DNA from: a virus
Virus record (IMG/VR): IMGVR_UViG_3300022602_004807
Span: 1-64,000 of that record
Length of the DNA: 64,000 nt
Reading direction: 5' to 3' (one strand)
In this document: in pieces, positions 1 through 64,000 of the stretch
Numbering within the stretch: position 1 is the stretch's first letter
Layout: the number at the start of each line of letters is the position of its first letter
Notes under the pieces: generated by a model
What the model saw: only the letters and a program-made list of their open reading frames with translations
Told to the model about the DNA's origin: nothing
The model's database searches: none
Made by a program: the position numbers and the translations under genes

Positions 1-351
1 TCATTTGTGCGAGAACCATGATGGGAGGTTGCTGACGAATGCGGTCACCGCGGTGCCGATCAGGAACCAGACGCCGTTCGCCAGGCGGTCGCGATCTTTT
101 TGGGCCGATTCACGCACGCTCTTGTCGGTTTCAAGTATGTTCACGCGCCGCCCGAGATCGCCGTGGACCTTCTCGTGGACCTCGAACCTTATCTGGCCAG
201 CGTCGAGCTTTTCCTCGATCTGGTCCTGCTTGCCGGAAATCTTATCGACCGACCGAAGCAGCTCAGAGATGTGCTCGCCCTGGTCCTTCACTTGATCGAG
301 GACCTGTTGCGTGAACTGCTTCAGGAGAAGCGAAACCCCGTCCTCGCCCAT
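1..351 (-). CDS. Small coiled-coil protein with C-terminal membrane anchor
   Basis: 116 aa. Residues 10-85 are polar and heptad-like, suggesting a coiled coil. Residues 92-110 (VWFLIGTAVTAFVSNL region) form one membrane segment close to the C-terminus. The stop codon is at base 1, so the gene is complete, and a GGGGAAAAGA ribosome site precedes the ATG. It is the last gene of the lysis module. The architecture resembles XhlA-type or other small phage lysis-accessory membrane proteins, but I recognise no specific family. A role in lysis is inferred from position. Confidence 0.6.
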   Translation of the reverse strand: MGEDGVSLLLKQFTQQVLDQVKDQGEHISELLRSVDKISGKQDQIEEKLDAGQIRFEVHEKVHGDLGRRVNILETDKSVRESAQKDRDRLANGVWFLIGTAVTAFVSNLPSWFSHK

Positions 352-404
352 TCTTTTCCCCAGCCGTCTGAAATAGCGAATAGGCGGCCCGGAGGCCGCC
401 CTGA

Positions 405-695
405 TCAGTCGTTGCTGTAGCCCTGCTCGGCTTGGTGTTCGGCCATCACGTTGGCGTCTTCGCCCTTGATGCCGGCAACTTGCGAGAGCGAGTAGGCCGC
501 CATCAGGAAGCCCGCGATGCTCTCGGCTTCCGCAATGCCCGGTGCCAAAGCCAGCACCTTTTCGACAAGGGTGCGAACCGTCGGTGACGCGGCCTCGATC
601 GCCTGCATGGTATCCGACGACTGCGCGATCTTGATGCCGTTCATCACATGGTCGATGACAGCCTGAACGTCTGCCTCGATGGTGGGGAGATCCAT
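405..695 (-). CDS. Hypothetical protein in the lysis module
   Basis: 96 aa. I chose the ATG at 695, two bases after the stop of the upstream lipoprotein gene. A longer frame exists only because it reads back into that gene. The protein is helical and mildly acidic, with no signal peptide, cysteines or family motif that I recognise. It is probably translated together with the holin and lipoprotein genes. Confidence 0.6.
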   Translation of the reverse strand: MDLPTIEADVQAVIDHVMNGIKIAQSSDTMQAIEAASPTVRTLVEKVLALAPGIAEAESIAGFLMAAYSLSQVAGIKGEDANVMAEHQAEQGYSND

Positions 696-697
696 GC

Positions 698-1117
698 TCA
701 GCCCCCCGAAGCCGGTGCAGCGACAGGCACGGAGGCTGTGGCAGGCACCGCGGTGACAGTCGTGGGCAGGCCGCCGATGGCGCACAGGTCCGAGGCTACT
801 GCGATGACCACCTGCCCATTCTGGTGCTTGGCCAGATAGGCGTTGACGTTGCCGGCGACCGCAGGATCAGCGGCCAGCGTCTTGCCGAGCGAGATGCCGC
901 CACAGACCAGCGGGGCGAGCTGCTGGGCCTGCGCCTTGATGTTGCCGAGGATGGTCAGGTTGAGCGTGATCAGCGCGTTGTTGAAGTTCGTCAGGGCGAC
1001 GGTCCCGGCATTCAGATCGTTGATGGCAGCAGCCAGGAATCCGCCCTGCCCGGTCGTGTTGCAGCCGCCAAGGGTGACGATAGCCGCGCACATGGCGGCA
1101 AGCATGAAGTTGCGCAT
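698..1117 (-). CDS. Small lipoprotein (possible spanin-like lysis protein)
   Basis: 139 aa with an N-terminal lipoprotein signal: MRN, a hydrophobic core, then lipobox LGGC with Cys19 as the predicted lipidated residue. The mature protein is Ala/Thr/Val-rich with two further cysteines and ends in a Pro-Ala-Val-rich tail. It lies between the holin and the small membrane protein. Phage lysis modules often carry an outer-membrane lipoprotein (o-spanin, Rz1 type), but this one is longer than typical Rz1 and not clearly proline-rich throughout. The lipoprotein call is firm and the spanin role is inference. Confidence 0.65.
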   Translation of the reverse strand: MRNFMLAAMCAAIVTLGGCNTTGQGGFLAAAINDLNAGTVALTNFNNALITLNLTILGNIKAQAQQLAPLVCGGISLGKTLAADPAVAGNVNAYLAKHQNGQVVIAVASDLCAIGGLPTTVTAVPATASVPVAAPASGG

Positions 1118-1139
1118 TGGGATGTTCCTTCTGGGTGGA

Positions 1140-1526
1140 TTACTTGGCGGCGGTGGCAGATGCCTGAAGCTTGCCGATCTCGCCCACGATGATGGCCTTG
1201 AGGGTGTCGGGCGTCAGACCGGCCGCCTTTGCAGCGTCAGGCAGATGCTCGAAGATGAAATTGGCCGCCGATGCCACAGCAGGATGGTCAACCGTGATCT
1301 GGGTCTTCACGAGGTTGTCGGCAGCGCCAGCAACCAGAATGCCCGCCTGCGTCGAGGCAGCGGCGCGGATCTTGTCCAGCGCGGCCTGAGAGAGCTGCAC
1401 GCCCGTGTACTTCTTCACGACGCCCGCGAAGAACACGATGAAGGCCGCGACAAGCCCCTGCAGGATGACGTCAATGTAGGGTCGCAGGAACTCGATGAGC
1501 GGCGCGTCAATGATGGTGTGGTCCAT
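1140..1526 (-). CDS. Phage holin, LLH family
   Basis: 128 aa. One strong N-terminal membrane segment (residues 18-38, ILQGLVAAFIVFFAGVV) is followed by a soluble, Ala-rich helical region. This is the layout of the LLH holin family (Pfam Phage_holin_6). Holins make lesions in the cytoplasmic membrane and set the time of lysis. It lies directly downstream of the lipase and endolysin genes on the same strand. Confidence 0.75.
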   Translation of the reverse strand: MDHTIIDAPLIEFLRPYIDVILQGLVAAFIVFFAGVVKKYTGVQLSQAALDKIRAAASTQAGILVAGAADNLVKTQITVDHPAVASAANFIFEHLPDAAKAAGLTPDTLKAIIVGEIGKLQASATAAK

Positions 1527-1538
1527 GGCAGATTCCCT

Positions 1539-2162
1539 TCAGAGCCCGAGCCGTTGCAGCTCGGTCACGTAGTTTTGGATGGAGTGGTTCGAGAGAAGTT
1601 CGGGCAGCGGCGTGCCGATCTTGGTCAGGCTCGCCGGGTGCATCATCAAAACAGGCGGCCACTGCCAGAGCAGCCACGGGACCTGCGGCACCGGGTCATG
1701 GCCGAAGCGATAGAGCGTCTTCTTGACGTCCCAGAGCCGGGCGGCGAGGCGCTGCGCACCGACGCGCGGGCAACCGAAGGTCACCAGCTCGACCGCCTTT
1801 GCATGGCCGTCGCGCACGATCAGCGCCGCCAAGACCTGCGCCACGGCCCCACCGAGGCTATGGCCGGTGAGCACGATCCGATCAGCGGGCGCGACCTGCG
1901 CCACGATCTGCTGATAGATCGACAGGGCGATGCGCTGGAATCCGTCATGGACGAAGCCAAGGCCGGGCACCGAGACCGCGTCGCAATCGCCGTCCGTGAT
2001 GAGATCGTCCGGCACGGTCGGATCGGTTCCGGGAACCGAGATCACCGGAACGCCTTCGATCACGTCCAGCATGGCCCGTGCGCGCGGATTGTCGGCTGCC
2101 ACCCATGTCGGAGCGCGCGAATAGGCACTCTGCGAAAGCAGAGCCAGATCGGAATGTTTCAT
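1539..2162 (-). CDS. Class 3 lipase-like alpha/beta hydrolase
   Basis: 207 aa, close to a minimal lipase class 3 domain. The nucleophile elbow GHSLGG gives Ser102. Asp156 in GHDPVPQVP and His193 in SNHSIQNY complete a class-3 triad, and the VTFGCPRVG block after the elbow is typical of the family. No signal peptide is visible, so it probably reaches its substrate after holin opening. It sits between the M15 endolysin and the holin, which suggests a lipid- or ester-cleaving lysis accessory, analogous in position to mycobacteriophage LysB. The substrate is unknown. Confidence 0.8.
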   Translation of the reverse strand: MKHSDLALLSQSAYSRAPTWVAADNPRARAMLDVIEGVPVISVPGTDPTVPDDLITDGDCDAVSVPGLGFVHDGFQRIALSIYQQIVAQVAPADRIVLTGHSLGGAVAQVLAALIVRDGHAKAVELVTFGCPRVGAQRLAARLWDVKKTLYRFGHDPVPQVPWLLWQWPPVLMMHPASLTKIGTPLPELLSNHSIQNYVTELQRLGL

Positions 2163-2174
2163 GTGAAAAGGCCT

Positions 2175-2375
2175 TCAGGCAGCGCGGCGCTTCAGGCCGG
2201 CAATCACTTGTTCCAGCGTGCGCGCAGGCGGGATGGGAAGGTCCGCAGCCTCGCGCGCGAGTTCTTCCAGCCACCTGTCATGCGCGCCCTTGCACATCCC
2301 CCCGCGCACGGGCTTCCAGCACGGGTTGCACCGTGCTGGGGAGCCGCAGTGGCGGCAGGGCGTGCCGGGTGTCAT
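2175..2375 (-). CDS. Small Cys-rich protein
   Basis: 66 aa. Two N-terminal CxxC pairs (CRHC and CNPC) plus a further cysteine suggest a small zinc-binding knuckle, followed by a charged helical half. The start overlaps the stop of the endolysin gene by four bases (ATGA), so translation is probably coupled. Function is unknown. Confidence 0.6.
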   Translation of the reverse strand: MTPGTPCRHCGSPARCNPCWKPVRGGMCKGAHDRWLEELAREAADLPIPPARTLEQVIAGLKRRAA

Positions 2376-2893
2376 CCAATGCCTGCAATGTTGTGCGCAA
2401 GCATGTCAGCCCAACCATCGTAATCGACCGGCGGATACCACGTGCCAGCGAAGATCTGGTCCTGCCGGAACACCGGCACGCGCTGGACATGATCCCAGTC
2501 TGTGAACGTGTGAGGTGCCTTGGCGGTGCCCCAGCCCTGACCGGAGACCAGCTTGCAGCGCACGCTCATGGCGTGCATGAACGCATAGTGCGAGCCGTTC
2601 GGGTCATACTTGCCGTTGACGAATAGCTGCAGGTCGGCCGCGACCCCATAGCCGTGCATTCCGACATGCGAGAGCTGCGTCGCGCCCTTCACAAAAAGGG
2701 CATGCTGTCGAGCCTGCGAACGGTAGGTCTCACAGACCTTGAGTTCGTGCCCAGCCGCCTTGGCCATCTCCGTCATCTCGACGACAGCGGCGCGGGTGCC
2801 TGGCTCCAAAAGGTTCAGGTCGCAGACGACGATGTCCGTGTGCGGCGAGTTGAAGCGCGGGTCCTTCATGAGGACATCGGTATAAAAGCTCAT
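2372..2893 (-). CDS. Peptidase M15 family endolysin (VanY/L-Ala-D-Glu type)
   Basis: 173 aa, a single M15 domain as in T5-like endolysins. The zinc motif HxxGxAxD is present (His80, Asp87 in MHGYGVAADL) and the third ligand is His135 in DWDHVQ. The enzyme should cleave peptide cross-links of peptidoglycan. There is no signal peptide or transmembrane segment, so release depends on the holin encoded 850 bases downstream. It heads the lipase, holin and lipoprotein series. Confidence 0.85.
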   Translation of the reverse strand: MSFYTDVLMKDPRFNSPHTDIVVCDLNLLEPGTRAAVVEMTEMAKAAGHELKVCETYRSQARQHALFVKGATQLSHVGMHGYGVAADLQLFVNGKYDPNGSHYAFMHAMSVRCKLVSGQGWGTAKAPHTFTDWDHVQRVPVFRQDQIFAGTWYPPVDYDGWADMLAHNIAGIG

Positions 2894-2897
2894 CTGT

Positions 2898-3266
2898 TCA
2901 GCCTTCCATTCCTGGAATGAAGCAGCGCACGACGTCCGTGCCCACTGGATAGATCCAGACGACCGCCTTGCCCTGCGGGTGCGAACCGTTCACCAGCGCG
3001 TCAGGCGGGACGTCGTGGCGCTTGCCGTCGAACTCGACCCAATAGCCGGCCGGGCCCCTGCCCCATTCGGTGACCTCGTGACCATCAGCGTCCGAGCAAC
3101 AAAGAGCGCCGACGACGTTCTTCTGCCGGGCGTACCAGTCGCGCAGGTCGCTATTGGCATAGCGCCCGTCCAGATCGCGTGCGCATGCGCTTGTGAGCCA
3201 CAGAATCCCGGCCATGAAGACAAGCGTCTGCAATGCCGCGCAGAGCGTGGCTGACAAAAGGCGCAT
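2898..3266 (-). CDS. Small secreted or periplasmic hypothetical protein
   Basis: 122 aa when started at the ATG at 3266, which gives a clean N-terminal signal sequence (MRLLSATLCAALQTLVFMAG region). An open frame continues upstream, but it runs past the divergent gene's leader and encodes nothing signal-like. The mature part has a CC pair and a motif of the kind DWYARQKN.V.GALCCSDADG seen in small exported proteins of alphaproteobacteria. It lies just upstream of the endolysin. Function is unknown. Confidence 0.6.
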   Translation of the reverse strand: MRLLSATLCAALQTLVFMAGILWLTSACARDLDGRYANSDLRDWYARQKNVVGALCCSDADGHEVTEWGRGPAGYWVEFDGKRHDVPPDALVNGSHPQGKAVVWIYPVGTDVVRCFIPGMEG

Positions 3267-3323
3267 GGGGGTGAAATCCTTTAACGAACTTCCCGGATCA
3301 TGGGCGCGATCTAGGAGGTTACG

Positions 3324-3614
3324 ATGGCCGATGAACCTGATGACGCTTGGCGAAAGCCATACGAAGACATGCTGAAGAGCGGCAAGCCTCTGCAAATTGT
3401 GAGAGTGGACCTGCCCATGAATATGGCCTTGCTGCCAACGGGAGAGCTGCAGCTCGACACTGCGACCTATGAGCTGGCTGGCTTTGACCGTTTGGGGATT
3501 CTGCGGGTGATGATTGCACCGGAAGCAATAGAGCCATTGAGGAAGGCTCTAAATGCTCTCGAAAATACTGAGGATGGGCCACCTTCAGGAAGCTCATCGC
3601 CAGCCGCTCACTGA
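3324..3614 (+). CDS. Lone plus-strand hypothetical gene inside the late module
   Basis: 96 aa, oriented against about 31 kb of minus-strand late genes. The ribosome site TAGGAGGT at 3312-3319 is near-perfect and sits four bases before the ATG. The protein is soluble with a mixed alpha/beta pattern and no recognised domain. It is divergent from the gene at 2898-3266, so 3267-3323 must hold promoters for one or both. An isolated, reversed gene with its own strong ribosome site fits a moron, but expression in the prophage state is inference. Confidence 0.65.
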   Translation: MADEPDDAWRKPYEDMLKSGKPLQIVRVDLPMNMALLPTGELQLDTATYELAGFDRLGILRVMIAPEAIEPLRKALNALENTEDGPPSGSSSPAAH

Positions 3615-3647
3615 CCCGCTGCAAGCGTCCCATGGCTGCCTCTCAGG

Positions 3648-4106
3648 TTATTGCGGGGTGCCGGCTTGGATCTGCGCAATCCGCGCGCTTGAGGCGAGGA
3701 TGCCTGCGCCGGGCGGGGTCGCCGTCTTCGAGGTTGCCATATAAGTCAACCCTTCGACGACCGAGGTCAGCGACGGGTCAATCAGCGTGTTCGTCTGGAC
3801 CGCGAGCTGATAGGTCGCCCAGAACTCGGACACGACAGGATCGGTCGAGGTCTTGATCGCAATACGCTCAGCCGGCGTGAAGGCCAGATAGAACTGCATC
3901 GGCGTCAGCTTCGGCAGCACCGCCGCAGGGGCGGTGAAGGACGGGACGCCGTTGGTCACGGTGACGGACCAGCCGACATCGACGGGGTTGCTCACGTCGG
4001 TCGTATATTCGACGGCACCGGATATCGTGCTTGATACATTCACACCAGCTACGACCGCACTCGTCGAGATAACCTCGTCATTTAGAACGAAGACTTTCTT
4101 CAACAT
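3648..4106 (-). CDS. Tail-fibre-associated hypothetical protein
   Basis: 152 aa. The N-terminal half is rich in beta-forming Val/Thr/Ser; the C-terminal half (residues 65-130, LTPMQFYLAFTPAERIAI region) is helical and resembles proteins encoded just after tail fibres in other phages. It is the last of the tail-fibre genes. A role as fibre tip or assembly factor is inference. Confidence 0.5.
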   Translation of the reverse strand: MLKKVFVLNDEVISTSAVVAGVNVSSTISGAVEYTTDVSNPVDVGWSVTVTNGVPSFTAPAAVLPKLTPMQFYLAFTPAERIAIKTSTDPVVSEFWATYQLAVQTNTLIDPSLTSVVEGLTYMATSKTATPPGAGILASSARIAQIQAGTPQ

Positions 4107-4109
4107 CGC

Positions 4110-4355
4110 TCATGACTCCAATGTAGATATTGCGGCGTATGTATTAGTGCCCGTGGCAAGCGTTATAGAACTGCCCCCGGCAACAAAAATATGAAATTCG
4201 AAGATCGTACTTGTGGAAGACATCGAAACACCGCCGATAGTCATCGTAAGTGAACCGCTGTTACAAAAAGATGAGATCGTCAATTTTGCATCATTATCTG
4301 GAACGTATGTGACTGTTGAGCTGACGCCAAGCGCCGCGACGAGACCTGTGGCCAT
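4110..4355 (-). CDS. Small beta-rich tail-associated protein
   Basis: 81 aa, almost wholly Ser/Thr/Val/Gly-rich beta pattern with one Cys. It is separated from its neighbours by only a few bases on each side. The DNA is clearly less GC-rich than the rest of the virion module, as is the next gene. Probably a fibre-tip or adhesin accessory; no family recognised. Confidence 0.5.
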   Translation of the reverse strand: MATGLVAALGVSSTVTYVPDNDAKLTISSFCNSGSLTMTIGGVSMSSTSTIFEFHIFVAGGSSITLATGTNTYAAISTLES

Positions 4356-4366
4356 TTGACTTATCC

Positions 4367-5962
4367 TTAGTTGATCGGGCGAGGGTTTGAAACGCCAGCA
4401 AGGACCGCGCTACCGCTGAACAATGTTCCGCGATTTCCGCCTCTATGGCTGAAGTTCTTCCCGTTTGATCCGATAATTGTGTTAGTAGGGAACGCGCCTG
4501 GACCTTGATTGAACGTGACCATTGTCCCTGCATTTCCAGCAGCCAGCGCCTGTGGCGATACGCCAACAATCGGAGCGGTTAGGTATTTTACTATTCCAAA
4601 ATACACGCTTGGAGCGCCCGTACTTTGGTTCACGATTCCAAAGCAGAAATCACCAGCGCTAAAAACGGGGCTCATTGAGCTTACGTTAGCTATGCCTGTG
4701 GCAAACAGGTTCAAAAACGTAAGATTATTTGATGTTGAAATTTGATAAACCCTGAATCCCCCGGTCGTCATTAGAACGACAAACCCGCGTTCAATTATTG
4801 CCCCGATTAAAGTCAGTGTCGGCAGTAATGTGGCGACATATCCAGTGCCAGTTGTTGGTAGATACACCGCACATGCACCAGCACCACTTCCAACACCCGC
4901 AATAAGCCAAAATGCAGTGCCATCATTCAGCAGCGTCATCCCTGCTTGGCCCATGGTGACAGCAGTGCTTGTTAGCACGCCACCAAACGTCGATGACTTA
5001 AAAGCAGACCCTTGAAGGGTGCCAGTATTGCTAAGAACATAAGCTACTGCACCATTTGTTCCATCAGCTACTGCAACACAAAAGAACCCAGTCAGAACAG
5101 ATATAAAAGGCCCATTCGAAGTTCCACCCTGAACCGATGTCGATGTATTGAGCGTGGTCCACGCTACAGATGTTGCGCCTGCATTTGTCCTGATCGTATA
5201 GCTAAGACAATTGGAAACATTCGGTTGCATTGCCGCAATCACGATATTCCCGTTTGAAATTTGCGCAATATTGAGAGCAGTGAAAGTCGTTGTAGGCGAA
5301 CTTGATAGCAGCGTCGGCGTGAACGTAACGCTGCCTGTATTTGTATAGATGGCCAGATAGACACCAGAGGACGTGCCATAGGCCAGCGCGAAGCCGCCAC
5401 CAGACAGCGCGGTTGCTGTCACGTTCATATTTAGGCTGGGGCTTGATGCGGTCGTTTGCGCGACGACGACAGTCAAATACTGATCAATGATCGCGAAGTA
5501 AACTGTCGCACCACTGCCCTCGGACCATACGACCGCATAGTTTCCGTTTGATAGCGGTAGGATGCTTGCATACCAGACGACCGACGAATTTGATGACAAA
5601 ACAACAGACGTGATCAACGTTCCCGCAGAATTGTATTTTGAAACCCTAAGCCCAAAATTGCTAGACGCATTCGGAGTAGCGATCAGAACCGAACCGTCTG
5701 CAGTATTGCGTACCGCCTCCTGAGTCGTAAAGCTGCCAGCAGGGTTGCTAGCACCAGAGGCCGCGCCAAATGAATATGGGACGACCGACTGATTTGAGAC
5801 AGGCCATGCACCTGCACTCGCAACTGCCGCTGTATCGCTATTTTGCATGCTGAAAAGCTGCCCAAGCGAATTCTGCACAAGCAGATCATTCGCGTTGATC
5901 GCGGAGTTTCCAGCCTTGGCCTGAAGGAGCTGGCCGCCTTTGAGAATGTCTGACAGAAGCAT
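4367..5962 (-). CDS. Putative beta-propeller tail fibre / receptor-binding protein
   Basis: 531 aa. After about 90 residues, repeating units of 45-55 residues appear, each with a pattern like (N)G.(Y/F).V.W or GG.ALAY followed by hydrophobic strands, as expected of propeller blades. The N-terminal 40 residues probably attach to the preceding fibre. It follows the 534-aa fibre gene with no gap. AT-rich codon use and low complexity suggest a rapidly changing, exchanged adhesin. The host receptor is unknown. Confidence 0.55.
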   Translation of the reverse strand: MLLSDILKGGQLLQAKAGNSAINANDLLVQNSLGQLFSMQNSDTAAVASAGAWPVSNQSVVPYSFGAASGASNPAGSFTTQEAVRNTADGSVLIATPNASSNFGLRVSKYNSAGTLITSVVLSSNSSVVWYASILPLSNGNYAVVWSEGSGATVYFAIIDQYLTVVVAQTTASSPSLNMNVTATALSGGGFALAYGTSSGVYLAIYTNTGSVTFTPTLLSSSPTTTFTALNIAQISNGNIVIAAMQPNVSNCLSYTIRTNAGATSVAWTTLNTSTSVQGGTSNGPFISVLTGFFCVAVADGTNGAVAYVLSNTGTLQGSAFKSSTFGGVLTSTAVTMGQAGMTLLNDGTAFWLIAGVGSGAGACAVYLPTTGTGYVATLLPTLTLIGAIIERGFVVLMTTGGFRVYQISTSNNLTFLNLFATGIANVSSMSPVFSAGDFCFGIVNQSTGAPSVYFGIVKYLTAPIVGVSPQALAAGNAGTMVTFNQGPGAFPTNTIIGSNGKNFSHRGGNRGTLFSGSAVLAGVSNPRPIN

Positions 5963-7567
5963 TTAGAACATCCTGAGATTTGTGCCGTCGAACCACATGA
6001 GGAATTCTTCGGCAGGGACGTTGCAGGTAAGAGGGCTTGGCAAGCCGGTCGATGTGTAGGGCATCGCCAGCGAATAGGTCGGGAACGCGACGGTGAAGTT
6101 GTTGACCGCCCAGCTTCCGGGACCGTCGATGAATATCCATCCAGCGCCTGCACTTTGTCCGCTTGCCAGCGTCGCAGTGATCGGCCCTGCCGTCGTGTCG
6201 ATGATGTAAACGCCGGGGAACAGAGTGCCGCTGGAATTGACGTAAAGACCCTGCGGAACAGAGAGAGGCCCACCGTCTTGGATCGTGCCTAGACTGTCCG
6301 AGAACACCGCGATATGGCCGGACGTCGATGATCCAGTGACGGCTGCGACCTTGCCCGTGTTTGACGATGCGTTCGCCAAGGCAGCGGTGCCAAGCTCGGT
6401 CGATGTCAACTGCCACTGCGTGCCATCATATCGGATGGTGCAGATTTGGTTGGCGATGATTTCACCGCCGGTCAAGGCTACAGGGCCAGCAGGTCCGTCC
6501 TTGTAAACATTCTTGGCACCGAGCCCCGACACGTTGATGGTGAGCGCGGCGGTATTCGAGAAGCCCGCCTGAAATGACAGCGCGACACCTGCAGCCAAGC
6601 CGGATAGAGCGGGCGTAGGTGTGAGCGTCTGAGCATTCGCAGACCCGCCGGAAACGCCTGCCCACAAGATGCCGACGAAGCCCACCATGATCGGCTGCCA
6701 GACGGCCGTCGTCGTGGTTCCGGTCGTGGTGCAGACCCAGAGGACGTTTTCCGTGATGTCAAAGGCCATGGATGGCGCGCTGACACCAGCCACAGAGGCA
6801 TTGCCTGAAAGGTGCCCATTCGGGTTGCCGTTGTAGGTTTGGACCAGCGAAACGCCGCCGATGGTGTCCGAATAGACCGGCGAAGAATTCAGGCAGCACC
6901 ATCCAGAGCACGCGCTATTGTACTGCAGGAGGGCTTCGAGCGGCAGCCAATTGGCAGGCAGACCAGCCACGCCATTGCGGTCATAGATCGTGACAGCGCC
7001 CAGGGTTGAGACATTTATGGTCGGGGACGCCGTGCTGTTGGTCGCTGCGAAGCGCACGCGGATCATGACGCCATCGGTCAGCGACGGAATCGCAACCGGA
7101 GGAGATGCGACCCATGCGTTCGTCGGGCCTGATGCGACCGCATAAATGTTGTAAACAAAGCGAACATCGACCCAGCCGGCGCCACCCGTGTCAGGATTCG
7201 TCGTGTTGTTGTCCGTCGTGCAAAGCCAGAAGGTCCCGCTGGAAGTTGCAGATTGAACGACCGCGCCCTTCGGATACCCGCTGACAGCTGCCTGAAAGGT
7301 CGAGTCATAGGTGACCGGGCCGCCAAGCTGCTGCCACTGGTTCCATGCCGTGATGGCGTTCAGCAAGCCGTTGAAGTCGCGACCATCCGGAGGGACGCCG
7401 CCGACCAAAGGCGAGCTGAAGGTCAGCGGGGGAAAGCCGTCATTAAAGGACGCAGCACCCGGCGTCGACATGATCTGGCTTGGATTCGGGACCGTGCGAA
7501 TATAGCCGCTGCCAGCATTCTGTGCGAATACGAGCGGCATTTTCACCGGGATCTGGGAGGCCTGCAT
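5963..7567 (-). CDS. Tail fibre protein
   Basis: 534 aa. The N-terminus (residues 1-110, with P.P.GRDFNGLLNAITAWNQWQQLGG) is the conserved baseplate-attachment part found in many phage fibres. Two later repeats built around LTINVSGLGAK and the related INVSTLGAV, each followed by strands ending in YDGTQWQL or similar, are fibre-shaft modules. The C-terminus is beta-rich. It lies directly downstream of the baseplate wedge gene, in the usual order. Confidence 0.75.
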   Translation of the reverse strand: MQASQIPVKMPLVFAQNAGSGYIRTVPNPSQIMSTPGAASFNDGFPPLTFSSPLVGGVPPDGRDFNGLLNAITAWNQWQQLGGPVTYDSTFQAAVSGYPKGAVVQSATSSGTFWLCTTDNNTTNPDTGGAGWVDVRFVYNIYAVASGPTNAWVASPPVAIPSLTDGVMIRVRFAATNSTASPTINVSTLGAVTIYDRNGVAGLPANWLPLEALLQYNSACSGWCCLNSSPVYSDTIGGVSLVQTYNGNPNGHLSGNASVAGVSAPSMAFDITENVLWVCTTTGTTTTAVWQPIMVGFVGILWAGVSGGSANAQTLTPTPALSGLAAGVALSFQAGFSNTAALTINVSGLGAKNVYKDGPAGPVALTGGEIIANQICTIRYDGTQWQLTSTELGTAALANASSNTGKVAAVTGSSTSGHIAVFSDSLGTIQDGGPLSVPQGLYVNSSGTLFPGVYIIDTTAGPITATLASGQSAGAGWIFIDGPGSWAVNNFTVAFPTYSLAMPYTSTGLPSPLTCNVPAEEFLMWFDGTNLRMF

Positions 7568-7576
7568 CTACCGTCC

Positions 7577-8218
7577 TCACGTCTGGATATAGGTGACAGC
7601 GACGCCGCTCGGGCGAGGCATCACATTGCTGGTCAGCAGCACCGCGACCTGCCACGGCTGAAGCGCAAAGTTGAAGACGATGTTGATCGACATATTCTGG
7701 TTGTCGACGACATAGACCGTCTGGCCTGGAAACAAGAGCCGGAGGATCAGGTTGAGTCCTGCGGTCGACCCGTTCCAGATATTTGCCGCAGCCTTCGCCA
7801 AAATGAGCGGCAAAAACTGCTGATCTGTGAGAGTGTAATTCGTCAGCAGGACCTCACCTGAATACAGCGGTCCTTGGTCGAACGGAGCATAATAGAGAAC
7901 GCCGCCATTCGAAAAGCCGAAGTAGATCACAGGCTCGATGGGGAGGTTGCGCTGGACGCCGACGATGCGCCCCCAGACATCAAGGCCATAGCCCTGGGCA
8001 GTGAGGACGTTCCAGAGCTCGTCGTACCACGCAGAAAGCCACGGGGTCGCGTCGAGGTTCTGCGTGAGGTCGTCGATTAGCCCGATGATGACCGGGCTGT
8101 TCGCAAATTGCGAAAGGATGGTGTTCCACCAGTTGAAGAGCGAATCCCCGATGGCGCTTTCGCCAATCGTGAGGACGCCAATTTCGCCGGGAGGGCCGGG
8201 ATCGGGCGGGGCTGCCAT
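7577..8218 (-). CDS. Baseplate wedge protein, DUF2612 / Phage_Wedge1 type
   Basis: 213 aa. The pattern DDLTQNLDATPWL..WYDELWNVLTAQGYGLDVWGRIVGV is typical of DUF2612 proteins, which join the baseplate J protein to the tail fibres in myoviruses with simple baseplates. Length and position (between J protein and fibre) match the family. Confidence 0.75.
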   Translation of the reverse strand: MAAPPDPGPPGEIGVLTIGESAIGDSLFNWWNTILSQFANSPVIIGLIDDLTQNLDATPWLSAWYDELWNVLTAQGYGLDVWGRIVGVQRNLPIEPVIYFGFSNGGVLYYAPFDQGPLYSGEVLLTNYTLTDQQFLPLILAKAAANIWNGSTAGLNLILRLLFPGQTVYVVDNQNMSINIVFNFALQPWQVAVLLTSNVMPRPSGVAVTYIQT

Positions 8219-8221
8219 GTC

Positions 8222-8767
8222 TTATCCCTGCACCATTTTGCCGAAGACGGTGTAAGCCGTATTACCCGTCCGAGCGATGTCGAACCGATAGCGATCAATT
8301 GAGTTTGCATGGCCGGCAGATGGGGCAATGTTGCCTTCCCAGATGATGGTGACCGAAGCCCCGTCGATCTGCATGCTGGTCATATAGTAGGGTGTTGCGC
8401 CGTTCGTGACCCACAAATCAATCTCGATCCTCAGACCGACCTGCAGCGTTGCGGCCAGCTGCGTGATCGCGGACATCGTAACGTTCAGATTGAAGTTGGC
8501 CGTAGCATTGGCTGTCAGGAAAAGGGTCTTCCCGTTGGCGACATAGAGGTTGATTGACGACGTCGGGGCAGCCGTCCGAATCTCGAATGTCTCAGCAAAA
8601 TTCTGAAATGCGACAGCTAATGCGGCGGAGTTTCCCTGAAAGGTGAATGGAACATTGAAGACGTTGTTATTCGTATTGAAGTCCATCTTTGACGCGAACG
8701 CCGCGTTCCACTGCGCAGCCGTCGGCGTATAGCCGTAAGACCAGTTAGGACTCGATCCACCGTTCAT
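8222..8767 (-). CDS. Baseplate/fibre-connecting hypothetical protein
   Basis: 181 aa. Begins with GYTPTAAQWNAAFASK, a short motif common at the N-terminus of phage fibre-associated proteins, followed by a beta-rich domain. It lies between the J protein and the DUF2612 wedge, 3-7 bases from each. Probably a structural component at the baseplate rim; no firm family. Confidence 0.5.
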   Translation of the reverse strand: MNGGSSPNWSYGYTPTAAQWNAAFASKMDFNTNNNVFNVPFTFQGNSAALAVAFQNFAETFEIRTAAPTSSINLYVANGKTLFLTANATANFNLNVTMSAITQLAATLQVGLRIEIDLWVTNGATPYYMTSMQIDGASVTIIWEGNIAPSAGHANSIDRYRFDIARTGNTAYTVFGKMVQG

Positions 8768-8774
8768 GTCGCCC

Positions 8775-10445
8775 TCAGATGTATGTCACGAAGATTGTGG
8801 ATGCGGAAACGACTGGCGCCTGATTGATGCCGATCTGGATCTCGGCCTGCGCCTGCCCATAGCCGGTGATCGTCTCGCTCGAGACCGTCTGGCCAGTCGA
8901 CACCACATAGGTGCCAGTCCCGCCCGTGCCGGTTCCCAGCCCGGTGATGATCGTGCCGGCCACCACACCCGTCCCCAGCAGAGCTTGGCCTACAGCCAGG
9001 GTGCCGGAGGCGACGGCGGTCACAGTCATCGTGATCCCCGAGATCGAGGCGGTGAAGGTTGCATCCGCGTTGAGGATGGTCGAGCCAAGCTTGATTGCCA
9101 AAACTTGCGCCCATGAGCCAAGGGCTGCGATCGCGGCATAGTAGGAGGACACCGTCAGGATGCTTGCGATCGCTGCGCGCGGGCCGCCACTGACCCCCGA
9201 GAAGAGGTTGGTGATCGCGGTCTGGATCTGGGCCGTGCCGCCGGAAGGAATTGCCGGGTTGTTCTTCATCAGGACGCTGAAGAACACCGTCGGGTTGAGC
9301 GCCGCCTCATAGGTGATCTGATATGGGATCCCCGGCGGTGGATAGGGTGACGAGGTGTCATAGGCCGTGACCGTGGTGTTTCCCATCATAGGGGTGCCAG
9401 GCGCGCGGCTGGACAGAATAGCCTGCGCGATGGCCGATGACGTGCCGCCAGAAACCGTGATGTAGATCGAATAGGGGTTGAGAACCACGCCGCCGAAGTT
9501 CAGGGCCGCGCTGGTGATGGTCTGCGAGACCGAGACCGTATAGGTGCCCACGCCACCCGTTCCGGTCCCCAGACCCGTGATGGTGGTTCCAGCGGCGACG
9601 CCCGGGCCTGTGACGGCCTGCCCGATCTGGATGAATCCTTGGGGCCCGGGAAGCGTCGACTGGATCGACGCGACAGTCAGTGTCGTCCCTGAAATTGATG
9701 AGACGGCCACGACGTTCGGCAGGCCTGCAGAGTAGGAGTTGCTCGGATTGTCCATCACGAAGCAATCGAGGACCCCGGATCCATTCTGAGCCGTCGCCAG
9801 GATAGCGCCCCGGATCGACGCATTCTGACCGTTCGAATTGACCGCCACCGATGCCTGCCGACGAGCCTCAAACTGAGCGCGAGTCTCGACGTTCTGACCC
9901 AAGGCCCCTGCGGCAGGATTCGAGATCGAGTCCCAGCCGGGGATCGTCTGATAAATGGTCGACAGCGCGCCGGCTGCGCATGGCAGCGGCCCTTGCTGAA
10001 TGTTGGCGAAGTTGAGGGAGATGGACCCTCCGACCGGGATCGTGCCGCCATCCACCGCGGCATAGGTGTAGCCGTTGATGTCTTGGGCCAGCGTGCCGCG
10101 GGGAATGACCGTCCCGCTGAGGCCGACACAGGTGCAGGCGACAACCGTGGACTCGCCGGGAATGCGCGACATGAAATAGATGTTGCCGATGGCGTCCTGC
10201 ATCCGGCCCGAGGCGAAGGCAGGGTCAACGCCGTTCGCAAGCGCGCAGAACAGCCCCATGGTGTTGCCGATGGCCGCCGCAAGCGAGGATGCGAGCTGGC
10301 CCTGCGGCGTCGTCAGGTTCGTGACGTTGAGCGTGTTGGAGAAGGCCGCATTGATGTCCTCTAGGACACCCGTCAGGATCGCGCTCTCCGCAGGCGGCTG
10401 AAAGCCTGCCGACGTGAATGACGGCTGGGGGACATTGGTCGTCAT
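8775..10445 (-). CDS. Baseplate J-like protein with two inserted beta-modules
   Basis: 556 aa. The N-terminal half (residues 1-240) has the J-like pattern, with [25 protein letters not shown] and a conserved [13 protein letters not shown] segment. Two copies of a roughly 65-residue module (residues 246-316 and 463-528, motifs [11 protein letters not shown] and [11 protein letters not shown]) interrupt or extend it, which makes it longer than typical J proteins. J proteins form the outer wedge of the baseplate. Starts with ATG overlapping the previous stop (ATGA). Confidence 0.8.
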
Positions 10446-10795
10446 ATCGTTGCTACCGCCGTTTGTCCGCTAGAGCTTGTGACCTGGACCTGCCCGATGA
10501 CATTCCGGTTGATGATCGAGGCGAGGTAGCATTTGGCCGAAACCACACCCGGGACCGTCAAAGCAGCCGCAGTGAACTTCGACTTCATCAGCGAGATGGG
10601 TGGCTGTTTCCCGAGGATTAGAGCCCAATAGGGCACGCCAACCGTGGAGTCGTACCAGACCTCACCCTTAAACGTCCGGATGGCGCTGGCAGCGTCCTGT
10701 GCCAAGGCATAGGGCTCAGCAGCGACAGCGATGTTTCCGGAAGCGTCCGCGACCAGATCCCACGTTGTCGGGTTGAGGAACAGCGTCGATGCCAT
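10442..10795 (-). CDS. Baseplate wedge, gp25/Mu gp46-like
   Basis: 117 aa. Motifs [42 protein letters not shown] and a [20 protein letters not shown] block match the small wedge protein that contacts the sheath and seeds its assembly (GPW/gp25 superfamily). It lies between the spike-tip and J genes, as in Pam3- and Mu-type baseplates. Confidence 0.75.
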
Positions 10796-10807
10796 GGACC
10801 CGCCTCG

Positions 10808-11074
10808 TTAAGCGCAGAAGGTTTTTGCCGAACCGCCGATGATGGATGCGCCGCAGCCCGTGGTGCTGCTTGTCCGGGCGACCAAAGCGCCCTCGCATTT
10901 GAACTGGCTGGATCCGGTCAGGATGGGGGTGATCCCATGGAACGGAATCGGACAGGAGTGCAGGTCTCCAACCCGAGCCACGAGCGCACCCTCGACAGTC
11001 GTTCTGGAGGCCGAGGAGATAATGGTCCCACCGTGGTCTGACCCATCCCCCAATCGAGCGACAGCATTACCCAT
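10808..11074 (-). CDS. PAAR-type spike-tip protein
   Basis: 88 aa. Repeated G-D-x-x-x-G-G, ARVGD and ARTSS elements, with Cys and His residues (HSCPIPFHG, CGASIIGG), form the metal-binding cone typical of PAAR proteins that sharpen the membrane-piercing spike. It overlaps the spike gene by eight bases, consistent with a tip and its shaft being made together. Confidence 0.85.
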   Translation of the reverse strand: MGNAVARLGDGSDHGGTIISSASRTTVEGALVARVGDLHSCPIPFHGITPILTGSSQFKCEGALVARTSSTTGCGASIIGGSAKTFCA

Positions 11075-11639
11075 TGATGTCCACGCTCCCGTTTATCTTC
11101 ACGTTCGTGGCATTGACCGTGACTGTGGCGGCAGAGGTGACCTGAATGTCGCCTGGGCTGTTGATCGCGATCTTCCCGCCATTCAGGTTGATGTAGTTCG
11201 TCGGCGTGGTCTGCATGGACATCGAGCCCATGTAGATCCCGTCCGCCATGTCGAAGCGCCGGCGCGATCCCGGCGCAGACTCGGCCCCGTTGTTCGCCTT
11301 GAAGCTCGAGATGTCCCGGTGCGGGATGACCATCAGCCCGATGTCACCGACAACCGGGTCATTGATGATGACGTTCCCGGAGCCTTGGCCGCGCGTGAAC
11401 GGAATGCCCTTGATGACGGCGTGCGACGTTGGATTGCCTCCGACGCCATCGACCATTTTGATCAGAGGCTGCACATCGACCGTTCCCGGAGGGCCTACGC
11501 CACCTCCTGTGACCTTGACGATCTTGACCGGCATTGCGGTTGAGATCCGTCCGAGCGCCTGGCGAATGAGAAAATTGACGCCGTTTTCTGGGGAGCCGGA
11601 TTCGGCCGACCCCATGAATGGATTATATGCGTCGCCCAT
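11067..11639 (-). CDS. Baseplate spike protein, Gp138/gpV type
   Basis: 190 aa. The OB-fold-like N-terminal domain (residues 30-130, with VDVQPLI..VDG and a DVGLMV-like strand IGLMVIPHRDIS) matches Gp138-type spikes. The C-terminal 55 residues are short beta-helix repeats ending in VKINGSVDING. It forms the central spike below the hub, capped by the PAAR protein encoded next. Confidence 0.8.
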   Translation of the reverse strand: MGDAYNPFMGSAESGSPENGVNFLIRQALGRISTAMPVKIVKVTGGGVGPPGTVDVQPLIKMVDGVGGNPTSHAVIKGIPFTRGQGSGNVIINDPVVGDIGLMVIPHRDISSFKANNGAESAPGSRRRFDMADGIYMGSMSMQTTPTNYINLNGGKIAINSPGDIQVTSAATVTVNATNVKINGSVDING

Positions 11640-11642
11640 CGG

Positions 11643-12524
11643 TTAACCTGCTGTTGAGGGGGTCGTGTCTGATGAGGATCCGGCTCGAAGAGCCTTGATC
11701 GTCTGGAACCATTGTCCGTGTGGCGTGACCGCATCGAGCGCGTATTGGAGATAGTAGATATTCCAATCGCCGCACGCTGGCGTGATGATGCTCTGGATCG
11801 TGATCTGCTGCCCGAACTTGATCGAGGGGTTGTAGAGCGTCTTCACGATCACGCCGGACTGGTCGAACATCGGTGTGCCGACAAGGCCAGTCTCTGGGGA
11901 GATGAGCGCGCTTCCCGCCCTCGCCTGTCCAGCTGGCCAAATTGCGAGCACGCCATTCTCGATGATGTGCTCGATGCCGGCGTGCTCAACCAGAGAGAGG
12001 ATTTGAGACCTTGGCGAGCCCCATAGATATGGGTTTGCGAGCTTGATGCTCACGCCGTTGTTCTCAAATTTGAGACCGGCAGCGCCTGCAATCTTCTGCG
12101 CGATCTGCGCGACATCCGTGGAGCCTTGATAGGACACAGGGTCCGTTGGCATAGCGGCTTCTTTCAGCCCGGCCAGTGCCTGCACCCGGAATGCCACCTC
12201 CGGCATGTTCTGCGCATCCACGTAGGCATAATTGATGGTGCCGGTGTAGATCTGGGTGACGCCGCTGTCAGAATCCCCGGCCGAGACCGTGATGGTGTTG
12301 TTCCTGACCTGCGTCATCTGCGTGCCAACGGTCGATAGCTGGTTCATGACCGAAAGAGGCAAACCATAGATTGCCGCGTCCATCTTCCCCATGGTCACGC
12401 CGGATACGGTCTCGATCCTGACAGAGGACCGCAGTCCAACCGCGCTATGGCTGTTACCGCCACCGTCGAATACCCCGGTGCCCATCGAGAAATCGAACTG
12501 AAGGATCTTCTGCGAGAAGGACAT
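11643..12524 (-). CDS. Baseplate hub protein
   Basis: 293 aa from the ATG at 12524, which directly follows the stop of the plug gene at 12526. A longer frame upstream only reads back into that gene. The sequence has gp27/gpD-like features: N-terminal strands (LQFDFSMGTGVF), a middle region with VYIGTI-type strand TQIYTGTINYAYVD, and SYQGSTDVAQIAQKIAGAAGLKFE. It should form the trimeric hub between tail tube and spike. Confidence 0.7.
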   Translation of the reverse strand: MSFSQKILQFDFSMGTGVFDGGGNSHSAVGLRSSVRIETVSGVTMGKMDAAIYGLPLSVMNQLSTVGTQMTQVRNNTITVSAGDSDSGVTQIYTGTINYAYVDAQNMPEVAFRVQALAGLKEAAMPTDPVSYQGSTDVAQIAQKIAGAAGLKFENNGVSIKLANPYLWGSPRSQILSLVEHAGIEHIIENGVLAIWPAGQARAGSALISPETGLVGTPMFDQSGVIVKTLYNPSIKFGQQITIQSIITPACGDWNIYYLQYALDAVTPHGQWFQTIKALRAGSSSDTTPSTAG

Positions 12525-12525
12525 T

Positions 12526-12840
12526 TCAGTAGATGCCTGAAGGAAGTTCGGATGGGGTGAGATAGACCAGCGCAAAACGCGATCCCAAACCCGTGTAGTA
12601 GGGATCGCTTGAGCCCTGCGTGTCCCACCAAATGAAATCGCCGGAGTAGCCCAGATACTGTTTCCGAATGATCGGGTTTGCGTTCTCGCAGATGACACCC
12701 GCGACGACCACTGTCCCATTCAGGAGCACATCCATGAAGAGCCCCTGCTCTTTCTGGTAGATGTTGAATTGCGTCTCCTGACCTGCGAGCAGCGCCAGGA
12801 ACGTCTGCGATTTGACCGATTTCGTGGGGACCACAAGCAT
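12526..12840 (-). CDS. Baseplate plug protein, Pam3 gp18-like
   Basis: 104 aa from the ATG at 12840. The core NYYQK-like segment QFNIYQKEQGLFMDVLLNG, then ENANPIIRKQYLGYSGD and YYTGLGSRFALVYL, is the plug family described for cyanophage Pam3. It sits between the Dit-like and hub genes, as expected for that baseplate type. Confidence 0.75.
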   Translation of the reverse strand: MLVVPTKSVKSQTFLALLAGQETQFNIYQKEQGLFMDVLLNGTVVVAGVICENANPIIRKQYLGYSGDFIWWDTQGSSDPYYTGLGSRFALVYLTPSELPSGIY

Positions 12841-12850
12841 GGTTGTCGTC

Positions 12851-13459
12851 CTACGCGAAGGCTTGGTTGATCGGGTCGCTGATGTTGGACGGCGCGGCTG
12901 TTGGCTGCACCGTGCCGCCATTCACCGGGTCTGCGGCCGCCGGAGATGCCGCATTCGACATATCGAACCCGCTGGGGGCTGAGGTTCCCGCGATGCGCAC
13001 CTCACGAAGCCAGACATCCACGGCCAATAGCTTCACGCCATTGGAAGAGGTGCGCCGGTAGTCGAAGTGGACCACGTTTGCGTTGGTATAGACCGCCTCG
13101 GGCGAAACTACATCGTAGAGGTTCAGGTCTCCGACGATGGCCTCGATGCTCTGCAGCAGCGCCTGACGGTTGGCGTCAGACCCGCCCGCGACATAGCGCA
13201 CTCGAACGTCGAATGGCTGATAAACCTTGTCGTAGGAGACAAAGGCCCCGGTCTCGATGGGATAGTCCGCGACGACGTATTCTTCCTTGTAGGAGAATTC
13301 GACGACGGTATCAGCCGAGACGACCGGAGCGCCCCCGGAGAAGATGCCCCACTGCGGCCCATAGCCGAGTGAGGCATAGCTGATGGTGTCCTGCGTCAGC
13401 AGTGCGCCGGTGAAGTCGCCAATGGCGAACCCCAGCGTCGGAAGGCCGTTGATGCCCAT
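12851..13459 (-). CDS. Dit-like distal tail protein
   Basis: 202 aa. Residues 35-150 (VEFSYKEEYVVADYPIETGAFVSYDKV region) match Dit-like N-terminal domains of simple myoviral baseplates. The last 45 residues are Ala/Pro-rich and probably disordered. It lies directly after the tape measure gene. Confidence 0.75.
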   Translation of the reverse strand: MGINGLPTLGFAIGDFTGALLTQDTISYASLGYGPQWGIFSGGAPVVSADTVVEFSYKEEYVVADYPIETGAFVSYDKVYQPFDVRVRYVAGGSDANRQALLQSIEAIVGDLNLYDVVSPEAVYTNANVVHFDYRRTSSNGVKLLAVDVWLREVRIAGTSAPSGFDMSNAASPAAADPVNGGTVQPTAAPSNISDPINQAFA

Positions 13460-13460
13460 C

Positions 13461-15923
13461 TCATGCTAATCCGTAGTTCGCGTGAGCAGGACCAAAAACA
13501 TTCGCCACGGACTCACGAATGGTCGACGCAATCCCATGGCCATTGGTGGCCTGGGTGTGGACATTGATCGACCCGATGTGCGTCTGGGTGTGCGACGTGT
13601 TGTTCACCGGGTTGTGGTGATAGTTGTAGTCGGTCCTGATCGCCCCGGCGGCACCCTTTGCAAGGTTCGACGGGTTAAACCAGTTCGGCTTTCCAGCATC
13701 CTGTGGGCTGCCTGATCCCGGATTGGTTCGATAGGCCTTCACGACGGCCCCCGACCTGTCGTTGTCAACTTTCGGGGATTCGAATTCGTGGGTGATGACA
13801 CGAGAGCCAGGGCCAAGGCCTTCCGCAGTCGCATTCATCAAAATGCGCTTCGTCTGCTTGTACTGACCCGACATCGCTCGATGCGCCATTTCGCGCATCT
13901 GACCTTCCGCCGAATTCATTGCGTAGCCATGCTCTTTGAGCCAAGCAAACATCGCGGATCGACGAGTAAGCCGGGCTCCGTAAATTCCGTAGCCCGTTCC
14001 CCCATCATGCGACTTATTCGGGTTTAGGCCAGATTCCATATCGGCCTGCCCGACAAGGTGAGCCGCCGCGGCCCTCAGATTGGCTTCTGGGACACCTTCC
14101 TTGCGGAGCTGGTCCATCGCATAGCCCATCATGGCTTCGCGTGTTGCAGGCTTTGCTGATCCGCCTGTGCCGCCCGTGAACGGGCCGGAGCCGGGGCTCT
14201 TCGGCTCGCCTGGAGTGCCAGCACTTTTGCGGCCGGCACCAGTGAGGCTGGACACGGCCCGAGATACCGCTGCCGCAGGGCCGGACGCAGCCCCACTCGG
14301 ACCGGATCCGAATAGGGTGTTCATCAACCCGCCGAATAGGCCACCAGACGAGCCTGCAGACGAATTCTCGCCCATCTGGACCAGCTTTACGGGCAAGGGG
14401 TTTGAGGACGACACCTCGCCCCCACTCACGCGAATAGCGAGCCCCATGATTGCGCTGGCGGCTGACGCGGCTGCGTTCGGCAGGCCGGTCCCAATTCCCG
14501 CGAACATGCGACCAAGATCCGGGATGATCGTCCCGCTGGTGCGAGGTGTGAACAGTTCAGGCCGGCGCTCACCCACAAGATAGGTCTTGCCAGCTTCGAC
14601 AGGTCCGCCACCAGCACGAGCCCCGTCAATGCCGGGCGGCATTGGAACGAACGGCCCCTTGCCTGGCATTAGCCCGTCAGGGTCGCTCGGTAGGCCTCCG
14701 GATGGCCCTGTATTCATCTCAGGCAGATGCAGCGTTTCGCGCGCCGCCTGTCCTTCCGTTAATCCCTTTTTCAGCCACTCCGGAGCGCTGGATGAAATCA
14801 TAGAGAGGGCGCTGCCAAATAGCCCGACGATACCAGTTACAGACCCCGCAGCAGCAGCCATGAAACTTGCGAAAGTTCTGGCGTATCCAGCGATTTTTGC
14901 CATGCCGACGACAATTCGAGCAATTTTCATCGTCGCCCAAATGCCCGCAACGACCTTCAGCGCAGTTCCCCACCCCGTCGTGCTCGAAACGATTGAGTCG
15001 ATGCTTTTGGCTGTCGCCGCAATGTCCGACGCGATCTTCGGGACGTTATCCCGAATCCATTCCAGCGTGCCCCGGATCGCGTCTGAGAAGGCTTCCTTGT
15101 TGGCTTGCGCCCAACGCTGAAAGTCGCTGACAACGCCTTCCACGACAGGCGCAATCTTCGGGAGGATGTCGTTTGCAACCGCTGCGAGGGTCTGCTTCAG
15201 CTCAGTGAATGATGTCAGCAGCCGGTTCGACGCATCAATGGCAGCCGGCGACGTCAGCCCGATTTGGCCGCTCTTCTCCAGCTCCTCCCGAACCTTCTTG
15301 CTGCCCTGAACGAGCAGGTTGAATTCCGATTCCGGGATGTGAAGCTTCTGCGCCAGGTCGAGGGCAACGGTCCTCTGGCCCTGATCGTCCAGCTTCTTGA
15401 GCGCATCGGCAGCAGACAACAGGAACGGCGTCAGGCCATGCCCATAGTCGACAGCTTGCCCCGACAGCGCGCCGATGCGAGCGATGGCTTCCATGAAGCC
15501 TTGGCTCTGCTGGCCAATCTTGACGTTAGCCAGCTCGGTGCTGATGGCCCGGATCGACTCCGCCGCGCCCTCAGACGTATGCGACACACGCTCGATTGCG
15601 TTGACCAGCGCCTGCACATCCTGCGGCTTCTGGCCGACGTTGGCCGCAAACAGCCCCAGCGCGGCATCCGCCTTGGTCAGGTCGGACGTGAAGTCCTTGA
15701 GGCCTCTTGCGCCTGCCAGTACCGCGAACAGCTCAAGGAACCGGATCGTCAGCTTGTTGACAAACTCGTTCGACGACTTGATCGACTTCTCAATCTCGGC
15801 CCCGCCCTTGCGGACGGTTTCCTTGGTCTTGTCGATCTGGTCGCGGGCTTCCTGCTGCCCCCTGCGCAGGTCCTTGGAATCGAAGCCAAGCGTGACAACG
15901 AGAGAATCAATAACCGTTGCCAT
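13461..15923 (-). CDS. Tape measure protein with C-terminal tail lysozyme
   Basis: 820 aa. The N-terminus (residues 1-60, coiled coil after VVTLGFDSKDLRRGQQEARD) is a normal tape-measure start. Residues 320-380 hold hydrophobic, membrane-competent helices. Residues 410-590 are Gly/Pro/Ser-rich. Residues 595-735 match phage tail lysozyme, with likely catalytic Glu630 in GQADMESGLNP. Length sets tail length; 820 aa predicts about 120 nm if 1.5 angstrom per residue holds, which is a family rule and not measured here. The start lies inside the end of the chaperone frame. Confidence 0.85.
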   Translation of the reverse strand: MATVIDSLVVTLGFDSKDLRRGQQEARDQIDKTKETVRKGGAEIEKSIKSSNEFVNKLTIRFLELFAVLAGARGLKDFTSDLTKADAALGLFAANVGQKPQDVQALVNAIERVSHTSEGAAESIRAISTELANVKIGQQSQGFMEAIARIGALSGQAVDYGHGLTPFLLSAADALKKLDDQGQRTVALDLAQKLHIPESEFNLLVQGSKKVREELEKSGQIGLTSPAAIDASNRLLTSFTELKQTLAAVANDILPKIAPVVEGVVSDFQRWAQANKEAFSDAIRGTLEWIRDNVPKIASDIAATAKSIDSIVSSTTGWGTALKVVAGIWATMKIARIVVGMAKIAGYARTFASFMAAAAGSVTGIVGLFGSALSMISSSAPEWLKKGLTEGQAARETLHLPEMNTGPSGGLPSDPDGLMPGKGPFVPMPPGIDGARAGGGPVEAGKTYLVGERRPELFTPRTSGTIIPDLGRMFAGIGTGLPNAAASAASAIMGLAIRVSGGEVSSSNPLPVKLVQMGENSSAGSSGGLFGGLMNTLFGSGPSGAASGPAAAVSRAVSSLTGAGRKSAGTPGEPKSPGSGPFTGGTGGSAKPATREAMMGYAMDQLRKEGVPEANLRAAAAHLVGQADMESGLNPNKSHDGGTGYGIYGARLTRRSAMFAWLKEHGYAMNSAEGQMREMAHRAMSGQYKQTKRILMNATAEGLGPGSRVITHEFESPKVDNDRSGAVVKAYRTNPGSGSPQDAGKPNWFNPSNLAKGAAGAIRTDYNYHHNPVNNTSHTQTHIGSINVHTQATNGHGIASTIRESVANVFGPAHANYGLA

Positions 15924-16529
15924 GTTCTTTTCGCTCCCGTTCCTTTTGAACGATGCGCCGGTTGTGCGCGTCCACCGAGTTGATCTCTAGGAGGAGATAG
16001 ACATCTTCGATGGAATAGTCGGTCTGGCAGTCCCTCAGACTCGCCTTGCCCGAGGAGACGACCGCCCCGATGGTAGCGGGGGTGTTGGCGTATTCGAGGA
16101 AGTTTCCGCCGGCGTCTCCGAGGTCGAGCTCGATGGGGCGCCGGGAAGCGAAAAACCCGTGTGAAGCTTGAAAACCTCCCACTTGAGGATCAGCCGGGTC
16201 TTCGTTTCCTCGATGTCGTCCAGCGTCAGCTTGCGCCGAAGCATTGGATTGGACGGGTCAGGAAGCACATAGACGCACTTCATCAGCTCGTCCGCCAGGC
16301 GCCATGATTCCTCGCCCGGCATGTGGAACAGCGCGTTGATCCCGATGACCGCGAGCTGCTCCATTCCAGCGCCAGCGATGTCGCCCACGTCGACACCACC
16401 AGCTGCAAGTGCCATGACGACCTGCCATGCCCAACGCTCGGCATCGTAGGCCGACATTTCGGCAATGAGGAACGTCTTGCCCTTGTCCCGGCCCTCGTCC
16501 GAGACGATGTATTCGACTTCCTTACGCAA
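15907..16529 (-). CDS. Tail assembly chaperone, frameshifted long form (gpGT-like)
   Basis: 207 aa if ribosomes slip -1 at the GGGTTTT heptamer (16152-16158). Residues 1-126 come from the first frame; the next 81 come from the -1 frame, beginning FASRRPIELD and ending at 15907. The extension has TDYSIEDVYLLLEINSVDAHNRR, typical of the T part that binds the tape measure. The stop overlaps the tape measure start by 17 bases. Heptamer phase, position and product all agree with known gpG/gpGT pairs. Confidence 0.85.
16035..16529 (-). CDS. Tail assembly chaperone, short form (gpG-like)
   Basis: 164 aa without frameshift. Residues 1-126 hold the conserved chaperone (RWAWQVVMALAAGGVDVGD and KTRLILKWEVFKLHTGF). 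After the slippery site the zero-frame tail is a low-complexity Ser/Pro/Thr stretch, which is why the short form looks like a simple truncation. It follows the tube gene and precedes the tape measure gene, the normal order. Confidence 0.8.
   Translation of the reverse strand: MRKEVEYIVSDEGRDKGKTFLIAEMSAYDAERWAWQVVMALAAGGVDVGDIAGAGMEQLAVIGINALFHMPGEESWRLADELMKCVYVLPDPSNPMLRRKLTLDDIEETKTRLILKWEVFKLHTGFSLPGAPSSSTSETPAETSSNTPTPPLPSGRSSPRARRV
16152..16158 (-). promoter_or_regulatory. Programmed -1 frameshift site GGGTTTT
   Basis: On the minus strand the heptamer reads G GGT TTT in the zero frame (Gly125-Phe126 of the 16035-16529 gene), the canonical X XXY YYZ form. A -1 slip re-pairs as GGG TTT and enters the 15907 frame without a stop. 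The GC-rich sequence that follows could form a stimulatory structure, which I did not fold. Confidence 0.85.
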
Positions 16530-16545
16530 GGTCGAATTCCTTCAC

Positions 16546-16998
16546 TCAGGTGATCGGAGACGTGTTGGCGGGCGCTGGGAAGATCGAGTTCCAGACGATC
16601 CCGTACTTCCTCGGCTGCAGGATCTTGTGAACGCCCGAATAGGTCGGGTAGCTCGAAAGGTATCCGTTGACGAGCAGGTACTTTTTCCCGATGGCCGGGA
16701 GCGTCAGGGTGCCAGAGCAGCCGATGGCATCCTTGATGTTCTGCATCTGCACCCACCAATTATCGAAGATGTCATTGGATGGTGAATTCGCCTGCAGGGT
16801 GATCGTCTGCTCGAACGGCACGAACTGGAAGCCGGCCGCGAGAACGCCATCCACGCCCATCTGGGTCTCGATGGTCCGGATTTCCGCGACGTCGGTGACG
16901 TTGTCGGTGGAGAACTGCTGCAGCTGCTGAGGGGTAGGATAGAGACCCGGAATTGCCAGTGCGAAGATTGCATTGGCGGCGGTCAATGTACCAGCCAT
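16546..16998 (-). CDS. Tail tube protein
   Basis: 150 aa, typical of tube length. It follows the sheath gene and precedes the chaperone, which is diagnostic by position. Motifs FEQTITLQANSPSNDIFDNWW and PAIGKKYLLVNGYLS are consistent with tube proteins paired with DUF3383 sheaths. The protein should stack as hexameric rings inside the sheath. Confidence 0.75.
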   Translation of the reverse strand: MAGTLTAANAIFALAIPGLYPTPQQLQQFSTDNVTDVAEIRTIETQMGVDGVLAAGFQFVPFEQTITLQANSPSNDIFDNWWVQMQNIKDAIGCSGTLTLPAIGKKYLLVNGYLSSYPTYSGVHKILQPRKYGIVWNSIFPAPANTSPIT

Positions 16999-17034
16999 GT
17001 TGATGACTCCTGTTGAAGGTTATGGGGCCGCCGA

Positions 17035-18978
17035 TTACGGGATTTCGATGGAGGCGAGGTTGATGGACTGCACGCTGCCGCCGTCGGTGTACCAGAAGGT
17101 CATCGGCGGAGTTCCGCGGGCCTGCCGGACCTGCGCACTCGCGGGGAGGATCTGCAGGTAATAGCCCAGCGTCGACAGTGTCGTGTCGATCTTGACGCCC
17201 GCCTGATTGTTCACCTCTGCGGCCTGCAGGAGGCTCAGCGGCACGCCCTGACGGATCAGGCCGAAGTTGATGGCCTGCGCGATGACAGTCTGGCAGGCCG
17301 CGTCGATGAGCGCATATCCCGCCGCGTTGTAGGGGATCGACTTGACGTTGGTCAGCAGCGCCATCAGCGAAAGTTGGAACTGCGCATTCATCCAGATCTG
17401 GCCGATGAAGGCATCCGCCCACAGGAATGGCCCGGTGACCGAACCTGGCCACAGATAGTTGAACTGCTGCGCAGCCGTTGCGACCGCCACGTAGCAGTTA
17501 TAGCCGTTGGCCACGAGGTTGTTCATGGTCGTGACATTGGTCACGTCCGGCACGACACCCGACTGGCCTTTGTAGGCAAAGGTGATGCGGCCGTTAAAGC
17601 CATTGTAATTGATCGAGGCTCCGAAGCCGGACACGACCCACTGCAGATAGGGGTTTGCAGTCTGCCACAAGCAGATGGTGCCGCTCGTGTTGGCAGCCTT
17701 CAGCAGGTAGCCAAGGCTCGACGTGGCGGTTGCGCTGTTGGCGGGGTTCGGGTCGCTGTCCAGCGCGATGTAGCAGAACTCGCCATTCTGCTGGCTGTTC
17801 CATAGGGCAAATGCCTGCTTGTTGGCGTTGCCAGACCCGAAGTCCGGATCGAAGTCGGTGAAGAAGGTCGCAAAGTTGACCGTCTCGCCGATGAGGTTGG
17901 TCATGTAGGCGGCGGGGGTGATGACCGCACCTGCGCCCTGCGAGAGGGTGACGCCGGTCGCCGCCGTGAGGAGCAACAGGGCGGACAAGGTGCCGGTCGG
18001 GGCCGCGATGGTCGACACAGCGCCAACGGCACCAGAGGTCACGACGAAAGCGCTGGCCGTGCTGTCCCACGAAACCGTGGGGGTTGCAGGCTTGACCGTG
18101 ATCGACGTGCTCGAGGCCGTCTGGGACGGGGACACGAAATAGGTGCCCGTGGTGCCAGTGCCGGTGCCGAAAGCCCAGATCTGCGTCCCAGCGGTCACGC
18201 CCGAGCCCGACAGGACGTTCTGCAGGGCAATTGTTCCAGACGACACGGCGGACACTGTGAGCGTGCCATAGCTGCCGGTGATCGCAGTCGAGGCGACCGT
18301 CTGGGCGATGCTGACCGAATAGGTGCCGACACCGTTGGCGGTGCCCGACAGCTGGCTGGTGATCATCGTGCCGGCTGTGACGCCGGTGCCGGTGATGATG
18401 GTGCCTTGAACGATAGAGCCAGACGAGACTGCGGTGACCGTCAGGGTGTTTCCTGCGATCGACCCGGTGAAGGCATTGGTGGATGCCGCAATGGAGCCTG
18501 TCACGGACGCGCCGGACGGCGGGGTTGCCGTGATGGCCGTCTGGATGAGGGAGGCCGCATTGCTGAAGCTGGTTGCGGTCGAAAGGCTCACGCCGGTCGC
18601 GGACCACGTATAGCCGTCAGCAACGAACGAGATGTTGCCGGTATAGGCCTGCAGGGTGGCGAGGGACACGCTCAGCAGCGACCCGCGAGCCCAAGCCGCG
18701 ACAGGCGTCACGTTGTACTGCGAGAAGGCGAGCGAGGCGGGCTTGATGTCCGAATTGTCGAATCCGGCAAAATAGTAGCCGGCGCCAATCGCCTGCGTGG
18801 ACGCCGCTCCGAAGTAGGCCGCGACAGCAGCCTGCGAGGAGAATGGCACCACCGTGTTGATCGGCACGCGCGGGCTGGAGGTGAGGCACAGGCCGATCAT
18901 GCTCAGGGCCGTGCCGGTAAGCCCTTCGACCCCCGGAATGACGCTGACGAAATTTGAGGCCGGAATTGTATTGACCAT
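17035..18978 (-). CDS. Tail sheath protein, DUF3383 family, with two surface modules
   Basis: 647 aa, longer than plain DUF3383 sheaths. Residues 1-150 and 300-647 carry the sheath (VVPFSSQAAVAAYFG, DFDPDFGSGNANKQAFALWNSQ, NVKSIPYNAAGYALIDAACQ). Residues 169-235 and 236-295 are two tandem beta-modules (GVGTYSVS and TTGTYFVS signatures) inserted between them, probably on the sheath surface. It proves a contractile tail. Followed by the tube gene. Confidence 0.85.
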   Translation of the reverse strand: MVNTIPASNFVSVIPGVEGLTGTALSMIGLCLTSSPRVPINTVVPFSSQAAVAAYFGAASTQAIGAGYYFAGFDNSDIKPASLAFSQYNVTPVAAWARGSLLSVSLATLQAYTGNISFVADGYTWSATGVSLSTATSFSNAASLIQTAITATPPSGASVTGSIAASTNAFTGSIAGNTLTVTAVSSGSIVQGTIITGTGVTAGTMITSQLSGTANGVGTYSVSIAQTVASTAITGSYGTLTVSAVSSGTIALQNVLSGSGVTAGTQIWAFGTGTGTTGTYFVSPSQTASSTSITVKPATPTVSWDSTASAFVVTSGAVGAVSTIAAPTGTLSALLLLTAATGVTLSQGAGAVITPAAYMTNLIGETVNFATFFTDFDPDFGSGNANKQAFALWNSQQNGEFCYIALDSDPNPANSATATSSLGYLLKAANTSGTICLWQTANPYLQWVVSGFGASINYNGFNGRITFAYKGQSGVVPDVTNVTTMNNLVANGYNCYVAVATAAQQFNYLWPGSVTGPFLWADAFIGQIWMNAQFQLSLMALLTNVKSIPYNAAGYALIDAACQTVIAQAINFGLIRQGVPLSLLQAAEVNNQAGVKIDTTLSTLGYYLQILPASAQVRQARGTPPMTFWYTDGGSVQSINLASIEIP

Positions 18979-18996
18979 CTTCGAGCTCCTTCGAGC

Positions 18997-19731
18997 TTAC
19001 ACGGGATTGGAATTGGCAGGCGTTTCGATTGTGACCGACAGCGCGTCGGCAAAATCCTGCGGCGCACTCATTGAGACATTCAAGCCCATTTCGGCGGTGA
19101 TCACCCAGCGGGTTTCCATTTGCTGCTGGTCGTTCCAGAACGGGATCTGCTTTGGATCGTCGGCCGAAATTGGAGAAACATCGCCCGGGCCGAAGCCTGA
19201 CCAGAAGTCCTGCGCCGTCTGATCCCGATAGAAGGTCGAGATCAGCATGGCGTTTGCAGCACTGTTGGGCCCGTGCACGTCGAGCTGCACAGACATGCTC
19301 ATCGACTGCATGAGCCCGATCTGGCCGCAGGACATTTTCTCGCTCGAGATCGTTGCAGAGGCGCTGATGGTGTAGGTCCCTACCCCGCCGGTCGTCCCGC
19401 TGGTCTGCGAGACGATCTGCGCATTGGCAGGAACGCTGGTTCCGAACAGCGTGGTCCCGGTGACGATGGTCCCAAAGTTCACGTGAGTGACCGTCAGGAC
19501 CGTGCCACTCATCGACGCGGTGAACGAGCAGTCCGTATAGGTGTTGAGGTTCGTGGCGACGCGCTTCTGGTCCACCAGCGTCATCATCACGAAGTCGGGT
19601 TCGGCGGGCTCTGCAACCCTGTTGACCTGGGCCTGATAGACACCGACCCCAGATGAAAGCACGGCCAGCAGAAAAGCCCGCAGCGTCGTCAGGACCGACG
19701 ACTGAGTCTGCGATGGCGAGAAGTTCGTCAC
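18997..19731 (-). CDS. Neck/tail-terminator-like protein with one inserted module
   Basis: 244 aa. Residues 12-66 and 140-240 resemble the LIC_12616 / gp12-like neck terminators (SVQLDVHGPNSAANAMLISTFYRD, QTAQDFW, ETRWVITAEM). Residues 69-134 are another copy of the repeated beta-module (GGVGTYTIS). It lies immediately upstream of the sheath gene, where tail terminators are usually found. The family call is from pattern and position only. Confidence 0.55.
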   Translation of the reverse strand: MTNFSPSQTQSSVLTTLRAFLLAVLSSGVGVYQAQVNRVAEPAEPDFVMMTLVDQKRVATNLNTYTDCSFTASMSGTVLTVTHVNFGTIVTGTTLFGTSVPANAQIVSQTSGTTGGVGTYTISASATISSEKMSCGQIGLMQSMSMSVQLDVHGPNSAANAMLISTFYRDQTAQDFWSGFGPGDVSPISADDPKQIPFWNDQQQMETRWVITAEMGLNVSMSAPQDFADALSVTIETPANSNPV

Positions 19732-20027
19732 CCGGCAAGCCCGTAGAATGCCACGTTAAGGATGGCCCCAGCGGTCGCCTGAATGAATTGCAGGGCACTC
19801 ATCGGGCCGCTGTAGAGGAACGGCTGATCGGTGGTGGTCATCAGCATCCCGACGGTCGAAGTGGGTGCCGTGCCATCATCGCGCCAGCGGACGTTCTGCG
19901 CCTCAGCCTTCAGAAGGACGTGAGTGGTCCCGCCTGGGACCGTCACGCTTGCCGATTTGAAGGTGGTGGCTGCGGACATGCCGGTGAGTTGCGCATAGCC
20001 GAGCGCCTGATAACGGGCGATTTCCAT
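19728..20027 (-). CDS. Hypothetical head-tail region protein
   Basis: 99 aa, beta-rich, with GGTTHVLLKAEAQNVRWRDDG. The stop overlaps the next gene's start by four bases (ATGA). Small proteins of this pattern occur beside connectors in other phages, but I cannot name a role. Confidence 0.55.
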   Translation of the reverse strand: MEIARYQALGYAQLTGMSAATTFKSASVTVPGGTTHVLLKAEAQNVRWRDDGTAPTSTVGMLMTTTDQPFLYSGPMSALQFIQATAGAILNVAFYGLAG

Positions 20028-20030
20028 TGG

Positions 20031-20414
20031 TCAGCTTCCGTTTTGGAGGGTAGCGCAGACCTTCGTCCAGTTCGGGTAGGACTCCAGCTCTTGCACGACT
20101 AGCCAGACGCCCGCGTTCGCGCCGTCCGTGAGGGTGATCAGGTCACCGCCCTTGTTGGTCACCCGAGAGAGCGCGTTCGCGTCCCCAAACAGGTAGATCG
20201 CGCGCTGCGAGCCGTTCAGGTTGATGCCCGACAACTGCCGCAGGTCACCGGAGGAAAGCGGCTGCACCTGCGCAGACACCGTCACAGGGGCTGCATAGGC
20301 AGGGACGCGCGTTCCATCCGCGTTGGTGGTGGTCCCGGCGGACGCTTGGTAGGTCGCTGGAACATTTGGGTTGATCGCCTGAATGATGGGGTTGGCGATC
20401 CCGTGCAGGTTCAC
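20031..20414 (-). CDS. Possible head-closure/stopper protein
   Basis: 127 aa. Position between the gp10-like connector and neck terminator, plus small beta-rich architecture (VQPLSSGDLRQLSGINLNGSQRAIYLFGD), fits a stopper, but no clear family signature was recognised. Only three and one bases separate it from its neighbours. Confidence 0.45.
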   Translation of the reverse strand: MNLHGIANPIIQAINPNVPATYQASAGTTTNADGTRVPAYAAPVTVSAQVQPLSSGDLRQLSGINLNGSQRAIYLFGDANALSRVTNKGGDLITLTDGANAGVWLVVQELESYPNWTKVCATLQNGS

Positions 20415-20415
20415 G

Positions 20416-21150
20416 TTACGCGCTCAGGAGCTGGTGCCAGGCGCCGGCGACGGTCGTGAAGTATTCCGCCGTTTTGCCTGCGGCCAGCGCCACGCCGGTC
20501 GCGCCTGCAACGCCATTGATCGTGTCGGAGCCGTTGCCATAGACCTGCAGGGAGTTTGCCCCAGCATTCATGACCACGATGCTCATCCCGCCCGCGGCGA
20601 CTGGAAGAACGGCGCCTGTGCCGCTGCCGACGGTCGTGAAACGGTTCTGGCAGGTCTTGATGGGCGTCGCAGTCGCTTGGTTCGCGCCAGCCCCGCTCAT
20701 TGCGTCCTGATAGGAGAAGGTCGGAAAGTTGCCGGCATATCCGGTCCCCAGACCTTCGACATACCAAGCGCCAGCAGTGGCGCACATATACAGGGCCACG
20801 CTGCCTTGCATCTGGGTGACGCCGGTCGCGCCAGCCACGTCGCTCACCGTATCCGAGCCATTTCCGTAAACTTGGATCGGGTTATTGCCATGGTTGATCA
20901 CGACGATGGTCACGCCAGCCTGAGAGGCAGGCAGTCGGACGCCGTTGCCTGATGTCGCGCTGGTCGTGACGCGATTGACCTCGGCGGTCAGCGCGGTGGC
21001 GCCGGCCTGCGTCTGCGTCGTGCCCGCGACGATGTTGTCTTGAAAGCTCTCAATGAACAATGTGTTCGGTGCAAGGCCGAGGCCGGGCATATTCAGCGAG
21101 CTCACGTCGCCGTTGCTGGAGCTGAATAGAACAAGATTCTGATTTGCCAT
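20416..21150 (-). CDS. Duplicated-domain virion protein (possible head fibre)
   Basis: 244 aa made of two copies of one roughly 85-residue domain (about residues 45-134 and 155-243). Both contain an NR(V/F)TT start, a VYGNGSDT core and a VAGATGV turn, and end in AGAWY/AGAWH. An N-terminal 40 residues (SSLNMPGLGLAPNTLF) may anchor it. Repeats of this kind with a C-terminal AGAW motif are seen in head-fibre or decoration proteins. Position is between connector genes. Confidence 0.5.
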   Translation of the reverse strand: MANQNLVLFSSSNGDVSSLNMPGLGLAPNTLFIESFQDNIVAGTTQTQAGATALTAEVNRVTTSATSGNGVRLPASQAGVTIVVINHGNNPIQVYGNGSDTVSDVAGATGVTQMQGSVALYMCATAGAWYVEGLGTGYAGNFPTFSYQDAMSGAGANQATATPIKTCQNRFTTVGSGTGAVLPVAAGGMSIVVMNAGANSLQVYGNGSDTINGVAGATGVALAAGKTAEYFTTVAGAWHQLLSA

Positions 21151-21162
21151 GTTGGCGTCTCC

Positions 21163-21705
21163 TTAAGATTTCACTGCATAGTTCGCGGATGCGAGCATGT
21201 GCCCGCTATCAACGAGGGGTTTGTCTGATGCGCCGAAGTCGGACTGCCCAGCGGCCACGCGCTTCTTCGCCTCTGCAAAGCGTTCCCAGAATGGCTTGTC
21301 CCGCCACTCTGACTGGCTGCGCAACCCGCGCAGCATGACCGTGATCGGGCTCAAGGCCGGGCTATTCGTCTCGATGATGGATTCCTGAAGCTGGCCGGTC
21401 ACAAGCGCGCCGATCTGGCCCAGCGTTTTGTTCGCATCGAAGTCGTTGGCCTCAAGCGAACCCTTGATGTCCGCCGCCCACTCGCTCTTGCGCTTTGAGA
21501 TCATGGTCCGAAAATACGGACGCGGTGGCACACCCTTGCCGGGAGCGCCGAATTCCTGAATGGCCGCAACCATCGCGACCAGCGTGCCGTCTGGATAGGT
21601 CGCGTCTTCGAGAAACCCGATGTCGACGGTCTTGGCCTTGGTCAGCTTGTCGATGCGCTTCTGGATGGCGCCGGCAAACTTGTCGCCGCCCTTCACCTGC
21701 ACCAT
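21163..21705 (-). CDS. Head-tail connector / tail completion protein, gp10/virion-morphogenesis type
   Basis: 180 aa. N-terminal basic region followed by VDIGFLEDATYPDGTLVAMVAAIQEFGAPGKGVPPRPYFRTM, a pattern shared by HK97 gp10-like and virion-morphogenesis proteins (EFG, PPRPFxR). The C-terminal KPLVDSGHMLASANYAV is likewise typical (L.DTG.L..S..Y.V). It probably helps complete the tail end for joining to the head. Confidence 0.7.
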   Translation of the reverse strand: MVQVKGGDKFAGAIQKRIDKLTKAKTVDIGFLEDATYPDGTLVAMVAAIQEFGAPGKGVPPRPYFRTMISKRKSEWAADIKGSLEANDFDANKTLGQIGALVTGQLQESIIETNSPALSPITVMLRGLRSQSEWRDKPFWERFAEAKKRVAAGQSDFGASDKPLVDSGHMLASANYAVKS

Positions 21706-21714
21706 GGCAGCCCC

Positions 21715-22161
21715 CTATCGGAACCAAGGAAAGCCGCCGAAGATGCCTGGGCGCGGATATGGCGTGTTGCGGGTGTAGTACCGACCGCGCGTCACCGCCT
21801 TGATGAGCTGGTAGAACATGGCCCCATATTGGGTCTGGTTGAACCATGCCCCATTCGGGCTGCCCTGCGGGAAGTCTGCGGAGACACTGACAGAGCCCTC
21901 GGATGCAGAGCCAACACGCCCTACAAGGCCAGAGACGGGCTGGGTTGTGGATCCGTACATCAGCTGCGCGACGTGCGCGACCATCAGCCAGAGGGCCTGC
22001 AGCTGCATCGTCGGGTCGTCGATAGGCCCGCCGCCATCGTTGCGGCAATAGACCTGGGCGAGGGTCAACACCGGCCCATTGATCTGGGTCGGTGTCACGT
22101 TTGAGAATTGGGGATAGGCGGCGCTCCAGTCCGAGTAAACGAAGGTGACAGCGACGCCCAT
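21715..22161 (-). CDS. Head-tail adaptor, DUF4054 family
   Basis: 148 aa. Motifs FVYSDWSAAYPQFSNVTPTQI, LALWLMVAHVAQL-like segment and the C-terminal YGAMFYQLIKAVTRGRYYTRN are typical of DUF4054 connectors that bind under the portal. Position two genes after the capsid supports this. Confidence 0.75.
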   Translation of the reverse strand: MGVAVTFVYSDWSAAYPQFSNVTPTQINGPVLTLAQVYCRNDGGGPIDDPTMQLQALWLMVAHVAQLMYGSTTQPVSGLVGRVGSASEGSVSVSADFPQGSPNGAWFNQTQYGAMFYQLIKAVTRGRYYTRNTPYPRPGIFGGFPWFR

Positions 22162-22173
22162 CTGATTTCCGGC

Positions 22174-22689
22174 TTACGCCGCCCTGTTTGCGTTGAGGCC
22201 CCGCGGAACGCGCGGATCGACGATCACATCAGCCCGGTTCTCGCGATCATATCCACGGATCAGAGGCTCGATGCCGCTGAGGTCCTTTTCATGATCGGAG
22301 GCCTTGGCCTTGATGTCGGCAACGCTTTCGAAAGCAATGATCATGTTGCTTTTGACGAACGGTGCCAGCTTGTTCTGCTTGAGCCAGTTATCCCAAAATT
22401 CCCGAGGGACGTTGGGGGTCAGGGCATAGCCCATGACCATCTGGGGACGGTCCGGAAAGCCTTCCGGAATCACCCCGACCGGGTAAGCCGTGCCGCGAAT
22501 GCGGACCGGATCACCCACCGGAACGAACTTCTTGATCTTGCGGCCCCCGACAGGGGTGTTCTCCCATTCCTCGATCTCCTGATCGACGTGAAGGTCGATC
22601 CAAGCGACGTGGATTTTGCAGGCCACGGTGACGTAGCCTGTGGGTGCCTTGGCTTCGACTTTCTGATCAGTCGGAATACGCTCTGCCAT
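22174..22689 (-). CDS. Hypothetical structural-module protein
   Basis: 171 aa from the ATG at 22689, chosen because an AGGAGAG ribosome site lies just upstream; an in-frame ATG 24 bases earlier overlaps the capsid gene. The protein is charged, with alternating strands and helices (KIKKFVPVGDPVRIRG, FPDRPQMVMGYALTPNVPREFWDNWL). No family recognised. It lies between major capsid and connector genes. Confidence 0.6.
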   Translation of the reverse strand: MAERIPTDQKVEAKAPTGYVTVACKIHVAWIDLHVDQEIEEWENTPVGGRKIKKFVPVGDPVRIRGTAYPVGVIPEGFPDRPQMVMGYALTPNVPREFWDNWLKQNKLAPFVKSNMIIAFESVADIKAKASDHEKDLSGIEPLIRGYDRENRADVIVDPRVPRGLNANRAA

Positions 22690-22702
22690 AACTCTCTCCT
22701 GA

Positions 22703-23797
22703 TCAGACGCCAAGCATGCCAGCGATGGCGACGGGGACGCGGACGATGGTGCCCCATGTGCCGCTGGTCATCTTCTGCTGGAAAGAAGAAGCCTCCGGGA
22801 CGATCTTCCCGGCGCGCATCTTCTCGTTGTAGGCGACGTAGGCGACCTTCTGGCCGTCAACCTCTTCAGCGATAAGCTGAATGGCGTTGCCGGCAGCCGA
22901 GTAGCCCTGCGAGTTCGAGGACTGCTGCAGGCCATACTGCGGAGCGAACTTGACCTTGATGTTAGGCCATGAGGCTTCCAGCAGCTCGCGCACGGTCTTG
23001 CCGAAGGCGTTGGTGAAGCCGAGCACGCTCTGCAGCGTGGAAGGCAGAGCCAGCGTCATCGGGGTTTCGGCGGTCACGACACCGTTGGTCTGGACCATCA
23101 GCTTGTTGATGAGCGCCAGGAAGTCGTTATAGACCTCGTTCGCGGTCGCGCCGGGCGACGTGCCGTTGTACCAAGTCGTGCCGCCCCAAGCCTTCGTGGC
23201 TGGCGTCAGCCAAGAGGACAGGAACGGGTTGTTGAGCAGGCCGTAGTTCTGCAGGCCGGCGACCCCGAAGGCATACGAGAAGTTCGCATAGCGATTGAGG
23301 ATGTTGGCGGCTGCGCGCTGCAGCTCACCCACATAGTTCAACTTCAGCAGCGCAGCGCGATCGGTTTCCAGATCCCCATAACGGATGAAGGTCTGGAACA
23401 GATAGCTCTGGAACTGCGGATAGTTGAAGTTGATGCCAGCGCGGCCGGACGTCGAGTAGTCCGAATAGCTGGACACCTCACCCGTCTCTTCCACGACCGG
23501 GAAGATGCGGGTCTGGTCAGTCCAGGTTCCTACCCGACGCTCTGCACCCACGATCTCGGCCATGGCGAGCGGCCCGAAGATGACGCGGATCAGATCCGGG
23601 TCAACGGCGGTGGTCAGCATGGTCGGAATGGCCGAGTTCTGCGATGTCGTCAGAGTGCCGGCCTCTGCGTCCATGGCGAACCCGTCGAGGGCCATGTCGT
23701 CAGAGATGAAGGTGGTGACGCCGGGCAGATAAACGCCGGCCTGTTCCAGTGTCGGGCGGACCTTTTCCCATTCCGCGCGAGCTTCGAAGCGGTTCAT
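22703..23797 (-). CDS. Major capsid protein, DUF2184 family (HK97 fold)
   Basis: 364 aa. Motifs ARAEWEKVRPTLEQAGVYLPG at the N-terminus, the E-loop/P-domain stretch GEVSSYSDYSTSGRAGINFNYPQFQSYLF and GTWGTIVRVPVAIAGMLGV at the C-terminus are those of DUF2184 capsids. There is no scaffold-like N-terminal extension, consistent with a separate scaffold encoded in the protease gene. It follows the cement gene. Confidence 0.85.
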   Translation of the reverse strand: MNRFEARAEWEKVRPTLEQAGVYLPGVTTFISDDMALDGFAMDAEAGTLTTSQNSAIPTMLTTAVDPDLIRVIFGPLAMAEIVGAERRVGTWTDQTRIFPVVEETGEVSSYSDYSTSGRAGINFNYPQFQSYLFQTFIRYGDLETDRAALLKLNYVGELQRAAANILNRYANFSYAFGVAGLQNYGLLNNPFLSSWLTPATKAWGGTTWYNGTSPGATANEVYNDFLALINKLMVQTNGVVTAETPMTLALPSTLQSVLGFTNAFGKTVRELLEASWPNIKVKFAPQYGLQQSSNSQGYSAAGNAIQLIAEEVDGQKVAYVAYNEKMRAGKIVPEASSFQQKMTSGTWGTIVRVPVAIAGMLGV

Positions 23798-23847
23798 TTG
23801 AGGATCTCCTAGGAATTAGCCGATGCGAAGCCCGGCTGTGTTGGGGG

Positions 23848-24837
23848 TTAGCTCAGCTGCGAGCCGAAGCCGGTGACCGGAGCCGAGATCTTGACGTGCT
23901 CACCCGCAGTTGCGGAATTGAGCGCGTACCAAGGCGTCTCGACGTTGGTGGCGACCACGACAGTGCCGGACGTTGCGGTGCCGATCGTCGTGAAGGCGTT
24001 CGGGCGCTGCAGAACGTACTTGTTCGTGGCGTACACCGAGGCGAGCAGCGCGCCGGCAATGGTGCCGGTGACAGTGCCGCTCGACGACACGACCACGTCG
24101 CCCAGCGCGATGGTGCCCGTGATCGAGCCACCCGATGCGTCGAGGACGAGAGGGGTGATCGTCAGGGTCGTGCTGGCGACGGTCTGCTCGGGAACGTCGA
24201 CGTAGTAGGTGCCCACGCCGCCGGTGGTGCCCGAGATCTGCGCAAGGACCGAAGTTCCCGACACGACGCCGGTGCCCGACACAACCGCGCCAGGGAAGAT
24301 CGTGCCGGACGCCACGGCCGAGACGGTCATGATGTTGCCGGTGATCGAACCAGTGGTGCTGGCCGCGGTGCCGTTGGCGATGGTGGACAGCGTAGCGCTG
24401 GCCGTGGTGGGAGCGCCTGCAGCCGCAAAGCTGATGGCACCGGTCGCAAAGGCCGCATAGGCCTTCATGCCGCGCAGGGCCTGAGCGGAGCCCTCGTTGA
24501 CGACGATGAAGTCGCCGCCGGTCGCCAGCGCAACCGGCAGACCGGCCGGGACCGTCATGCCCGCATAAGACAGGAAGGTCGTGTTGAGGCCCTGCTGATT
24601 GCGCAGCACAAGACCCGACACGTTGCCGGCGCCGCTGCTGTTGGCAACGGATGGGCCATTGTTTGCGTCGAGGGGAGAAGTCACCCATGCGAAGCGACCA
24701 ACGGTCACGCCGTTGGCACCTGCCACGAGACCGGCAGCGCCGACATCGAACATCGAATAGGGGTTGAGGCTTGCGAAGTCACCAGCGACGCCAATGGCGG
24801 GCTGGCTGAAAACTTGCGTCTGGAATCCGCCAGTCAT
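23848..24837 (-). CDS. Capsid cement/decoration protein with inserted beta-module
   Basis: 329 aa. Residues 1-150 ([51 protein letters not shown]) match Gp24-like structural cement proteins encoded before DUF2184 capsids. Residues 161-228 carry the repeated beta-module (GGVGTYYVD). The C-terminal part returns to cement-like strands. It should bind the outer capsid surface and display the module. Confidence 0.75.
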
Positions 24838-24876
24838 GGCTTATCTCCTTTGAATTGAAGTTGGATCGGGCCCGGA

Positions 24877-25719
24877 TTAGACGCCGATCTTGATACGCTT
24901 GAGGCCGGGAGCGATGGCCTCAGCAGCCGAACGGGCCGAAGAGTCCATGGCCATCGAAGTCGTGGCCTGGGTGCGCTGGCCGGGCTTCGGTGTCACTTCG
25001 AGGATCTTGCGATAGGCAGAGGGATGAACACCTTCGGTCGAGATGTTCAGGCCCTTCAGAGCCGCGCCGTAAACCTCTTCGGCGGAGTCGAAAGCCATTG
25101 CGGAGAGCTCGCCCACATAGGGGCGCACAAACGTCTTGGCCTCGTAGATGGCCGCCTGAATGCGACGCTCTTCGGAACGGGCTGCCTGGATCTTGCGATC
25201 AATGGCCGCCTCGTCAAAAGCGTGCCGGCTGTCGTGAGCGCGGCGGTCTTCCATGCCTGATTCCTCCTCGTCCTCATCGTCCTCGTCTTCCGCCTTACGC
25301 TCGGCTTCGAGCATGTCGCAGGCGGCCTTGAAATCTTCTGCGCCGAGCTTCTTCTTCAGCCACTCGTGCAGGCCATCAGGATCGGAATCGCGGGCCTTGC
25401 GATCAGCCATGCGCTTCTCGTCACGCGCCTTGCGATCGGATGCGTGCTTGGCGTCGCGGGCCTTCTTGTCTTCGGCTTCCTTGCGCTCGGTCTCTTCGGC
25501 CTCATCCTTGGCCTTCCGGTCGCGGGCGCGCTTGTCCTCGGCCTCATTCTCTTCGCGTTCCTTGCGCCCTTCCTCTTCGTCACGAGCGCGCTTGTCCTTG
25601 GCCTCCTCGTCGAGAGCGAGGATGGCTTCGATGCCTTCGAGGGTCTGGTTGGGAGCGAGACGCGGCTTGATGAACGCCGAGAGTGCGTTCACGAGACGCG
25701 CCGGTGCGGCGGTGGTCAT
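24877..25719 (-). CDS. Predicted separate scaffold protein from an internal in-frame start
   Basis: 280 aa. Met411 of the 690-aa gene (ATG at 25719) is preceded by an AGGAG site at 25729-25733, nine bases upstream. The start lies exactly between the protease domain and the coiled-coil scaffold. This matches the lambda C/Nu3 arrangement, where the scaffold is also made alone from the 3' part of the protease gene. Predicted from sequence only. Confidence 0.55.
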   Translation of the reverse strand: MTTAAPARLVNALSAFIKPRLAPNQTLEGIEAILALDEEAKDKRARDEEEGRKEREENEAEDKRARDRKAKDEAEETERKEAEDKKARDAKHASDRKARDEKRMADRKARDSDPDGLHEWLKKKLGAEDFKAACDMLEAERKAEDEDDEDEEESGMEDRRAHDSRHAFDEAAIDRKIQAARSEERRIQAAIYEAKTFVRPYVGELSAMAFDSAEEVYGAALKGLNISTEGVHPSAYRKILEVTPKPGQRTQATTSMAMDSSARSAAEAIAPGLKRIKIGV

Positions 25720-26949
25720 GTTCTGTGTCTCCTGATTATCGCCGATGGAACTGTTCGACCCGGCGTGGCCGATCTCTTTCCGGTCTTCGTTGAAGCCCGT
25801 GATGCTGTCTGCGACCATCGCGCCCTGAACGCGGGGCTCAGGGATGATCGCCAGATGGTTGCCTTCGATCTTGAGCATCCGCCCGTCGTAGCGGGTGCCG
25901 TCCGGGGCATTGCCCGGCGTCATGTCCGCCTCATAGCGATAGCCACAGCTCAGGCCACGGCGCTCGCCGGTCTCGATGCCGCGAATGGCCTCTGCATCCC
26001 AAATGGTCAGAGGGGCGAACAGGGTATCGCCATCGAACTCGAGCGGGCCGCCGATGGCTCCCACCGTGATGTCGCGGGGATGGTCATCGGCCGTGCTGGG
26101 TTTGTGTCGCAGCAGCACCGGCTTGCCGATGAAGCTGTCAGCGCCCTTCCTCAGCTCTTCGAGGTCCCGGTAGAGGCCATATTTTCTCTCCGGATCCAGT
26201 CCGAAACGCTGCCAGCCGTTGATCTCCCGGCCGTAGTAGTCTGAGACCACAGCTCGGGTGATGGGGGTGCGGGCGATGTGGAGATGCCCATCCTTGTCAG
26301 TGGTGCGGACGGAACCGAATTCATCGCAGGCCAACGGGGCTTCGTCGCTGGCGCAGTCCCCGGACATTGTTTGAAGATGATCGCGTAACTTGCCGAGATT
26401 GTCTTTGACGGACGGGTGCATCGGCTGAGGTAGATCGGTGAGACCAGCCCATTTGTAGGCTGAATGCTCATCATTCAGTTTCGGCTCAAACTCGCTACCG
26501 ACGCGCTTCAGGAAAGTTCGAAAGGTAAATCCATTCGGCGTCCGTCGTTCATCAAGAAGGGTTTTTCCGCCTGGCGGATGAACCCCAATCTCTTCTGTTG
26601 CTTCACGATCTGCGGCTTCTTCGGGGGACTCGCCTTTTTCAGCCTTTCCGCCAGGCAATGCCCAATGACCAGCGTAATTTTCTTCTTTATCGCTGCGCTT
26701 CAGTAAGAGAACCCGTCCCTCTGGGGAGACGAAAACAATACCAGCAGCGTGTTTCCCTTGGTCTCCTTGGGCATCCTTCGCCCCAGAATGCTCCGGCTCT
26801 TCGGATTCCTCGAACAAGAACTTGATCAGGCCGCGCAGGAGGCCCTTCCAGTCGCCGGGCGACATATCCTGGGCCCGCTTCTTGGCGAGCAGCGCAGGCA
26901 TGGCGCTATTGCCCGCCGTCGACGCGCCAGCGGTCACGGGAATGTCCAT
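24877..26949 (-). CDS. Nudix hydrolase + DUF2213 prohead protease + scaffold fusion
   Basis: 690 aa in three parts. Residues 65-190: a Nudix domain with a perfect Nudix box (from Gly101, E107, REATEE and Gly122, ending at V123). Residues 215-400: DUF2213 prohead protease (SDYYGREI, LPVLLRHKP-like segment KPVLLRHKPSTADD, GLSCGYRYEAD, NHLAIIPEPRVQGA). Residues 411-690: a very charged Lys/Arg/Glu/Asp coiled-coil scaffold and a conserved C-terminal tail. The protease should process the scaffold and capsid during maturation. A Nudix domain on a protease is unusual. The gene precedes cement and capsid. Confidence 0.85.
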   Translation of the reverse strand: MDIPVTAGASTAGNSAMPALLAKKRAQDMSPGDWKGLLRGLIKFLFEESEEPEHSGAKDAQGDQGKHAAGIVFVSPEGRVLLLKRSDKEENYAGHWALPGGKAEKGESPEEAADREATEEIGVHPPGGKTLLDERRTPNGFTFRTFLKRVGSEFEPKLNDEHSAYKWAGLTDLPQPMHPSVKDNLGKLRDHLQTMSGDCASDEAPLACDEFGSVRTTDKDGHLHIARTPITRAVVSDYYGREINGWQRFGLDPERKYGLYRDLEELRKGADSFIGKPVLLRHKPSTADDHPRDITVGAIGGPLEFDGDTLFAPLTIWDAEAIRGIETGERRGLSCGYRYEADMTPGNAPDGTRYDGRMLKIEGNHLAIIPEPRVQGAMVADSITGFNEDRKEIGHAGSNSSIGDNQETQNMTTAAPARLVNALSAFIKPRLAPNQTLEGIEAILALDEEAKDKRARDEEEGRKEREENEAEDKRARDRKAKDEAEETERKEAEDKKARDAKHASDRKARDEKRMADRKARDSDPDGLHEWLKKKLGAEDFKAACDMLEAERKAEDEDDEDEEESGMEDRRAHDSRHAFDEAAIDRKIQAARSEERRIQAAIYEAKTFVRPYVGELSAMAFDSAEEVYGAALKGLNISTEGVHPSAYRKILEVTPKPGQRTQATTSMAMDSSARSAAEAIAPGLKRIKIGV

Positions 26950-27014
26950 GTTGAGGCACCTGTTGATGGGGTGTGGGTGTCGCGCTATCGTCCGCGCCTC
27001 TTGAGGAGGCCGGG

Positions 27015-27248
27015 ATGATCTACGCGGTGTTCATGTGCATGTATTGGGCGGGGCGGCCGGAGCTGAACTCCTGCTCGATCCATAGCCCGACCTTCAGCGA
27101 GGCTGATCAGTGCCAGCAGTTTCTATGGCGGCTGCGGTCATCACCCGTAGATGCGAAGTTCGAAGGCACCGTGCGCATTGACGGGATCAGCCGAACAATC
27201 AAATACGAATGCAAAGGCCGTGCGCCGGAATGGCAGAACGTCGACTAA
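27015..27248 (+). CDS. Lone plus-strand small gene between MuF and protease genes
   Basis: 77 aa from the ATG at 27015, with GAGGAGG at 27003-27009 six bases upstream. The N-terminus is hydrophobic (MIYAVFMCMYWAG). It contains four Cys. It runs against the late genes, and its stop overlaps the stop of the MuF gene by four bases. Like the gene at 3324 it looks like a moron. No family recognised. Confidence 0.6.
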   Translation: MIYAVFMCMYWAGRPELNSCSIHSPTFSEADQCQQFLWRLRSSPVDAKFEGTVRIDGISRTIKYECKGRAPEWQNVD

Positions 27249-28129
27249 CGCACCTTTACGCCGGGAAGCACTGGCCGGCAGACGCAACGGCAGTTGATCT
27301 CGGTGCCAGGCCAGATCCTCTTGCCGCCCAGAGCCGGGTCCGCCCAGCCCTCAGCGACGTTGAACCGAACCTTGTCCTTACCGGCCTTCACATGCGACGG
27401 CCGTGGTGTCTTGCCACCAGCCGAGTGCATCCAGATGGCTTCCTCGATCCCGGTCTCCAAATAGCGGGTGCGCTGGAGCATGGCCGAGGCCTTGTTGTTC
27501 TGGTCCCGAGCGATCAGGTTGGCGCGGCGCTTTTCCACGCCCAGCTGCTTCTGCAAGTCGCCGGATAGCTGCTTCAGGTCGCGCCCGGTCTGGACCGAGC
27601 GCATCACCATCCCCTCGACCTTGCCAAGGTATTGCTGAGGGATGGATTTGATCAGGCTGACATTCTCGTTGACGATGGCATTCACCACGTCCCGTTGCGC
27701 CCGGGTCAGTTTCCATTCAACCGAAAAGCCGCCTTCTTTCAGGATCCGCTTCAGCTGTGCGTCTGTGCGATCGGCAGAGGCTGTGGCGAAATAGTCCGCC
27801 AGGTTCTCAGACGCCTTCGTGAATCGCGCCATCCACTTGCGGACAAGGTTTCGGATCACCTTTCGAAGTGCCTCGGAGGCCAGATCATCCTGCGCCAGCT
27901 CGATGACCTCCGGAGGGGTCGACCGATATGCCTTGGCGATTTCCTTCTGCACGTCCGTGCCCATCGCGTCGAGCAGGTCATGGAGCTTCTTGCGATAGGC
28001 GGCGGCGATCCCTGCGTTGGCGCGGGGTGCTCGTCCGATCTTTTCGAGCCGAGCAGGCTTGGTGTCGTAGGCCAGATCCTCGACCTCGACAGGCGACCCG
28101 AACAGCTCGTCAAAGTTGAAGTCGATCAA
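27245..28129 (-). CDS. Minor head protein, MuF/SPP1 gp7-type
   Basis: 294 aa. The C-terminal MuF core is clear: ARDQNNKASAMLQRTRYLETGIEEAIWMHSAGGKTPRPSHV, followed by PGTEINCRCVCRPVLPG (the INCRC signature). The N-terminal half is helical. Such proteins are packaged with the DNA near the portal. The ATG start overlaps the portal stop (ATGA). Confidence 0.8.
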   Translation of the reverse strand: MIDFNFDELFGSPVEVEDLAYDTKPARLEKIGRAPRANAGIAAAYRKKLHDLLDAMGTDVQKEIAKAYRSTPPEVIELAQDDLASEALRKVIRNLVRKWMARFTKASENLADYFATASADRTDAQLKRILKEGGFSVEWKLTRAQRDVVNAIVNENVSLIKSIPQQYLGKVEGMVMRSVQTGRDLKQLSGDLQKQLGVEKRRANLIARDQNNKASAMLQRTRYLETGIEEAIWMHSAGGKTPRPSHVKAGKDKVRFNVAEGWADPALGGKRIWPGTEINCRCVCRPVLPGVKVR

Positions 28130-29667
28130 GCGCGACCTTCCCCACTGCCTGTCGGCTCAAGCCCTTCCTCCTCTTCTTCAAGAAGATCAGGCATGTCATC
28201 GGGATCCAGCCCATCATAGGGAGACTCTGGATCATTGGCCAGCCGGGTGCGGACCTCCTCCGGAGAGATGGCCCCCATGTCGACATAGGCTTGATCTGTG
28301 CGCCCGCGCGCTTCGATGATCTCGGACAACTGCTTGGCGTCCAATTCCCAGAGAGGCTTGAACTTCCAAGATATTTCGTGGTCGATCTCGTTGAACAGCG
28401 AAAGCTGAACAAAGTCGATGATCGTCTGCAGGATCGGCCGCAATTGCGAATGCTGGTCAGCCGAGATCCGGTCGTAATACATTCGAATGGCGCCCTCAGA
28501 CGAGGCATTAAGCCCCGCTGGCTGGTCGCCCACGAACTTCACCAGCGGGATGCCAAAGGCCGTCGCCACATGCTCCAGCGCCTGCTGCTGGAGGGTATCC
28601 AGCGTCCCCAGAGGGGCCGAGACATTCTTGAAATCCTCACGGTCCTTGTCCAGAACCATCAGGCCGCGATTGTCACGCCAGTTCAGGAATAGATTGACGC
28701 GCTTTTCCAGCTCCTCCGCGCCGCCGGTCTGCACCTGCTCCGACATATCCGTCGACAGCACATAGGTCGTAAAGGCAGCGATGATGTCGCCCACACCGTC
28801 ACGGGATTTCAGCCAGATGTCGACTGCATCCTTTGCGAGCTGCGTCAACGGCAGGCCGCCGAAGTTATAGCTCGGCTTCAGCATGTCCGGGACAGGCCGT
28901 GAGATGAAGGGAATGAACCGGCTGCTGTGGATAGCCTGGCCCATCACGTACCACATGGTCGGGCTGTACCAGTCTTTTCGAAGCGGGTTGCTGGCGTTGT
29001 AGCTTTGCGCAGCAGTCCAGACCGGCTCGATGACTTTGACCCCAATCAGGGGGTGTTTCTTGCTGACCTTGCTCTTGCTCAGGCTATCACGCCCATTGCC
29101 GATTGAGGTCTCCAGCTCTTTTGGATCATCACCATTGCCGGTGTCGAGATAGAGATGCGCGCGGCCGAAAAAGCCGTCCGTCCGGATCAGGGAGAACAGG
29201 TGATCTTGAACCCGCATCTCCTGCAGCTTCTCTTCGATGGCTGCGATCTTTTCGCTTTTGGCTTCGTCACCCGTGGCTTCGAACTCGATCCATGCCCGGG
29301 TCATGTCGCCGGCAATGGTATCGACGCCACGGCGGTATTCAGACCGCTGAGCCATGTCGGACAAAAACGGATAGCCGAGGAACGTCAGCCCCTCAGAGGC
29401 CCGCATTCCTGCTATAGCCCATGCGAGATAGTTTGGCGCCGGACTCTCGTCCATGGCCATTTGATCGTCTTTTGCAGGACGAACGCCGGGCATGGGTTTG
29501 AAGGGCGTGAACACCCGAGCCGGGTCGATTTTGAAGCGGCGACCGCTGCGCTCAATGAGCTCGTCAAGTATGAGCGAGAAGGAGCGAGGCCGCTGCACGA
29601 CCGCAGGCTCAATCTGCTTTGCCGCGGCTGCTGCGCGCCGGGTCCGTGCGTTCAGTTTACCGGCCAA
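28126..29667 (-). CDS. Portal protein, DUF1073 family
   Basis: 513 aa. Motifs PNYLAWAIAGMRASEGLTFLGYPFLSDMAQRSEYRRGVDTIAGDMTRAWIEF and GIPLVKFVGDQPAGLNASSEGAIRMYYD are characteristic of DUF1073 portals. The protein forms the dodecameric DNA channel in one capsid vertex. It overlaps the large terminase gene by 11 bases and the MuF gene by four. The C-terminal 60 residues are acidic. Confidence 0.85.
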   Translation of the reverse strand: MAGKLNARTRRAAAAAKQIEPAVVQRPRSFSLILDELIERSGRRFKIDPARVFTPFKPMPGVRPAKDDQMAMDESPAPNYLAWAIAGMRASEGLTFLGYPFLSDMAQRSEYRRGVDTIAGDMTRAWIEFEATGDEAKSEKIAAIEEKLQEMRVQDHLFSLIRTDGFFGRAHLYLDTGNGDDPKELETSIGNGRDSLSKSKVSKKHPLIGVKVIEPVWTAAQSYNASNPLRKDWYSPTMWYVMGQAIHSSRFIPFISRPVPDMLKPSYNFGGLPLTQLAKDAVDIWLKSRDGVGDIIAAFTTYVLSTDMSEQVQTGGAEELEKRVNLFLNWRDNRGLMVLDKDREDFKNVSAPLGTLDTLQQQALEHVATAFGIPLVKFVGDQPAGLNASSEGAIRMYYDRISADQHSQLRPILQTIIDFVQLSLFNEIDHEISWKFKPLWELDAKQLSEIIEARGRTDQAYVDMGAISPEEVRTRLANDPESPYDGLDPDDMPDLLEEEEEGLEPTGSGEGRA

Positions 29668-31096
29668 AGCGACGGCCCCCTGTAGGTGATGGCATGGCTG
29701 ACTTCATGAGCAGATCGTCGCTGATCTTCATGGGAGCCCGCCGTTCGTTCAAGACATTGAAGGCCCGCGATAAAGCGTCGACCTGGTCGTCATAAGTGCC
29801 GAGCGGAAAGTTTCGCAGCTCATGTACGAAACTGTTGTTCCATTCGGCACGTTGCATAAAGACATGACCGACATTGACTTGCGCCGCCACAGGCTCTGCG
29901 CGCGTGACCTTGTCGCCGGTGTCTGGCGTAGCAGTGACCGAGTAGCCGGCCAATCTGCGGATCAAGTAATTGCTTTGCGATTTGCCGGCTTGACCGGGAT
30001 CTTGTGGGATCGAGATTTTGACCTTTTTCCCATCGCGCAATGCCGCTGATGTGATGGCTGCCTCAACGACTTCCGGTCGACCCTGCAAACGGATGATGTC
30101 CATGACCACGCATCGACTATCAGGCAGTTGCGCCAGCAATAGGCCGACCGTCCAGTCGCCATCGTTTTCGGTGGCAGCCAGATCCCATGCCCGCAGAAAC
30201 TTGGCTCCCTCCATGGGGCCGTCGTAAATGCCGATCATGTCAGGCTTGAACACTGCACCTTCAGCTGGCGTTGGCCGCTGCTGGTACTGTCCGGAGAACG
30301 TGTAGGGCGCTGCCATTTCCATGCGGCGCAGGTCTTCGACCGAATGCTTTTCTGGCCACAAAGAGGTGCCGTCAGGCTGCAGGGCGGGCAGACAGATATG
30401 ATCCCACTGCTCGCCATTGCCTCCAGCCAGGAGCCAGCCCGCCAGATCCTCCTCGTGCAGCCTCTGCATGATCAGGATGATCGGCGTGTCAGGCGAATTC
30501 TTTCTGCTTTCCAGCGTGTTCTGGAACCACTCGATGACGCCCTTGCGGATGCCCTCCGAGCGCGCTTCATCCGCCTTGTGCGGATCGTCGATGATGATGG
30601 CGCCAGCAAAGCCGGGACGCATCTTGCCCGCGCCGTAGCCGGTGATCGTGCCACCAGCGCCCACCGCATAGACGCAGCCACCTGCCAAAGTGCGCCACTC
30701 ATCTCGGCCGCCGACATCCGTGCGAAGTCTGGCCTCTGGGAAGATCTGCGCATATTCGGGCGTCATGGCCATTTCGCGGGTTTTCCACGAATTGGTCCCA
30801 GCCAAGCGGCCGGAGTAGCTGGTGTGAATGAACTCGGCGTCAGGCACCTTGCCGAGCGACCAGCTCATGAAGTTGATGACCGCGAGCTCCGTCTTGGAGA
30901 AGCGCGGTGGGATGTTGATGATCAGCCTCTTGCGGCGCCCGTGGAAGACATCCTCCAGCGCCCGGCAGATGATCGGGTGGTGTCCGGCCCTCAGCCACTT
31001 CCCGCCTGTGCGGGCTTGAAACATATAGCGGGAGTAGAAGTACAGATCCTCTCGGGCAAGGGCAGCAGTGACGAACCGCTCCTCGTCAGACTTCAT
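29657..31096 (-). CDS. terL: Terminase large subunit
   Basis: 479 aa. ATPase: Walker A-like PPRFSKTE (residues 63-70), Walker B AIIIDDPHK (166-174) and motif III region IILIMQRLHEEDLAGWL. Nuclease: Asp305 in AWDLAATE and Asp436/437/440 in TYDDQVDALSRAF. This is the packaging motor with its headful or site-specific nuclease. Start overlaps the small subunit gene by 11 bases. Confidence 0.9.
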   Translation of the reverse strand: MKSDEERFVTAALAREDLYFYSRYMFQARTGGKWLRAGHHPIICRALEDVFHGRRKRLIINIPPRFSKTELAVINFMSWSLGKVPDAEFIHTSYSGRLAGTNSWKTREMAMTPEYAQIFPEARLRTDVGGRDEWRTLAGGCVYAVGAGGTITGYGAGKMRPGFAGAIIIDDPHKADEARSEGIRKGVIEWFQNTLESRKNSPDTPIILIMQRLHEEDLAGWLLAGGNGEQWDHICLPALQPDGTSLWPEKHSVEDLRRMEMAAPYTFSGQYQQRPTPAEGAVFKPDMIGIYDGPMEGAKFLRAWDLAATENDGDWTVGLLLAQLPDSRCVVMDIIRLQGRPEVVEAAITSAALRDGKKVKISIPQDPGQAGKSQSNYLIRRLAGYSVTATPDTGDKVTRAEPVAAQVNVGHVFMQRAEWNNSFVHELRNFPLGTYDDQVDALSRAFNVLNERRAPMKISDDLLMKSAMPSPTGGRRFGR

Positions 31097-31571
31097 CGAC
31101 CACCTTTTTGGCGATCTCTGCGAAGCTCTCGATGGTGAGCCCCGGCGGCGCGATCAGCGTCGTCACGGTGCCGTTGAGGGTCGCGTTGATGTCTTGGGTC
31201 GGTTCCTTCCACCCGGCGCGGCACTTCAGCCAGAAGATCGCTGCGGTGACGGCGTTGGCGTGGTTGCCTGTCGCCTTGTTGTAGAGGCTACGGGCGACCA
31301 TGGCATTGGCCTGCACGTCAGCGGTCTCCAGTATGTCTCGGTAGTGCTTGTAGAGCGTGGGGACAGAGATCCCGATGACCTTGGCAATCAGCTCGCGGCG
31401 AATGCCGCCGATGACCATGGTCTTGACCTGGGCCTTGCTGTCATCTGTCGGCTTGTGCATCGGACGGCCTTCAGGGTTCTTTGGCTTTGAATGGTCAGGC
31501 CGACGGCGAATCTTGGGTCTATTGGGATTATCGAGGTAATCCTCTGGCCCGAGTTGCTTACGATTGGCCAT
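31086..31571 (-). CDS. Terminase small subunit-like protein
   Basis: 161 aa. Basic N-terminal 60 residues, then a helix-turn-helix (RRELIAKVIGISVPTLYKHYRDIL) and helices with AIFWLKCRAGWKEP, typical of small terminases. It is directly upstream of terL on the same strand, so it is likely the DNA-recognition subunit. First gene of the late minus-strand series. Confidence 0.75.
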   Translation of the reverse strand: MANRKQLGPEDYLDNPNRPKIRRRPDHSKPKNPEGRPMHKPTDDSKAQVKTMVIGGIRRELIAKVIGISVPTLYKHYRDILETADVQANAMVARSLYNKATGNHANAVTAAIFWLKCRAGWKEPTQDINATLNGTVTTLIAPPGLTIESFAEIAKKVVDEV

Positions 31572-31600
31572 TTATGCTTTCGCTTTGCTATGTTAGTATT

Positions 31601-31625
31601 ATCTCCCACAGTAAAGACGGGAGAT
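31601..31625. promoter_or_regulatory. Inverted repeat in the divergent terminase/HNH-like spacer
   Basis: The 57-base spacer between divergent starts 31571 and 31629 holds ATCTCCC (31601-31607) and GGGAGAT (31619-31625), an exact 7-base inverted repeat around 11 bases. It could be an operator for either gene or a hairpin in the plus-strand leader that includes the ribosome site. It does not match the TCGGA-type operators. Confidence 0.35.
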
Positions 31626-31628
31626 GTG

Positions 31629-32099
31629 ATGAAGGATTACAATGGTTTTTCTGCCGATCAACGTAACCGCGCGCAGCGTTGGCTGAACGTCCAATGGGCA
31701 GCCGGGACACTTCCCCGGCCCACCAAATGCGTTGCCTGCGGTCAGGATGAAGGCATCATCGACGCCCATGCGGAGGACTATTCAGAGCCCTTCCGCGCAG
31801 GCGTCACCGATGGCTTCCACCTCTGCTTTGCGTGCCACATGATGGTCCATTGTCGGCATCGCAATCAGCTCAGGTGGTCTCAGTATCGCGCAACCGTGGA
31901 GGAAGGTTTCAAGACCCTCCCCTACCACAGCCGAAACTGGCCTCGCTTTCAGCGCGAGATCCTGACCGGCCCGTTGCGTCGGGAGCTGTTCACCTCGGTT
32001 GCGCGGGTTGAACGGCTTGCCCTGTATGAGATCGAACTATCTCAGGACGAGGTAGCTCAGCGCCTTGGAGCGCGTCACCTCGCGGTAGCGGGGCGATAG
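31629..32099 (+). CDS. HNH/zinc-finger-like small protein
   Basis: 156 aa from the ATG at 31629, with GGGAGATG upstream. Residues 32-75 have CxxC (CVACGQDEG), then HAEDY, then CFACHMMVH, the spacing of a zinc-bound beta-beta-alpha fold similar to HNH nucleases, although the canonical HH pair is altered. The C-terminus converges on the methyltransferase gene and overlaps its last 63 bases on the other strand. Nuclease activity is uncertain. Confidence 0.6.
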   Translation: MKDYNGFSADQRNRAQRWLNVQWAAGTLPRPTKCVACGQDEGIIDAHAEDYSEPFRAGVTDGFHLCFACHMMVHCRHRNQLRWSQYRATVEEGFKTLPYHSRNWPRFQREILTGPLRRELFTSVARVERLALYEIELSQDEVAQRLGARHLAVAGR

Positions 32100-32606
32100 C
32101 AGGGTGACCTCATCATCAATGCTTCGGAGGGGGTTGGTTGCCCTCTCCGAAGCCACCCGGCCTTCGAGAAAGATCTCTCTCAGGCCGGATGCTGCAAGCA
32201 GTTCCACAAAGGCCCTTCCGCCCTCCAGATCGTAGCCCCACAGTTCGGGCAGCACCCGGCGGGCGATCATGGTCTTGGGCCGCGAGACCGTCAGGATCTT
32301 CTCAAGATCAGGCAGTGTGTCCTTGTTGACCGACAGGACATGGAAGCGCATGGGGACGCCCGCCTCGACAGCGGCCTCCACGACCTTGGCGTCAGCATCT
32401 ATCCCGGCGCAGGCAAGGCCACCTGCCTCCATCGCGATCCTTGCCCCCAGCAGGCCGTAGGAGCAGCCCAGATCGAGCAGGAAGCTGCCGCGCATGTTGG
32501 CCAGCGCGAAGTCGGTCATGGCGTTGTGGATGGCAGGCCACTGGCCCTGGAGCTGCCATGCCCGCAGGTACTCGGGCGAGTTGAAGCGGGTCGATTGGCG
32601 GGTCAC
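32037..32606 (-). CDS. Class I SAM-dependent methyltransferase
   Basis: 189 aa from GTG at 32606, which overlaps the previous stop as GTGA and follows an AGAGGT ribosome site. Motif I is LLDLGCSYGLLGARIA, followed by acidic GIDADAKVV. No NPPY or PPC motif is seen, so it is not a typical DNA N6 or C5 methylase; the substrate is open. It is the last gene of a five-gene coupled series with the ParB- and PAPS-reductase-family proteins. Confidence 0.7.
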   Translation of the reverse strand: MTRQSTRFNSPEYLRAWQLQGQWPAIHNAMTDFALANMRGSFLLDLGCSYGLLGARIAMEAGGLACAGIDADAKVVEAAVEAGVPMRFHVLSVNKDTLPDLEKILTVSRPKTMIARRVLPELWGYDLEGGRAFVELLAASGLREIFLEGRVASERATNPLRSIDDEVTLLSPRYREVTRSKALSYLVLR

Positions 32607-33118
32607 GCGGTCTTGACCTCTTTGGGGTACCAAGCCTTCGAATACTCCCAAGAGGCGATCTTCTTGGACTCGAAGACGTCGTCCTGGTAGAGCAGGTCGA
32701 CCTCGTCCTTGGTGGCGCCGATCTCTGCTGCAATCTCAGCCGGGTCGAAGTGGTGGGTGTCGATCAGCTCGTGAATGATCTTGGACATGCGCACGGCGAC
32801 ATGAGAGCCCTTGGCCCTGTTCATGCGGATGGTCAGGATCATGGCCTCCTCGCGGGAGACATCCAGCACTGCGCAGGGCACCTTGCCGCCCCACTTGGCC
32901 TGCAGCGCCTTGCTCTGGCGTGACAGGGTGGTGCGATGGAAGCCGTCGATGATGGTGCCGTCCTTGGTGATCAGCACCGGCTGCACCCATCCTGTCAGCA
33001 GGATGGAGCGCTCGAGGAGCGCCATTTCAGGGCCGAAGACGACGTTGGGATTGTAGTCATTGGCGTTCAGCTCCATCGCGTCGCGCCATTCGATGTTCTC
33101 AATTGGATCCGACTGCAT
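32603..33118 (-). CDS. IbrB-like ParB-domain protein
   Basis: 171 aa. A ParB/sulfiredoxin-fold N-terminal domain with LLTGWVQPVLI and DGFHRTTLSRQ (the GxHR-type motif), then helices. It directly follows the IbrA-like gene (TAATG overlap), the same pairing as ibrA-ibrB in Escherichia coli, whose products regulate other genes by a mechanism that is not settled. The pair may act together on DNA or nucleotides. Confidence 0.7.
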   Translation of the reverse strand: MQSDPIENIEWRDAMELNANDYNPNVVFGPEMALLERSILLTGWVQPVLITKDGTIIDGFHRTTLSRQSKALQAKWGGKVPCAVLDVSREEAMILTIRMNRAKGSHVAVRMSKIIHELIDTHHFDPAEIAAEIGATKDEVDLLYQDDVFESKKIASWEYSKAWYPKEVKTA

Positions 33119-34173
33119 TACTTCGCTCCGACCAGCGGCATGATGTTTCGCTTGAACCCGCCGCCCATGAAGACCCCGAGCAGATAGTCGGGCGGGTAGT
33201 TGCCAGCCTGGCGCTGCACCCGCTTCATGACGTCCTCAAAGCGACCGACTGCCAGCCGGTACTGCACGGGATCGGTGATGTTCTCCTCGATCCATGACCT
33301 CACGCCCTCGTAGGACTGGCCGTAGATCTTCTGGGTCCGTGTTTTGTCGAGATCGTGGTTGTAGCGCTCGTGGGCGAGCATCTCGGGAAAGATCTCGATG
33401 ATCCTCTGGTAGAACTCCGGCGTCTGATGCCGGACCATTCCGAACCTCTTGGCGCTCTCTGCGTGCAGGGGCGTCGAGACGCGCATGGCGTTGCCCGCAT
33501 AGAGCTGGATGTCATAGACCGGGCAATAGCTGATCTGCCGGTCGTAGAAGTACCGGAAGATGTCGTTCTCCTGCCAGTCGAACAGCGGCCAGCAGAGGTT
33601 CACGTTGGGCGCAGGCGAGCCAAGGATATAGTTCTCGTTCATCTTCGAGACCGCACCGCGGAATCGCATCAGGCTCTCAGCTGCCCGGACCCCAAGCAGG
33701 AAGGCCGTTTTGCCCCGGAAGAACTGGCCCGTGTAGGCGTCCATCGAATACTGGTCGAAGATCATCTTGGGATCTTCGGCGTTGCGGCCCCATGCGGGCT
33801 TGGGGCGCACCCAGCGATCGGGCCCGCGCTCGGGATCCCACTGGATGTAGGTGAAGGTGCGGCCCAGCACGTATTTGTTGCTCTTGAGCGGCACGGTGAA
33901 CCAGATCATCCGGATCCAGTCCTTTTGCCGGTACTCGTCGACGAAGTTCACCACCTCGTCAGGGATCAGCTCCTCGTCTCGGAAGACCACGTCGATGGGG
34001 GTGTCGACCCCACGCTCGAGCATGACCTCACGGGCCAGATGCAGGACGGCCAGCGAATCCTTGCCGCCCGAGAACATGACCGCGACGCTGTCGAAGATGT
34101 CGAAGATGTGGTGCAGCCGGGCCTTGGCCTCGGTCAGCACGTCGGTTTCGATGTGACCCTTAACGCGCGGCAA
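33118..34173 (-). CDS. IbrA-like PAPS reductase / PP-loop ATPase family protein
   Basis: 351 aa. The PP-loop SGGKDSLAVLHLA is at residues 35-47, followed by VVFRDEELI and RMIWFTVPL. GVRAAESLMRFRG supplies the second conserved block. The long C-terminal part (LYAGNAMRVSTPLHAESAKRFG, YPPDYLLGVFMGGG) matches the IbrA/DUF3440 type rather than metabolic CysH. Relatives such as DndC activate or transfer sulfur in DNA phosphorothioation. Whether this enzyme acts on DNA is unknown. Overlaps both neighbours. Confidence 0.8.
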   Translation of the reverse strand: MPRVKGHIETDVLTEAKARLHHIFDIFDSVAVMFSGGKDSLAVLHLAREVMLERGVDTPIDVVFRDEELIPDEVVNFVDEYRQKDWIRMIWFTVPLKSNKYVLGRTFTYIQWDPERGPDRWVRPKPAWGRNAEDPKMIFDQYSMDAYTGQFFRGKTAFLLGVRAAESLMRFRGAVSKMNENYILGSPAPNVNLCWPLFDWQENDIFRYFYDRQISYCPVYDIQLYAGNAMRVSTPLHAESAKRFGMVRHQTPEFYQRIIEIFPEMLAHERYNHDLDKTRTQKIYGQSYEGVRSWIEENITDPVQYRLAVGRFEDVMKRVQRQAGNYPPDYLLGVFMGGGFKRNIMPLVGAK

Positions 34174-34756
34174 TGTGGCCTCCCTCCGTCAGGAAGGCCA
34201 GCAGGCGCTCGCCCAGCGTTTCGATCTCCGGGTATTCGCCCTTGAGCCGGCGCATGAAGGTGAACCACGTCTTGCGCTGGTCCTCGTCCTCGAAGATCAG
34301 GTTGTACTGCAGGCTGGTGGCACCCTGCCCCTTGCGCTCCTGCACCTGGGGCTCAGGTTCCCTTCCCATCACGGCGTCCACGTCGGCAAAGCCGAGCAGG
34401 TTCAGGTCGAAGCCGGTCAGCTCCAGATCCTTGACCTCGATGCGCAGGACGTCGAAGTCCCAGCCCGCCTCGATGGCCAGCTGGTTATCGGCGATCAGAT
34501 AGGTCCGCTTCTGTGCCGGTGTGAGCCCTGAGAGCTCGATGACCGGCACCTCCTGCATCTTGAGGTGCTTGGCAGCGGCGAGGCGGCCATGGCCTGCGAT
34601 GATGCCATTGTCCCCGTCCACGAGGATGGGAGCAGTCCAGCCGAATTCCTTGATGGAGGCGGCGATCTGCTCGACCTGTTCCTTGGGGTGCTTGCGGGCG
34701 TTGCGGATGTAGGGGGTCAGGTCGGAGACCTTGCGATACTGGACGGCGAGCGTCAT
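34160..34756 (-). CDS. ParB-like nuclease/CTPase-fold protein, paralogue B
   Basis: 198 aa from ATG at 34756 (ATGA overlap with paralogue A); the frame runs further upstream only as antisense-like junk. The ParB domain has YIRNARKHPKEQVEQIAASIKEFGW and GIIAGHGRLAAAKHL. The C-terminal module (NLIFEDEDQRKTWFTFMRRLK) is shared with paralogue A. In other phages such proteins often sit beside or are fused to DNA methylases, which suggests a DNA-modification link. Confidence 0.75.
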   Translation of the reverse strand: MTLAVQYRKVSDLTPYIRNARKHPKEQVEQIAASIKEFGWTAPILVDGDNGIIAGHGRLAAAKHLKMQEVPVIELSGLTPAQKRTYLIADNQLAIEAGWDFDVLRIEVKDLELTGFDLNLLGFADVDAVMGREPEPQVQERKGQGATSLQYNLIFEDEDQRKTWFTFMRRLKGEYPEIETLGERLLAFLTEGGHIAAR

Positions 34757-35373
34757 GCGGCACCTCCCTGTTTGACCCGGGCGAGGAAGGCGCAGATGCG
34801 GGCCGCAATGGTTGGGTGGGTGGGAAACTCCTGCTGCAGGCGGCGGATGAACTCGAACCACGCTTGCTGCTGCTCGGTGTTGTCGAAGGTGATGTTGAAC
34901 TTGATGGCTGGCGTCTTCCACGTCTGGACCGGGTCTTTGGCCTCCAGCATGGACAGGTCGAGGTTGCCGAGCAGGCTGAGGTCGATTCCCTCGTCCTTGA
35001 GCTCGGGCACCTCGATGGCCAGCGCATCGAAGTCCCAAGAGGCGTTGAGCGCGATCTGGTTGTCGGCCACCACGTAGGCGCGCTTTTGGGCCTCGGTCAG
35101 CCCATGCAGCTCGATTACGGGCACCTTGTCCATGCCCAGGAGCTTGGCGGCTGCCATGCGCCCATGCCCGGCGACGATGCCATTCTGGCCGTCGATCAGG
35201 ATGGGGTTGGTCCAGCCGAAGGTCTCGATGGACTTGGCGATGGCCGCAACCTGCTCGGGTGAGTGCGTCCGTGAATTGCGGGTGTAGGGCACGAGCTCGC
35301 TAAGCTTGCGATACTCGACCTTGAGGCGCCCGATAGGCTCTGCAAGTGTACTCGGTGATGGTTTCTTTGCCAT
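34753..35373 (-). CDS. ParB-like nuclease/CTPase-fold protein, paralogue A
   Basis: 206 aa from ATG at 35373; an in-frame TTG 15 bases earlier is possible. Clear tandem duplicate of the next gene: both have YRK(V/L)S(D/E)L.PY.RN.R.H, GHGR(L/M)AAAK, a central D.Q.A motif with (A/N)DNQ(L/I)A, and the C-terminal NI.F...(Q)..WF.F.RRL. It heads the five-gene unit and is transcribed divergently from 35496, with an operator palindrome between them. Confidence 0.75.
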   Translation of the reverse strand: MAKKPSPSTLAEPIGRLKVEYRKLSELVPYTRNSRTHSPEQVAAIAKSIETFGWTNPILIDGQNGIVAGHGRMAAAKLLGMDKVPVIELHGLTEAQKRAYVVADNQIALNASWDFDALAIEVPELKDEGIDLSLLGNLDLSMLEAKDPVQTWKTPAIKFNITFDNTEQQQAWFEFIRRLQQEFPTHPTIAARICAFLARVKQGGAA

Positions 35374-35397
35374 TACTCGACCCGTCAAAGAAAGTTC

Positions 35398-35488
35398 ATG
35401 AATTATCGGATATTTCCGACAAAGTTATTGACTGTGCCTGTGGGTAGGCCAGTATAGGTACATCGGAAACATGCTCACTGCCACGGAG
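35398..35488. promoter_or_regulatory. Divergent promoter region with TCGGA operator and leader box
   Basis: Operator TCGGATATTTCCGA at 35406-35419. Plus promoter: TTGACT 35428-35433, spacer 17-19, -10 near 35451-35458 (AGTATAGG). On the minus strand a GATAAT -10 (35398-35403) lies just beyond the operator, so a repressor bound there could shut the ParB/IbrA operon. Leader box CTGCCACGGAG 35478-35488 precedes the ATG at 35496. A half-site TCGGAA lies at 35463. Confidence 0.6.
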
Positions 35489-35495
35489 CCCAACG

Positions 35496-35951
35496 ATGAC
35501 CAAGATCTCCCCCCGCCGCGCAAAGACCCTCGCCGCCCGCGCCAGCCGTCGTGAGCTGGACGCCGCTCGCTTCTCCTCCGTCGTGAAGGCGATCACCCAC
35601 AAGCCGGTGTTCGTCGAAGCCGAAGATGGCCAGCGCATCCGCGTGTGGAGCGACTGCACGACCGACGCCGCCGGCCGCAAGGTGATCTCGCTGGACGTGG
35701 TCCGCGACGAAGACGTGCGCGCCTGGCTGCTGGGCAACCGGGTGACCTCGATCCGCGAGGGCCTGGAGTTCGTCCACGAGAAGTACGCTCGCGGCATGAT
35801 CCGCGACGGCTTCCTGCGCCCTGACAGCTGCGATCCGCATCAGCTCTGGATCACCGACAAGGCCGCCGAGCGCTTCAACCTGCCCCCTGTGATGGGCTGC
35901 AAGTTTCCGCCCGCCACCGGCACTGTCGGCCGCTTGGCTCAGGCCGCTTGA
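35496..35951 (+). CDS. Hypothetical early protein
   Basis: 151 aa. Basic N-terminus (KISPRRAKTLAARASRRELDAARF), then a mixed alpha/beta domain with two Cys. First gene of the plus-strand series, with its own promoter and CTGCCACGGAG leader eight bases before the ATG. It is followed after 10 bases by the Spo0J/RepB-type parB gene. No family recognised. Confidence 0.65.
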   Translation: MTKISPRRAKTLAARASRRELDAARFSSVVKAITHKPVFVEAEDGQRIRVWSDCTTDAAGRKVISLDVVRDEDVRAWLLGNRVTSIREGLEFVHEKYARGMIRDGFLRPDSCDPHQLWITDKAAERFNLPPVMGCKFPPATGTVGRLAQAA

Positions 35952-35961
35952 GGAGGGCGAG

Positions 35962-36831
35962 ATGCAGATCGAACACTGCCGCGTCCGGCCCAATCCCGAC
36001 CAGCCCCGCAAGACCTTCGACCGCCGCGAGCTCGAGGACCTCGCGGCCTCCATCAAGGAGAACGGCCTGCTCCAGCCGATCACCGTGCGCCCCCTCCATG
36101 GGGGCTATGAGATCATCGCGGGCGAGCGCAGGTGGCGCGCCCATGGGCTCCTGATCGAGCAGGGCTATGAGCCCGCCAAGATCGTGACCTGCAACGTCGT
36201 CGAAATGGACGACATGACCCGCGACATCGCCGCGATCATCGAGAACCTGCAGCGCGTCGACGTCCTGCCGCTCGAGGAGGGCCGGGCGTTCCAGCGGATG
36301 CTGGACCTGGGGATGAGCGTCGAGGAGCTGGCCAAGAAGCTCGGCCGGCCCGTGTGGCGCGTGGAGGAGCGGGTCAGGCTGATGAACCTCGACCCCGGCA
36401 TCCAGAAGCTGTGCGAGGGTGGCTTTGACCACCATGTTGCCCAAGAGATCGCCCGCCTGCCCCGCCATGCCGATCAGGTGGCGCTGGTGCAGATGTGGAA
36501 CCGTGGGTCGATCGTCGGATTCAAGGCGCTCAAGGCGGCGGTGAACGCCAAGCTCGAAGCCCTGTCCCAGAGCGATATGTTCGGAGACGCCCCGCGCGTC
36601 AGCGATGCCGACGTCGAGGTTGTGAGGTCCATGGAAGCCAAGATCGAACGCATGGCCGCCCTCGCCGCTGCTGGCTGGAAAGACGGTGAGTGCCTGGTCG
36701 CCAGCAAGGTCAGCCGTGACCGCGCCGCCCTGATGGCCGACAAGATCAAGGCCATGCGCTCTGCCCTGTTCGCCATGGAAGGCGATCTCAGAGCCGCTGC
36801 CGCTCAGGCCGAAATCGTCCTCGCCGCCTGA
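35962..36831 (+). CDS. ParB/RepB/Spo0J family protein
   Basis: 289 aa. The classic ParB motifs are present: GERRWRA (residues 54-60) and ENLQR (94-98), followed by a helix-turn-helix (MSVEELAKKLGRPVWRVEERVRLMNL). This is a true Spo0J-type layout, unlike the three shorter ParB-like proteins on the other strand. No parA or obvious parS array is nearby, so it may act as a DNA-binding regulator and not in partition. GAGGGCGAG precedes the ATG. Confidence 0.8.
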   Translation: MQIEHCRVRPNPDQPRKTFDRRELEDLAASIKENGLLQPITVRPLHGGYEIIAGERRWRAHGLLIEQGYEPAKIVTCNVVEMDDMTRDIAAIIENLQRVDVLPLEEGRAFQRMLDLGMSVEELAKKLGRPVWRVEERVRLMNLDPGIQKLCEGGFDHHVAQEIARLPRHADQVALVQMWNRGSIVGFKALKAAVNAKLEALSQSDMFGDAPRVSDADVEVVRSMEAKIERMAALAAAGWKDGECLVASKVSRDRAALMADKIKAMRSALFAMEGDLRAAAAQAEIVLAA

Positions 36832-36848
36832 GCGTCACGACCAATTCC

Positions 36849-36884
36849 CGCCCGCCTCCAGACGGCTTGATCAGGAGGCGGGCG
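36849..36884 (+). terminator. Hairpin after the parB-like gene
   Basis: Exact 11-base inverted repeat CGCCCGCCTCC / GGAGGCGGGCG with a 14-base loop, 17 bases after the stop. The T-run TTTTTT comes only at 36918-36923, behind a second small hairpin (CCGCA/TGCGG at 36894-36909). It may be a weak or composite terminator. Confidence 0.45.
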
Positions 36885-37048
36885 AGCTGTTGGCCGCAGG
36901 GCTTTGCGGTTGCTCTCTTTTTTGGGTCAAGGGGCAGAGCAGAGGCGAGCGCCCCCTCTGCTGAATTTTTCTCGAAGCCTTGAGTTTTTTAAGAGAAATC
37001 CGTCCCTCAAAAAGGTCGGAAATAGCCCCTTGAAATACTCGAAAGCAT

Positions 37049-37108
37049 TTGACCTGTGTCGGAGATTTCCTACTATAGATTTATAGGAAATAAGCTCTGC
37101 CACGGAGA
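37049..37108 (+). promoter_or_regulatory. Promoter with operator in its spacer and leader box
   Basis: -35 TTGACC 37049-37054; -10 in TACTATAGAT 37071-37080. Operator TCGGAGATTTCCTA 37059-37072 fills the spacer; a half-site TCGGAAATA lies at 37016. Leader TCTGCCACGGAGA 37096-37108 ends six bases before the ATG at 37115. The 283-base gap 36832-37114 otherwise holds only the hairpins above. Confidence 0.65.
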
Positions 37109-37114
37109 CCTAAG

Positions 37115-37303
37115 ATGACCGCAACCTTCCCCTTCAAGAACGAGATGCCTTCTCAGGAAGCCTTTGACCACATGAGCGATGCGGGGTTCTGCGACTGGTG
37201 GGATGCTTTCATTGAGCGTGTGCAGGCGCAGGCGACCAGCGAAGACGAAGTTGATGCCGCGTGCGCCGCTCGTGCGGACGCTGAAACTGCCCGTGGCTGG
37301 TGA
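37115..37303 (+). CDS. Small acidic early protein
   Basis: 62 aa, rich in Ala, Asp, Glu and Trp (MSDAGFCDWWDAFIERVQAQ). Immediately follows the promoter/leader, so it is the first product of this unit. Function unknown. Confidence 0.6.
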   Translation: MTATFPFKNEMPSQEAFDHMSDAGFCDWWDAFIERVQAQATSEDEVDAACAARADAETARGW

Positions 37304-37314
37304 GGGAGGCGACC

Positions 37315-37581
37315 ATGATGCCAGTCGGCCAAATCTTCACCCATCGTATCCTGCGCCCTTGGGTCTCCGAGGGTGTCAGGGGCACCGAGATCGCCACCTA
37401 CCGCTGCCGGGTGACCCGGCGCAACCAGTGGCAGATCGAGTTCGAGAACCTTGAGCGCCTTTCGGTCGAGGATCCCCTGCCCGGCACCGATGGCGCCCTG
37501 TCCCCCGGCGGCGGCATGACCGTCGCCTGGGCGAAGAAGCTGATCGAACGTGGGCTGATCCTGCTTGAGGAGGGCCTGTGA
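37315..37581 (+). CDS. Small hypothetical protein
   Basis: 88 aa from ATG at 37315 with AGGGAGG upstream; a GTG in frame at 37300 overlaps the previous stop and is less likely. It contains a central strand-rich segment (EIATYRCRVTRRNQWQIEFENLERL). Ends in TGATG overlap with the methylase gene, which suggests coupling. No family recognised. Confidence 0.6.
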   Translation: MMPVGQIFTHRILRPWVSEGVRGTEIATYRCRVTRRNQWQIEFENLERLSVEDPLPGTDGALSPGGGMTVAWAKKLIERGLILLEEGL

Positions 37582-38309
37582 TGCTCGACCTGTTCTCCCC
37601 GCTCAAGACGGACGTGCGGCTGGCCAAGCGCCCGCTGCGCGTCTTAATTGGCTGCGAGTTCTCCGGCGTTGTTCGGAGAGCCTTCGATGCCCTGGGCCAT
37701 GATGCTTGGTCCTGCGACCTGCTCAAGGCCGAAGACGGCTCCAACAAGCATCTGGTGGGCGACGTCCGCCAATTCCTCGGGATGGGCTGGGACCTGCTGT
37801 TCCTCGCTCATCCGCCCTGCACCCGCCTCTGCCTGTCTGGCGTTCGGTGGCTGCATGTTCCGCCGCCGGGCAAGACGCTCGAGCAAATGTGGGCCGAGCT
37901 CGACGAGGCCGCAGCTCTGTTCTCGGACTGCTGGAACGCGGACCAGACCCACGGGATTCCGCGAGTGGCTGTCGAGAACCCGATCATGCACCGCCATGCG
38001 CGGGAGCGGATCAAGAACTACCCGACCAAGGACCAGATGCAGACCGTCCAGCCATGGTGGTTTGGGGAGGAGGCCTTCAAGGCGACAACCCTGCACCTCA
38101 AGGGCCTACCTCCCCTCGCTCCCACCCAGCGGCTCGAACCGCCCAAGCCCGGCTCTGCCGAGCATAAGGCGTGGTCTTGGATCCATCTTATGCCGCGCGG
38201 CCCCAATCGCTGGAAGCTGCGGAGCCGGACGTTTCAGGGCGTTGCCGAGGCCATGGCGATGCAGTGGGGCGGCTACGTCGAAGAACTCAACCTGTTTCGG
38301 AGAGGTTGA
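37581..38309 (+). CDS. C5-cytosine DNA methyltransferase-like protein
   Basis: 242 aa from ATG at 37581. The sequence begins with a SAM-site-like CEFSGVVRRAFDALGHDAWSCDLL. The PPC catalytic motif is present (FLAHPPCTRLCLSG), as is ENP (VAVENPIM). A C-terminal RTFQGVAEAMAMQWGGYV resembles the terminal motifs that close the fold. It lacks a long target-recognition domain, and motif I departs from FxGxG, so activity should be tested. It is convergent with a minus-strand gene two bases away. Confidence 0.7.
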   Translation: MLDLFSPLKTDVRLAKRPLRVLIGCEFSGVVRRAFDALGHDAWSCDLLKAEDGSNKHLVGDVRQFLGMGWDLLFLAHPPCTRLCLSGVRWLHVPPPGKTLEQMWAELDEAAALFSDCWNADQTHGIPRVAVENPIMHRHARERIKNYPTKDQMQTVQPWWFGEEAFKATTLHLKGLPPLAPTQRLEPPKPGSAEHKAWSWIHLMPRGPNRWKLRSRTFQGVAEAMAMQWGGYVEELNLFRRG

Positions 38310-38311
38310 GT

Positions 38312-38686
38312 TTAGGGAGCAGGCTCAGCTGGCGGGGGCGCGACGGCCTCGATCTTCGCTTTGATAGCTGCAAGTTCGTCAGCAGCCTGGCCGATGCGCG
38401 GATCTTCCTGACCGGCGGCGGCGAGCTTGGCGGCCACGTCGGCATGAAGGGCGATGAGGCGATCCACGGCGGGAGCGATGCCGGAGACTGTGGCCTGGAG
38501 ATCGTCGATGCGAGCCATGATGTTGGTCCTTTCAGCGTGAAGGGTGTTGGCAAACTCCTCTCGGAGCGCCGTGATGATCTGGGCTATTTCGCCGTGAACG
38601 CGGTCGATGTCGCCGGTGGGAACCAGCCGAGGCCGTTGTAGGCGGCAACGGAAGCAGGTGCAGGCGTCGGCGTGCTCGTCCTGCAT
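38312..38686 (-). CDS. Coiled-coil hypothetical protein
   Basis: 124 aa from ATG at 38686, with AAGGAA eight bases upstream. N-terminal CTCFRCRL cysteine cluster, then a long helix (HGEIAQIITALREEFANTL to KAKIEAVA) and a Pro/Ala tail. Third gene of a small minus-strand island. Possibly a small membrane- or tail-associated coiled coil, but nothing specific is recognised. Confidence 0.55.
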   Translation of the reverse strand: MQDEHADACTCFRCRLQRPRLVPTGDIDRVHGEIAQIITALREEFANTLHAERTNIMARIDDLQATVSGIAPAVDRLIALHADVAAKLAAAGQEDPRIGQAADELAAIKAKIEAVAPPPAEPAP

Positions 38687-38702
38687 CTCGACAATTCCTT
38701 GA

Positions 38703-39032
38703 TTATCGCTCGGGCGGATAAGGCGCGTAGGGAGCCGGCGGGCGGGTCGGTGGTCCAAGGGCAATCTTGGTCGCTTCCTCGCCCTTCAACCAGCGCCGGA
38801 CCTCTTCCGCGAAAATGTTGTCGGCCAAAGGGTCGATGAAGACCCGATCCTTGGGTGTATGCCGCAGGGCCGGCAGGGTGTCGGCGCTGAGGTACTGCCA
38901 GATGACGGTGTAGGCGAGCCGCTCGCTGCGATTCCTGAGATCCTGGAACAGGCGCGTGCGGCGTTCGTGCGACTGCACGATCAACCAGAGCGGCTTGCCG
39001 TCATCCGGCAGGGAGCTGGCAAAGCTGGTCAT
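38703..39032 (-). CDS. Hypothetical protein of the minus-strand island
   Basis: 109 aa, basic and aromatic (RRTRLFQDLRNRSERLAYTVIWQYLSADTL) with a Pro-rich C-terminus ending PPAPYAPYPPER. The start overlaps the previous stop (ATGA), so it is coupled to the 62-aa membrane protein. No family recognised. Confidence 0.55.
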   Translation of the reverse strand: MTSFASSLPDDGKPLWLIVQSHERRTRLFQDLRNRSERLAYTVIWQYLSADTLPALRHTPKDRVFIDPLADNIFAEEVRRWLKGEEATKIALGPPTRPPAPYAPYPPER

Positions 39033-39217
39033 TCGAGTCCGAGCTCAACAAGGATTCCGAGAGAGGCGACGATCCACGTCAGGACGATCAGTCCGGCGAG
39101 GACGACAATCTTGCGTTTTGGCACCGGGTCATCCTCACAGGGCGACATCGACAGTTCCGGCCACCAGCAATCCTGAGCCTTGTAGAGGCTGCCGCAGTGC
39201 TCGCAGGGATGCCTCAT
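39029..39217 (-). CDS. Small Cys-pair membrane protein
   Basis: 62 aa. N-terminal CEHCGSLYKAQDC (possible zinc site), then one membrane segment (residues 36-57, KIVVLAGLIVLTWIVASLGILV). First gene of the minus-strand island and divergent from 39327 across a region with two operator palindromes. Confidence 0.6.
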   Translation of the reverse strand: MRHPCEHCGSLYKAQDCWWPELSMSPCEDDPVPKRKIVVLAGLIVLTWIVASLGILVELGLE

Positions 39218-39234
39218 TTTCCTTGCCCTTGAAG

Positions 39235-39320
39235 TCGGATATATCCGATAAGCACTTTACCGTGCCTGCCGATATGGTAGATTGCTTTATCGGATTTATC
39301 CGATCTTCTGCCACGGAGAC
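39235..39320. promoter_or_regulatory. Divergent promoter region with two operators and leader box
   Basis: Two palindromes: TCGGATATATCCGA 39235-39248 and TCGGATTTATCCGA 39290-39303, 55 bases apart. Plus promoter: TTTACC 39256-39261, 16-base spacer, TAGATT 39278-39283, lying between the operators. Leader TCTGCCACGGAGAC 39307-39320 precedes ATG 39327. The first operator is 18 bases from the minus-strand start at 39217, so both directions could be controlled. Confidence 0.65.
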
Positions 39321-39326
39321 AAGACC

Positions 39327-39695
39327 ATGAAAACCTACCTGCCCATCGTGACCTACGGATCCGAGCGGTATTTCCCGGAGACCAAGGTCAGCTACAGCCG
39401 CGATGACGCGAAGGACGATGTCTGGACCGGCCAGTTCGACGAGATCCATTCGGTGATCGAGGTCGACCTGACCACCGGCACCGCCATCGACGTGCTGCCC
39501 GAAATCATTGAGGAGCTGGCCTCCCGCTCATTCGCCAAGTGCCAGACGCCGCACGACGCCTTGGCCGAGGCCATGGAGGAAGCCGGTCACGAGTTCTACG
39601 GGGCCGACGAGCGCCGCCGGGAGCAGCAGCATTGGGATCGCGTCAACTTCGAGATGCAGCTCGCCAAAGACCGGCGCGCTGGCCTTGAGCCTTGA
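39327..39695 (+). CDS. Hypothetical early protein
   Basis: 122 aa from ATG at 39327, seven bases after the leader box. It is acidic, with helical C-terminal half (ALAEAMEEAGHEFYGADERRREQQHWDR). First of an operon running to about 43069, in which most genes overlap or nearly touch. No family recognised. Confidence 0.6.
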   Translation: MKTYLPIVTYGSERYFPETKVSYSRDDAKDDVWTGQFDEIHSVIEVDLTTGTAIDVLPEIIEELASRSFAKCQTPHDALAEAMEEAGHEFYGADERRREQQHWDRVNFEMQLAKDRRAGLEP

Positions 39696-39705
39696 GGAGG
39701 TCACC

Positions 39706-40473
39706 ATGTCCGCGAAAGAGAACCTCCTCCGCCGCCTGAAGGCGTTACTTGCCAAGACCGTCGAGAACGGTGCGTCCGAAGCCGAAGCGATGTCCGCTCT
39801 GGCCAAGGCCCAAGAGATCATGCAGGCCCACGGCCTGAGCCAAGAAGCGATCGAGGCCGAGGCCTTCGTCGAGCAGCTGATCGAGAAGCGCGCCGCCCGC
39901 AAGTATGCGTGGCATAAGGACATCGCCTATGGCGTCGGCTGCTTCACCGGCACCTACCCCTACATGCGCGAGGGCTATCAGGTCGTGTTCGCCGGGCGCG
40001 AGACCGCGACGATGTTCGCTGGCTGGCTCTGCGATGCGCTCGACGGCTTTGTGACCCGCAACGCCCTCGCCTACCTCAACGAGGCAGGTGGGGCGCGGGC
40101 CACCGGCACCAAGCGCAGCGTCTATGTGCCCGGGCAGGCCGATATGTTCGGCTCGTCCGCAGTCGTGAAGCGTGACCCCGAGACCGACTACCAGCGCCAG
40201 CAGCGCCTGCAGGCTTTCGCGATTGGCGTGTGCCAGCGCGTCACCCAGCGGCTCCGCGATCTGTCGACCACCGAATCCATGGAGCAGCGCAGGCTCGCCC
40301 AGAAGCGCCTGGAGGAGCAGGGCATGTCGTTTCAGCAGCGACGCAGCCATGGCCCTGACATCCGAGACCGTGCCGCCTACGAGGCCGGGCAGCGCGTTGG
40401 CGACAAGGCCACGTTCAACCGCCCGGTGGGTGGTGGAGCCGGTGGCGCACCACTTCAGATCGGGAGGGCATGA
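39706..40473 (+). CDS. DUF2786 domain protein
   Basis: 255 aa from ATG at 39706 with GAGGAGG upstream. The N-terminal 40 residues (LLRRLKALLAKTVENGASEAEAMSALAKAQEIMQAHGLS) are the DUF2786 signature, followed by the usual accompanying domain (YAWHKDIAYGVGCFTG, VFAGRETATMFAGWLCDAL). The C-terminus is Arg/Gln-rich. Common in phages and plasmids; function unknown. Confidence 0.8.
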   Translation: MSAKENLLRRLKALLAKTVENGASEAEAMSALAKAQEIMQAHGLSQEAIEAEAFVEQLIEKRAARKYAWHKDIAYGVGCFTGTYPYMREGYQVVFAGRETATMFAGWLCDALDGFVTRNALAYLNEAGGARATGTKRSVYVPGQADMFGSSAVVKRDPETDYQRQQRLQAFAIGVCQRVTQRLRDLSTTESMEQRRLAQKRLEEQGMSFQQRRSHGPDIRDRAAYEAGQRVGDKATFNRPVGGGAGGAPLQIGRA

Positions 40474-40754
40474 TGACTGTGACCGAAATGGACGCAGACC
40501 TTGAGGACGCGCGCAGCTTCCTCTCGGTCACCCGGTTCGAGGTTCGCCGTTGCGAGCACGAGACCGTGACCAGCACCGCCCTGTGGGTGTTCGACGATGG
40601 CCGACAGATAGCCTGCATCGTGCGCAACGAGGGCAGCCTGTCCAAGTACCGCTGGCGCGCGAACAAGATGCGCAACAGCCAGCCGATCACCGAGATGCCG
40701 TTCCAGACGCTTGCGGGCGCCTGTGCCTACGTCATCGACTGCTGCGGGAGGTGA
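40470..40754 (+). CDS. Hypothetical protein
   Basis: 94 aa, starting at ATG overlapping the previous stop (ATGA), with GGGAGGG upstream. Alternating strands and two Cys near the N-terminal part plus CC near the end. No family recognised. Confidence 0.6.
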   Translation: MMTVTEMDADLEDARSFLSVTRFEVRRCEHETVTSTALWVFDDGRQIACIVRNEGSLSKYRWRANKMRNSQPITEMPFQTLAGACAYVIDCCGR

Positions 40755-40756
40755 GC

Positions 40757-40960
40757 ATGGCTTGGGCTATCGAAACTCGCTTCACCTACGGCTGGGAGAA
40801 CGTCTTCCGTGAGGATGAAAAGCTGGTCACCTTTCCAAATTTTGAGGCGGCCGAGGACGCGCTCGACGATCACCTTGCCGATCTGCACGACGCCTTCCTG
40901 CGGCGTGAGATCGAAGATTACAGCGCAGGCGACTATCGCATCAGGGAGGTAGAGCCATGA
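40757..40960 (+). CDS. Small acidic protein
   Basis: 67 aa from ATG at 40757 with GGGAGGTG upstream. Aromatic N-terminus (WAIETRFTYGWENVF), acidic helix with DHLADLHDAFLRREIEDY. Ends in ATGA overlap with the following membrane protein. Function unknown. Confidence 0.6.
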   Translation: MAWAIETRFTYGWENVFREDEKLVTFPNFEAAEDALDDHLADLHDAFLRREIEDYSAGDYRIREVEP

Positions 40961-41160
40961 CCCCATGGATCGCCTGCGGCACCGTCCTGTTCCTGATGCC
41001 CATCGTGCTTTGCTACTGGCGCTACGGGTCGATCGACGATGAAGCGTTCACCCGCTTCATGGCCGGCCTGTCTCTGCTCGACCATCTGCGACTGGTCAAT
41101 GTCGTTCGCCTGGGCGGCGCAATGGCGCTGTTCGGGTTCCTGTCCCTGTTTCTTCGCTGA
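40957..41160 (+). CDS. Small membrane protein
   Basis: 67 aa with two hydrophobic segments (residues 4-20 and about 48-65). Start overlaps the previous stop (ATGA). It may be an early inner-membrane protein involved in host takeover or exclusion, but this is conjecture. Confidence 0.6.
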   Translation: MTPWIACGTVLFLMPIVLCYWRYGSIDDEAFTRFMAGLSLLDHLRLVNVVRLGGAMALFGFLSLFLR

Positions 41161-41170
41161 GGAGGAACCG

Positions 41171-41362
41171 ATGCCCAAGAAGAAAGTCGTCGAAGTCATT
41201 GTCAAGCTGCGTGTACCGGCGTGGATGACCCCAAGCGAGGCGCGGCGCGAGGTGCGCACCCTCATCAATGAGCAGTGCAACTTCATGGCCTACGGGCCGG
41301 GATATGCCGATGTGTGCGTCCGAGCAGCCAGCGTTAAGTCAGCCAAGAGGAGCGCAAAATGA
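41171..41362 (+). CDS. Small basic protein
   Basis: 63 aa from ATG at 41171 with GAGGAGGAA upstream. N-terminal Lys-rich strand (PKKKVVEVIVKLRVPAWMTPSEARREVR) and C-terminal basic tail. Ends in ATGA overlap. Function unknown. Confidence 0.55.
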   Translation: MPKKKVVEVIVKLRVPAWMTPSEARREVRTLINEQCNFMAYGPGYADVCVRAASVKSAKRSAK

Positions 41363-41613
41363 AAGTTTATCGGATCATCTGGCACAGCGACGTCGTCGAC
41401 TTCTACGAGACGCTGGCCGAGGCCAAGCGCGCTGCCCGGGTGGGCGCTGACCGTGTTCGCATGACCGTCGAGGTCGACGAGGTCTTCGTCCGTCAGGACA
41501 TCGGCGGGCGTGAGCTCGCGGTGAAGATGCTCAACGACGCCGGTTGGATCGAGCGTGAGCAGGTGGTGTTCACCGCCCGGCCTAAAGACCCAGCCGACAT
41601 GGAGCCGGCGTGA
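41359..41613 (+). CDS. Hypothetical protein
   Basis: 84 aa, start overlapping the previous stop (ATGA). Alternating strand/helix pattern (MKVYRIIWHSDVVDFYETLAEAKRAARV) as in small ferredoxin-like folds. Last gene before an internal leader box at 41668. Function unknown. Confidence 0.55.
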   Translation: MKVYRIIWHSDVVDFYETLAEAKRAARVGADRVRMTVEVDEVFVRQDIGGRELAVKMLNDAGWIEREQVVFTARPKDPADMEPA

Positions 41614-41667
41614 ACCCAGCGGCGTGTCGGAGCTCTGGCCCCGGCAGTCCGAAGGGCTCACCCTTCA

Positions 41668-41680
41668 TCTGCCACGGAGA
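41668..41680 (+). promoter_or_regulatory. Internal TCTGCCACGGAGA leader box
   Basis: Exact copy of the leader seen after promoters at 37096 and 39307, six bases before ATG 41687. I see no convincing promoter or full operator palindrome in the 73-base gap 41614-41686, only a GTCGGAG half-site near 41627. The box may therefore work in translation rather than transcription. Confidence 0.6.
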
Positions 41681-41686
41681 ACAACC

Positions 41687-42046
41687 ATGACGAAGCGATA
41701 CTGGAAAGTGTGCGAGCGATGCGGCTCGCGGGAAGTGACAAGCGACTGCCTCGCCCGATGGTGCGATGAGGCGCAGGAATGGGAAGTCAGCTCGCATCTG
41801 GATTTCAAAAACTGCGAGAGCGACGAGTGCATGGGCGATGAAACCGAGCTGGAAAGCCTTGAGATCATCCCCGATTGCGTCATCCCGGAAGCCATCCGCA
41901 AACTCGGCTGGTTCCTGAATGAGTGTGAGGATGGGACCTTCGCCGTGAAGAACTTTCACGGCGATCCCGATGCAACAGGACCCTTCAGCCAACTCGCGGA
42001 CGCCTACCTGTGGGCCCGGGCCAATCAGGAGAAAGCTGATGCCTAA
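41687..42046 (+). CDS. Cys-rich hypothetical protein
   Basis: 119 aa from ATG at 41687 after the leader box. CERCGSRE, CLARWC and CESDEC suggest a small zinc ribbon in the N-terminal 55 residues. The C-terminal half is similar to phage proteins of unknown function (FHGDPDATGPFSQLADAYLWA). It overlaps the next start by eight bases. Confidence 0.6.
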   Translation: MTKRYWKVCERCGSREVTSDCLARWCDEAQEWEVSSHLDFKNCESDECMGDETELESLEIIPDCVIPEAIRKLGWFLNECEDGTFAVKNFHGDPDATGPFSQLADAYLWARANQEKADA

Positions 42047-42230
42047 GTTCTTCGTCACCCTGTCCTACGACGTGCGGTTCACCAAGAAAATCTTCGTCGA
42101 AGCCGACGATGAAGATGATGCAATCGACCTTGTCGAGGAGGAGTACGACCTCGACCCCGATGAGCTCGACGAGTGGGATCGCCACGACTGCACCCGCAAC
42201 GCCTCAGAAGTGGAGGAAGCTGATGCCTGA
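42039..42230 (+). CDS. Small acidic protein
   Basis: 63 aa, very acidic (DDEDDAIDLVEEEYDLDPDELDEWD). Such small acidic proteins can mimic DNA or sequester host factors, but there is no direct support here. GGAGAAAG precedes the ATG. It overlaps both neighbours. Confidence 0.55.
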   Translation: MPKFFVTLSYDVRFTKKIFVEADDEDDAIDLVEEEYDLDPDELDEWDRHDCTRNASEVEEADA

Positions 42231-42645
42231 ATACCGCTTCATGATCGGCGAAAGCCGACGCTGCTACACCTACCTGACCATCGAGGCCGAGACCGACGAG
42301 GCCGCTGTCGAGCAGGCGAAGAAGGCCTACCTCGACTACAAGCCGCAGCGGATACCCGACACGGTGACCGACGAAGCCGACGGCGATGTCACGATCACAG
42401 TCGACCGCATGGACGGTGGCAAGCTCGACGAGGAGATTGCCTACCTCCAGTTCGCCCGCGAGCGCCCCTACTCGTGGGAGGCTATCCCGCTGGCTGAGCT
42501 GTGCCGTGACCTGTGGGCCTTCATCGAAAATGGCGCAACCCCGTCTTTCGAGAGCGCGGAGTTTTTCAAGCTGCGCGCTCGATACCGCCTGCTGCAGTCA
42601 AACGAAACCTTTGTCCCTGAGCCAGAGGAGGCCACCCATGGGTGA
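42223..42645 (+). CDS. Hypothetical protein
   Basis: 140 aa from ATG at 42223 with GGAGGAAG upstream. N-terminal strands plus TDEAAVEQAKKAYLDY helix, then a region IPLAELCRDLWAFIENGATPSFESAEFF. Overlaps both neighbours by eight bases. Its first 45 residues have the same strand-helix layout as the preceding protein, so the two may be distant paralogues. Confidence 0.55.
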   Translation: MPEYRFMIGESRRCYTYLTIEAETDEAAVEQAKKAYLDYKPQRIPDTVTDEADGDVTITVDRMDGGKLDEEIAYLQFARERPYSWEAIPLAELCRDLWAFIENGATPSFESAEFFKLRARYRLLQSNETFVPEPEEATHG

Positions 42646-43069
42646 ATATGTTTGGACTACCTACACCTTCGGCGGAAAGCTGAAAGCCAGTCTGGCAGCC
42701 TCTCTGGATGACCTAGAGAAGGATTTCGAGAGCGTCGATACCCTCGACAGCGGCGTCCGCGTTCTAGCCGGTCAGTGCAACTACGGCTTTCACAAAGAGT
42801 TGGAGACTTTTCTGACCGAGAACAAGCTAACCTACGCCGTTCACTGGTGCACGGCGCTGGGGGTTTTTCCTAGCGGGCTTCGCTCCTATGTGCCTGGTCG
42901 ACGCTACGAGGAGTTCGATGCCAACGATGACGGCGACATCGTCCTGACAGCTGGATTCATCAAGGACAAGATTGAGAAGGGCCTGAAGATCGAGGGCCTC
43001 CTGCCGTTCATTGAACCGCCGGAGATCCCTCCCCTCACCCTGATCGACGAACCAGCCGCGGTCGGCTGA
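42638..43069 (+). CDS. Hypothetical protein, last gene of the unit
   Basis: 143 aa from ATG at 42638 with AGAGGAGG upstream. Contains two Cys, a coiled-coil-like LAASLDDLEKDFESVDTLDSG and a Pro-rich end (PFIEPPEIPPLTLIDEP). Followed by a strong terminator, so the operon 39327-43069 ends here. Function unknown. Confidence 0.55.
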   Translation: MGEYVWTTYTFGGKLKASLAASLDDLEKDFESVDTLDSGVRVLAGQCNYGFHKELETFLTENKLTYAVHWCTALGVFPSGLRSYVPGRRYEEFDANDDGDIVLTAGFIKDKIEKGLKIEGLLPFIEPPEIPPLTLIDEPAAVG

Positions 43070-43087
43070 TCTGCGTGGCAGCAGAGG

Positions 43088-43119
43088 AGCCCGCCCAGAG
43101 AGATCTGGGCGGGCTTTTT
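43088..43119 (+). terminator. Rho-independent terminator
   Basis: Exact 12-base stem AGCCCGCCCAGA (43088-43099) / TCTGGGCGGGCT (43104-43115), loop GAGA, then TTTT(A). Stem strength and the T-run make this a clear terminator 18 bases after the stop at 43069. An operator begins two bases later. Confidence 0.85.
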
Positions 43120-43120
43120 A

Positions 43121-43208
43121 TCGGATATATCCGACTTAGATATTGTAATTTGTCGGAAAATTGGCTAGTCTCGTAGCAGGTCAAACGACCTATCTGCCAC
43201 GAAGGAGA
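43121..43208 (+). promoter_or_regulatory. Promoter with operators and leader box
   Basis: Perfect operator TCGGATATATCCGA at 43121-43134. Promoter: TTGTAA 43143-43148, 17-base spacer that contains TCGGAAAATT (43153-43162), TAGTCT 43166-43171. Leader TCTGCCACGAAGGAGA at 43193-43208, followed by ATG 43217. Same arrangement as at 37049 and 44360. Confidence 0.7.
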
Positions 43209-43216
43209 CTAGACCA

Positions 43217-43468
43217 ATGGCCCACCATCACTGCCTCACCGTCCACGGCGCCAAAGACATCCGCCTGACGTTCAAAGAGCAACCTGACTTTCGCATCGTC
43301 AAGATCTACCTCGACGACGAGGGGAACGATTATGACCCGGTCGCCGCCCTGTTCTTCGATGACGTCGCTGACGGTCGTCTGCAGCGGGCCATCGAGGCGT
43401 TCAACGCCATCATGAGCGAGCCAGTCGCCCCGACCATGGCCGAGGCTTTCGAGACGGAGGACGCATGA
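43217..43468 (+). CDS. Small hypothetical protein
   Basis: 83 aa, nine bases after the leader box. Strand-rich N-terminus with DIRLTFKEQPDFRIVKIYLDDEGNDYDP, then a helix. Ends in ATGA overlap. First of five coupled small genes. Function unknown. Confidence 0.6.
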   Translation: MAHHHCLTVHGAKDIRLTFKEQPDFRIVKIYLDDEGNDYDPVAALFFDDVADGRLQRAIEAFNAIMSEPVAPTMAEAFETEDA

Positions 43469-43731
43469 TGTCCGTCTATCTCGATCACCAGAACTGCATT
43501 CAGGTCGACGTCGTCATCGAGCGCGCGATCCAGAAAGCTGCCTTCGAGTTCCGCTCGTGGACCAAGCTGTTCCCCGGCAAAAAGCGCTACACCGAATGCC
43601 TGTCCGACGCGCTGGTCGAGGAACTCGACTATGCGCTCGGAGCCCGTGCCAATGCCCTTGGTGACCTGCCGGTCGTGCTGGTCGGCATGACCTGGGATGG
43701 TGTCCCGCAGTACGTCGCACAGGGAGCCTGA
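43465..43731 (+). CDS. Hypothetical protein
   Basis: 88 aa, start overlapping the previous stop. Central FRSWTKLFPGKKRYTECLSDALVEELDYALG. No family recognised; adjacent small genes suggest a common early function. Confidence 0.55.
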   Translation: MMSVYLDHQNCIQVDVVIERAIQKAAFEFRSWTKLFPGKKRYTECLSDALVEELDYALGARANALGDLPVVLVGMTWDGVPQYVAQGA

Positions 43732-43734
43732 GCC

Positions 43735-43959
43735 ATGACCGAGAAACCCGATCCACACTGCCTTGAGGGCGGTTTTCATGACTATCTGGGCGACGGCGTC
43801 TATGCGTCCTACGACGGTTATCACATTTGGCTCGCAGCCAACGATCACCGCAACAAGGTGGTCGCGCTCGAGCCCGGCGTGTTTAGGAGACTGCTGAACT
43901 ACAAGGCTCGGCTCGACGCAGAGATTGCGCGATCCGTCATCAAAGCTTCGGAGGGCTGA
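43735..43959 (+). CDS. Small hypothetical protein
   Basis: 74 aa with aromatic N-terminal half (YLGDGVYASYDGYHIWLAA) and helical C-terminal part. AGGGAGCC upstream. Three bases after the previous gene. Function unknown. Confidence 0.55.
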   Translation: MTEKPDPHCLEGGFHDYLGDGVYASYDGYHIWLAANDHRNKVVALEPGVFRRLLNYKARLDAEIARSVIKASEG

Positions 43960-43961
43960 CC

Positions 43962-44084
43962 ATGCAGGCCACCCTCTCCATCCTCTGGCAGGTCGGCGTC
44001 ATCGCCCTGCAAGCCGCAGCCCTCGGCTGCTTCCTGTCTGCCGTCGCTATCGTGCCGATCCTCTTTGGAGCCGTGCTGCAATGA
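43962..44084 (+). CDS. Forty-residue single-pass membrane peptide
   Basis: 40 aa; nearly all hydrophobic (VGVIALQAAALGCFLSAVAIVPILFGAV) with a short polar N-terminus. GGAGGGCTG lies just before the ATG at 43962. Its stop overlaps the next start (ATGA). It is embedded in a coupled operon, which supports translation despite the small size. Confidence 0.55.
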   Translation: MQATLSILWQVGVIALQAAALGCFLSAVAIVPILFGAVLQ

Positions 44085-44299
44085 GTGACCTGCTCTACCT
44101 GATGGATGCCAGATGCGTGCTGTCGTGGGCGTTCAAGCGCCTGCGGGAGCGCCCCGATCTGGTCGAGCGCGAGATCGGCTACTGCATGGCCAGGATCGAC
44201 CAGCACCTGCAGCATGGTTCGCCCCGCGACATGACGATCACGCACGAGGTCAACGGCGATCAGGTCGTCATCAGACTCGCTCGCAAGCGCGCCGGATAA
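44081..44299 (+). CDS. Small hypothetical protein
   Basis: 72 aa; helical, basic (CVLSWAFKRLRERPDLVEREIGYCMARID) with a strand-rich C-terminus. Start overlaps the membrane peptide stop (ATGA). Last gene before a terminator. Function unknown. Confidence 0.55.
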   Translation: MSDLLYLMDARCVLSWAFKRLRERPDLVEREIGYCMARIDQHLQHGSPRDMTITHEVNGDQVVIRLARKRAG

Positions 44300-44324
44300 T
44301 CCTCCCGCGACACGCGCCTTGAGC

Positions 44325-44358
44325 AACCCGGAAATCTTATTGGTTTCCGGGTTTTTTA
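44325..44358 (+). terminator. Rho-independent terminator
   Basis: Exact 10-base stem AACCCGGAAA (44325-44334) / TTTCCGGGTT (44344-44353), nine-base loop, followed by TTTT and more A/T. It ends the 43217-44299 operon; a new promoter begins two bases later. Confidence 0.8.
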
Positions 44359-44359
44359 T

Positions 44360-44436
44360 TTGCTTTCTTGTCGGATATTTCCTACAATCAGAAGGTCGGA
44401 AAACAGAATATCCGACAGCATCTGCCACAGGAGACA
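44360..44436 (+). promoter_or_regulatory. Promoter with operator in its spacer and leader box
   Basis: -35 TTGCTT 44360-44365, 17-base spacer, -10 TACAAT 44383-44388. Operator TCGGATATTTCCTA 44371-44384 lies in the spacer and touches the -10. A second, wider site TCGGAAAACAGAATATCCGA lies at 44396-44415. Leader TCTGCCACAGGAGACA 44421-44436 precedes ATG 44440. Confidence 0.75.
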
Positions 44437-44439
44437 GTT

Positions 44440-45606
44440 ATGAACGCACCCTATCAAGTCGGCAATTTCGAGAACGGCCAGCAGATCGGCACGGTTTCAA
44501 CCCAGTGGGCTGCTCGCCCGCATGACCAGCGGTTCCTCAATCTCAACGACCTGGAGGCCAAGGTTCGTGGGCGCTACGAGATCGCCACCGAAGCCCGCAT
44601 CCTCTCCAAGAAGGTCGAGATTCTCGCCCCAGACGTGACCAGCCTCGAAGACACGCACAAGCTGACCATCGGTCTTCCCGATGGCTCGGAGCGTGGATTC
44701 TCGCACTGGTCGTTCAATCAGGTCTGCTCGCTGGCCAAGGCGCCTGCAGCCTACCTGCGCAGCCAGCCCTCGCAGAACGTGGCCGCGAACCTGAATTGGG
44801 ACCTGCGCCGCAACCGGCAGCAGGAGGAGGTCAAGACCTACGCGGATCCCGAACAGCTGCTTGCTGTGACAGGTCCCGACTATGGCCGCATCCCTGACTA
44901 TGAGGTCGTGCGCGCCGTCCAGCTGCTCGCTGGCAACGGCACGGGCGACATGCGCTGGAAGATCCCCGGCGTTATCGACTGGCGCACGATGTTTTACGAT
45001 CCAGAAGCGCCGGTCACCATGGACTCGACGACGCTCTACGCCAGCGATCGTGACGTGTTTATGTTCCTTGTCGACGACCGCAACCCCATCGAGGTGGGCA
45101 AGCTGCCGAACGGCAAGCCGGACCTGATGTTCCGGGGCTTCTATGTCAGCAACTCGGAGGTCGGTGCACGGGCCATGAAGCTCGCGGCCTTCTACCTGCG
45201 CGGCGTCTGCATGAACCGCAACCTGTGGGGCGTGGAGGGCTTCGAGGAGCTGACCATCCGCCACACGAAACATGCGCCGGATCGGTTCATGGTCGAAGCC
45301 CAGCCCGCGCTGAAGTCCTTCGCTGAAGGCTCCAGCCAGAAGCTGATCGAAGGCGTCCAGAAGGCCAAGGCCGCCAAGGTCGCTGACGACGACGAGGATG
45401 CCCTCAAGTTCCTGCAGGGCCTCGATCTGTCCCGCAAAAAGGCTCAGGCCGTCCTCGAGATCGTCGAGAAGGAGGAGCAGGCCAGCGCCCGCACCGTCTG
45501 GTTGATGGCTCAGGGCCTCACCGCACTGGCCCGCAGCGAGCCCAATCAGGACAACCGCCTGGAGCTCGAACTGAAGGCCAAGAAGATCCTCGACAAGGTG
45601 TCGTGA
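44440..45606 (+). CDS. DUF932 family protein
   Basis: 388 aa. The DUF932 core is seen in FSHWSFNQVCSLAKAPAAYLRSQPS, RAVQLLAGNGTGDMRWKIPG, and SEVGARAMKLAAFYLRGVCMNRNLWGVEG. Such proteins are widespread in phages and plasmids, often expressed early; their function is not known. Here it is a single-gene unit with its own strong promoter and a hairpin after it. Confidence 0.75.
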   Translation: MNAPYQVGNFENGQQIGTVSTQWAARPHDQRFLNLNDLEAKVRGRYEIATEARILSKKVEILAPDVTSLEDTHKLTIGLPDGSERGFSHWSFNQVCSLAKAPAAYLRSQPSQNVAANLNWDLRRNRQQEEVKTYADPEQLLAVTGPDYGRIPDYEVVRAVQLLAGNGTGDMRWKIPGVIDWRTMFYDPEAPVTMDSTTLYASDRDVFMFLVDDRNPIEVGKLPNGKPDLMFRGFYVSNSEVGARAMKLAAFYLRGVCMNRNLWGVEGFEELTIRHTKHAPDRFMVEAQPALKSFAEGSSQKLIEGVQKAKAAKVADDDEDALKFLQGLDLSRKKAQAVLEIVEKEEQASARTVWLMAQGLTALARSEPNQDNRLELELKAKKILDKVS

Positions 45607-45616
45607 CGCAGCGCCG

Positions 45617-45670
45617 GAGGGGCCCGTGTGGCCCCTCTATCGGTGCGCCTCTGCACCTTGCCACGAAGGA
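45617..45670 (+). promoter_or_regulatory. Hairpin plus TTGCCACGAAGGA leader box
   Basis: GAGGGGCC (45617-45624) / GGCCCCTC (45630-45637) forms an 8-base stem without a T-run. A leader box variant TTGCCACGAAGGA at 45658-45670 precedes ATG 45679. No full operator or clear promoter is seen in 45607-45678, so the downstream gene may be read through from 44440. Confidence 0.5.
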
Positions 45671-45678
45671 ACTCCACC

Positions 45679-46416
45679 ATGCAGATCGAACAGAACGTGC
45701 TCGCTATCCTGTCGCGAGCAGACATTGCCGGGAACCGCCTCGCCATCAGCGAGCGGCTCGACCGGAAGGACTATGAAGCCGTGAACAAGGTCCTCGTTGC
45801 CGCTGGCGGCAAGTGGAACCGGAGCGCCAAGGCGCATGTGTTCGACGGCGAGGTCGACGCAATCCTCGACCCCATCATGCTCACAGGCGAGATCACCACC
45901 GCGCAGGAGCTCGGATTCTTCGAGACCCCGATTGACGTGGCCCGCAAGGTCATCGCCATGGCCGACATCCAGCCAGGCGCTGAGGTGCTGGAGCCGAGCG
46001 CCGGGCGTGGGGCACTCGCGCAGCAGGCGTCTCAGGTTTCCCAGACCGCGATTGATTGCATCGAGATCGACGCCAAGCGCGCAGCCTACCTGTCAGCCTT
46101 TCCGTGGGTGGCCGACATAACCTGTGCCGACTTCCTGACCATCGAGCCCCGGCCTGAGTACGACCGGATCGTGATGAACCCGCCTTTTGCGAAGCAGCAG
46201 GACATTACCCACGTCCTTCATGCCCGCAGATTCCTGAAATCCGGCGGCCGGCTGGTGAGCGTGATGTCGGCCGGTGTGATGTTTCGCGGTGACCGCAAGA
46301 CTCGCGAATTCCGCGAGCTGGTCGCCGCCTGCGGTGGATCCATCGAAGCCCTGCCTGAAGGGTCGTTCAAGGCGTCCGGAACCGGCGTGAACACCGTCCT
46401 CGTCACCCTTTACTGA
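45679..46416 (+). CDS. DNA N6-adenine methyltransferase
   Basis: 245 aa from ATG at 45679. Residues 1-75 form a small N-terminal domain common to phage methylases of this type (LDRKDYEAVNKVLVAAGGKWNR). Motif I is VLEPSAGRGALAQ; motif IV is MNPPF. C-terminal GVMFRG and GSFKASGTGVNTVLV fit the fold. Probably modifies phage or host DNA; site unknown. Confidence 0.8.
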   Translation: MQIEQNVLAILSRADIAGNRLAISERLDRKDYEAVNKVLVAAGGKWNRSAKAHVFDGEVDAILDPIMLTGEITTAQELGFFETPIDVARKVIAMADIQPGAEVLEPSAGRGALAQQASQVSQTAIDCIEIDAKRAAYLSAFPWVADITCADFLTIEPRPEYDRIVMNPPFAKQQDITHVLHARRFLKSGGRLVSVMSAGVMFRGDRKTREFRELVAACGGSIEALPEGSFKASGTGVNTVLVTLY

Positions 46417-46428
46417 AGGAGCCAGCCT

Positions 46429-46815
46429 ATGCGCGTTGAAATGCTACAGCCGTCAACCCCCGACGAGTACATCGAGCAGCTCGTCCTGCGGCTTCTCGAC
46501 CTGGAGAAGATCGCCCCGACCGAGAAGATGCGAACCGCCCTGTCCGCCCAGCGCAAGGTCGCCCCGGCTCTTGTCGAGCTTTGGGCCCACTTGGAGGAGA
46601 AGTTTCAGCAGGACGTTTTGGACCGGCACGAGCCGTCCATGCTGTTCTTTCGCGCCATCGCCTGCGTCGCGGTCCCTCTACTCGCCGCTCAGGTCGATAG
46701 GCGCGAGGACTTGGTCGCGGCGACAACGCTGCTGGGCGATCTCGTCAAAGGTGAACTCGTGCGGTGTGCCGAGTCCATCGCATTGGCCCACCGCCAGACT
46801 GCTGGCAGGGCCTGA
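46429..46815 (+). CDS. Hypothetical helical protein
   Basis: 128 aa, almost fully helical with one Cys pair region (AIACVAVPLLAAQVDRREDLVAATTLLGDLVKGEL). GAAGGAGCC lies upstream. Twelve bases after the methylase, so probably co-transcribed. No family recognised. Confidence 0.55.
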   Translation: MRVEMLQPSTPDEYIEQLVLRLLDLEKIAPTEKMRTALSAQRKVAPALVELWAHLEEKFQQDVLDRHEPSMLFFRAIACVAVPLLAAQVDRREDLVAATTLLGDLVKGELVRCAESIALAHRQTAGRA

Positions 46816-46821
46816 AAGCAA

Positions 46822-46849
46822 AAACCCCAGCCGGTGAAGGCTGGGGTTT
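46822..46849. terminator. Hairpin after 46815
   Basis: Exact 11-base stem AAACCCCAGCC / GGCTGGGGTTT with six-base loop. On the plus strand only TTT follows; on the minus strand it is followed by a longer T-run (TTTTTGCTTTC), so it could act in either direction. Its core CCCCAGCC/GGCTGGGG recurs at 61726-61763. Confidence 0.5.
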
Positions 46850-46918
46850 GCCCGGGTCCGAAGACTATCCGGGGCCGCTCCGATTTCGCATCTGCCACGA
46901 AGAAAAACAGGAGCCGGC

Positions 46919-47047
46919 ATGTGGCTACAGATACCACGCGATTCGACCAAGTTCAAGGAGACGTCGTCGGGTATCTCGTTGAATTGGCCTATGTGTGGTT
47001 TGGAATCGGATGATCCGATTGTCTGCCACGATCTGAAAACTGTCTGA
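46919..47047 (+). CDS. Possible 42-residue peptide
   Basis: 42 aa, starting at ATG 46919 after a leader box (TCTGCCACGA 46891-46900) and AGGAG. No domain. The 3' half overlaps a promoter-like sequence, an operator and a second leader box. The signal context supports initiation, but the peptide may be a remnant. Confidence 0.35.
   Translation: MWLQIPRDSTKFKETSSGISLNWPMCGLESDDPIVCHDLKTV
46979..47031 (+). promoter_or_regulatory. Promoter-like sequence, operator and orphan leader box
   Basis: TTGAAT 46979-46984, 16-base spacer, TGGAAT 47001-47006; operator TCGGATGATCCGA 47006-47018; leader box TCTGCCACGA 47022-47031. No supported gene follows on this strand before the terminator at 47068. Confidence 0.45.
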
Positions 47048-47096
47048 TAAGTCCCATTCTGAATGTCAAAAGCCGGGCACGTAGCCCGGCTTTTTT
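47007..47096 (+). ncRNA. Candidate short terminated transcript with leader box
   Basis: If transcription starts about six bases after the -10 at 47001-47006, the product would be roughly 85-90 bases, contain the TCTGCCACG box and end at a strong terminator without any supported coding sequence. It could be a small RNA, or the remains of a lost gene unit. Prediction from signals only. Confidence 0.3.
47068..47096. terminator. Strong terminator, possibly bidirectional
   Basis: Stem AAAAGCCGGGC (47068-47078) / GCCCGGCTTTT (47084-47094), five-base loop, T-run of six on the plus strand. On the minus strand the stem is followed by TTTT. It lies between convergent units ending at 47047 and 47137. 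The remaining gap up to 47137 holds nothing else I can identify. Confidence 0.8.
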
Positions 47097-47136
47097 CATT
47101 GTGCCCTGTCGGTGATCCCCGACCGCAGAAGGTCCA

Positions 47137-47640
47137 TCATAGCGTTGTTGGGATGGATATTTGTCTCACCTGTTCCAATTGGTCAACGTCTGCAGAGGTG
47201 TACGGGACATGGTCGTTATTCAGACAGTCCGCGACAAACTGCAAACCTTGGTCGATGCGCCGATAGGCTGTCGCCCTCGACCACCCACGATTTCTGCAAT
47301 AGCGAGCAAATGAACGGTGATGCACGGCACACATGACCTGCCCCCACAGGCAGCGGCGCATCCCGGACTGCTTGGCGAGGTACTTGACTGACCAGTCGAG
47401 GACCTGCTCGGCGCGGGTGATGGCGTCGGCCTTGGGCGGAATGCGCGCCGGCTTCCAGTTCCATTCGCCCTTGTCTCGTTCCGGCTCCTGGCGGTTCGCA
47501 TCAGCCAGGTCGTGCACCACGTCCGGCATGGCGTTGCCGAAGGCCTTAGGCAGCTTCACGGGTGGCAGTCGGCGGAACGTCTCAGCAGCCTCGATGAAGC
47601 GCAGATAGACGTCGTCCTTGCCCCATACCTTGAACGTCAT
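47137..47640 (-). CDS. DUF6362-like helix-turn-helix protein
   Basis: 167 aa from ATG at 47640 (ATGA overlap with the helicase gene). The C-terminal half has HRSFARYCRNRGWSRATAYRRIDQGLQFVADCLN, a helix-turn-helix seen in DUF6362 proteins near phage replication genes. It is the last gene of the replication operon and may act as a DNA-binding or terminase-like regulator. Confidence 0.6.
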   Translation of the reverse strand: MTFKVWGKDDVYLRFIEAAETFRRLPPVKLPKAFGNAMPDVVHDLADANRQEPERDKGEWNWKPARIPPKADAITRAEQVLDWSVKYLAKQSGMRRCLWGQVMCAVHHRSFARYCRNRGWSRATAYRRIDQGLQFVADCLNNDHVPYTSADVDQLEQVRQISIPTTL

Positions 47641-49031
47641 AGGAAGCTCTCCTGCTCGATCTCTTGCTGTTTGGCTGGTTTCGCCGGGGCTGCCCCCAGA
47701 TCCGTGAACATGGTCAGATGTCCGATGAAGTCGCATTCTCGCGTTCCCCTTCCTTTGCCGCGCCGCCGCTTGGCCAGCACAAGTTCTGCTCGACCGCGCC
47801 AGCGGTTCATTTCCTGCTCCCACTCCGCACGGGTCGATGACGAAGGATCCGGCTCCTCCAGCTCCAGCCAGTATTCAGGGCGGTGGACGAAGAACACGAC
47901 GTCCGCGGACTTCTCGATCTCGGAGGCGCCGAACAGGTCGGACATCTGCGGCCGCTTGTTCTGGCGCTTCATCACGTCACGGTTGAGGTGGGAGAGGCAG
48001 AGCCATGGGATCTTGGTCTGCTTGGCTGCGGCCTTGAGGTCTTTGACGATGACGGTCAGCGCCTCAAAGGAGTCGCGCACCTTCCTGTCGGGTTCGAGGT
48101 AGTGCAGGTGATCGACGACCACGAAGGCGACGTTGTGCTTTTTCTGGAAGTAGAGGACCCTTGCCAGATCGGCCCCGACGGTTGCCCGGGCTGGGTTCTC
48201 GATCCATAGCGGCAACGCGCTGAGTTCCTCCGTGGCCCGCATGACCCGGTATTCCTCATCAGCGTTCATCTCGCCTGCCTCGATCCTTTCCACACTCACC
48301 TGAGCGAGCTGTGACACGAAGCGGGCCGTGATCTGGCGGTCTGACATCTCATGCGTGATGAACAGCGTCCTGACGCCTTGGCGGGCCTGCGCCAGCGCGA
48401 TCTGCTGTGCAAGCGCGGTCTTGCCCATGCTCGTGGAACCGCCCAGCACCACAAGATCCTCGGGCAGCATTGGGCCGATAAGGGAATCGACGAAGGACAG
48501 GCCGGTGCGCAAGCGGGTGGTGTCTGAGTTCTTCTCCGCGACGCTGGCATTGAAGACCTGAATGGCCAGCTCACCGACCATCTTGCCGCGATCGCTGCGC
48601 CCACCCAGCAGGCCCATCATGCCGGACTGGATGTCATGCAGGGTGCCTCTGGCTGGCAGAGCCTTGTCCTGCAGGTTCGCCAGAGACTGCTCAAGAATCT
48701 TCTTGGCGGCCCGGCGGGTAGCCATGTCCTCGATGTCCTGCGCGAAGTCGAGGGCCGTCATGGACTCTGGCGCCCCGCCCATCAGCCGGGCGAGGTAGGT
48801 CGTCATGTTGATGTCGGTTTCCACCTTCACGCGCTGCGCGATCAGCGCACGGCTCAGCGACGGGTGGTTCTCCTGCGCCAGCTCGGTCAAGGCGGCATAG
48901 ATGGCAGCCAGCACGGGGTCGCCAAAGCTGCCCGGTGTGATGATGTCCGCGATGTCCCAGATCTGTTCCGGGTTTCGCAAGATACAGCCGATGAGATCTT
49001 CTTCGAGTTCAGTATTGACGAGCGGGTTCAT
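47637..49031 (-). CDS. dnaB: Replicative DNA helicase, DnaB family
   Basis: 464 aa. N-terminal DnaB domain (LEEDLIGCILRNPEQIWDIADIITPG). RecA-like C-terminal domain: Walker A GGSTSMGKTALAQQ (residues 197-210), H4-like FITHEMS, Walker B VVVDHLHYLEPD, LCLSHLNRDVMKR and SADVVFFVHRPEYW. Drives fork unwinding of phage DNA. It overlaps the primase gene by 23 bases, an expected partner. Confidence 0.88.
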   Translation of the reverse strand: MNPLVNTELEEDLIGCILRNPEQIWDIADIITPGSFGDPVLAAIYAALTELAQENHPSLSRALIAQRVKVETDINMTTYLARLMGGAPESMTALDFAQDIEDMATRRAAKKILEQSLANLQDKALPARGTLHDIQSGMMGLLGGRSDRGKMVGELAIQVFNASVAEKNSDTTRLRTGLSFVDSLIGPMLPEDLVVLGGSTSMGKTALAQQIALAQARQGVRTLFITHEMSDRQITARFVSQLAQVSVERIEAGEMNADEEYRVMRATEELSALPLWIENPARATVGADLARVLYFQKKHNVAFVVVDHLHYLEPDRKVRDSFEALTVIVKDLKAAAKQTKIPWLCLSHLNRDVMKRQNKRPQMSDLFGASEIEKSADVVFFVHRPEYWLELEEPDPSSSTRAEWEQEMNRWRGRAELVLAKRRRGKGRGTRECDFIGHLTMFTDLGAAPAKPAKQQEIEQESFL

Positions 49032-50031
49032 GAATGGCCTTCAGCATGTCGAGAAAATCGGTGCCGATGGGTGGCAGAGGTTCGATGATGGCCTTGCGCC
49101 CGCTCTCGCGGACTCGCTGCGCCAAGGTGGTCGCAGCCTTCATGCCCGGCGGAAGGCCCTCGCCGTGCGGCATGTCTGAATCTGGAAAGATGCGCACCGT
49201 GCGCACGAAGTCTGGCAGGTCGAGGCCCATCATCCCGGAGGTCGAGAGAGAGGCCCACACGGGGAAGGCGCGCTCCGACAGCTCCCAGACCGCGAGGGCC
49301 GTCTCAATGCCCTCCGTCACCGCGATCTCGGGGCCGTCAGGGCCGATCCTGATGGCACACCCCTTGGCACTCCCCATGCCCACCTTGTTGGGCTCCACGG
49401 CCGCCTTCTGCCCGTCGGGTGTGAGATAGATGCGCCAGATCCCCCTACCCTTGCGCTGAGCATTGATGAAGACTCCGATCAGTGCTGGGAACCGAGGGCC
49501 GTCCTTGATCTTGAAGCGGCCGTTGAACACTGCCCCGAATGGCCACTCCAGATCGGGGACGTAGCGCAGGCACTTCGGCCAATCTGTCTTGGCAAGCCCA
49601 CGCCCCTGGAGATACCGCTCCGCTGGCGTGCCTTCGATGGGCAGCGCGGCATGGAAGATCTCCAGCGCAGACAGCTCGCGGCGGCGCTTGCGGGCGTCCT
49701 CCTTTTTCGTGTCGCGGGGAGCAACGCGGCGGGGCTCCTCCGATGGACCCAGCCGCAGGAATGAGCGGGCCCACTCGCAGGCGTCCTTGATCGAGCAGCC
49801 GCGCACTTCCTTGATGAGGCCGATCAGGTCGCCGCCCTCCTTGGACCTGCCCCAGAATCCGACGACGCCCTGCTTCGAGCCGGTCAGCACAACCGAGATG
49901 GCATAGCCCGTGGGGCTCACCGAGCCTGAACACTGCCACTCGTTGCCGTGCCGCTTGCCGTCAGGCAGCAGGTGTTGGGCCAGCTCCATGGCATGTGGAG
50001 CCAGCGCGTGCGCGAGGTCTGTGGCTTTCAT
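49009..50031 (-). CDS. Toprim-domain primase
   Basis: 340 aa. N-terminal part with GNEWQCSGSVSP and DLIGLIKEVRGCSIKDACEWAR (primase zinc-finger-like region without the cysteines). YLQGRGL..P..LRYVPDL and then the Toprim domain: EGIETALAVWEL and IFPDSD. Makes primers for replication with the DnaB helicase. Start overlaps the previous stop (ATGA). Confidence 0.8.
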   Translation of the reverse strand: MKATDLAHALAPHAMELAQHLLPDGKRHGNEWQCSGSVSPTGYAISVVLTGSKQGVVGFWGRSKEGGDLIGLIKEVRGCSIKDACEWARSFLRLGPSEEPRRVAPRDTKKEDARKRRRELSALEIFHAALPIEGTPAERYLQGRGLAKTDWPKCLRYVPDLEWPFGAVFNGRFKIKDGPRFPALIGVFINAQRKGRGIWRIYLTPDGQKAAVEPNKVGMGSAKGCAIRIGPDGPEIAVTEGIETALAVWELSERAFPVWASLSTSGMMGLDLPDFVRTVRIFPDSDMPHGEGLPPGMKAATTLAQRVRESGRKAIIEPLPPIGTDFLDMLKAIHEPARQY

Positions 50032-50402
50032 TGGGTGCCGGCTTTTCTCGCTCTCACGAGGGCCACATTCACGCGGCCGACATTGCAGTTCAGTTTGGCC
50101 GCAAGTTCTTTCGGCGTGTCCTTCGGATACTTCCGGGCCAATGCAAGAACATCGTCATCGGTGACCTTGGCGCGACCATTTGAGACTTCAGGCTCGTCGA
50201 TGATGACGGGTTTGAGGTCGTCTGGATGAGGCTTGCTGATGATCAGGACCGGCTCCTCATCATCCTCCTCGTCTGGCCAGATGGTTTCGACTGCCATGAA
50301 GATGGCGCGGGCAATGCGATCAGCGTCCGCAGAAGACCTGATGCGCGCCTGCACGATGATCTCGTCCTCGTGCATGGTGATGGTGACTTGCTTCTCGGTC
50401 AT
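50028..50402 (-). CDS. Small putative DNA-binding protein
   Basis: 124 aa from the second ATG (50402), nine bases after GAAGGG; an ATG nine bases earlier is also possible. Acidic middle (WPDEEDDEEPV) and a C-terminal helix-turn-helix-like LARKYPKDTPKELAAKLNCNVGRVNVALVRARKAG. Between the primase and a methylase gene. May be an accessory replication or regulatory factor. Confidence 0.55.
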   Translation of the reverse strand: MTEKQVTITMHEDEIIVQARIRSSADADRIARAIFMAVETIWPDEEDDEEPVLIISKPHPDDLKPVIIDEPEVSNGRAKVTDDDVLALARKYPKDTPKELAAKLNCNVGRVNVALVRARKAGTQ

Positions 50403-50403
50403 T

Positions 50404-51018
50404 TTAGCCATCCCTTCGTAGCCAGCTGATCTCGGGCTCGCCGTCGTAACCGCGCAGCCAGATGTACCAAGCGAAGTCCTTCTCGCCGCCGCCGGGATTG
50501 ATGCCAGCCTCGATCACAGGGCCTGGGGGCATGGAAGGGCGCGCGGTCAGGAACAGGACACGGCGCAATGGCGTGGCCTGCAACTGACGGGTCCACGTGT
50601 CCCCCGTCAGCCTGCCAACTGGCAGGAGGAGGGCGACCTTGTAGCGGGCACGCTGGAGAGCAAGGTCGACAAATTCTTCGATGTGCTTGTAGGGCGGGTT
50701 GCTGACGATGTTCATGATCGGCCGACCAATCGGCCACTGCCATGACAGGAAATCCCGCTCCTCCTGACAGACATCGCTGCGCTTGCGCAGATCAAAGCCG
50801 GTGGCGTGGAGTCCGGCAGAGCGGGCCGACTCTACGATGCGGCCCAGACCACAAGACGGGTCGACAATCTCGCCTTCGAAGCGTTCCACATGAAACAGTC
50901 GTTCGCTTACCCAGCGAGGCTCGACATACCAATCCTCCGGGTGTCGCTCCCAGAGGTGCGCGTCTTTTCGCTTCTTTCCGCCTTTGGCTGGTAGGCCATC
51001 TTCCGGTGCGTCTTGCAA
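50404..51018 (-). CDS. DNA methyltransferase-like protein
   Basis: 204 aa if started at TTG 51018, after GGGAGA; an in-frame ATG at 51081 gives 225 aa with a longer overlap with gcrA. Motif I IVDPSCGLGRIVESA and motif IV SNPPY mark a DNA amino-methyltransferase fold. KYKVALLLPVGRL-like strand and C-terminal WYIWLRG are consistent. Third amino- or C5-methylase in the window. The start is uncertain. Confidence 0.65.
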   Translation of the reverse strand: MQDAPEDGLPAKGGKKRKDAHLWERHPEDWYVEPRWVSERLFHVERFEGEIVDPSCGLGRIVESARSAGLHATGFDLRKRSDVCQEERDFLSWQWPIGRPIMNIVSNPPYKHIEEFVDLALQRARYKVALLLPVGRLTGDTWTRQLQATPLRRVLFLTARPSMPPGPVIEAGINPGGGEKDFAWYIWLRGYDGEPEISWLRRDG

Positions 51019-51488
51019 AATGATCTCCCATCGTCTGTGTGGCAGCCGCAATAGCGGACAGGGTTTTCGCCGATGGGCCATCGACAGGTGTCGATTGAAA
51101 GGTCCATCAGGTCGATTGGCTCAATGCCCGGCAGCGCCGCGTAGGCTTTCGACTTGTCGAAGCGGAATGTCTCGCCAGTCTGGAATGCAACCTGATCAGG
51201 CGAAGGCGGTGGCGATGGTCGACGCTGCACAGGTGGGGGTAAAGGCGCTGGTGCCGCGACGATCTGGGGCGGTCTGCGAATCCGCTTCGGCCTTGAAGAT
51301 GGCCCCGGCTTTGGTCTTGGCACCAAGCTGCGCGTCCAGCCCCGTCGATGGCAGTGCCCGATGACCGCGTTGCGCGAGAGAGGATGCGCAGGAAAATGGG
51401 CGCACAAGGCCGCCGAAATCTGGCTGGCAGACTTCCCCTGCTTGAACAGGCTTTCCATCATGTCGAGCATGGGTTGGGTGATGCTCAT
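50907..51488 (-). CDS. gcrA: GcrA-family cell-cycle regulator
   Basis: 193 aa. The N-terminal helix-turn-helix KQGKSASQISAALCAHF..HPLSRNAVIGHCHRRGW and the C-terminal TCRWPIGENP..YCGCHTDDGRSFCKTHRKMAYQP are the two conserved parts of GcrA, joined by a Pro-rich linker. In Caulobacter, GcrA binds sigma-70 RNA polymerase and activates promoters carrying methylated GANTC. A phage copy may redirect this programme. Overlaps the next two genes. Confidence 0.85.
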   Translation of the reverse strand: MSITQPMLDMMESLFKQGKSASQISAALCAHFPAHPLSRNAVIGHCHRRGWTRSLVPRPKPGPSSRPKRIRRPPQIVAAPAPLPPPVQRRPSPPPSPDQVAFQTGETFRFDKSKAYAALPGIEPIDLMDLSIDTCRWPIGENPVRYCGCHTDDGRSFCKTHRKMAYQPKAERSEKTRTSGSDTRRIGMSSLAG

Positions 51489-51946
51489 GCCAGATCTCCA
51501 AGAATGCGCTGCACGTCAGCAGCGATGAGGCCGATGAGAACCGCGGAGGCCGGATACCGTGGCACCTCCAGCAGGTGAGCCAGCTTGCGCAGCTGAAGCA
51601 GGTCGATCTTGTCGAACGTCTCGAACAGGATCAGACCCAGATCCCGCCAGTCTGGATGGCGGGCGATGAGAATGGTCAGCGCAGTGAGCATGTCGGCGCG
51701 CAACAGCCCTGCATTGCCGTTTCCTGTCTCGTTGATGAGCCGGATGGCGAGGATCACATTCTCCTGACCATGCTGCTTCACGAGACGTTCAATGGTGGTG
51801 ACGGCAAAGGTCTCCCCCGCCTCGCACTTCTTGCCGAACTTCGGCACCCGCACGTCGACCGACGTCAGCAGGCGCTTCAGCTCACGCGCCTTGCGGTTGC
51901 GGTTGCGGACGTTGCGGTGGAATCGTTCAAACGCCAGCAGCTGCAT
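51485..51946 (-). CDS. Hypothetical helical protein
   Basis: 153 aa from ATG at 51946; a GTG at 51979 gives 164 aa. Basic N-terminus (RFHRNVRNRNRKARELKRLL), then AGETFAVTTIERLVKQHGQENVILAIRLINETGNGNAGLLRADMLTAL. The stop overlaps the gcrA start (ATGA). Possibly a DNA-binding or ParB-like regulatory protein, but no family is recognised. Confidence 0.5.
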   Translation of the reverse strand: MQLLAFERFHRNVRNRNRKARELKRLLTSVDVRVPKFGKKCEAGETFAVTTIERLVKQHGQENVILAIRLINETGNGNAGLLRADMLTALTILIARHPDWRDLGLILFETFDKIDLLQLRKLAHLLEVPRYPASAVLIGLIAADVQRILGDLA

Positions 51947-52472
51947 GTGGCTCAAATCCGAATAGAGAACCTTCTGCACTAAACTCGGGGTGAAGCCGGG
52001 CGCGCTCGAAGACCATCAGGCCCAGCGCGTCCGCCTCGTCGTCGGTGCTGACATTCCAGCCCCTTGCGGCGCACTCCTCGCGCGATTGGGCCTTGAGCCA
52101 TTTCCGGCGCTCTGGCTTGAGCAAGGTGCGGGGTGCGTTCGCCTGCCCGAGGAACCGCTTGCGCCATTCGCCCTGCGAGATCTCGTTGAGCGGAATGGAC
52201 CGGCGATAGGCGAGCTCACGGGTGATGCCCATGAGCCCATAAAGGCGGCTGGCAGCGCTTGCCGTTTCAGCCGAAACGTAGATCCCCTCGACCCCGATGT
52301 GCTCCACCCGCTCGGTGATGAGCTTTGCGGTCAGCCAGTCGCGATAGGCCGCGAAGGTCTGGCCCGGGCTGCCGGTTGGCAGTTTGGCGCAGCCCCAGAT
52401 CGGGGACTGGTCCGCCGGGCGCCAGATCGCCCAGCCGGTCTTGCCAGCGAGGTCGAGGGTGAGGATGGTCAT
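51927..52472 (-). CDS. RuvC-like Holliday-junction resolvase
   Basis: 181 aa from ATG at 52472 (ATGA overlap). RNase H-like fold: first acidic residue in ILTLDLAGKTGWA, the second in VEGIYVSAE, the last pair in STDDEADALGLMVFERA. Such enzymes trim branched DNA before packaging. Upstream frame extension overlaps the previous gene and is not used. Confidence 0.75.
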   Translation of the reverse strand: MTILTLDLAGKTGWAIWRPADQSPIWGCAKLPTGSPGQTFAAYRDWLTAKLITERVEHIGVEGIYVSAETASAASRLYGLMGITRELAYRRSIPLNEISQGEWRKRFLGQANAPRTLLKPERRKWLKAQSREECAARGWNVSTDDEADALGLMVFERARLHPEFSAEGSLFGFEPHAAAGV

Positions 52473-52957
52473 CAGTGCTTGGCCTTGCCCTTGGCAGGCT
52501 TCTCTTCGATGGTCTTGATGCCCTGCAGGAGGACCGATTGACCCTCGCGATAGGCTGCCAGCCATGCCTGCCCAGCAGGAGAGCCAACATCGAATGGGCA
52601 CTCGCTCTCGGATGCGCCCAACTTGCCCGCCCTGGCCCCTTCCGCTGTGGCCTTGGCGATGGTGCTTTCCTCGGTCACGGGCTCGACGGAGAACAGATCG
52701 AGCTGCCCATAGACAGGCACGTTCAGGTATTGCGCATAGCGGACCATGTTGTTGAACTGGCCAACCAGCTCATGCTCATCGAGCTTCAGCAGCCTCCGGA
52801 CGGCATCGAGGTCGGCAAGGACCACACCGTCGGCCTTGGCCTGCTTGCGGGCATTCCGGACAGCCGCAGTCGCCTCGGCCTGCTTTTTCTCAGCAGCAGT
52901 GATCTGCTTCAGATGGTGTAGGACCAATGGCTCAGTAACATTTGCCTGTTCTGACAT
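52472..52957 (-). CDS. Hypothetical protein with Rmf-like C-terminal segment
   Basis: 161 aa. Helical N-terminus (ITAAEKKQAEATAAVRNARKQA), linker, then ASESECPFDVGSPAGQAWLAAYREGQ. This resembles the short motif of ribosome-modulation-factor-like phage proteins (CPF..GS..G.AWL.GY..GQ). AGGAGAG precedes the ATG. First gene of the replication operon. Ribosome binding is not established. Confidence 0.55.
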   Translation of the reverse strand: MSEQANVTEPLVLHHLKQITAAEKKQAEATAAVRNARKQAKADGVVLADLDAVRRLLKLDEHELVGQFNNMVRYAQYLNVPVYGQLDLFSVEPVTEESTIAKATAEGARAGKLGASESECPFDVGSPAGQAWLAAYREGQSVLLQGIKTIEEKPAKGKAKH

Positions 52958-53004
52958 GTAAGCTCTCCTTCAACTTGGCGTTAAGTGCCTGCCCGGCCGT
53001 CAAA

Positions 53005-53079
53005 ACCTTGACCGGATTTCCTGTGCTCCTCAGAACGACGGACCTTGACCAAGTCAGGGGTCATGTCTGATATGTCCGA
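53005..53079. promoter_or_regulatory. Direct repeat and operator upstream of the replication operon
   Basis: ACCTTGACC occurs at 53005-53013 and 53042-53050. A degenerate operator TCTGATATGTCCGA is at 53066-53079, inside the 3' end of the next gene. No convincing promoter could be assigned. The gap 52958-53053 may hold the replication operon's promoter or part of an origin; this is inference. Confidence 0.35.
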
Positions 53080-53476
53080 CAGGGACGAGAGGAACTGGTG
53101 TTGAAATACCCATTCCAACCCCATCGTCAGCTGACTGAGGCTTTGCCGTTTTCCGACTTCGCCTTGGCCTTACAATGGGGACGTCATCGGCAGGTGATGC
53201 CACCTGCTCGGAAGGAGCATGTTGATGTTGCGTAGGAATCGCTTCGAGCTTTGCCTTACGGGCCGCCAACTCGGCGTCCATAAAGGTGATCAGCTTGTCG
53301 TACTGGCGGGGCGTGAGCTGTCGCTTGCCCAGCCCGACTTCGCTCATGAAGGATCCGTCCTTCAGCACAAGGCGCCCAAGGTTGGAAACTTTGATTCCAG
53401 TGATCTCAACGAAGGTCTCCGCATAGCGCAGGAGGTCCTCCTTGAGCCGCTTCTCGGCGTCGCGAATGATGTCCAT
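53054..53476 (-). CDS. Cro-like candidate regulator divergent from the repressor
   Basis: 140 aa from ATG at 53476; an in-frame TTG at 53512 is less likely because it puts the operator inside the gene. A helix-turn-helix-like region is seen at residues 25-75 (VEITGIKVSNLGRLVLKDGSFMSEVGLGKRQLTPRQYDKL). The C-terminus is disordered. Position, divergent to CI across operators, suggests a Cro role. Direct family evidence is weak. Confidence 0.5.
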   Translation of the reverse strand: MDIIRDAEKRLKEDLLRYAETFVEITGIKVSNLGRLVLKDGSFMSEVGLGKRQLTPRQYDKLITFMDAELAARKAKLEAIPTQHQHAPSEQVASPADDVPIVRPRRSRKTAKPQSADDGVGMGISTPVPLVPVGHIRHDP

Positions 53477-53477
53477 G

Positions 53478-53504
53478 TCGGAAAGGTTGTCGGAAATTTC
53501 CCGA
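53478..53504. promoter_or_regulatory. Tandem operators between Cro-like and repressor genes
   Basis: TCGGAAAGGTT begins at 53478 and TCGGAAATTTCCCGA lies at 53490-53504; the latter contains the perfect palindrome GGAAATTTCC. They are 12 bases apart, immediately upstream of the minus-strand ATG. Same sequence family as the operators at 35406, 39235, 43121, 44371 and 54656, which links this repressor to the rest. Confidence 0.6.
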
Positions 53505-53564
53505 CGAAGCAAGTGGGTCTCATCGAAAATTCTGGAGGAGCACAGGTAATTTTAGGAGGTCATC

Positions 53565-54233
53565 ATGAGCCGTGCTTATAAGCGCAAGCCCGCGCAAGAG
53601 GCTGACGTGACCACGGAAAGAATCCGTCAGCGTCTTGAAATTCTTGGCATACCGAACACGACTGCGTCCGAATTGGCAGGGCTCGAGCGAGGCTATCTGT
53701 CCGATTTTCTGACTGGCAAAAAGAAATCCATGAACCACACGATCCTGCGGCCGCTTGCCGAAGTTCTGCAATGCAGCGTGGGATTTTTGATTGGTGAATC
53801 GGAAGACATTACCATTCGCGAACGTGCGACACTGCCGTTGGCCGGCGTCGTTGAAGTCGGCGCCTGGCGCAAATGTGTTGTTGCTGCGAAGCCGTCCGAA
53901 CTCCTGGCGCTTCCGAACTGGCCCGCTGAAGATCAGGCGGTTTACGAAGTGCGCGGATCCGGCGCAGACAGCGAAGCTCCGGATGGCTCGTTCGTGCAGA
54001 TTGTAACCTTCCATGAAGGCACAGCTTTGCAGGATGGGAAGCTTTATGTCGTCGCAGAACGGTCGGACGGGCTTCGGGAACTAACCCTGCGCCGCGCTCG
54101 AAAAATTGGCGATAACTTTGAGCTATGGGCCCCGACCAAGTCGGAGGTCATCGAGCCGATCTCCTATGACCCTGGAAACTCGGCAATCAAGATCATCGGG
54201 ACTGTAGTGAGAATCTGCTCCCTGACCACCTGA
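53565..54233 (+). CDS. CI-type repressor, HTH + S24-like domain without catalytic residues
   Basis: 222 aa. N-terminal helix-turn-helix (TTERIRQRLEILGIPNTTASELAGLERGYLSDFLTGKKKSM). C-terminal S24-like domain with an Ala93-Gly94 pair, as at cleavage sites (PLAGVVEVGAW). In a gapless alignment to VxGDSMxPxxxDG, the catalytic Ser is Gly133 and the Lys is Arg176. So it should repress but not self-cleave. TTTTAGGAGGTC precedes the ATG. Probably binds the TCGGA operators. Confidence 0.75.
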   Translation: MSRAYKRKPAQEADVTTERIRQRLEILGIPNTTASELAGLERGYLSDFLTGKKKSMNHTILRPLAEVLQCSVGFLIGESEDITIRERATLPLAGVVEVGAWRKCVVAAKPSELLALPNWPAEDQAVYEVRGSGADSEAPDGSFVQIVTFHEGTALQDGKLYVVAERSDGLRELTLRRARKIGDNFELWAPTKSEVIEPISYDPGNSAIKIIGTVVRICSLTT

Positions 54234-54590
54234 ACCTTTGCTTGCCCTTATGGTGAAGACCAGAGCAGTGGGCAAAGACCGTCTATTCCCGCGGGTGAGG
54301 CAGGAGACGGTCCACCGGGGAAAGCCTGCCCTTACGGAGCCGACCGTCGCTTGCGGGGCTTCCTGCCAGATCGGGACAGGATGCTAGAAGAACTGCTTGG
54401 TCGAGTCCGATCCTCGCCACGCGCGCGGCTTCCTCTTTCGACCGACCGCTGCCCTTTGCGCGCATCCCCCCGGTAGGGCCTTTCCCCGTGAACAGCCGGA
54501 GGAGCCCGGTTCACGGCGAAACAGCACATGCCAAGGATCGGTTGAGGATCGTGGGACGGTCGTGGCAGATGCGTTCCGAGCGGGAGATTG
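54234..54590. other. Non-coding, structured stretch after the repressor gene
   Basis: No convincing gene. Several inverted repeats: GACCGTCT/AGACGGTC (54277-54284, 54305-54312) and CCGTGAAC/GTTCACGG (54486-54493, 54509-54516). A leader-box copy on the minus strand (ATCTGCCACG, 54561-54570) follows a weak minus promoter. It may encode an antisense or regulatory RNA. Open frames here have poor start signals and odd composition. Confidence 0.4.
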
Positions 54591-54699
54591 CGCCGGGAGA
54601 TTTCCACCGTCAAGCGAGATTTCCCACATTCGAACTCAATCTTACATTTGACAGATAGGATATATCCGACTAGATTAAGGGAACACTCTGCCACGAGGT
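54585..54699. promoter_or_regulatory. Early promoter with operators and leader box (plus) and weak minus promoter
   Basis: Plus: TTGACA 54648-54653, 17-base spacer containing operator TAGGATATATCCGA (54656-54669), TAGATT 54671-54676, leader TCTGCCACGAGGT 54687-54699. Minus: TTGACG (54608-54613), 17-base spacer, CAATCT (54585-54590), a weak match. GGAGATTTCC (54596-54605), identical to part of the 37059 operator, and a second GAGATTTCCC (54616-54625) lie here. Confidence 0.7.
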
Positions 54700-54705
54700 T
54701 CCCAA

Positions 54706-55017
54706 ATGTTCGATTGTGCATGGGAGAAAATCCCCGCAAGACTCAGGCCCGGGCTTGCCCGATACCTGACCAACGGCGTCATTCCCGGATCTTTCCTGAC
54801 GGCCGTTCTCTGCAACGATCTCGCCGCTGCCGTCCGTCATTGCGATGACCCGACCCTGTCCAGCCTGAAGGCTGTTCTGGACTGGATGGGCTCCTGCGCG
54901 CCGTCGTCGTGCCACGGCTCCACTGAATTGGTCAGCAGCTATGCGGCATGGCGCAAGCAATCCCCTGCGCCTGTTCTGGGCTGCGCTGACTTCTGCAACG
55001 TCTCGGAGGCAGCATGA
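54706..55017 (+). CDS. Hypothetical first gene of the recombination operon
   Basis: 103 aa, six bases after the leader box. Helical, with five Cys scattered (SFLTAVLCNDLAAAVRHCDD, CHGS). Overlaps the exonuclease start (ATGA). No family recognised. Its promoter has the best consensus in the window. Confidence 0.6.
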   Translation: MFDCAWEKIPARLRPGLARYLTNGVIPGSFLTAVLCNDLAAAVRHCDDPTLSSLKAVLDWMGSCAPSSCHGSTELVSSYAAWRKQSPAPVLGCADFCNVSEAA

Positions 55018-56033
55018 TCCACGAGGATGGCGTCTATTTCGGCCTGCCTGAAGCCGACTATCATGCGGACTCGGCGTTGGGTTCCAGCAACCTGCGCCAG
55101 TTGCTGATCTCGCCCACCGACTACTGGTGGCACTCCCACATGAACCCGCTCCGCAAGGAGCAGAAGGAAACGCCGGCCACGATCAAGGGCACGGCGATCC
55201 ACCACTTCGTCCTGTTCGGGCCCGACAGCTTTGATGCGCACTATGCCCGTGCACTGGACCCGGAGGACTTCCCCGATGCACTGCGCACCATGGAGGACCT
55301 CAAGAAGGCGCTGGTTGAGTATGGGCTGGAGACCAAGGGCCTCAAGGCTGACCTGATCCGCCGTCTGTCCGAGCGCGTCCCCAAGCTGCAGATCTGGGAC
55401 AAGATGGTCGAGGATCTGGAGAAGACCGAAAAGATCATCCTGCCAGGTGATGCCTATGACGAGGCGATTGCAGCCTCCACGGTCATCACGCGCAACCCTG
55501 AGCTGGTGAAGGCTTTCACGGGCGGCAAGCCTGAAGTGTCCGTGTTCTGGACGCAAGACGATGTGCGCCTGAAGTGCCGCTTCGACTATCTGAAGATGCG
55601 CGCGGTGGGCGACCTGAAGTCGTTCACGAACATCATGGACAAGCCGATTGAGAGCGCGATCATTCGCGCGATCTCCAGCCACCGCTATGACATTCAGGCC
55701 AGCCACTACCTGACCGGGCGGCACCGCCTGCGCGGGCTGGTGGAGGATGGTCGGATCTTTGGCGAGGTCGACACCGACTGGCTGGCCAAGGTCGCCCTGC
55801 AGGAGCAGTTCACCTTCGCCTTTGTGTTCTATCAGGTCGGCGGTGCGCCTGTGGCGCGCGGCTTCCAGTACGACCGTGGCACTGGTGCTGACCATACGGC
55901 CACCCGCGAGATCGAGGAGGCAATCCTCCTCTACCGCCAGAACCTAGAAACTTTTGGCACGGATATGTGGATCGACCAGACGCCGATCCGGGTCCTCGTC
56001 GACGACGATTATCCATCGTGGATGGGTCGATGA
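55014..56033 (+). CDS. RecE-like PD-(D/E)XK exonuclease with SAP-like insert
   Basis: 339 aa. Nuclease motifs: GTAIHHFVLFGP, E174 in KPEVSVFW, D191 in CRFDY, and D200-x-K202 in GDLKS. A segment at residues 94-120 (LKKALVEYGLETKGLKADLIRRLSE) resembles a SAP DNA-binding motif. The enzyme probably resects ends and works with RecT two genes downstream. Stop overlaps the next start. Confidence 0.8.
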   Translation: MIHEDGVYFGLPEADYHADSALGSSNLRQLLISPTDYWWHSHMNPLRKEQKETPATIKGTAIHHFVLFGPDSFDAHYARALDPEDFPDALRTMEDLKKALVEYGLETKGLKADLIRRLSERVPKLQIWDKMVEDLEKTEKIILPGDAYDEAIAASTVITRNPELVKAFTGGKPEVSVFWTQDDVRLKCRFDYLKMRAVGDLKSFTNIMDKPIESAIIRAISSHRYDIQASHYLTGRHRLRGLVEDGRIFGEVDTDWLAKVALQEQFTFAFVFYQVGGAPVARGFQYDRGTGADHTATREIEEAILLYRQNLETFGTDMWIDQTPIRVLVDDDYPSWMGR

Positions 56034-56527
56034 TCATGCAACCACTTAGCCTGAAAGGACATAGATCCGGGCGATTAGTCGCAATCGAACCTGCAGGCAC
56101 TCGCAATGGCAGGCGTATTTGGCTTTGTCGTTGTGAGTGTGGGTCAGATTTTGTCGCGATTGCATCACGGCTGAGCGCCGGTCAGGCGAAGTCGTGCGGG
56201 TGTTTGCAGAAGGAGACCCTTTCTAAAAACAAGAGGAACGGCACGAAGCACGGCGCTGCGGCACACAGAAAGCCGACCCCCGAATATCGCTCATGGCAAG
56301 CAATGCGCACGCGCTGCAAGAACCCTCGATCCGTAGATTGGCGTGATTACGGAGGGCGCGGCATCAAGATCTGTGAACGATGGGACTGCTTTGAAAGCTT
56401 TCTTGCTGACATGGGACCGCGACCGGCTGGAACGACGCTCGACCGCATTGAGGTGAATGGGAATTACGAGCCCAGCAACTGCCGTTGGGCGACCCATAAA
56501 GAGCAACGCGCAAACAGGAGACGATGA
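56030..56527 (+). CDS. HNH homing-type endonuclease
   Basis: 165 aa from ATG at 56030 (ATGA overlap). N-terminal Cys cluster (WLCRCECG, SCGCLQKE), then the common homing-endonuclease domain YRSWQAMRTRCKNP...WDCFESFLADMGPRP.GTTLDRI and GNYEPSNCRWAT..EQ. It separates the exonuclease and recT genes, which are usually adjacent, so it looks like an inserted freestanding mobile gene that kept translational coupling. Confidence 0.75.
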   Translation: MIMQPLSLKGHRSGRLVAIEPAGTRNGRRIWLCRCECGSDFVAIASRLSAGQAKSCGCLQKETLSKNKRNGTKHGAAAHRKPTPEYRSWQAMRTRCKNPRSVDWRDYGGRGIKICERWDCFESFLADMGPRPAGTTLDRIEVNGNYEPSNCRWATHKEQRANRRR

Positions 56528-57429
56528 TGGCTGACCTTGCAAAAATTGAAGACAAAATTGATCGCGCTGTAACGTCTCTGACACCTATCCGTCGCGCTTC
56601 GAATGGGCGCAGCGTAATCCAGTTCTCGTCCTTGGGCGAGGTAATGGAATTTGCAAAGGTGATGTCGACAGCGCGCGGCATGGTGCCAAACCATCTGATT
56701 GGCAACCCCGGCGCTTGCGTCGGCATCGTGCTGCAGTCCATGGAATGGGGGTTTTCCCCCTATCAGGTGGCGCAGAAGTCATACATCGCGAAGGAGGGCC
56801 AGCCGCTCGCCTACGAGTCGCAAATGATCCACGCGGTCATAGAGAAAAACGCGCCGCTCAAAAGCCGATTGAAGCATCGTTTTGACGGCAAGGGTGATAG
56901 TCTGACCTGCACGGTTTGGGGTCATCTGGAGGGCGAGGCCGAGCCGTTCTACTGGACGTCGCAGCCGCTCAGCAAGCTCCTGCCGCGGAAAAACGATAAG
57001 GGCGATTACAAGGGCTCGCCGCTGTGGAACACGAAGCCGGATCTGCAGCTCTACTACAATACAAGCCGAGATTGGGCGCGCGTATTTTGTCCCGATGTGA
57101 TCATGGGAGCCTACACCGCCGACGAGCTTCTGCAGTATGAACCGGAGTCTCGCCCAAAGGTCGTCAACCCATTTGACGACGATGCGCCGGTGTTTGAGCA
57201 GGAGGCCAAGGAGTCCACCCAGCAGGACCAGCAGCTCACCCTGCCCGACTACTCCACCCTGAACGCGACGGACTTCCTCGCGCGCTTGGATGCGGATCTG
57301 GCCGGGGCGACGGCAGTCGAGCGCCAGACACTGGTGGAAGCCGCCCAGCGCCGGGCTGCGAGTCTGGAGGAGCGCGATAGCGAGGCCTTCAAGCTGATCG
57401 TCTCCGACTATGTGGAGCAGAAGCCGTGA
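56524..57429 (+). CDS. recT: RecT-family single-strand annealing protein
   Basis: 301 aa. RecT signatures: SSLGEVMEFAKVMSTARGMVPNHLIGNPGACVGIVLQSMEWGFSPYQVAQKSYI and AYESQMIHAVI, later TVWGHLEG and YYNTSRDWARVFCPDVIMGAYTADEL. The C-terminal 80 residues are variable. Pairs complementary strands made by the exonuclease. Start overlaps the endonuclease stop. Confidence 0.85.
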   Translation: MMADLAKIEDKIDRAVTSLTPIRRASNGRSVIQFSSLGEVMEFAKVMSTARGMVPNHLIGNPGACVGIVLQSMEWGFSPYQVAQKSYIAKEGQPLAYESQMIHAVIEKNAPLKSRLKHRFDGKGDSLTCTVWGHLEGEAEPFYWTSQPLSKLLPRKNDKGDYKGSPLWNTKPDLQLYYNTSRDWARVFCPDVIMGAYTADELLQYEPESRPKVVNPFDDDAPVFEQEAKESTQQDQQLTLPDYSTLNATDFLARLDADLAGATAVERQTLVEAAQRRAASLEERDSEAFKLIVSDYVEQKP

Positions 57430-57983
57430 TCTTCTGCTTCGACACCGAGACCACCGGCTTTGTCGACAAGCGCAATGGCGAGACGCCTCGCATCGTGCGC
57501 ATCGCTGGAGCCCTCTACGATGGCGAGACTGAGGTCTCGATCATCGACGCGGTGATCCGCCCCGAGGACTTCGTGATTCCGGATGCAGCTGCGGCCGTGC
57601 ATGGGATCACGCAGAAGAAAGCCGCCCGCATGGGTGTGCCGCTCAAGTCGGTCCTGTCGGTGTTCATCCACATGGCCGCAGCGGCCCAGAAGATCATCGC
57701 CTACGGGCTCGAGGAGTTCGACGTCCCGGTGATCTGCGGGGAGTTGAAGCGCATCAAGGTCGACCGGCCTTTTCCGCGTGTGGGAATCGAGAAGGCCTGC
57801 GTGATGAAGCTCTGCGCTGAGGTCTGCAAGATGCCCGGCAAGGACGGTGGCTACAAGTGGCCGAAGCTCACTGAGGCTGCCGACATCATGCTGGCCCAGC
57901 AGATCAAGGCGCACGATTGCGTCACCGACATGCGGACCACCTATGCGCTTTACCGCCGGCTGCAGCAGATGGAGGTGGTGTGA
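57426..57983 (+). CDS. DnaQ-like 3'-5' exonuclease
   Basis: 185 aa from GTG at 57426 (GTGA overlap). ExoI motif FDTETTG at residues 5-11; later AAAVHGIT; YGLEEFDVPVICGEL holds ExoII-like residues, and HDCVTDMRTTYALY gives ExoIII. May proofread or trim DNA during replication or recombination. Confidence 0.8.
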   Translation: MIFCFDTETTGFVDKRNGETPRIVRIAGALYDGETEVSIIDAVIRPEDFVIPDAAAAVHGITQKKAARMGVPLKSVLSVFIHMAAAAQKIIAYGLEEFDVPVICGELKRIKVDRPFPRVGIEKACVMKLCAEVCKMPGKDGGYKWPKLTEAADIMLAQQIKAHDCVTDMRTTYALYRRLQQMEVV

Positions 57984-58378
57984 TGTCGCGCGTCCCGCCC
58001 CAGCCGCTCCAGCCGGTCGTCAAGCGCAGCCCCAAGGACAAGTCTCCCGCGCACCTGCGGTTCATCCGCCATTTGCCCTGTGTCGCCTGTCGGAGGCGCC
58101 CTGTCGAGGCAGCTCATGTGCGCATGAACGCGCCGGATCTGGGGAAGTTTCAGACCTATGCGCAGAAGCCCGCGGACTGCTGGACAGTGCCGCTCTGCTC
58201 TGCCTGCCATCGCGAAACCGACGAGGCCCAGCATGTCGTCGGTGAACTCAAGTTCTGGAAGTGGCTGAACATCGACCCGCTCGATCTGGCAGCCGCACTC
58301 TGGAACGTCTCGGGCAACCTCTGGAAGGCCGAGACGATCGTCAGTGAAGCGTCGAGGTTGTACCCATGGAAGCGTTGA
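57983..58378 (+). CDS. HNH-like zinc protein (Ref/DUF968-type)
   Basis: 131 aa from ATG at 57983. CVACRRRPVEAAHVRM, then VPLCSACHRETDEAQH, matching the zinc and HNH layout of phage DUF968/Ref-like proteins. Ref relatives are RecA-dependent nucleases, and the position in a recombination operon is consistent. Ends 12 bases inside the next gene. Confidence 0.65.
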   Translation: MSRVPPQPLQPVVKRSPKDKSPAHLRFIRHLPCVACRRRPVEAAHVRMNAPDLGKFQTYAQKPADCWTVPLCSACHRETDEAQHVVGELKFWKWLNIDPLDLAAALWNVSGNLWKAETIVSEASRLYPWKR

Positions 58379-58815
58379 GCACCCCTCCTCCCGCATCGCG
58401 GAGGATTATCGAGTCTGTGTCCCAGCTGACTGGCTGGACACCAGAGCAGTTGCGTCGGCCAAGTTTGAACCGGCGGCTGCGATTGGCTCGCTACTACGCC
58501 CACTGGCGGCTTCGCCAGGAGCTGAAATGCAACAGCTATCCGGCCATCGCGCGGATCATGGGGGACGCAGACCATACGGTCGCCCTGCGGTCTGTTCGAC
58601 GGGCTGAAAAGCTCCGCGCTGAAACCAAAGACCTCGCTGCCTACATCCGCCAGCACGCCAGAAAAAAAGGGGCCCAAAATGCGTGCAGTACAGATCTACA
58701 CCATCAGGATTCGCAGGGCCAAGACACTCCTGCGCGCTGGCCACATCCAAGCAGCCTCCAACGAATTGTTTCAGGCCGCGAGCATCATGGAGAAGTTCGG
58801 GCATCCGGAGGCTGA
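58366..58815 (+). CDS. DnaA domain IV-like helix-turn-helix protein
   Basis: 149 aa. Residues 12-90 resemble the DNA-box-binding domain of DnaA (VSQLTGWTPEQLRRPS, ARYYAHWRLRQEL, SYPAIARIMGDADHTVALRSVRRAE, the last close to the DHTTV signature). There is no AAA+ ATPase. The C-terminal 45 residues overlap the next gene out of frame and look non-native. It may bind origin boxes or regulate host DnaA. Confidence 0.65.
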   Translation: MEALSTPPPASRRIIESVSQLTGWTPEQLRRPSLNRRLRLARYYAHWRLRQELKCNSYPAIARIMGDADHTVALRSVRRAEKLRAETKDLAAYIRQHARKKGAQNACSTDLHHQDSQGQDTPARWPHPSSLQRIVSGREHHGEVRASGG

Positions 58816-58885
58816 AAACATCCTCGCCATCGCGGCACAGCTCGAACCCTTCCTCAACACCCAGACGTCTGGAGGAGCAAAATGA
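58679..58885 (+). CDS. Small helical protein
   Basis: 68 aa; AAAGGGG lies before the ATG. Helical repeat-like pattern (RAKTLLRAGHIQAASNELFQAASIMEKFGHPEAENILAIAAQLE). It overlaps the preceding gene by 137 bases in another frame, an unusually long overlap. Ends with ATGA overlap. Function unknown. Confidence 0.6.
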   Translation: MRAVQIYTIRIRRAKTLLRAGHIQAASNELFQAASIMEKFGHPEAENILAIAAQLEPFLNTQTSGGAK

Positions 58886-59127
58886 CGGACTGCCTGCACT
58901 GCGCGCTTCGGGACGCCGTTTATGACCACTTCTCGGTGACCAAGGAAATCGACCTTGATGAGGTGACTCAAGCAGCAGCGCAGCTTGTCTGTGAAATCGC
59001 GGGCATGGTTCGCAGTCCTGAAGCAAACCGGCGGGCCATGCGCGTCATGCAGTTGTGCATGGAAGGCTACTTCAAATCGGCTGAAACCGGCGAAATGGTT
59101 TCCGTCGAGATCCCACTCGAAAATTAA
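58882..59127 (+). CDS. Small hypothetical protein
   Basis: 81 aa with N-terminal CLHCALRDAVYDHFSV and a helical centre (DEVTQAAAQLVCEIAGMV). The start overlaps the previous stop (ATGA). Function unknown. Confidence 0.55.
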   Translation: MTDCLHCALRDAVYDHFSVTKEIDLDEVTQAAAQLVCEIAGMVRSPEANRRAMRVMQLCMEGYFKSAETGEMVSVEIPLEN

Positions 59128-59137
59128 GGAGCGCAAA

Positions 59138-59473
59138 ATGACCGACCAGCAGAACACCACCGATCAGCAGAACAACCAGCAGCCCGCTCAAAAGCCCGCC
59201 GAAGAGCGTCGGCTTGGGTTCGTGCGTGATGCCCTGGCCATGCGCGCGGTGATGTTGATCATGCACCAGCAGGGCCGCGAGTTCCCGACCGACGCGGACA
59301 TGATGGTCTTTTCGAACATCCGGCAGAACATGGAGTTTCTCTACGCCGCCGGGAAAGACCTGACCGTCAGCCAGCGCCTGCCCGACCACGAGGCCGAGAC
59401 TCTTGATGGCAAGAAGGTCCCTGAAGCCGAGAAGATTGCCGACGCACTTGAGGGGATCAAGGCGGCGGCCTGA
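59138..59473 (+). CDS. Hypothetical protein with Gln-rich N-terminus
   Basis: 111 aa from ATG at 59138 with AAGGAGCG upstream. The first 25 residues are Gln/Asn/Pro-rich and probably disordered, then a helical domain (ALAMRAVMLIMHQQGREFPTDADMM). No family recognised. Followed by a 60-base gap. Confidence 0.55.
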   Translation: MTDQQNTTDQQNNQQPAQKPAEERRLGFVRDALAMRAVMLIMHQQGREFPTDADMMVFSNIRQNMEFLYAAGKDLTVSQRLPDHEAETLDGKKVPEAEKIADALEGIKAAA

Positions 59474-59533
59474 CGGTCAGGCCGGCCACCTCAAGGGGTG
59501 GCCCACCGGATCGCATAGGTAAGGAAGTCAATC

Positions 59534-59872
59534 ATGAACATCGAAGTCGCACACACCTCAGAAACCCAGACCGCAGAGCAGCAGAAGCCCGCCCGCCGGC
59601 ACCTGACCCGGCGCGAGGAATACGACATCACCGGCCTGCTCGAAGCCAAGATCCTGTTCGACGAGGAAGGCAGGGCCACAGCCTACAAACCCGGCTACAG
59701 CGACTTGCAGATCGCGATTGAGAGCAAGATTCCCGACATCAGGGAGAGCCACGTCTATCGGCTGCGCCTGGACGTGTTCGGCCACTTCCCCGCCCCACCC
59801 AAGTCCGACACCGTCGAGGGCCGGCTGGCGGCTTTGGAGGCCCGTGTGGCTGTGCTGGAGCGGCGGGAATGA
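59534..59872 (+). CDS. Hypothetical protein, C-terminal coiled coil
   Basis: 112 aa. Middle RREEYDITGLLEAKILFDEEGRATAYKPGYSDLQIAIESKIPDIRESHVYRLRLDVFG region may be winged-helix-like; the C-terminal 20 residues (GRLAALEARVAVLERRE) form a coiled coil. Overlaps the next start (ATGA). Function unknown; a DNA-binding accessory role is possible. Confidence 0.55.
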   Translation: MNIEVAHTSETQTAEQQKPARRHLTRREEYDITGLLEAKILFDEEGRATAYKPGYSDLQIAIESKIPDIRESHVYRLRLDVFGHFPAPPKSDTVEGRLAALEARVAVLERRE

Positions 59873-60069
59873 GCCCGTTCACCTATGCCGATCTGGCCCG
59901 CTGCGCTCAACGCGAAGTGGGCCAGCGCAAGAAGGTCTATCCGCGCCTGATCGCCGGGCAGCGGATGACCCAGCAGATGGCTGATCGAGAGACGGCCATG
60001 ATGGAAGAGATCGCGCGTCGGCTGAAGGAAATGGCTGACGTCGAGGACAAGGCCGGGAGACTCCTGTGA
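59869..60069 (+). CDS. Small helical protein
   Basis: 66 aa, helical (YADLARCAQREVGQRKKVYPRLIAGQRMTQQMADRETAMMEEIARRL). Similar small proteins occur next to J-domain proteins in phages. Coupled to both neighbours. Function unknown. Confidence 0.6.
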   Translation: MSPFTYADLARCAQREVGQRKKVYPRLIAGQRMTQQMADRETAMMEEIARRLKEMADVEDKAGRLL

Positions 60070-60689
60070 CTGCGCACCCCTACCCTCTCGCCTGGCCGCA
60101 CGGGCGCCCACGACGCGCCCCGAACCAGCGCAAGAACGGGCAGTTCTATGCAAGCGACCGTAGCGGCGACTATCCGCGCAAGAGAGACCTGACGGTGGCC
60201 GATGCGCTTGTGCGTGTGGAAGACAGCTTGCAGCGGATTGGCGCGCGGTGGGTGGTTATCAGCACGAATATAGAGCCGCGCCTCGACGGCCGTCCGCGCT
60301 CCGGCACGGTGCAGCCGAGCGACCCTGCCGTGGCCATCTACTTCGATTTGAAGGGCAAGCAGCACTGCCTGCCCTGCGACACCTACAAGACCGTGCAGGA
60401 CAACCTTGCTGCAGTTGCAGCACACATCGAGGCCACACGCGCCATTGAGCGTCATGGGGTGGCGTCAGTTTCCGAGATGTTCAGCGGATTCGCAGCCCTG
60501 CCCCCACCAGAGAAGCCGCCGATGAAGTGGTGGGAGGTCCTTGGTGTTCCGGCCAATGCGCCCGCGTGGATGATCGAGGCGGCCTACAAGCATGAGGCAA
60601 AACTGCGCCATCCGGATGCAGGCGGATCCGCAGAAGCCATGGCCGAGCTCAACGCGGCTCGAGATGCCGCAAACAAGGAGCGCGCGTGA
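60066..60689 (+). CDS. Phage J-domain protein
   Basis: 207 aa from GTG at 60066 (GTGA overlap). Residues 1-150 form an unrelated N-terminal region with NQRKNGQFYASDRSGDYPRKRDLTVADALVRV and a Cys pair (CLPC). The last 54 residues are a J-domain (KWWEVLGVPANAPAWMIEAAYKHEAKLRHPDAGG, with HPD). It should stimulate host DnaK, perhaps in replication complex remodelling as in phage lambda. Confidence 0.75.
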   Translation: MTAHPYPLAWPHGRPRRAPNQRKNGQFYASDRSGDYPRKRDLTVADALVRVEDSLQRIGARWVVISTNIEPRLDGRPRSGTVQPSDPAVAIYFDLKGKQHCLPCDTYKTVQDNLAAVAAHIEATRAIERHGVASVSEMFSGFAALPPPEKPPMKWWEVLGVPANAPAWMIEAAYKHEAKLRHPDAGGSAEAMAELNAARDAANKERA

Positions 60690-60859
60690 TGGCCAAGAAG
60701 GAATTTGTCGACCCGTTCCCGAACCTCCCGCGCGGCGGGAACCTGATGCGGCGGGCCGAGCAAGCTCCCGCGCAGGAGCGGATCGAGAAGGCCAAGGCTG
60801 CCCTGGCCGCGCCGAAGCCGAAGAAGGCGAAGCGGTCGAAGGAGAAGGTCGATGACTGA
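60689..60859 (+). CDS. Small basic protein
   Basis: 56 aa from ATG at 60689, overlapping the previous stop. Lys/Ala/Arg-rich C-terminus (KAKAALAAPKPKKAKRSKEK) could bind nucleic acid. Overlaps the next gene by eight bases. Its tight placement in the operon supports it as a real gene. Confidence 0.5.
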   Translation: MAKKEFVDPFPNLPRGGNLMRRAEQAPAQERIEKAKAALAAPKPKKAKRSKEKVDD

Positions 60860-61166
60860 GCGGACAACCGAGCAGATGGTGGTGCAGGCGAAGTTCCTCG
60901 CACTTCTGCCTGAGAGCGCTCATGCCGAATATGCGCAGGCCATCCAGAAGTTTGGGGCCGAGGCAGCCGAGCGCCTTGCACGGCAGGAGCGCCGCATCTC
61001 CGAGCTTCTCCAGTCGAACAACGAGCTGCTGGAGCGGGCACGATCTGCTGAGCGTCAGGGTGAGACAGTCACACTGATCAACAGAGGGCTGATCCGGTTG
61101 ATCAAGCAGATCGCGGTCAATCTCGAAACCACCAGTTCACCAAGCCACGAAGGAGCACACCCATGA
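60852..61166 (+). CDS. Coiled-coil hypothetical protein
   Basis: 104 aa, long helix (AEYAQAIQKFGAEAAERLARQERRISELLQSNNELLERARSAERQG) with heptads. A leader-box core GCCACGAAGGAG (61144-61155) lies in its 3' end and serves the next gene. Function unknown. Confidence 0.55.
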   Translation: MTERTTEQMVVQAKFLALLPESAHAEYAQAIQKFGAEAAERLARQERRISELLQSNNELLERARSAERQGETVTLINRGLIRLIKQIAVNLETTSSPSHEGAHP

Positions 61167-61603
61167 ATTACTCGACAGCCATCTTCCTTGTCCGCCGCGA
61201 TGTGCGTGCGGTCCTGTGCATCTATGAGCCCGACACGGACGCGAAGAAGTCGCAGCGGTATCTATTCAAGACCATGGACCCGACGATCAAGGTCGACGAC
61301 CTGGTCATGGTCCCCAGCGACGCCAAGTTCGGCTTTAGCGTGAACAAGGTCGTCGAGGTCGACGTGCCCGTGGACTTCGAGAGCAGCACCCAGATCAAGT
61401 GGATCGCCGGGCGCTTCGACAAGTCCGCCTATGATGCCGTCACTTCGACCGAGGCCAACGTGATCAGCACGATCCGGTCGGCGCAGGAGCGCAAGAAGCG
61501 CGAGGAGCTGGCCGAGGCCCTGCTCAAGGACAACCCTGAGCTGGACTCGTTCAAGACCATGCAGATCACCGGCACCGTGATTGACGCGGCGTCCACCACC
61601 TGA
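61163..61603 (+). CDS. Hypothetical protein
   Basis: 146 aa, eight bases after the GCCACGAAGGAG box and overlapping the previous stop (ATGA). N-terminal strand-rich half (AIFLVRRDVRAVLCIYEPD, TIKVDDLVMVPSDAKFGFSVNKVVEVDVPVDFES) and helical C-terminal part. Phage-conserved but of unknown function. Confidence 0.6.
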   Translation: MNYSTAIFLVRRDVRAVLCIYEPDTDAKKSQRYLFKTMDPTIKVDDLVMVPSDAKFGFSVNKVVEVDVPVDFESSTQIKWIAGRFDKSAYDAVTSTEANVISTIRSAQERKKREELAEALLKDNPELDSFKTMQITGTVIDAASTT

Positions 61604-61658
61604 GTTTCACGAACCGAGTTCCGGGGCCCACCTCCACGTCCCTCCCCCCGGAGCTGCG

Positions 61659-61767
61659 GCATGAAAACCCTTCGGTTTTCATGCTTTCTGTAAGATCTGA
61701 CGATCTTCCAGAAACCCTGAAAACGCCCCAGCCTGGAGGGATGGAAAGGCCGGACGGCTGGGGCGTT
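61659..61767. terminator. Hairpin cluster in the 61604-61794 gap
   Basis: First hairpin: GCATGAAAACC (61659-61669)/GGTTTTCATGC (61674-61684), loop CTTC, followed by TTTCTG; terminator-like. Second: AACGCCCCAGCC (61722-61733)/GGCTGGGGCGTT (61756-61767), exact 12-base stem, 22-base loop, no T-run. The second core matches the hairpin at 46822. No gene is supported in this 191-base gap. Confidence 0.55.
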
Positions 61768-61794
61768 GACGGGTCTTCTATCGAAAGCAGCACC

Positions 61795-61953
61795 ATGGCG
61801 TCTTGCATCAGATGCGGGAAAGCAAAGCTGAAAAGCGACCGGCATGGACGTCGGAAATGCAAGCGCTGTGGGGTCATGCCCAGCGCCAAGTTTATGGATC
61901 GAGGCGGCAACCCGCAGCCGCCACCCATCACATGCGAGGAGGTTGCAGCATGA
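61795..61953 (+). CDS. Small zinc-ribbon protein
   Basis: 52 aa from ATG at 61795. Two CxxC pairs spaced by 15 residues (CIRCGKAKLKSDRHGRRKCKRC) are typical of a zinc ribbon. A Pro-rich C-terminus follows. Overlaps the next start by four bases. Possibly nucleic-acid binding. Confidence 0.6.
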   Translation: MASCIRCGKAKLKSDRHGRRKCKRCGVMPSAKFMDRGGNPQPPPITCEEVAA

Positions 61954-62225
61954 ACAGCAAAATGCCGATGAAGAAGATCGTGCCATCAGCGAAGCACGAA
62001 GCTGTCCGCGATGCCGTTCTCGCCCTGATCCGCGAGAAGATGGCCGATGCGCCTGCGGTCGAGATTCTCGCGATCCTGTCCTACACGGTCGGCCAGCTCA
62101 TTGCCCTGCAGGACCAGCGGAAGATGACGGCGGACATGGCCATGCAGCTGGTCATCACCAACATCGAGGCAGGCAACCTATCCGTCCTTGAAGGACTAGC
62201 GAAAGAGTCGGGAGGATCAGCATGA
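61950..62225 (+). CDS. Small helical protein
   Basis: 91 aa from ATG at 61950 with GAGGAGG upstream. Helical (AVRDAVLALIREKMADAPAVEILAILSYTVGQLIALQDQRKMT). Coupled to both neighbours. Function unknown. Confidence 0.6.
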   Translation: MNSKMPMKKIVPSAKHEAVRDAVLALIREKMADAPAVEILAILSYTVGQLIALQDQRKMTADMAMQLVITNIEAGNLSVLEGLAKESGGSA

Positions 62226-62536
62226 CCCGCACCATCACCGACCTCCTCGCGCTGCGGGAGGGGATTACGCGACAGGAAACCTTTACAGAGGATTATCCGA
62301 AAATCATTAGCTGGTCGTACAAATCGGCAGATGAACAGCCGTACATTGACTGTGTCGCCGCCCTCCCAGAGCTTTTCGACGCGATGGAGAGGATGAGGGA
62401 TGCGCTGAAGCCATTCGCGGATTTCAACACAGAAGATTTTCCAGACAGTATGCGAGCATTTGAAGATGACCCAACTTTAACAATGGGTCATTTCCGACGA
62501 GCCCGCGCAGCACTAGCGAATAGGAGTGAGGGATGA
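62222..62536 (+). CDS. Small hypothetical protein
   Basis: 104 aa. Contains CVAALPELFDAMERMRDALKPFADF, found in many small phage proteins (ead/Ea22-neighbour type). Lower GC than its neighbours. ATGA overlap at both ends. Function unknown. Confidence 0.6.
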   Translation: MTRTITDLLALREGITRQETFTEDYPKIISWSYKSADEQPYIDCVAALPELFDAMERMRDALKPFADFNTEDFPDSMRAFEDDPTLTMGHFRRARAALANRSEG

Positions 62537-63951
62537 GTGATCTGGTAATTCGACTCCGTTCTACAGGATGTCCGTTAGATGATGATGCTGCCGACCGCAT
62601 TGAAGAGTTGGAAAATGCACTAAAACGCCATATTGAAGAATACATTCCACATATGATGGAACAAGATGACAAGATTAAATCTGCCGAAGCCCGCGTGAAG
62701 GAGTTGGAGGCTGTAGTGCGCGGGATTCACGGCCTTGCTGCCGCCCAAGATGAAGGGCATGTCGGCCATTCGATCTTCGGCACCATTGTGAGCATTTGCG
62801 AGGCCGCCCTCGCCAGCGGGGAGGGGAAGGGAGCTGAACAGAAAATTTCAGCACAAGACAAGCGTCCAACCGTGCAGCTGTCCGCCGATCAGGTCACTGC
62901 CGCCGTGAAGGTTCTGAGGCAGTCTATGGCTTGCCGGAGCGACATTCATCCTCGCACACAAGACGACCTGATCGAACGCTTCCGTGAGGCGGCTGTTGAG
63001 CTAGTAGCGCTCCCCGCGCTGACGGAACGGAACATCTCGGCACTCAGTTGGCAGCCAATGGATACCGCCCCGCTCGACGGGACGGACATTCTCATACTTA
63101 TCCCGCAAAACGAAAAAACCCATCTTGAGCGGGCTCGCGTACAGATTGCACGTTGGCGCAAAGGTTACGGCTTTAGGCACACCAACGGTTATCGCTGGAC
63201 AAGTTACCCATCTGAGTTTGACAGCGAAGACCTGCTCGGGTGGCAACCGTTGCCTTCTATAGATGCGTCAGTACCAGAACACGCCGCCCTCGCCAGCGGG
63301 GAGGGGAAGCAATTTGCAGAAAATGCAAAGTGCTCTGCACCCGAAACGACTGACGAGCCGTTGTCAGAACGAGCCATGCCGAAACCGACTGTCCTCACTG
63401 CTGCGCGTGTCAAAGAATGGGCGGATGAGCCCGCTGTCAAAGCAGCCGTGAAGCTTCCGAACACAGCGCCAGTGCCGTCAGAAAACATGCCGTCACCCGA
63501 TACTTGCCTAACGCAGCACCACATAACGACGGATGAACTTGCCGCGATCAATAAGCACTGGCAGCAGCGCGCCATCGACGCCGAGGAAATGCTGCGAGAG
63601 GTCGAGACTGGCCTTGCCTACGAGGTTGGCGAGACGGGTTGCACCTTCCCCAGGGTCGGGACGAAGAAGCTCCTAGATCGCGTTCGCGCAGTGCTTAAGG
63701 GCGCAGTGCCGGCACAAAAAATACTAGACCCCTCTGTGGTGAGCTGGGCCTTCGAGCGATGGAACGCGGAAGTAGCCAATCGCCCGCTACAGAACATCCA
63801 CCGCCGCACTTTGGACGATACTTGGCGTCAGGTCATGCGCCGCTTCGGCGGCGACCCCGTAGCCTTGTGCGGCCCCGCGCATGATGACCTTTTGGCATCG
63901 CCCCTAGTGTCAGAACAGATCATGCCGTCACCGCAAAATGGGGAGGGCTGA
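62533..63951 (+). CDS. Mosaic ead/Ea22-like protein with DUF551-like segments
   Basis: 472 aa. Residues 1-95: coiled coil of ead type (LVIRLRSTGCPLDDDAADRIEELENAL). Residues 170-240 have a DUF551-like pattern (WQPMDTAPLDGTDILI to GWQPLP). ALASGEGK occurs at two places, encoded by identical 27-base repeats, each following a similar linker. The gene looks assembled from exchangeable segments; function unknown. Confidence 0.6.
   Translation: MSDLVIRLRSTGCPLDDDAADRIEELENALKRHIEEYIPHMMEQDDKIKSAEARVKELEAVVRGIHGLAAAQDEGHVGHSIFGTIVSICEAALASGEGKGAEQKISAQDKRPTVQLSADQVTAAVKVLRQSMACRSDIHPRTQDDLIERFREAAVELVALPALTERNISALSWQPMDTAPLDGTDILILIPQNEKTHLERARVQIARWRKGYGFRHTNGYRWTSYPSEFDSEDLLGWQPLPSIDASVPEHAALASGEGKQFAENAKCSAPETTDEPLSERAMPKPTVLTAARVKEWADEPAVKAAVKLPNTAPVPSENMPSPDTCLTQHHITTDELAAINKHWQQRAIDAEEMLREVETGLAYEVGETGCTFPRVGTKKLLDRVRAVLKGAVPAQKILDPSVVSWAFERWNAEVANRPLQNIHRRTLDDTWRQVMRRFGGDPVALCGPAHDDLLASPLVSEQIMPSPQNGEG
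62803..63309 (+). repeat. Exact 27-base direct repeat pair inside one gene
   Basis: Copies at 62803-62829 and 63283-63309 are identical over 27 bases and 480 bases apart, hence in the same reading frame. Both encode the linker around ALASGEGK. They are potential sites for homologous exchange or deletion within the gene. Confidence 0.85.
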
Positions 63952-63956
63952 CGCCC

Positions 63957-64000
63957 ATGCGCATCAACGTCTATAGCCAAGAACTAACCAGCGAAGTCAT
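63957..64000 (+). CDS. Start of a further gene, cut by the window edge
   Basis: ATG at 63957 after GGGAGGGCTGAC; the visible product is MRINVYSQELTSEV. It continues the plus-strand series. Too short to classify. Confidence 0.5.
   Translation, partial: MRINVYSQELTSEV

Follow-up and report, generated by a model that had tools for sequence, protein, structure and literature searches.

A question raised by this locus is why four different virion proteins of a single phage should share the same short segment, and whether that segment is a domain inserted into each of them or an integral part of their folds. The original prediction, made for the window (the whole stretch of DNA analysed, 64,000 nucleotides), was that a module of about 65 residues occurs six times in a baseplate J protein, the tail sheath, a neck protein and a capsid cement protein, and that it looks inserted in each. 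Matches to Pfam and PHROG profiles uphold the identity of all four host proteins, which are encoded as follows:

8775..10445, minus strand: baseplate wedge J-like protein, 556 aa (PF04865, E 2.8e-5; phrog_6, E 4.8e-39; XM1 gp16, 7kh1, E 2.8e-6)
17035..18978, minus strand: tail sheath protein, 647 aa (PF11863, DUF3383/tail sheath, E 2.2e-103; phrog_205, tail sheath, E 3.4e-71)
18997..19731, minus strand: neck/tail terminator protein, 244 aa (PF23961, E 6.1e-16)
23848..24837, minus strand: minor capsid (cement/decoration) protein, 329 aa (PF23982, XM1 gp53, E 1.1e-19; phrog_2122, E 1.2e-33)

Six copies are visible on the minus strand in a six-frame motif scan of the window. To avoid circularity, the module was then searched for with a profile built from 91 modules of other phages and containing no window sequence, which recovered exactly six copies on the minus strand, at 63-85 bits and E-values of 1e-18 to 1.7e-25, and never exceeded 5 bits over the rest of the 64 kb. 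Residue-shuffled modules scored at most 13.8 bits against the same profile, and shuffled virion proteins 7.5 at most. A single-copy query against the whole 67.7 kb virus record returned the identical six copies and none further:

9492..9716, minus strand: copy 1, baseplate J, mid site, 75 aa (63.3 bits, E 1e-18)
8859..9065, minus strand: copy 2, baseplate J, C-terminal site, 69 aa (85.0 bits, E 1.7e-25)
18271..18480, minus strand: copy 3, tail sheath, first of a tandem pair (73.6 bits, E 6e-22)
18091..18282, minus strand: copy 4, tail sheath, second of the tandem pair (66.1 bits, E 1.4e-19)
19324..19533, minus strand: copy 5, neck/tail terminator protein (73.8 bits, E 5.3e-22)
24154..24366, minus strand: copy 6, capsid cement (XM1 gp53-like) protein (64.0 bits, E 6e-19)

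These positions agree with the predicted ones to within about 9 bases, and the proposal that sheath, baseplate, neck and capsid contain one module family is borne out by the match of all copies to a single profile; only the length had to be revised, the unit measuring about 69 residues. When aligned, pairs of the six copies share 39-58% amino-acid identity. Copy 1 has an extra loop, STLPGPQG, and in the sheath pair the last strand of copy 3 and the first of copy 4 overlap. Four structural systems of one virion carry the module at once.

Whether the segments are inserted could be decided by comparison with relatives. A scan with the C-terminal part of the sheath gathered 38 related phage contigs (43-58% identity), and all their ORFs were scored for modules. 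The resulting pattern is a mosaic, in which each of the four host proteins occurs both with and without the module and the proteins lengthen by about 70 residues per copy. Sheaths with zero, one or two modules have median lengths of 511, 588 and 657 aa; the corresponding values are 408, 497, 560 and 664 aa for J with zero to three modules, and 191, 252 and 312 aa for the neck protein with zero to two, while the cement protein, which carries 0-3 modules, measures 171 aa when module-free versus 311-330 aa. Tandem copies were found in the sheath and the cement protein. The insertion sites are few: one in the sheath, essentially one each in the neck and cement proteins, and two in J. No module was ever found in the tail tube (41 members) or the major capsid protein (20) of this set.

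Alignments place the empty sites at the same loops. In J, the mid site is a clean loop in L092, L109, L116 and L089, and the C-terminal site in L092, L109, L116 and L087, so that L092 has neither insert, L089 the C-terminal one only and L087 the middle one only. L089, L092 and L109 have an empty sheath site, L090 and L109 an empty neck site, and the module is absent from the cement proteins of L111 and L112 (161-182 aa). The solved sheaths of Pseudomonas phages (9b42/8env/8fvg) also lack the insert, their flanks rejoining near residue 157. On a sheath tree computed with the inserts removed, parsimony requires a minimum of five gains or losses for the sheath, four for the neck protein, two and four for the two J sites and two for the cement protein, that is, at least 17 changes over the five sites, each of which gains and loses the module independently. 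Because relatives have empty loops at exactly the same sites, the segments are inserted and not integral, and the module copies are insertions in a small number of loops that tolerate them, where they stand alone or in tandem.

The fold predicted for the module agrees with this conclusion. An isolated module of 72 residues, modelled by AlphaFold2 with 71 related modules, gave a confident all-beta structure (pLDDT 96.4, pTM 0.83) that begins and ends in a long strand (4-22 and 53-71), an arrangement that suits insertion. The module is thus predicted to be an independently folding all-beta domain, and the supposition that the segments look inserted is supported both by the empty loops of relatives and by this stand-alone model. 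Its best match in the PDB by Foldseek was chain 1 of Arthrobacter phage Bridgette (8eci), with a TM-score of 0.73 and 27% identity at a weak E-value of 0.016; its Z-score of 7.5 over 66 residues is only slightly above those of unrelated proteins. This chain of 124 aa, which comes from a phage virion structure, is the nearest fold match to the module, with no sequence-profile link between the two: a profile of 71 modules searched against all PDB chains did not list it at E-values up to 10. A literature search found no paper on its role.

Beta-barrels head the structure-match lists. Barrels of the EF-Tu domain 2 type (eEFSec, eEF1A, IF2, EF-Tu) reach Z 5.8-7.3 over 69-70 residues, which is too low to tell kinship from a common arrangement; considered together, domain 2 of EF-Tu, eEF1A and IF2, the FCCH domain of E1 (whose match falls around residues 180-260 of the enzyme) and the N-terminal barrels of F1-ATPase show a beta arrangement like that of the module at Z 5-7 over 63-70 residues, again with no profile link. 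Residues 103-178 of the tail tube of Acinetobacter phage Mystique (9n71) give Z 6.2 over 62 residues with 18% identity; here too, part of a phage tail protein folds much like the module; the protein is a different one from the module's hosts, and the likeness is one of fold, not of established ancestry. All these matches, with Z below 8, may reflect a common arrangement alone, and sequence searches for a solved relative of the module returned none. The lists contain no Ig chain, a result that does not in itself exclude a family missing from them.

Domain databases agree with the claim that the family is distinct from Ig-like domains. No family in Pfam or NCBIfam covers the module; a Pfam scan of 71 modules found no Ig family (Big, I-set, fn3 etc.) apart from one hit to Big_1 at E 0.16, and the six window copies matched no Pfam entry. 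By sequence, then, the family is not Ig-like, its best structural matches are beta-barrels, and any likeness to Ig-like domains lies in behaviour, not in family. Kinship to E1_FCCH (PF16190) was considered and is not supported, since neither the virus record nor any of the 71 modules matches it, and when the FCCH stretch of L149 was compared by hhalign, the probability was 0.3%. In one module-bearing ORF, a Pfam E1_FCCH match adjoins the module. A phmmer search yielded a weak match to YebT MCE domains (E 0.011), below the default significance threshold. Two PHROG profiles, 21413 and 38233, do contain the module (at about positions 396-466 and 548-626) and, among 69 different host ORFs, are matched by 61 and 49, respectively. 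Both describe whole-protein families, their annotation being unknown or tail fibre, and neither singles out the module as a unit. The motif strings of the module had no match in the literature searched.

The module extends far beyond this group of phages. Three differently drawn sets (from a module query, bacterial genomes and a 29-base DNA motif, 79 of whose 80 loci encode a true module), together with the sheath relatives, amounted to 588 modules in 393 ORFs. These fall into 77 host clusters without BLAST similarity outside the module, a number that is approximate, as it derives from single linkage after module masking and some ORFs are contig fragments. Where identifiable, the hosts are mostly phage virion proteins: head closure Hc3, an Ad3-like adaptor, a head completion protein, two sheath families, baseplate wedge proteins, a head maturation protease family, many tail fibres and others, with tail fibres and other long fibrous ORFs carrying 1-6 copies each. 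Among predicted viral structures (BFVD), the module is found in an HK97 major capsid protein and a P22 gp10-like protein, and matches extend to two giant-virus collagen-repeat proteins. In ten bacterial genomes (5-11 Mb), all 34 copies are confined to one contig per genome, which is consistent with prophages; a few bacterial ORFs (e.g., L132) may not be of phage origin. Candidate prophages with several copies include the prophage-like regions of Rhizobium freirei PRF 81 and Bradyrhizobium oropedii.

The evolutionary record of the module points to selection and to old exchange. Its dN/dS is 0.13-0.27, compared with 0.10-0.20 for the host parts, rough values since synonymous sites are near saturation (pS 0.56-0.70); the modules are kept by purifying selection. 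A tree of the modules follows host protein and site, with 44 label changes versus 105-121 in shuffles, although with 69 columns many forks are unresolved and some window copies lie nearest the modules of another protein, as does the second sheath copy with cement copies. The identity between modules of different proteins is 0.469 within one genome and 0.461 when matched between genomes (p 0.38), and at the DNA level modules from different host proteins are at most about 79% identical. Recent intragenomic duplication is rejected on these two grounds. A foreign base composition was also sought and not seen, the modules differing little from their host proteins in GC and GC3. Because copies within a genome are no closer, DNA identity stays at or below about 79% and modules mostly track their site, the transfers between proteins look old, and since then modules seem to have been lost and gained repeatedly at sites already in use.

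Where the module would sit on the particle can be judged best for the sheath. Its insertion site aligns near residue 157 of the solved sheaths and maps inside the flexible domain (residues 91-210) of Pa193 gp32, the sheath of that phage (PMC11042391), and the equivalent domain A of the E217 sheath is absent from the pyocin sheath (PMC10329688); on these grounds, the sheath module very probably lies on the virion exterior. Extra domains of sheaths lie away from the tube, and adhesion or stability has been suggested for them (PMC9230969). The modules of J, neck and cement proteins would likewise be external, the support from published structures concerning the sheath site. As for abundance, E217 has 204 sheath subunits (PMC10329688), Pa193 has 180 cement copies (PMC11042391) and XM1 has 12 copies of gp16, two in each of six wedges (PMC10457771). 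Since sheath and cement are each present at roughly one hundred to a few hundred units in homologous virions, a particle would carry hundreds of modules.

Taken together, these data make us lean, without great assurance, towards regarding the module as a promiscuous accessory surface domain of tailed-phage virions, probably displayed, with weak multivalent adhesion as the favoured role. It has entered loops of structural proteins that tolerate insertion, alone or in tandem, and is retained there by purifying selection; it would be displayed outside sheath, baseplate, neck and capsid in hundreds of units per particle; and, by analogy with phage Ig-like domains, these units may adhere weakly and multivalently to cell-surface or environmental polymers. 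Conservation in the module falls mainly on structural residues (Gly, Val, Thr, Tyr), among which a shared binding site is not evident, and copies from one virion resemble each other no more than copies from different phages do, which is not the simplest expectation of a common ligand.

An alternative that we regard as rather unlikely, if a serious one, is that the modules bind no outside ligand and instead stiffen the virion through contacts with one another or with adjacent subunits (sheath-sheath, cement-cement or neck-sheath). Sheath, cement, terminator and baseplate proteins form repeated lattices, the first two with tandem modules, and both the purifying selection and the origin of the nearest solved structural neighbour, the Bridgette chain, fit this proposal, as does the stabilising role that is one of the options put forward for extra sheath domains (PMC9230969). 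However, the sites gain and lose their modules independently, close relatives assemble without them, and the 1-6 copies of tail fibres and long fibrous ORFs are in proteins that form no such lattice. Still less probable is the view that a near-neutral, insertion-tolerant module has been spread by recombination while bringing the phage little benefit. The hundreds of copies in very different proteins would be expected from it, the sites are loops that may tolerate any domain, and the N-terminal domain of the XM1 sheath bears an unrelated insertion domain (PMC10457771); against it, module dN/dS is close to that of the host parts, and phages from many habitats and hosts carry full-length copies whose core residues are intact. 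Finally, that the segments are integral to each host fold and alike only through a composition biased to G, T, S and V can be discarded almost entirely, even if filtered tblastn and blastn searches of isolate phage records gave nothing useful (the low-complexity filter probably masks the module, so absence is not implied), since shuffled copies fall far below the real ones in score, the segment is wholly missing at the same loop in relatives, and alone it is predicted to fold with high confidence.

The textbook case of domains moving between phage virion proteins is that of the Ig-like domains, and mobile accessory virion domains as such are therefore already known. What is new is a family unnamed in the libraries searched, with a fold that appears to be different, acting like Ig-like domains across some 77 unrelated host clusters while unrecognised by Pfam or NCBIfam. 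Its recognition would aid the annotation of environmental phages, its sites would mark insertion-tolerant loops in sheath, terminator, J and cement proteins, and it would allow a direct test of adhesion versus stability as the role of accessory virion domains. A broader view, advanced here tentatively and with more doubt than confidence, is that of a phage-wide plug-in surface domain with its own fold, a second system beside the Ig-like domains, from whose shared pool sheath, neck, baseplate, capsid, connectors and fibres would all be decorated, tuning the adhesion of the whole particle; if true, the giant-virus collagen-repeat matches would take such a domain beyond phages.

Two further known systems can be set beside the module. 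Ig-like domains occur in phage tail fibre, baseplate, tail, head and decoration proteins (among them Hoc, N4 gp17 and sheath extras), are horizontally exchanged, and have been proposed to bind carbohydrates weakly (PMC9230969, PMC7602432). Like the module, they are small, beta, optional and present in many unrelated virion proteins; the module differs in being inserted internally in loops of sheath, terminator and J. The insertion domain of the XM1 sheath is, like the module, optional and located within the N-terminal domain of the sheath, but it resembles FliD D3 according to its authors, and its fold is unrelated to that of the module (PMC10457771).

The sheath protein of L110, one of the contigs compared with the window, consists of 575 residues (L110:1763-3487) and is module-free by score, yet reading of its sequence revealed that the sheath site is occupied by an insert resembling a diverged module. 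Because of this, the module counts obtained for the relatives must be taken as lower bounds. In the window's cement protein, the stretch that follows the module (23940-24150) occupies the position of the second tandem module found in most relatives. This stretch reached only 1.1 bits against the module profile, and it is possibly a second copy that has decayed or has been replaced.

Two further proteins were observed among the neck and virion-region ORFs. In contig L104, a glycine-rich, repeat-containing N-terminal extension of about 490 residues is fused to the neck terminator ORF (L104:2896-4875). The virion region of the window encodes a 244-residue protein (20416-21150) with an internal duplication, in which VYGNGSDT(V/I)..VAGATGV occurs twice, and for which family searches returned no match.

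The module was also found in other settings. Four modules are present in a 1115-residue ORF of Terriglobus albidus, located on a bacterial contig (L132:877-4221), for which a Pfam search identified no family. A GDSL lipase/acylhydrolase domain and a module share one ORF at L225:289-1857, whose product is perhaps a tail-associated esterase. In a 1905-residue ORF from a MAG labelled as Nitrosarchaeum (L149:1214-6928), a Pfam E1_FCCH match immediately precedes the module; hhalign detected no kinship between the two, but the E1 enzyme region appears among the structure matches of the module. Finally, the BFVD predicted structures place the module fold within two collagen-repeat proteins attributed to the giant virus Indivirus, A0A1V0SCQ2 and A0A1V0SDM6, with module identities of 54% and 41%, respectively.

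Follow-up and report, generated by a model that had tools for sequence, protein, structure and literature searches.

A probable phage cassette for DNA hypermodification around IbrA/IbrB, with a proposed activation-plus-cap scheme

The window analyzed here is a stretch of 64,000 nucleotides that forms part of a 67,752-base virus record of IMG/VR (IMGVR_UViG_3300022602_004807), and a compact gene cassette is found in it directly beside the terminase genes (Table 1). Genes A to E of the cassette lie on the minus strand and are joined by an ATGA overlap between A and B, a 14-base overlap between B and C, TAATG between C and D, and GTGA between D and E. F is convergent with E, and the tails of the two genes overlap by 63 bases. 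A preliminary description of this DNA had listed five overlapping minus-strand genes encoding two ParB-like paralogues, a PP-loop protein of the PAPS-reductase family with SGGKDS, an IbrB-like ParB protein and a class I methyltransferase, with the terminase genes adjoining. The coordinates and all junctions were recovered as described, A and B were found to be 53% identical, and each assignment is borne out by profile matches, namely PAPS_reduct (E 1e-14) and phrog_2302 (E 4e-107) for C and those given in Table 1 for the others. F, a sixth member that was absent from the earlier list of five genes, belongs to the conserved set. A DNA megablast of the region against phages gave no match.

Table 1. 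Coordinates of the cassette genes and of the neighboring terminase genes in the window
Gene	Product	Positions	Strand	Details
A	ParB-like protein 1 (P family)	34753-35373	-	206 aa, ATG start; phrog_620 E 3e-50
B	ParB-like protein 2 (P family)	34160-34756	-	198 aa, ATG start; phrog_620 E ~1e-50
C	IbrA-like PP-loop ATP-pyrophosphatase-fold protein	33118-34173	-	351 aa, TTG start; SGGKDS
D	IbrB-like ParB/Srx protein	32603-33118	-	171 aa, ATG start; phrog_2159 E 4e-69
E	small class I SAM methyltransferase, cassette-specific family	32037-32606	-	189 aa, GTG start; phrog_11826 E 8e-31
F	HNH-like protein, CxxC...HxEDY...CxxCHxxxH	31629-32099	+	~156 aa; phrog_2340 endonuclease E 5e-7
	terminase small subunit, downstream neighbor (context)	31086-31571	-	phrog_309 E 2e-14
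	terminase large subunit, downstream neighbor (context)	29657-31096	-	phrog_38 E 9e-105

The core of the cassette is related to a chromosomal pair of Escherichia coli, with C being 28% identical to YbdN over 250 columns (BLASTP E 5e-21) and D 35% identical to YbdM over 170 columns (BLASTP E 9e-34). C keeps the PP-loop and the other motifs of the ATP pyrophosphatases of the PAPS-reductase group, and its profile matches in the PDB are CysD, FAD synthase and CysH. The DUF3440 region of YbdN has no match in C, in which the Pfam scan found PAPS_reduct only, and it is not required of the phage forms. Among the 95 sequences of the PP-loop family, no invariant cysteine, conserved CxxC or Fe-S set was found. 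The most conserved cysteine, C217, had been taken as invariant from 14 sequences, and this was rejected because Ala, Ser or Asn stands there in 9 of the 95, YbdN being among those nine; a sulfur relay borne by a cysteine is thus unlikely to be common to the family. An identity of C as assimilatory PAPS reductase (CysH) was likewise rejected, as it has no cysteine beyond position 217 and none is conserved C-terminally in the family. So was an identity as QueC, since C matches phrog_2302 and reaches QueC only at E 0.016, and no cassette gene is DpdA. Of the ParB proteins in the cassette, D is the best conserved. It carries the motifs DG[FY]HR, with D, G and R invariant, and NRAKGSH, in which N, A, K, G and the final H do not vary; GmrS, a ParB/Srx-like protein, has a related motif in its NTP pocket (PMC10952713).

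The sole domain match of A, B and D is to ParB_N, with scores below the gathering threshold; as the ParB HTH domain is missing, all three were rejected as partition ParB proteins. A fuller ParB with both ParB_N and the ParB HTH domain is encoded at 35962-36831 (+), after a gene at 35496-35951 (+) and divergent from the cassette, and a few cassette loci (L006, L007, L046 and L049) have other ParB-like genes at distances of up to 7 kb. The predicted fold of E is confidently class I (pLDDT 94.9), and its model matches many class I methyltransferases in the PDB (best Z 16.6, rmsd 2.9 over 167 residues), resembling small-molecule, RNA and protein methyltransferases alike, with Bud23 among the near ones. 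Invariant or near-invariant residues of the E family are PxIH, DL.....GLL, ARR...E, GR and E, of which ARR...E and GR are the family's own. E was rejected as a canonical DNA N6A, N4C or 5mC methyltransferase, the family having no motif IV (DPPY/NPPY or PC). Two further DNA-methyltransferase-like genes are present at 37578-38309 (+; phrog_757) and 45628-46413 (+; phrog_15406/phrog_6263), so that the phage may methylate its DNA independently of the cassette. In the F family, C35, C38, H48, C67, C70, H71 and H75 are invariant; the closest solved fold to the F model is the HNH nickase 4h9d, a weak match (Z 5.6), and a Foldseek search with the model returned nothing significant (E >1).

The conservation of the cassette was assessed in about 90 viral loci that encode a relative of C and in annotated phages, with neighbors typed by profile searches, and loci extending at least 1.5 kb upstream and at least 2.5 kb downstream of C were counted as well flanked (n=66). 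The gene order of the window is found again in about 95 viral loci, a recurrence that is far beyond chance, and the genes form a block shared by many unrelated bacterial viruses. Anchored on C, all 66 well-flanked loci contain IbrB and 65 contain ParB, and the HNH-like protein (Y..R..CxxC..HxEDY..CxxCHxxxH) is present in 57. Anchored on IbrB, both ParB and the PP-loop gene occur in 39 of 39 well-flanked loci, and anchored on the methyltransferase, the PP-loop gene occurs in 46 of 48 loci; many contigs are common to the forward and reverse sets, and these figures are therefore a reverse check and not a fresh sample. Relatives of the methyltransferase in IMG/VR were retrieved with the family alignment, a single-sequence query having confirmed none. 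The co-occurrence of the genes in other phages, which the preliminary description had named as a check, was thus looked for and found, the ParB, PP-loop and IbrB triad standing together in 65-66 of the 66 loci.

Sequenced phages agree with this picture, as relatives of the PP-loop protein occur in 215 records and those of IbrB in 218, with matching counts in Flavobacterium (90/90), Mycobacterium (55/55), Streptococcus (21/21) and Arthrobacter (12/12). Arthrobacter phage Salgado carries ParB, PP-loop, IbrB, methyltransferase and terminase genes in the order of the window, with about 49% identity in C, and Bacillus phage 031MP002 is another isolate of the methyltransferase type. No description of the cassette was found in the papers searched; part of it may have been predicted by Iyer et al. 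in 2013. A Heimdallarchaeal virus, HeimV2, has been reported to encode homologues of IbrA and IbrB (PMC8813620), which extends the pair to archaeal viruses.

The gene in the position of E is exchangeable. A methyltransferase is found there in 26 of the 66 loci and a GNAT acyltransferase in 33, both together in none, and neither in seven well-flanked cassettes (L014, L042, L056, L064, L065, L081 and L089). The chance probability of zero overlap is 2.6e-12 with kinship ignored. These GNATs match generic acetyltransferase models only, with 22 of 25 sampled matching Pfam Acetyltransf_1. On the tree of the PP-loop protein the methyltransferase/GNAT label changes at least 15 times, 8 of the changes being forced by starred branches; the finishing enzymes have been swapped at least 8-15 times, and shared descent is therefore no explanation for their mutual exclusion. 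On the tree of the HNH-like protein, which has a short alignment and weak support, the label changes just 7 times, suggesting that the HNH-like gene tends to move together with the finishing enzyme. In L028 and L032, two contigs whose DNA shows 78% identity over the ParB, PP-loop and IbrB genes, the similarity breaks off after IbrB, where one has GNAT plus HNH genes and the other methyltransferase plus HNH genes, and then resumes. Beside the cassette of another contig (L080, 8325-8966, +) lies a gene that by eye resembles 2-oxoglutarate/iron dioxygenases and has relatives in four other loci; these neighbors are possibly an extra modification step.

A direct comparison with other pathways is offered by the mycobacteriophage subfamily Bclasvirinae and a related Gordonia phage, in which a variable block precedes a homologous terminase and ParB comes first in all genera seen except one (UncleHowie has no ParB in this slot, and a kinase only). 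The slot of Phlyer holds ParB, two small genes, PP-loop and IbrB genes; the HNH-like gene was not found at this locus, and a cassette of ParB, PP-loop and IbrB alone fits a core with an optional cap. In the Rosebushvirus Blocker23 the slot is filled by ParB, DpdA, QueC, QueD, QueE and FolE, and for Rosebush, which belongs to the same genus, dPreQ0 has been measured in the DNA at a level of about 28% of guanines (PMC6884629). Donny has ParB, a TET-like oxygenase, a TET-associated glycosyltransferase (TAGT, E 6.5e-38), a PIG-L deacetylase and a nucleotide kinase. An amino acid:DNA transferase is present, besides other genes, in LilMcDreamy (E 2.7e-12) and in the Gordonia phage LittleMunchkin (E 1.3e-27), the latter also with a TET-like gene; TET_JBP matches in the slot fall under the Pfam cut-off. 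Over about 130 residues, the Phlyer ParB has 49-58% identity with those of Blocker23, Heath, Donny and LilMcDreamy, and all five match the ParB profile of the window (P family). The shared ParB and slot indicate that one kind of ParB accompanies several chemically unrelated DNA-modification pathways, and that the IbrA/IbrB core takes the place of those pathways. Gene 2 of Mycobacterium phage Heath (L270, 785-1759) is annotated as a queuine tRNA-ribosyltransferase, and its sole Pfam match is a sub-cut-off one to Tet_JBP (E 5.5e-6); the annotation is possibly wrong.

That the cassette modifies DNA is well supported by context, through the linkage of the triad, the exchange of methyltransferase and GNAT, and the slot and orthologous ParB held in common with proven or named pathways. 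The preliminary description had proposed a system for DNA or nucleotide modification, perhaps involving sulfur; the modification part gains from the conservation of the cassette, its strict gene coupling and its slot, and the sulfur part is not supported. We put at roughly two in three the probability that this is a phage DNA-hypermodification cassette on an IbrA/IbrB core, operating by activation followed by capping. In such a scheme C would use ATP to adenylate a group in DNA, likeliest a base carbonyl, and a nucleophile, probably an amine rather than a sulfide, would replace the activated group. D, with its ParB/Srx fold and DGxHR, could be the obligate NTP-using or DNA-loading partner of C, A and B may bring the machinery to phage DNA, and E, or the GNAT in other phages, would cap the new group. 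F might act as a specificity partner, or else be an endonuclease suited to the completed mark. With this product, DNA awaiting packaging would be shielded from host nucleases. A fuller and more tentative proposal, against which we see the odds as leaning, is that IbrA/IbrB with ParB constitutes a new sulfur-free ATP route to an amine-type base handle that is methyl- or acyl-capped, with an HNH-like protein matched to each finisher and ybdN/ybdM as a stripped-down relative. Counting against modification of DNA are the lack of the DNA-methyltransferase motif IV in E, the likeness of its fold to small-molecule, RNA and protein methyltransferases alike, the sub-cut-off level of the TET_JBP matches in the slot, and the fact that unrelated cargo can share one gene position.

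Among other explanations, a sulfur chemistry would have the PP-loop enzyme put a phosphorothioate or a thiolated base into DNA by way of a host cysteine desulfurase, with the methyltransferase or GNAT capping the thiol. Membership of C in the PAPS_reduct family is in keeping with this, as is the placing of DndC, SspD and BrxP in the same superfamily (PMC12839542), and both methyl and acyl groups are readily transferred to a thiol. However, a cysteine dyad is stressed for DndC (PMC10853773), and in the PP-loop family C217 is replaceable and no CxxC or Fe-S set is conserved. C matches DndC only marginally (E 0.01), and in the 67.8 kb record, which may be a fragment, the models of DndC and DndD found no match. 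Nor was a cysteine desulfurase found there, an enzyme that the host could supply, or a DndE, the search for which matched in no control either. We consider sulfur chemistry unlikely. A further explanation, that IbrA/IbrB and their partners regulate phage or host gene expression through DNA binding by the ParB domains, draws on the annotation of IbrA/IbrB as co-activators of prophage gene expression and on the cellular ybdNM of E. coli, for which no DNA modification is known and whose operon is controlled by a LysR-type repressor, as part of a regulon connected with citrate use (PMC9068703). Both points speak against DNA modification. Regulation nevertheless leaves unexplained the exchangeable methyltransferase and GNAT as well as the slot shared with preQ0 and TET-like pathways, and a regulatory effect could itself result from DNA modification; we hold it to be quite unlikely.

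The similarity of the E fold to Bud23 and other RNA methyltransferases could also suggest that the cassette alters tRNA during infection, thereby aiding translation or evading tRNA-cutting defenses. TilS and TtcA, which are PP-loop relatives, have tRNA as their substrate, and tRNA pathways commonly include PP-loop proteins, GNATs and small methyltransferases. The ParB and HNH-like partners, the proximity to terminase and the slot shared with DNA-modification pathways point instead to DNA, making RNA modification very improbable. Least probable of all is that the HNH-like protein and the ParBs assist the terminase in packaging or DNA processing, with the enzymes as side cargo. Roles in packaging are known for HNH proteins encoded near terminase, and in 50 of 78 loci a terminase large subunit was detected no more than 4.5 kb downstream; yet the triad accompanies terminases of several unlinked sequence groups, it lies away from the terminase in Rhizobium phage RHph_I4, and the Phlyer locus yielded no HNH-like gene.

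Under DNA hypermodification, the IbrA/IbrB pair, widely annotated yet unexplained (more than 210 sequenced phage records, in addition to ybdN/ybdM), would gain a specific and testable role. It would also point to a possibly unrecognized class of DNA modification in phages, one in which the finishing step can be exchanged, and it suggests that these small ParB proteins generally partner DNA-modification pathways whose chemistries are unrelated. In the literature, phage IbrA/IbrB have been treated as regulators or given no function, a link to DndC has been proposed for a PAPS-reductase gene of a Mycobacterium abscessus prophage (PMC8092301), and the role of phage PAPS-reductase genes has been left open (PMC11437467).

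Several known systems share parts of this arrangement. Dnd, Ssp and type 4 BREX have the PP-loop PAPS-reductase superfamily in common with the cassette, and Dnd also has the ParB-superfamily protein DndB, whereas the cassette is without the conserved cysteine set and adds a methyltransferase or GNAT. The CmoX/CmoY carboxymethylcytosine pathway of phages first places a handle on DNA and extends it afterwards, and the contig often encodes a ParBc protein (PMC12783734); its enzymes differ, the cassette being without CmoA, a C5-methyltransferase or an AMP-forming ligase. The TET, TAGT and amino acid:DNA transferase cassettes of Donny, LilMcDreamy and LittleMunchkin have the same slot and ParB, with the dioxygenase and glycosyltransferase that the window cassette does without. 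The 7-deazaguanine cassette of Rosebushvirus likewise starts with ParB, includes a PP-loop enzyme and ends at the terminase, in the same Bclasvirinae slot as that of Phlyer, although the window cassette has no TGT/DpdA or Que enzymes and its PP-loop family differs. The ybdN/ybdM pair of E. coli, the chromosomal example of IbrA/IbrB, encodes homologues of C and D and has the two genes adjacent in the same order, while the phage cassette adds ParBs, an HNH-like protein and either a methyltransferase or a GNAT, and its C has no DUF3440 match.

Follow-up and report, generated by a model that had tools for sequence, protein, structure and literature searches.

Short near-palindromic repeats recur in the promoter regions of a phage that also encodes a CI-type repressor, which raises the question of whether that one protein acts on all of them. 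The window analysed here (64,000 nt) is part of a 67,752-bp (67.7-kb) contig, and an integrase domain at the right end of the contig (67000-67752) indicates a temperate phage. The host of this bacterial virus is probably an alphaproteobacterium; no near-identical DNA was found in the phage collection. We conclude that the sites are very probably operators of the repressor encoded by the phage itself (the product of 53565-54233), which would silence around seven early promoter regions.

The initial annotation listed nine copies of the repeat. All nine are real (Table 1); those at 47006 and 53490 are variants in length or by one base, the former being a 13-bp version with an N3 spacer and the latter differing at one fixed base from TNGGA-N4-TCCNA in the N4 register. 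At up to three mismatches, the 14-mer has 10 matches in the window, compared with a mean of 1.55 in shuffled sequences, which never reached 10. The form shared across the repressor family, TNGGA-N4-TCCNA, occurs at exactly 7 sites in the 67,752-bp contig (0.94 expected from the shuffle mean). With any other spacer between 0 and 12 the contig had at most 2 sites, and a reversed-pattern control gave 0. Both arms are perfect at 35406, 39235, 39290 and 43121; one arm base is altered (T[CA]GGA/TCC[GT]A) at 37059, 44371 and 54656. At base 2 of the half-site, the window mostly has C and sometimes A. Counting dyads without weights at two mismatches was unusable because GC-rich words swamped the counts.

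The placement of these sites is as distinctive as their form. All 7 core sites lie between genes, in six intergenic regions (the variants at 53490 and 47006 are additional), whereas the intergenic share of the contig is 9.7% (P = 8e-8); the equal frequency inside genes that had been named as counting against a regulatory role is therefore not found. Two further near-matches to the 14-mer in the region 35398-54699 are inside genes: one at 50123, which looks like chance, and one at 53066, which sits 108 bp upstream of 52472-52957(-). Intergenic calls were based on a gene map from a codon-usage caller with manual additions; a greedy map based on open reading frames was discarded because it concealed intergenic regions.

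Table 1. Putative operators, leader repeats and associated genes in the window.
Feature	Sequence	Position	Strand	Context
Candidate operator	TCGGATATTTCCGA	35406..35419	.	Between divergent 34753-35373(-) and 35496-36831(+)
Start-associated leader	CTGCCACGGAG	35478..35488	+	Second repeat, before start codons of operator-bearing units
Further leader copies	CTGCCACGGAG	37097, 39308, 41669, 43194, 44422, 46892, 47023, 54688		
Leader variant	variant of CTGCCACGGAG	near 45661		
Candidate operator	TCGGAGATTTCCTA	37059..37072	.	Spacer of promoter TTGACC (37049) .. ACTATAGA, upstream of 37115-38309
Candidate operator	TCGGATATATCCGA	39235..39248	.	Upstream of 39327-43069(+) and divergent 39029-39217(-)
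Candidate operator	TCGGATTTATCCGA	39290..39303	.	Same promoter region as 39235; downstream of -10-like TAGATT
Candidate operator	TCGGATATATCCGA	43121..43134	.	Upstream of 43217-44299
Candidate operator	TCGGATATTTCCTA	44371..44384	.	Plausibly in spacer of TTGCTT-17-TACAAT, upstream of 44440-45606 (DUF932 gene)
Wide dyad	TCGGA-N10-TCCGA	44396..44415	.	Adjoins 44371 operator; possible secondary half-sites
13-bp variant	TCGGATGATCCGA	47006..47018	.	Followed by leader motif; overlaps doubtful 42-aa ORF 46919-47047; possibly a promoter cassette copy that has degenerated
Leftward replication operon		47137..53476	-	DnaB-like helicase, primase, RuvC-like resolvase, others; starts at 53490 variant
Weak operator candidate, uncertain	TCTGATATGTCCGA	53066..53079	.	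Near 3' end of 53054-53476(-)
Variant	TCGGAAATTTCCCGA	53490..53504	.	Between repressor (+) and divergent replication operon (53476 leftwards)
CI-type repressor, 222 aa		53565..54233	+	N-terminal HTH and LexA/S24-like C-terminal domain
Candidate operator	TAGGATATATCCGA	54656..54669	.	Spacer of TTGACA-17-TAGATT (54648-54676), upstream of 54706-55017

Three copies had been placed exactly within -35/-10 spacers. This holds for those at 54656 and 37059, which coincide with the only two strict sigma-70-like sequences in a 20-kb scan, and is plausible for that at 44371. At the remaining sites the operator flanks weaker promoter-like sequence, and the sigma-70 consensus score there was not better than at random intergenic positions. 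A candidate -35 (TTGACT at 35429) lies by the 35406 site, and a half-site (TCGGA at 43153) falls within the spacer of TTGTAA-17-TAGTCT near the 43121 site. The unit 35496-36831(+) ends with a ParB gene; downstream of the 54656 site are 54706-55017, an exonuclease gene (55014) and a RecT gene (56524). The copy reported between the repressor and its divergent neighbour is there, as the 53490 variant. The intergenic stretch 54234-54650 showed no more RNA structure than chance (z -0.22) and had no Rfam match. A search of viral contigs for the operator-plus-leader pattern returned three single matches without promoter context, which we judged to be chance.

The recognition region of the putative repressor is GLERGYLSDFLTGKKKSM, with the helix pattern GLERx[FY]xxD. 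The protein matches a PHROG transcriptional repressor family (1.3e-7) and scores 21.5 bits against Pfam S24, just under the cut-off of 23.3. Its AF2 model (pLDDT 72.7, pTM 0.52) has Foldseek matches to LexA and lambda CI; with this predicted fold and the combination of an HTH and an S24/LexA-like domain, the modelled product is of the LexA/CI type. By alignment only, an Arg stands in place of the Lys of LexA-type self-cleavage and the Ser is out of register or missing, so RecA-driven cleavage of this repressor is doubtful; in the same kind of comparison, the repressor of one relative (L071) retains GDSM and Lys and that of another (L106) retains GDSM.

Beyond position alone, the assignment of the sites to a single repressor is supported by phylogenetic footprinting. 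A single-sequence search of viral contigs for relatives of the repressor found none, so alignments were required. Genome searches with alignments yielded many homologues without the GLER helix, which were taken as a control, and no new GLER member except L106 and a P. haloflavum prophage. At their own repressor genes, L106 (helix GLERNFINDILNGKK) has TCGGA-N4-TCCGA dyads and L071 has TGGGA-N4-TCCCA dyads. Mae-JY30 has TTGGA-N5-TCCAA at the divergent promoter of its repressor, with a one-mismatch copy before the orthologous DUF932 gene. In an out-of-sample test made once the rule had been fixed, the GLER pattern located 16 loci, 14 of them new; 13 of the 14 new loci carry one or more TNGGA-N4-TCCNA dyads, and L171 has only one with a mismatch. 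Among perfectly symmetric dyads at GLER loci, a spacer of 4 is far commoner than 3, 5 or 6. Of about 50 homologues without GLER, only 2 showed a symmetric dyad in the upstream 300 bp. Several relatives share the arrangement 'ttgacag-operator-ct' ('TTGACAG-operator-CTTA'), close to the placement at 54656 in the window. The identical helices of L164-L167 mean that these relatives are not all independent.

The relatives also differ from the window phage and from one another. In GLER relatives, dyads stand at the repressor's own gene and, in most cases, at one other promoter; the sites of relatives mostly form two lambda-like clusters, whereas the window phage has its sites dispersed over 19 kb and around seven promoter regions. 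At the promoter of the repressor itself, where relatives carry two to three good sites, the window has the 53490 variant only. The repressor promoter of one GLER homologue (G002) lacks a good dyad; its only site is TTGGATCAATCCAC, before the DUF932 gene. From one phage to another, base 2 of the half-site changes, in most cases in the two arms at once. The idea that a single helix residue strictly dictates this base did not hold up: S accompanies T in two cases, N accompanies C in two and A or G in one, and G is seen with either C or G.

From these sequence comparisons we infer binding, dimerisation, repression, lysogeny and immunity. A repressor dimer would probably bind the TNGGA-N4-TCCNA dyads and, once bound, would cover the -35/-10 spacer or the flank of early promoters, shutting out RNA polymerase. 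In a lysogen, the rightward units 35496, 37115, 39327, 43217, 44440 and 54706 would be silenced, perhaps together with the divergent neighbour of 35496, and binding at 53490 would silence both the leftward replication operon and the repressor gene. The proposal that one repressor controls at least six units is supported at this level, with a site in about seven promoter regions.

KorB of plasmid RK2 is a global repressor with scattered palindromic operators. It is very unlikely that the phage ParB-like protein (35962-36831) instead binds the sites in the way that KorB, a ParB-family repressor, acts at RK2 operators (PMC11790492), or that they are dispersed parS-like partition sites. The protein carries ParB_N and HTH_ParB domains and its operon begins at the 35406 site, but the sites sit in promoter spacers, the dyads of relatives cluster at the S24-type repressor gene, and Mae-JY30 has dispersed TTGGA-N5-TCCAA, yet 0 of its 2 annotated ParB/sulfiredoxin proteins match the window ParB. 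A ParB/KorB-like regulator is thus disfavoured: the sites do not track a ParB-family protein. Even less probable is a host regulator that binds the sites to time early phage transcription, for which CtrA, a host regulator that controls some alphaproteobacterial phages, offers a precedent (PMC9437464); the half-site varies from phage to phage along with the phage-encoded repressor, and in a 4.6-Mb genome (G717) 4 of 12 exact-arm sites fall in a 1.2-kb stretch that surrounds the repressor gene. Least likely is a dispersed promoter-leader cassette maintained by copying, most copies being without current repressor binding: CTGCCACGGAG recurs alongside the sites and 47006 resembles a decayed copy, but operator-to-leader distances vary from 4 to 59 bp whereas the dyads are conserved, and relatives retain dyads despite a different half-site base and surroundings.

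If the sites are operators of the CI-type repressor, sequence alone provides a binding rule shared by related repressors of prophages and metagenomes, and predicts immunity groups among them. This family also permits clustered operators to be compared with dispersed ones at a constant repressor type, and why some phages disperse their operators becomes a testable question. Tentatively, a lambda-like pair of operator clusters may have given way to a dispersed regulon within the GLER family, the TNGGA-N4-TCCNA rule being retained, with base 2 setting immunity groups and with the window phage and Mae-JY30 (15-bp spacing) caught in transition.

The layout is that of dispersed-operator immunity, with one repressor motif at many separate phage promoters; footprinting suggests that the sites have the function of that class, binding a repressor and blocking transcription. 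As in lambda, an HTH is joined to a LexA-like C-terminal domain, dyad operators overlap promoters, a divergent early operon lies beside the repressor, and same-helix relatives mostly have two operator clusters. Unlike the two clusters of lambda OR/OL, the roughly nine sites of the window phage extend over 19 kb, with the seven core sites spanning 35406-54669. In phiC31, conserved inverted repeats are dispersed as operators at early promoters, a similar arrangement in an actinobacterial phage. The suggested likeness to actinophages holds for layout and not for site form: in cluster A (L5-type) mycobacteriophages, too, a single immunity repressor has numerous scattered sites, and from phage to phage the motif changes along with the repressor (PMC6550527), but L5 sites are asymmetric, 13-14 bp long, monomer-bound, transcription-oriented and mostly off promoters, whereas the window has dyads, located in promoter regions. 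Phage P1 likewise has 22 operators dispersed over its genome for one lysogeny repressor, C1 (PMC8546580), although these are 17 bp long and asymmetric. The leader CTGCCACGGAG recalls the start-associated sequences beside start codons in cluster K phages (TM4), around half of which have an upstream inverted repeat (SAS/ESAS; PMC3203893); the sequences differ, and the ESAS repeats have 17-bp arms and are without an assigned function in that study. Systems of this kind are known; in the window phage, the control spots of a repressor type for which two are usual would number about seven.

All nine copies of the palindrome that the initial annotation had listed, nearly all of them in promoter regions, are present in the virus contig (67,752 bp, IMG/VR; the window covers its first 64,000 bases). 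The most informative form, TNGGA-N4-TCCNA, which came to light in relatives, has exactly seven matches in the whole contig, a count that is partly post hoc because the form was generalized with the window sites already seen; neither their intergenic placement nor the out-of-sample test in other phages is post hoc. All seven core sites are intergenic, against an intergenic share of 9.7% of the contig (P = 8e-8). A shuffled contig yields a mean of 0.94 matches, and each spacer length from 0 to 12 other than 4 gives two matches or fewer contig-wide. The placement of operators inside −35/−10 spacers at 37059 and 54656 also holds, as the only two strict sigma-70-like sequences in a 20-kb scan contain them; the operator at 44371 lies within TTGCTT-17-TACAAT. 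Promoters are plausible at the remaining sites, where the sigma-70 consensus score is no better than chance.

Packaging and structural genes (portal and terminase) lie left of around 35 kb, and 35–64 kb carries small early-type genes, ParB, methyltransferases, and replication and recombination genes. A phage-integrase domain at contig positions 67000–67752 indicates a temperate phage. A search of a phage collection for a close relative found none. Pararhizobium haloflavum and further species of its order have relatives of the DUF932 protein and of the repressor, from which we infer an alphaproteobacterial host. The repressor candidate (product of 53565–54233, 222 amino acids) matches PHROG transcriptional repressors, and the AlphaFold model built for it from a four-sequence alignment (pLDDT 72.7) has structural matches in LexA and lambda CI. 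In alignment, it has Arg at the position of the self-cleavage lysine and its serine is shifted or lost, which makes RecA-driven cleavage doubtful as the induction route; the homologue L071 retains both residues and L106 retains the GDSM serine. An unusually long intergenic gap of 470 bp (54234–54705) separates the repressor from the recombination operon, with no RNA structure beyond chance and no Rfam match.

If the repressor binds this motif, phages that share its recognition helix (GLERx[FY]xxD) should have related dyads. Mae-JY30 (PP438422) encodes a homologous repressor (33–35% identity) and carries TTGGA-N5-TCCAA at the divergent repressor promoter, before the orthologous DUF932 gene and elsewhere: six sites at ≤1 mismatch compared with 0.7 expected, three of them intergenic (GenBank annotation) and two further ones near gene ends. 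At L106, in genome G717 from the P. haloflavum order, the helix is GLERNFINDILNGKK and TCGGA-N4-TCCGA lies directly upstream of the gene, with a second site pair of which one member is inside TTGACA-17-TAGCCT. L071 (helix GLERTFIRDIVEGRK) has two TGGGA-N4-TCCCA sites near the start codon. Away from the repressor, TCGGATGTTTCCGA also recurs unchanged on five G717 contigs (C1:308470, C3:95002, C20:22779, C24:8297 and C45:168218), perhaps a repeated element that carries the motif by accident.

The TNGGA-N4-TCCNA rule was fixed from these three relatives before a new scan with [AG]GLERx[FY][ILV][NSR]D, which found 16 loci, 14 of them new. At least one dyad occurs at 13 of the 14, although the loci are partly related and the counts ignore shared descent. 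Dyad counts in GLER loci are highest at spacer 4, and several loci show ttgacag-operator-ct, near the placement at 54656 in the window. In the control set of homologues without the helix, only 2 of around 50 show a symmetric dyad in the upstream 300 bp, with search spans differing somewhat from those of the GLER count. The change at base 2 of the half-site, often in both arms together, is not explained by descent alone.

Proposed operators, leaders and dyads by position or locus
Feature	Positions or loci	Strand	Context
TNGGA-N4-TCCNA	35406, 37059, 39235, 39290, 43121, 44371, 54656		window
Copy with 3-base spacer	47006		window
Copy one fixed base off	53490		between repressor and divergent replication operon
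Leader CTGCCAC(G/A)..GGAG	35478, 37097, 39308, 41669, 43194, 44422, 46892, 47023, 54688	+	before start codons
TGATGTA-N4-TACATCA	6890, 15463, 16568, 24610, 27431, 31783		G001
TAGGA-type dyads	L164–L168		new loci
TTGGA-type dyads	L170, L174		new loci
TGGGA-type dyads	L172, L178		new loci
TCGGA-type dyads	L177		new loci
Mixed-arm dyads	L173, L175, L176		new loci
One-mismatch site only	L171		new loci

The nine candidate operator sites in the window are confirmed, and the proposal that a single repressor controls them is supported at the level of footprinting in other phages with a matching helix. The best alternative is that ParB, acting like KorB, binds the sites. Its gene adjoins the 35406 site, but the two annotated ParB-like proteins of Mae-JY30 do not match it and dyads in other phages are located at the S24-type repressor gene, so we disfavour it. 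We also disfavour control by a host regulator, since half-sites vary along with the phage repressor.

Immediately 5′ of start codons, mostly in putatively operator-controlled units, is a leader, CTGCCACGGAG (variants with CACGAAGGAG or CACAGGAG); TCTGCCAC occurs in seven leaders (log10 P −12.6, a Poisson estimate uncorrected for word number). In the relative G001 (IMGVR_UViG_2756170239_000002; L058, L059) the leader is CTACCACGGAG or CTACCACAGGAG, also 5′ of its DUF932 gene. The window leader, CTGCCAC(G/A)..GGAG, is shared with G001 as CTACCAC.GGAG despite different operators; that of Mae-JY30 differs (GATTGATTG). The position of the window leader is similar to that of start-associated sequences in cluster K mycobacteriophages (PMC3203893).

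G001 has another repressor and operator, TGATGTA-N4-TACATCA, with six sites, 6/6 intergenic (P = 5e-5), one of them lying 70 bp ahead of the gene for an HTH_3 repressor (15782–16498, minus strand). This is a second dispersed-operator system of other specificity in a relative phage. G006 (IMGVR_UViG_3300042691_024428; L014, L054–L057) carries 21 copies of TTTGCC-N5-GGCAAA over 62 kb, contig-wide, several directly 5′ of start codons, unlike a plain promoter operator set. The listed host of the Microcystis phage Mae-JY30 (L049, 1–31000) is cyanobacterial. Its DUF932 protein, however, shares 63% identity with that of the window phage, and the relatives of its repressor come from alphaproteobacteria; the phage may therefore really infect another bacterium that accompanied the culture.

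In twelve GLER relatives, each contig has one to five TNGGA-N4-TCCNA sites, which mostly form a cluster at the repressor and another 1–6 kb off; these contigs may be fragments, and further sites may lie outside them. The window phage departs from this pattern, its seven core sites spanning 19 kb. Read most simply, these layouts suggest that the family normally has two operator clusters, as lambda does, and that the window phage would have spread its operators to many promoters, as Mae-JY30 would have done in its own way. Inverted repeats serve phiC31 as dispersed operators of one repressor. Dispersed operators under one repressor are already known from P1 (PMC8546580) and cluster A mycobacteriophages (PMC6550527), in which the sites are asymmetric, whereas those of the window phage are dyads in promoter regions. 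New here is the combination of a LexA-like repressor, promoter-region dyads and same-helix relatives with clustered sites.
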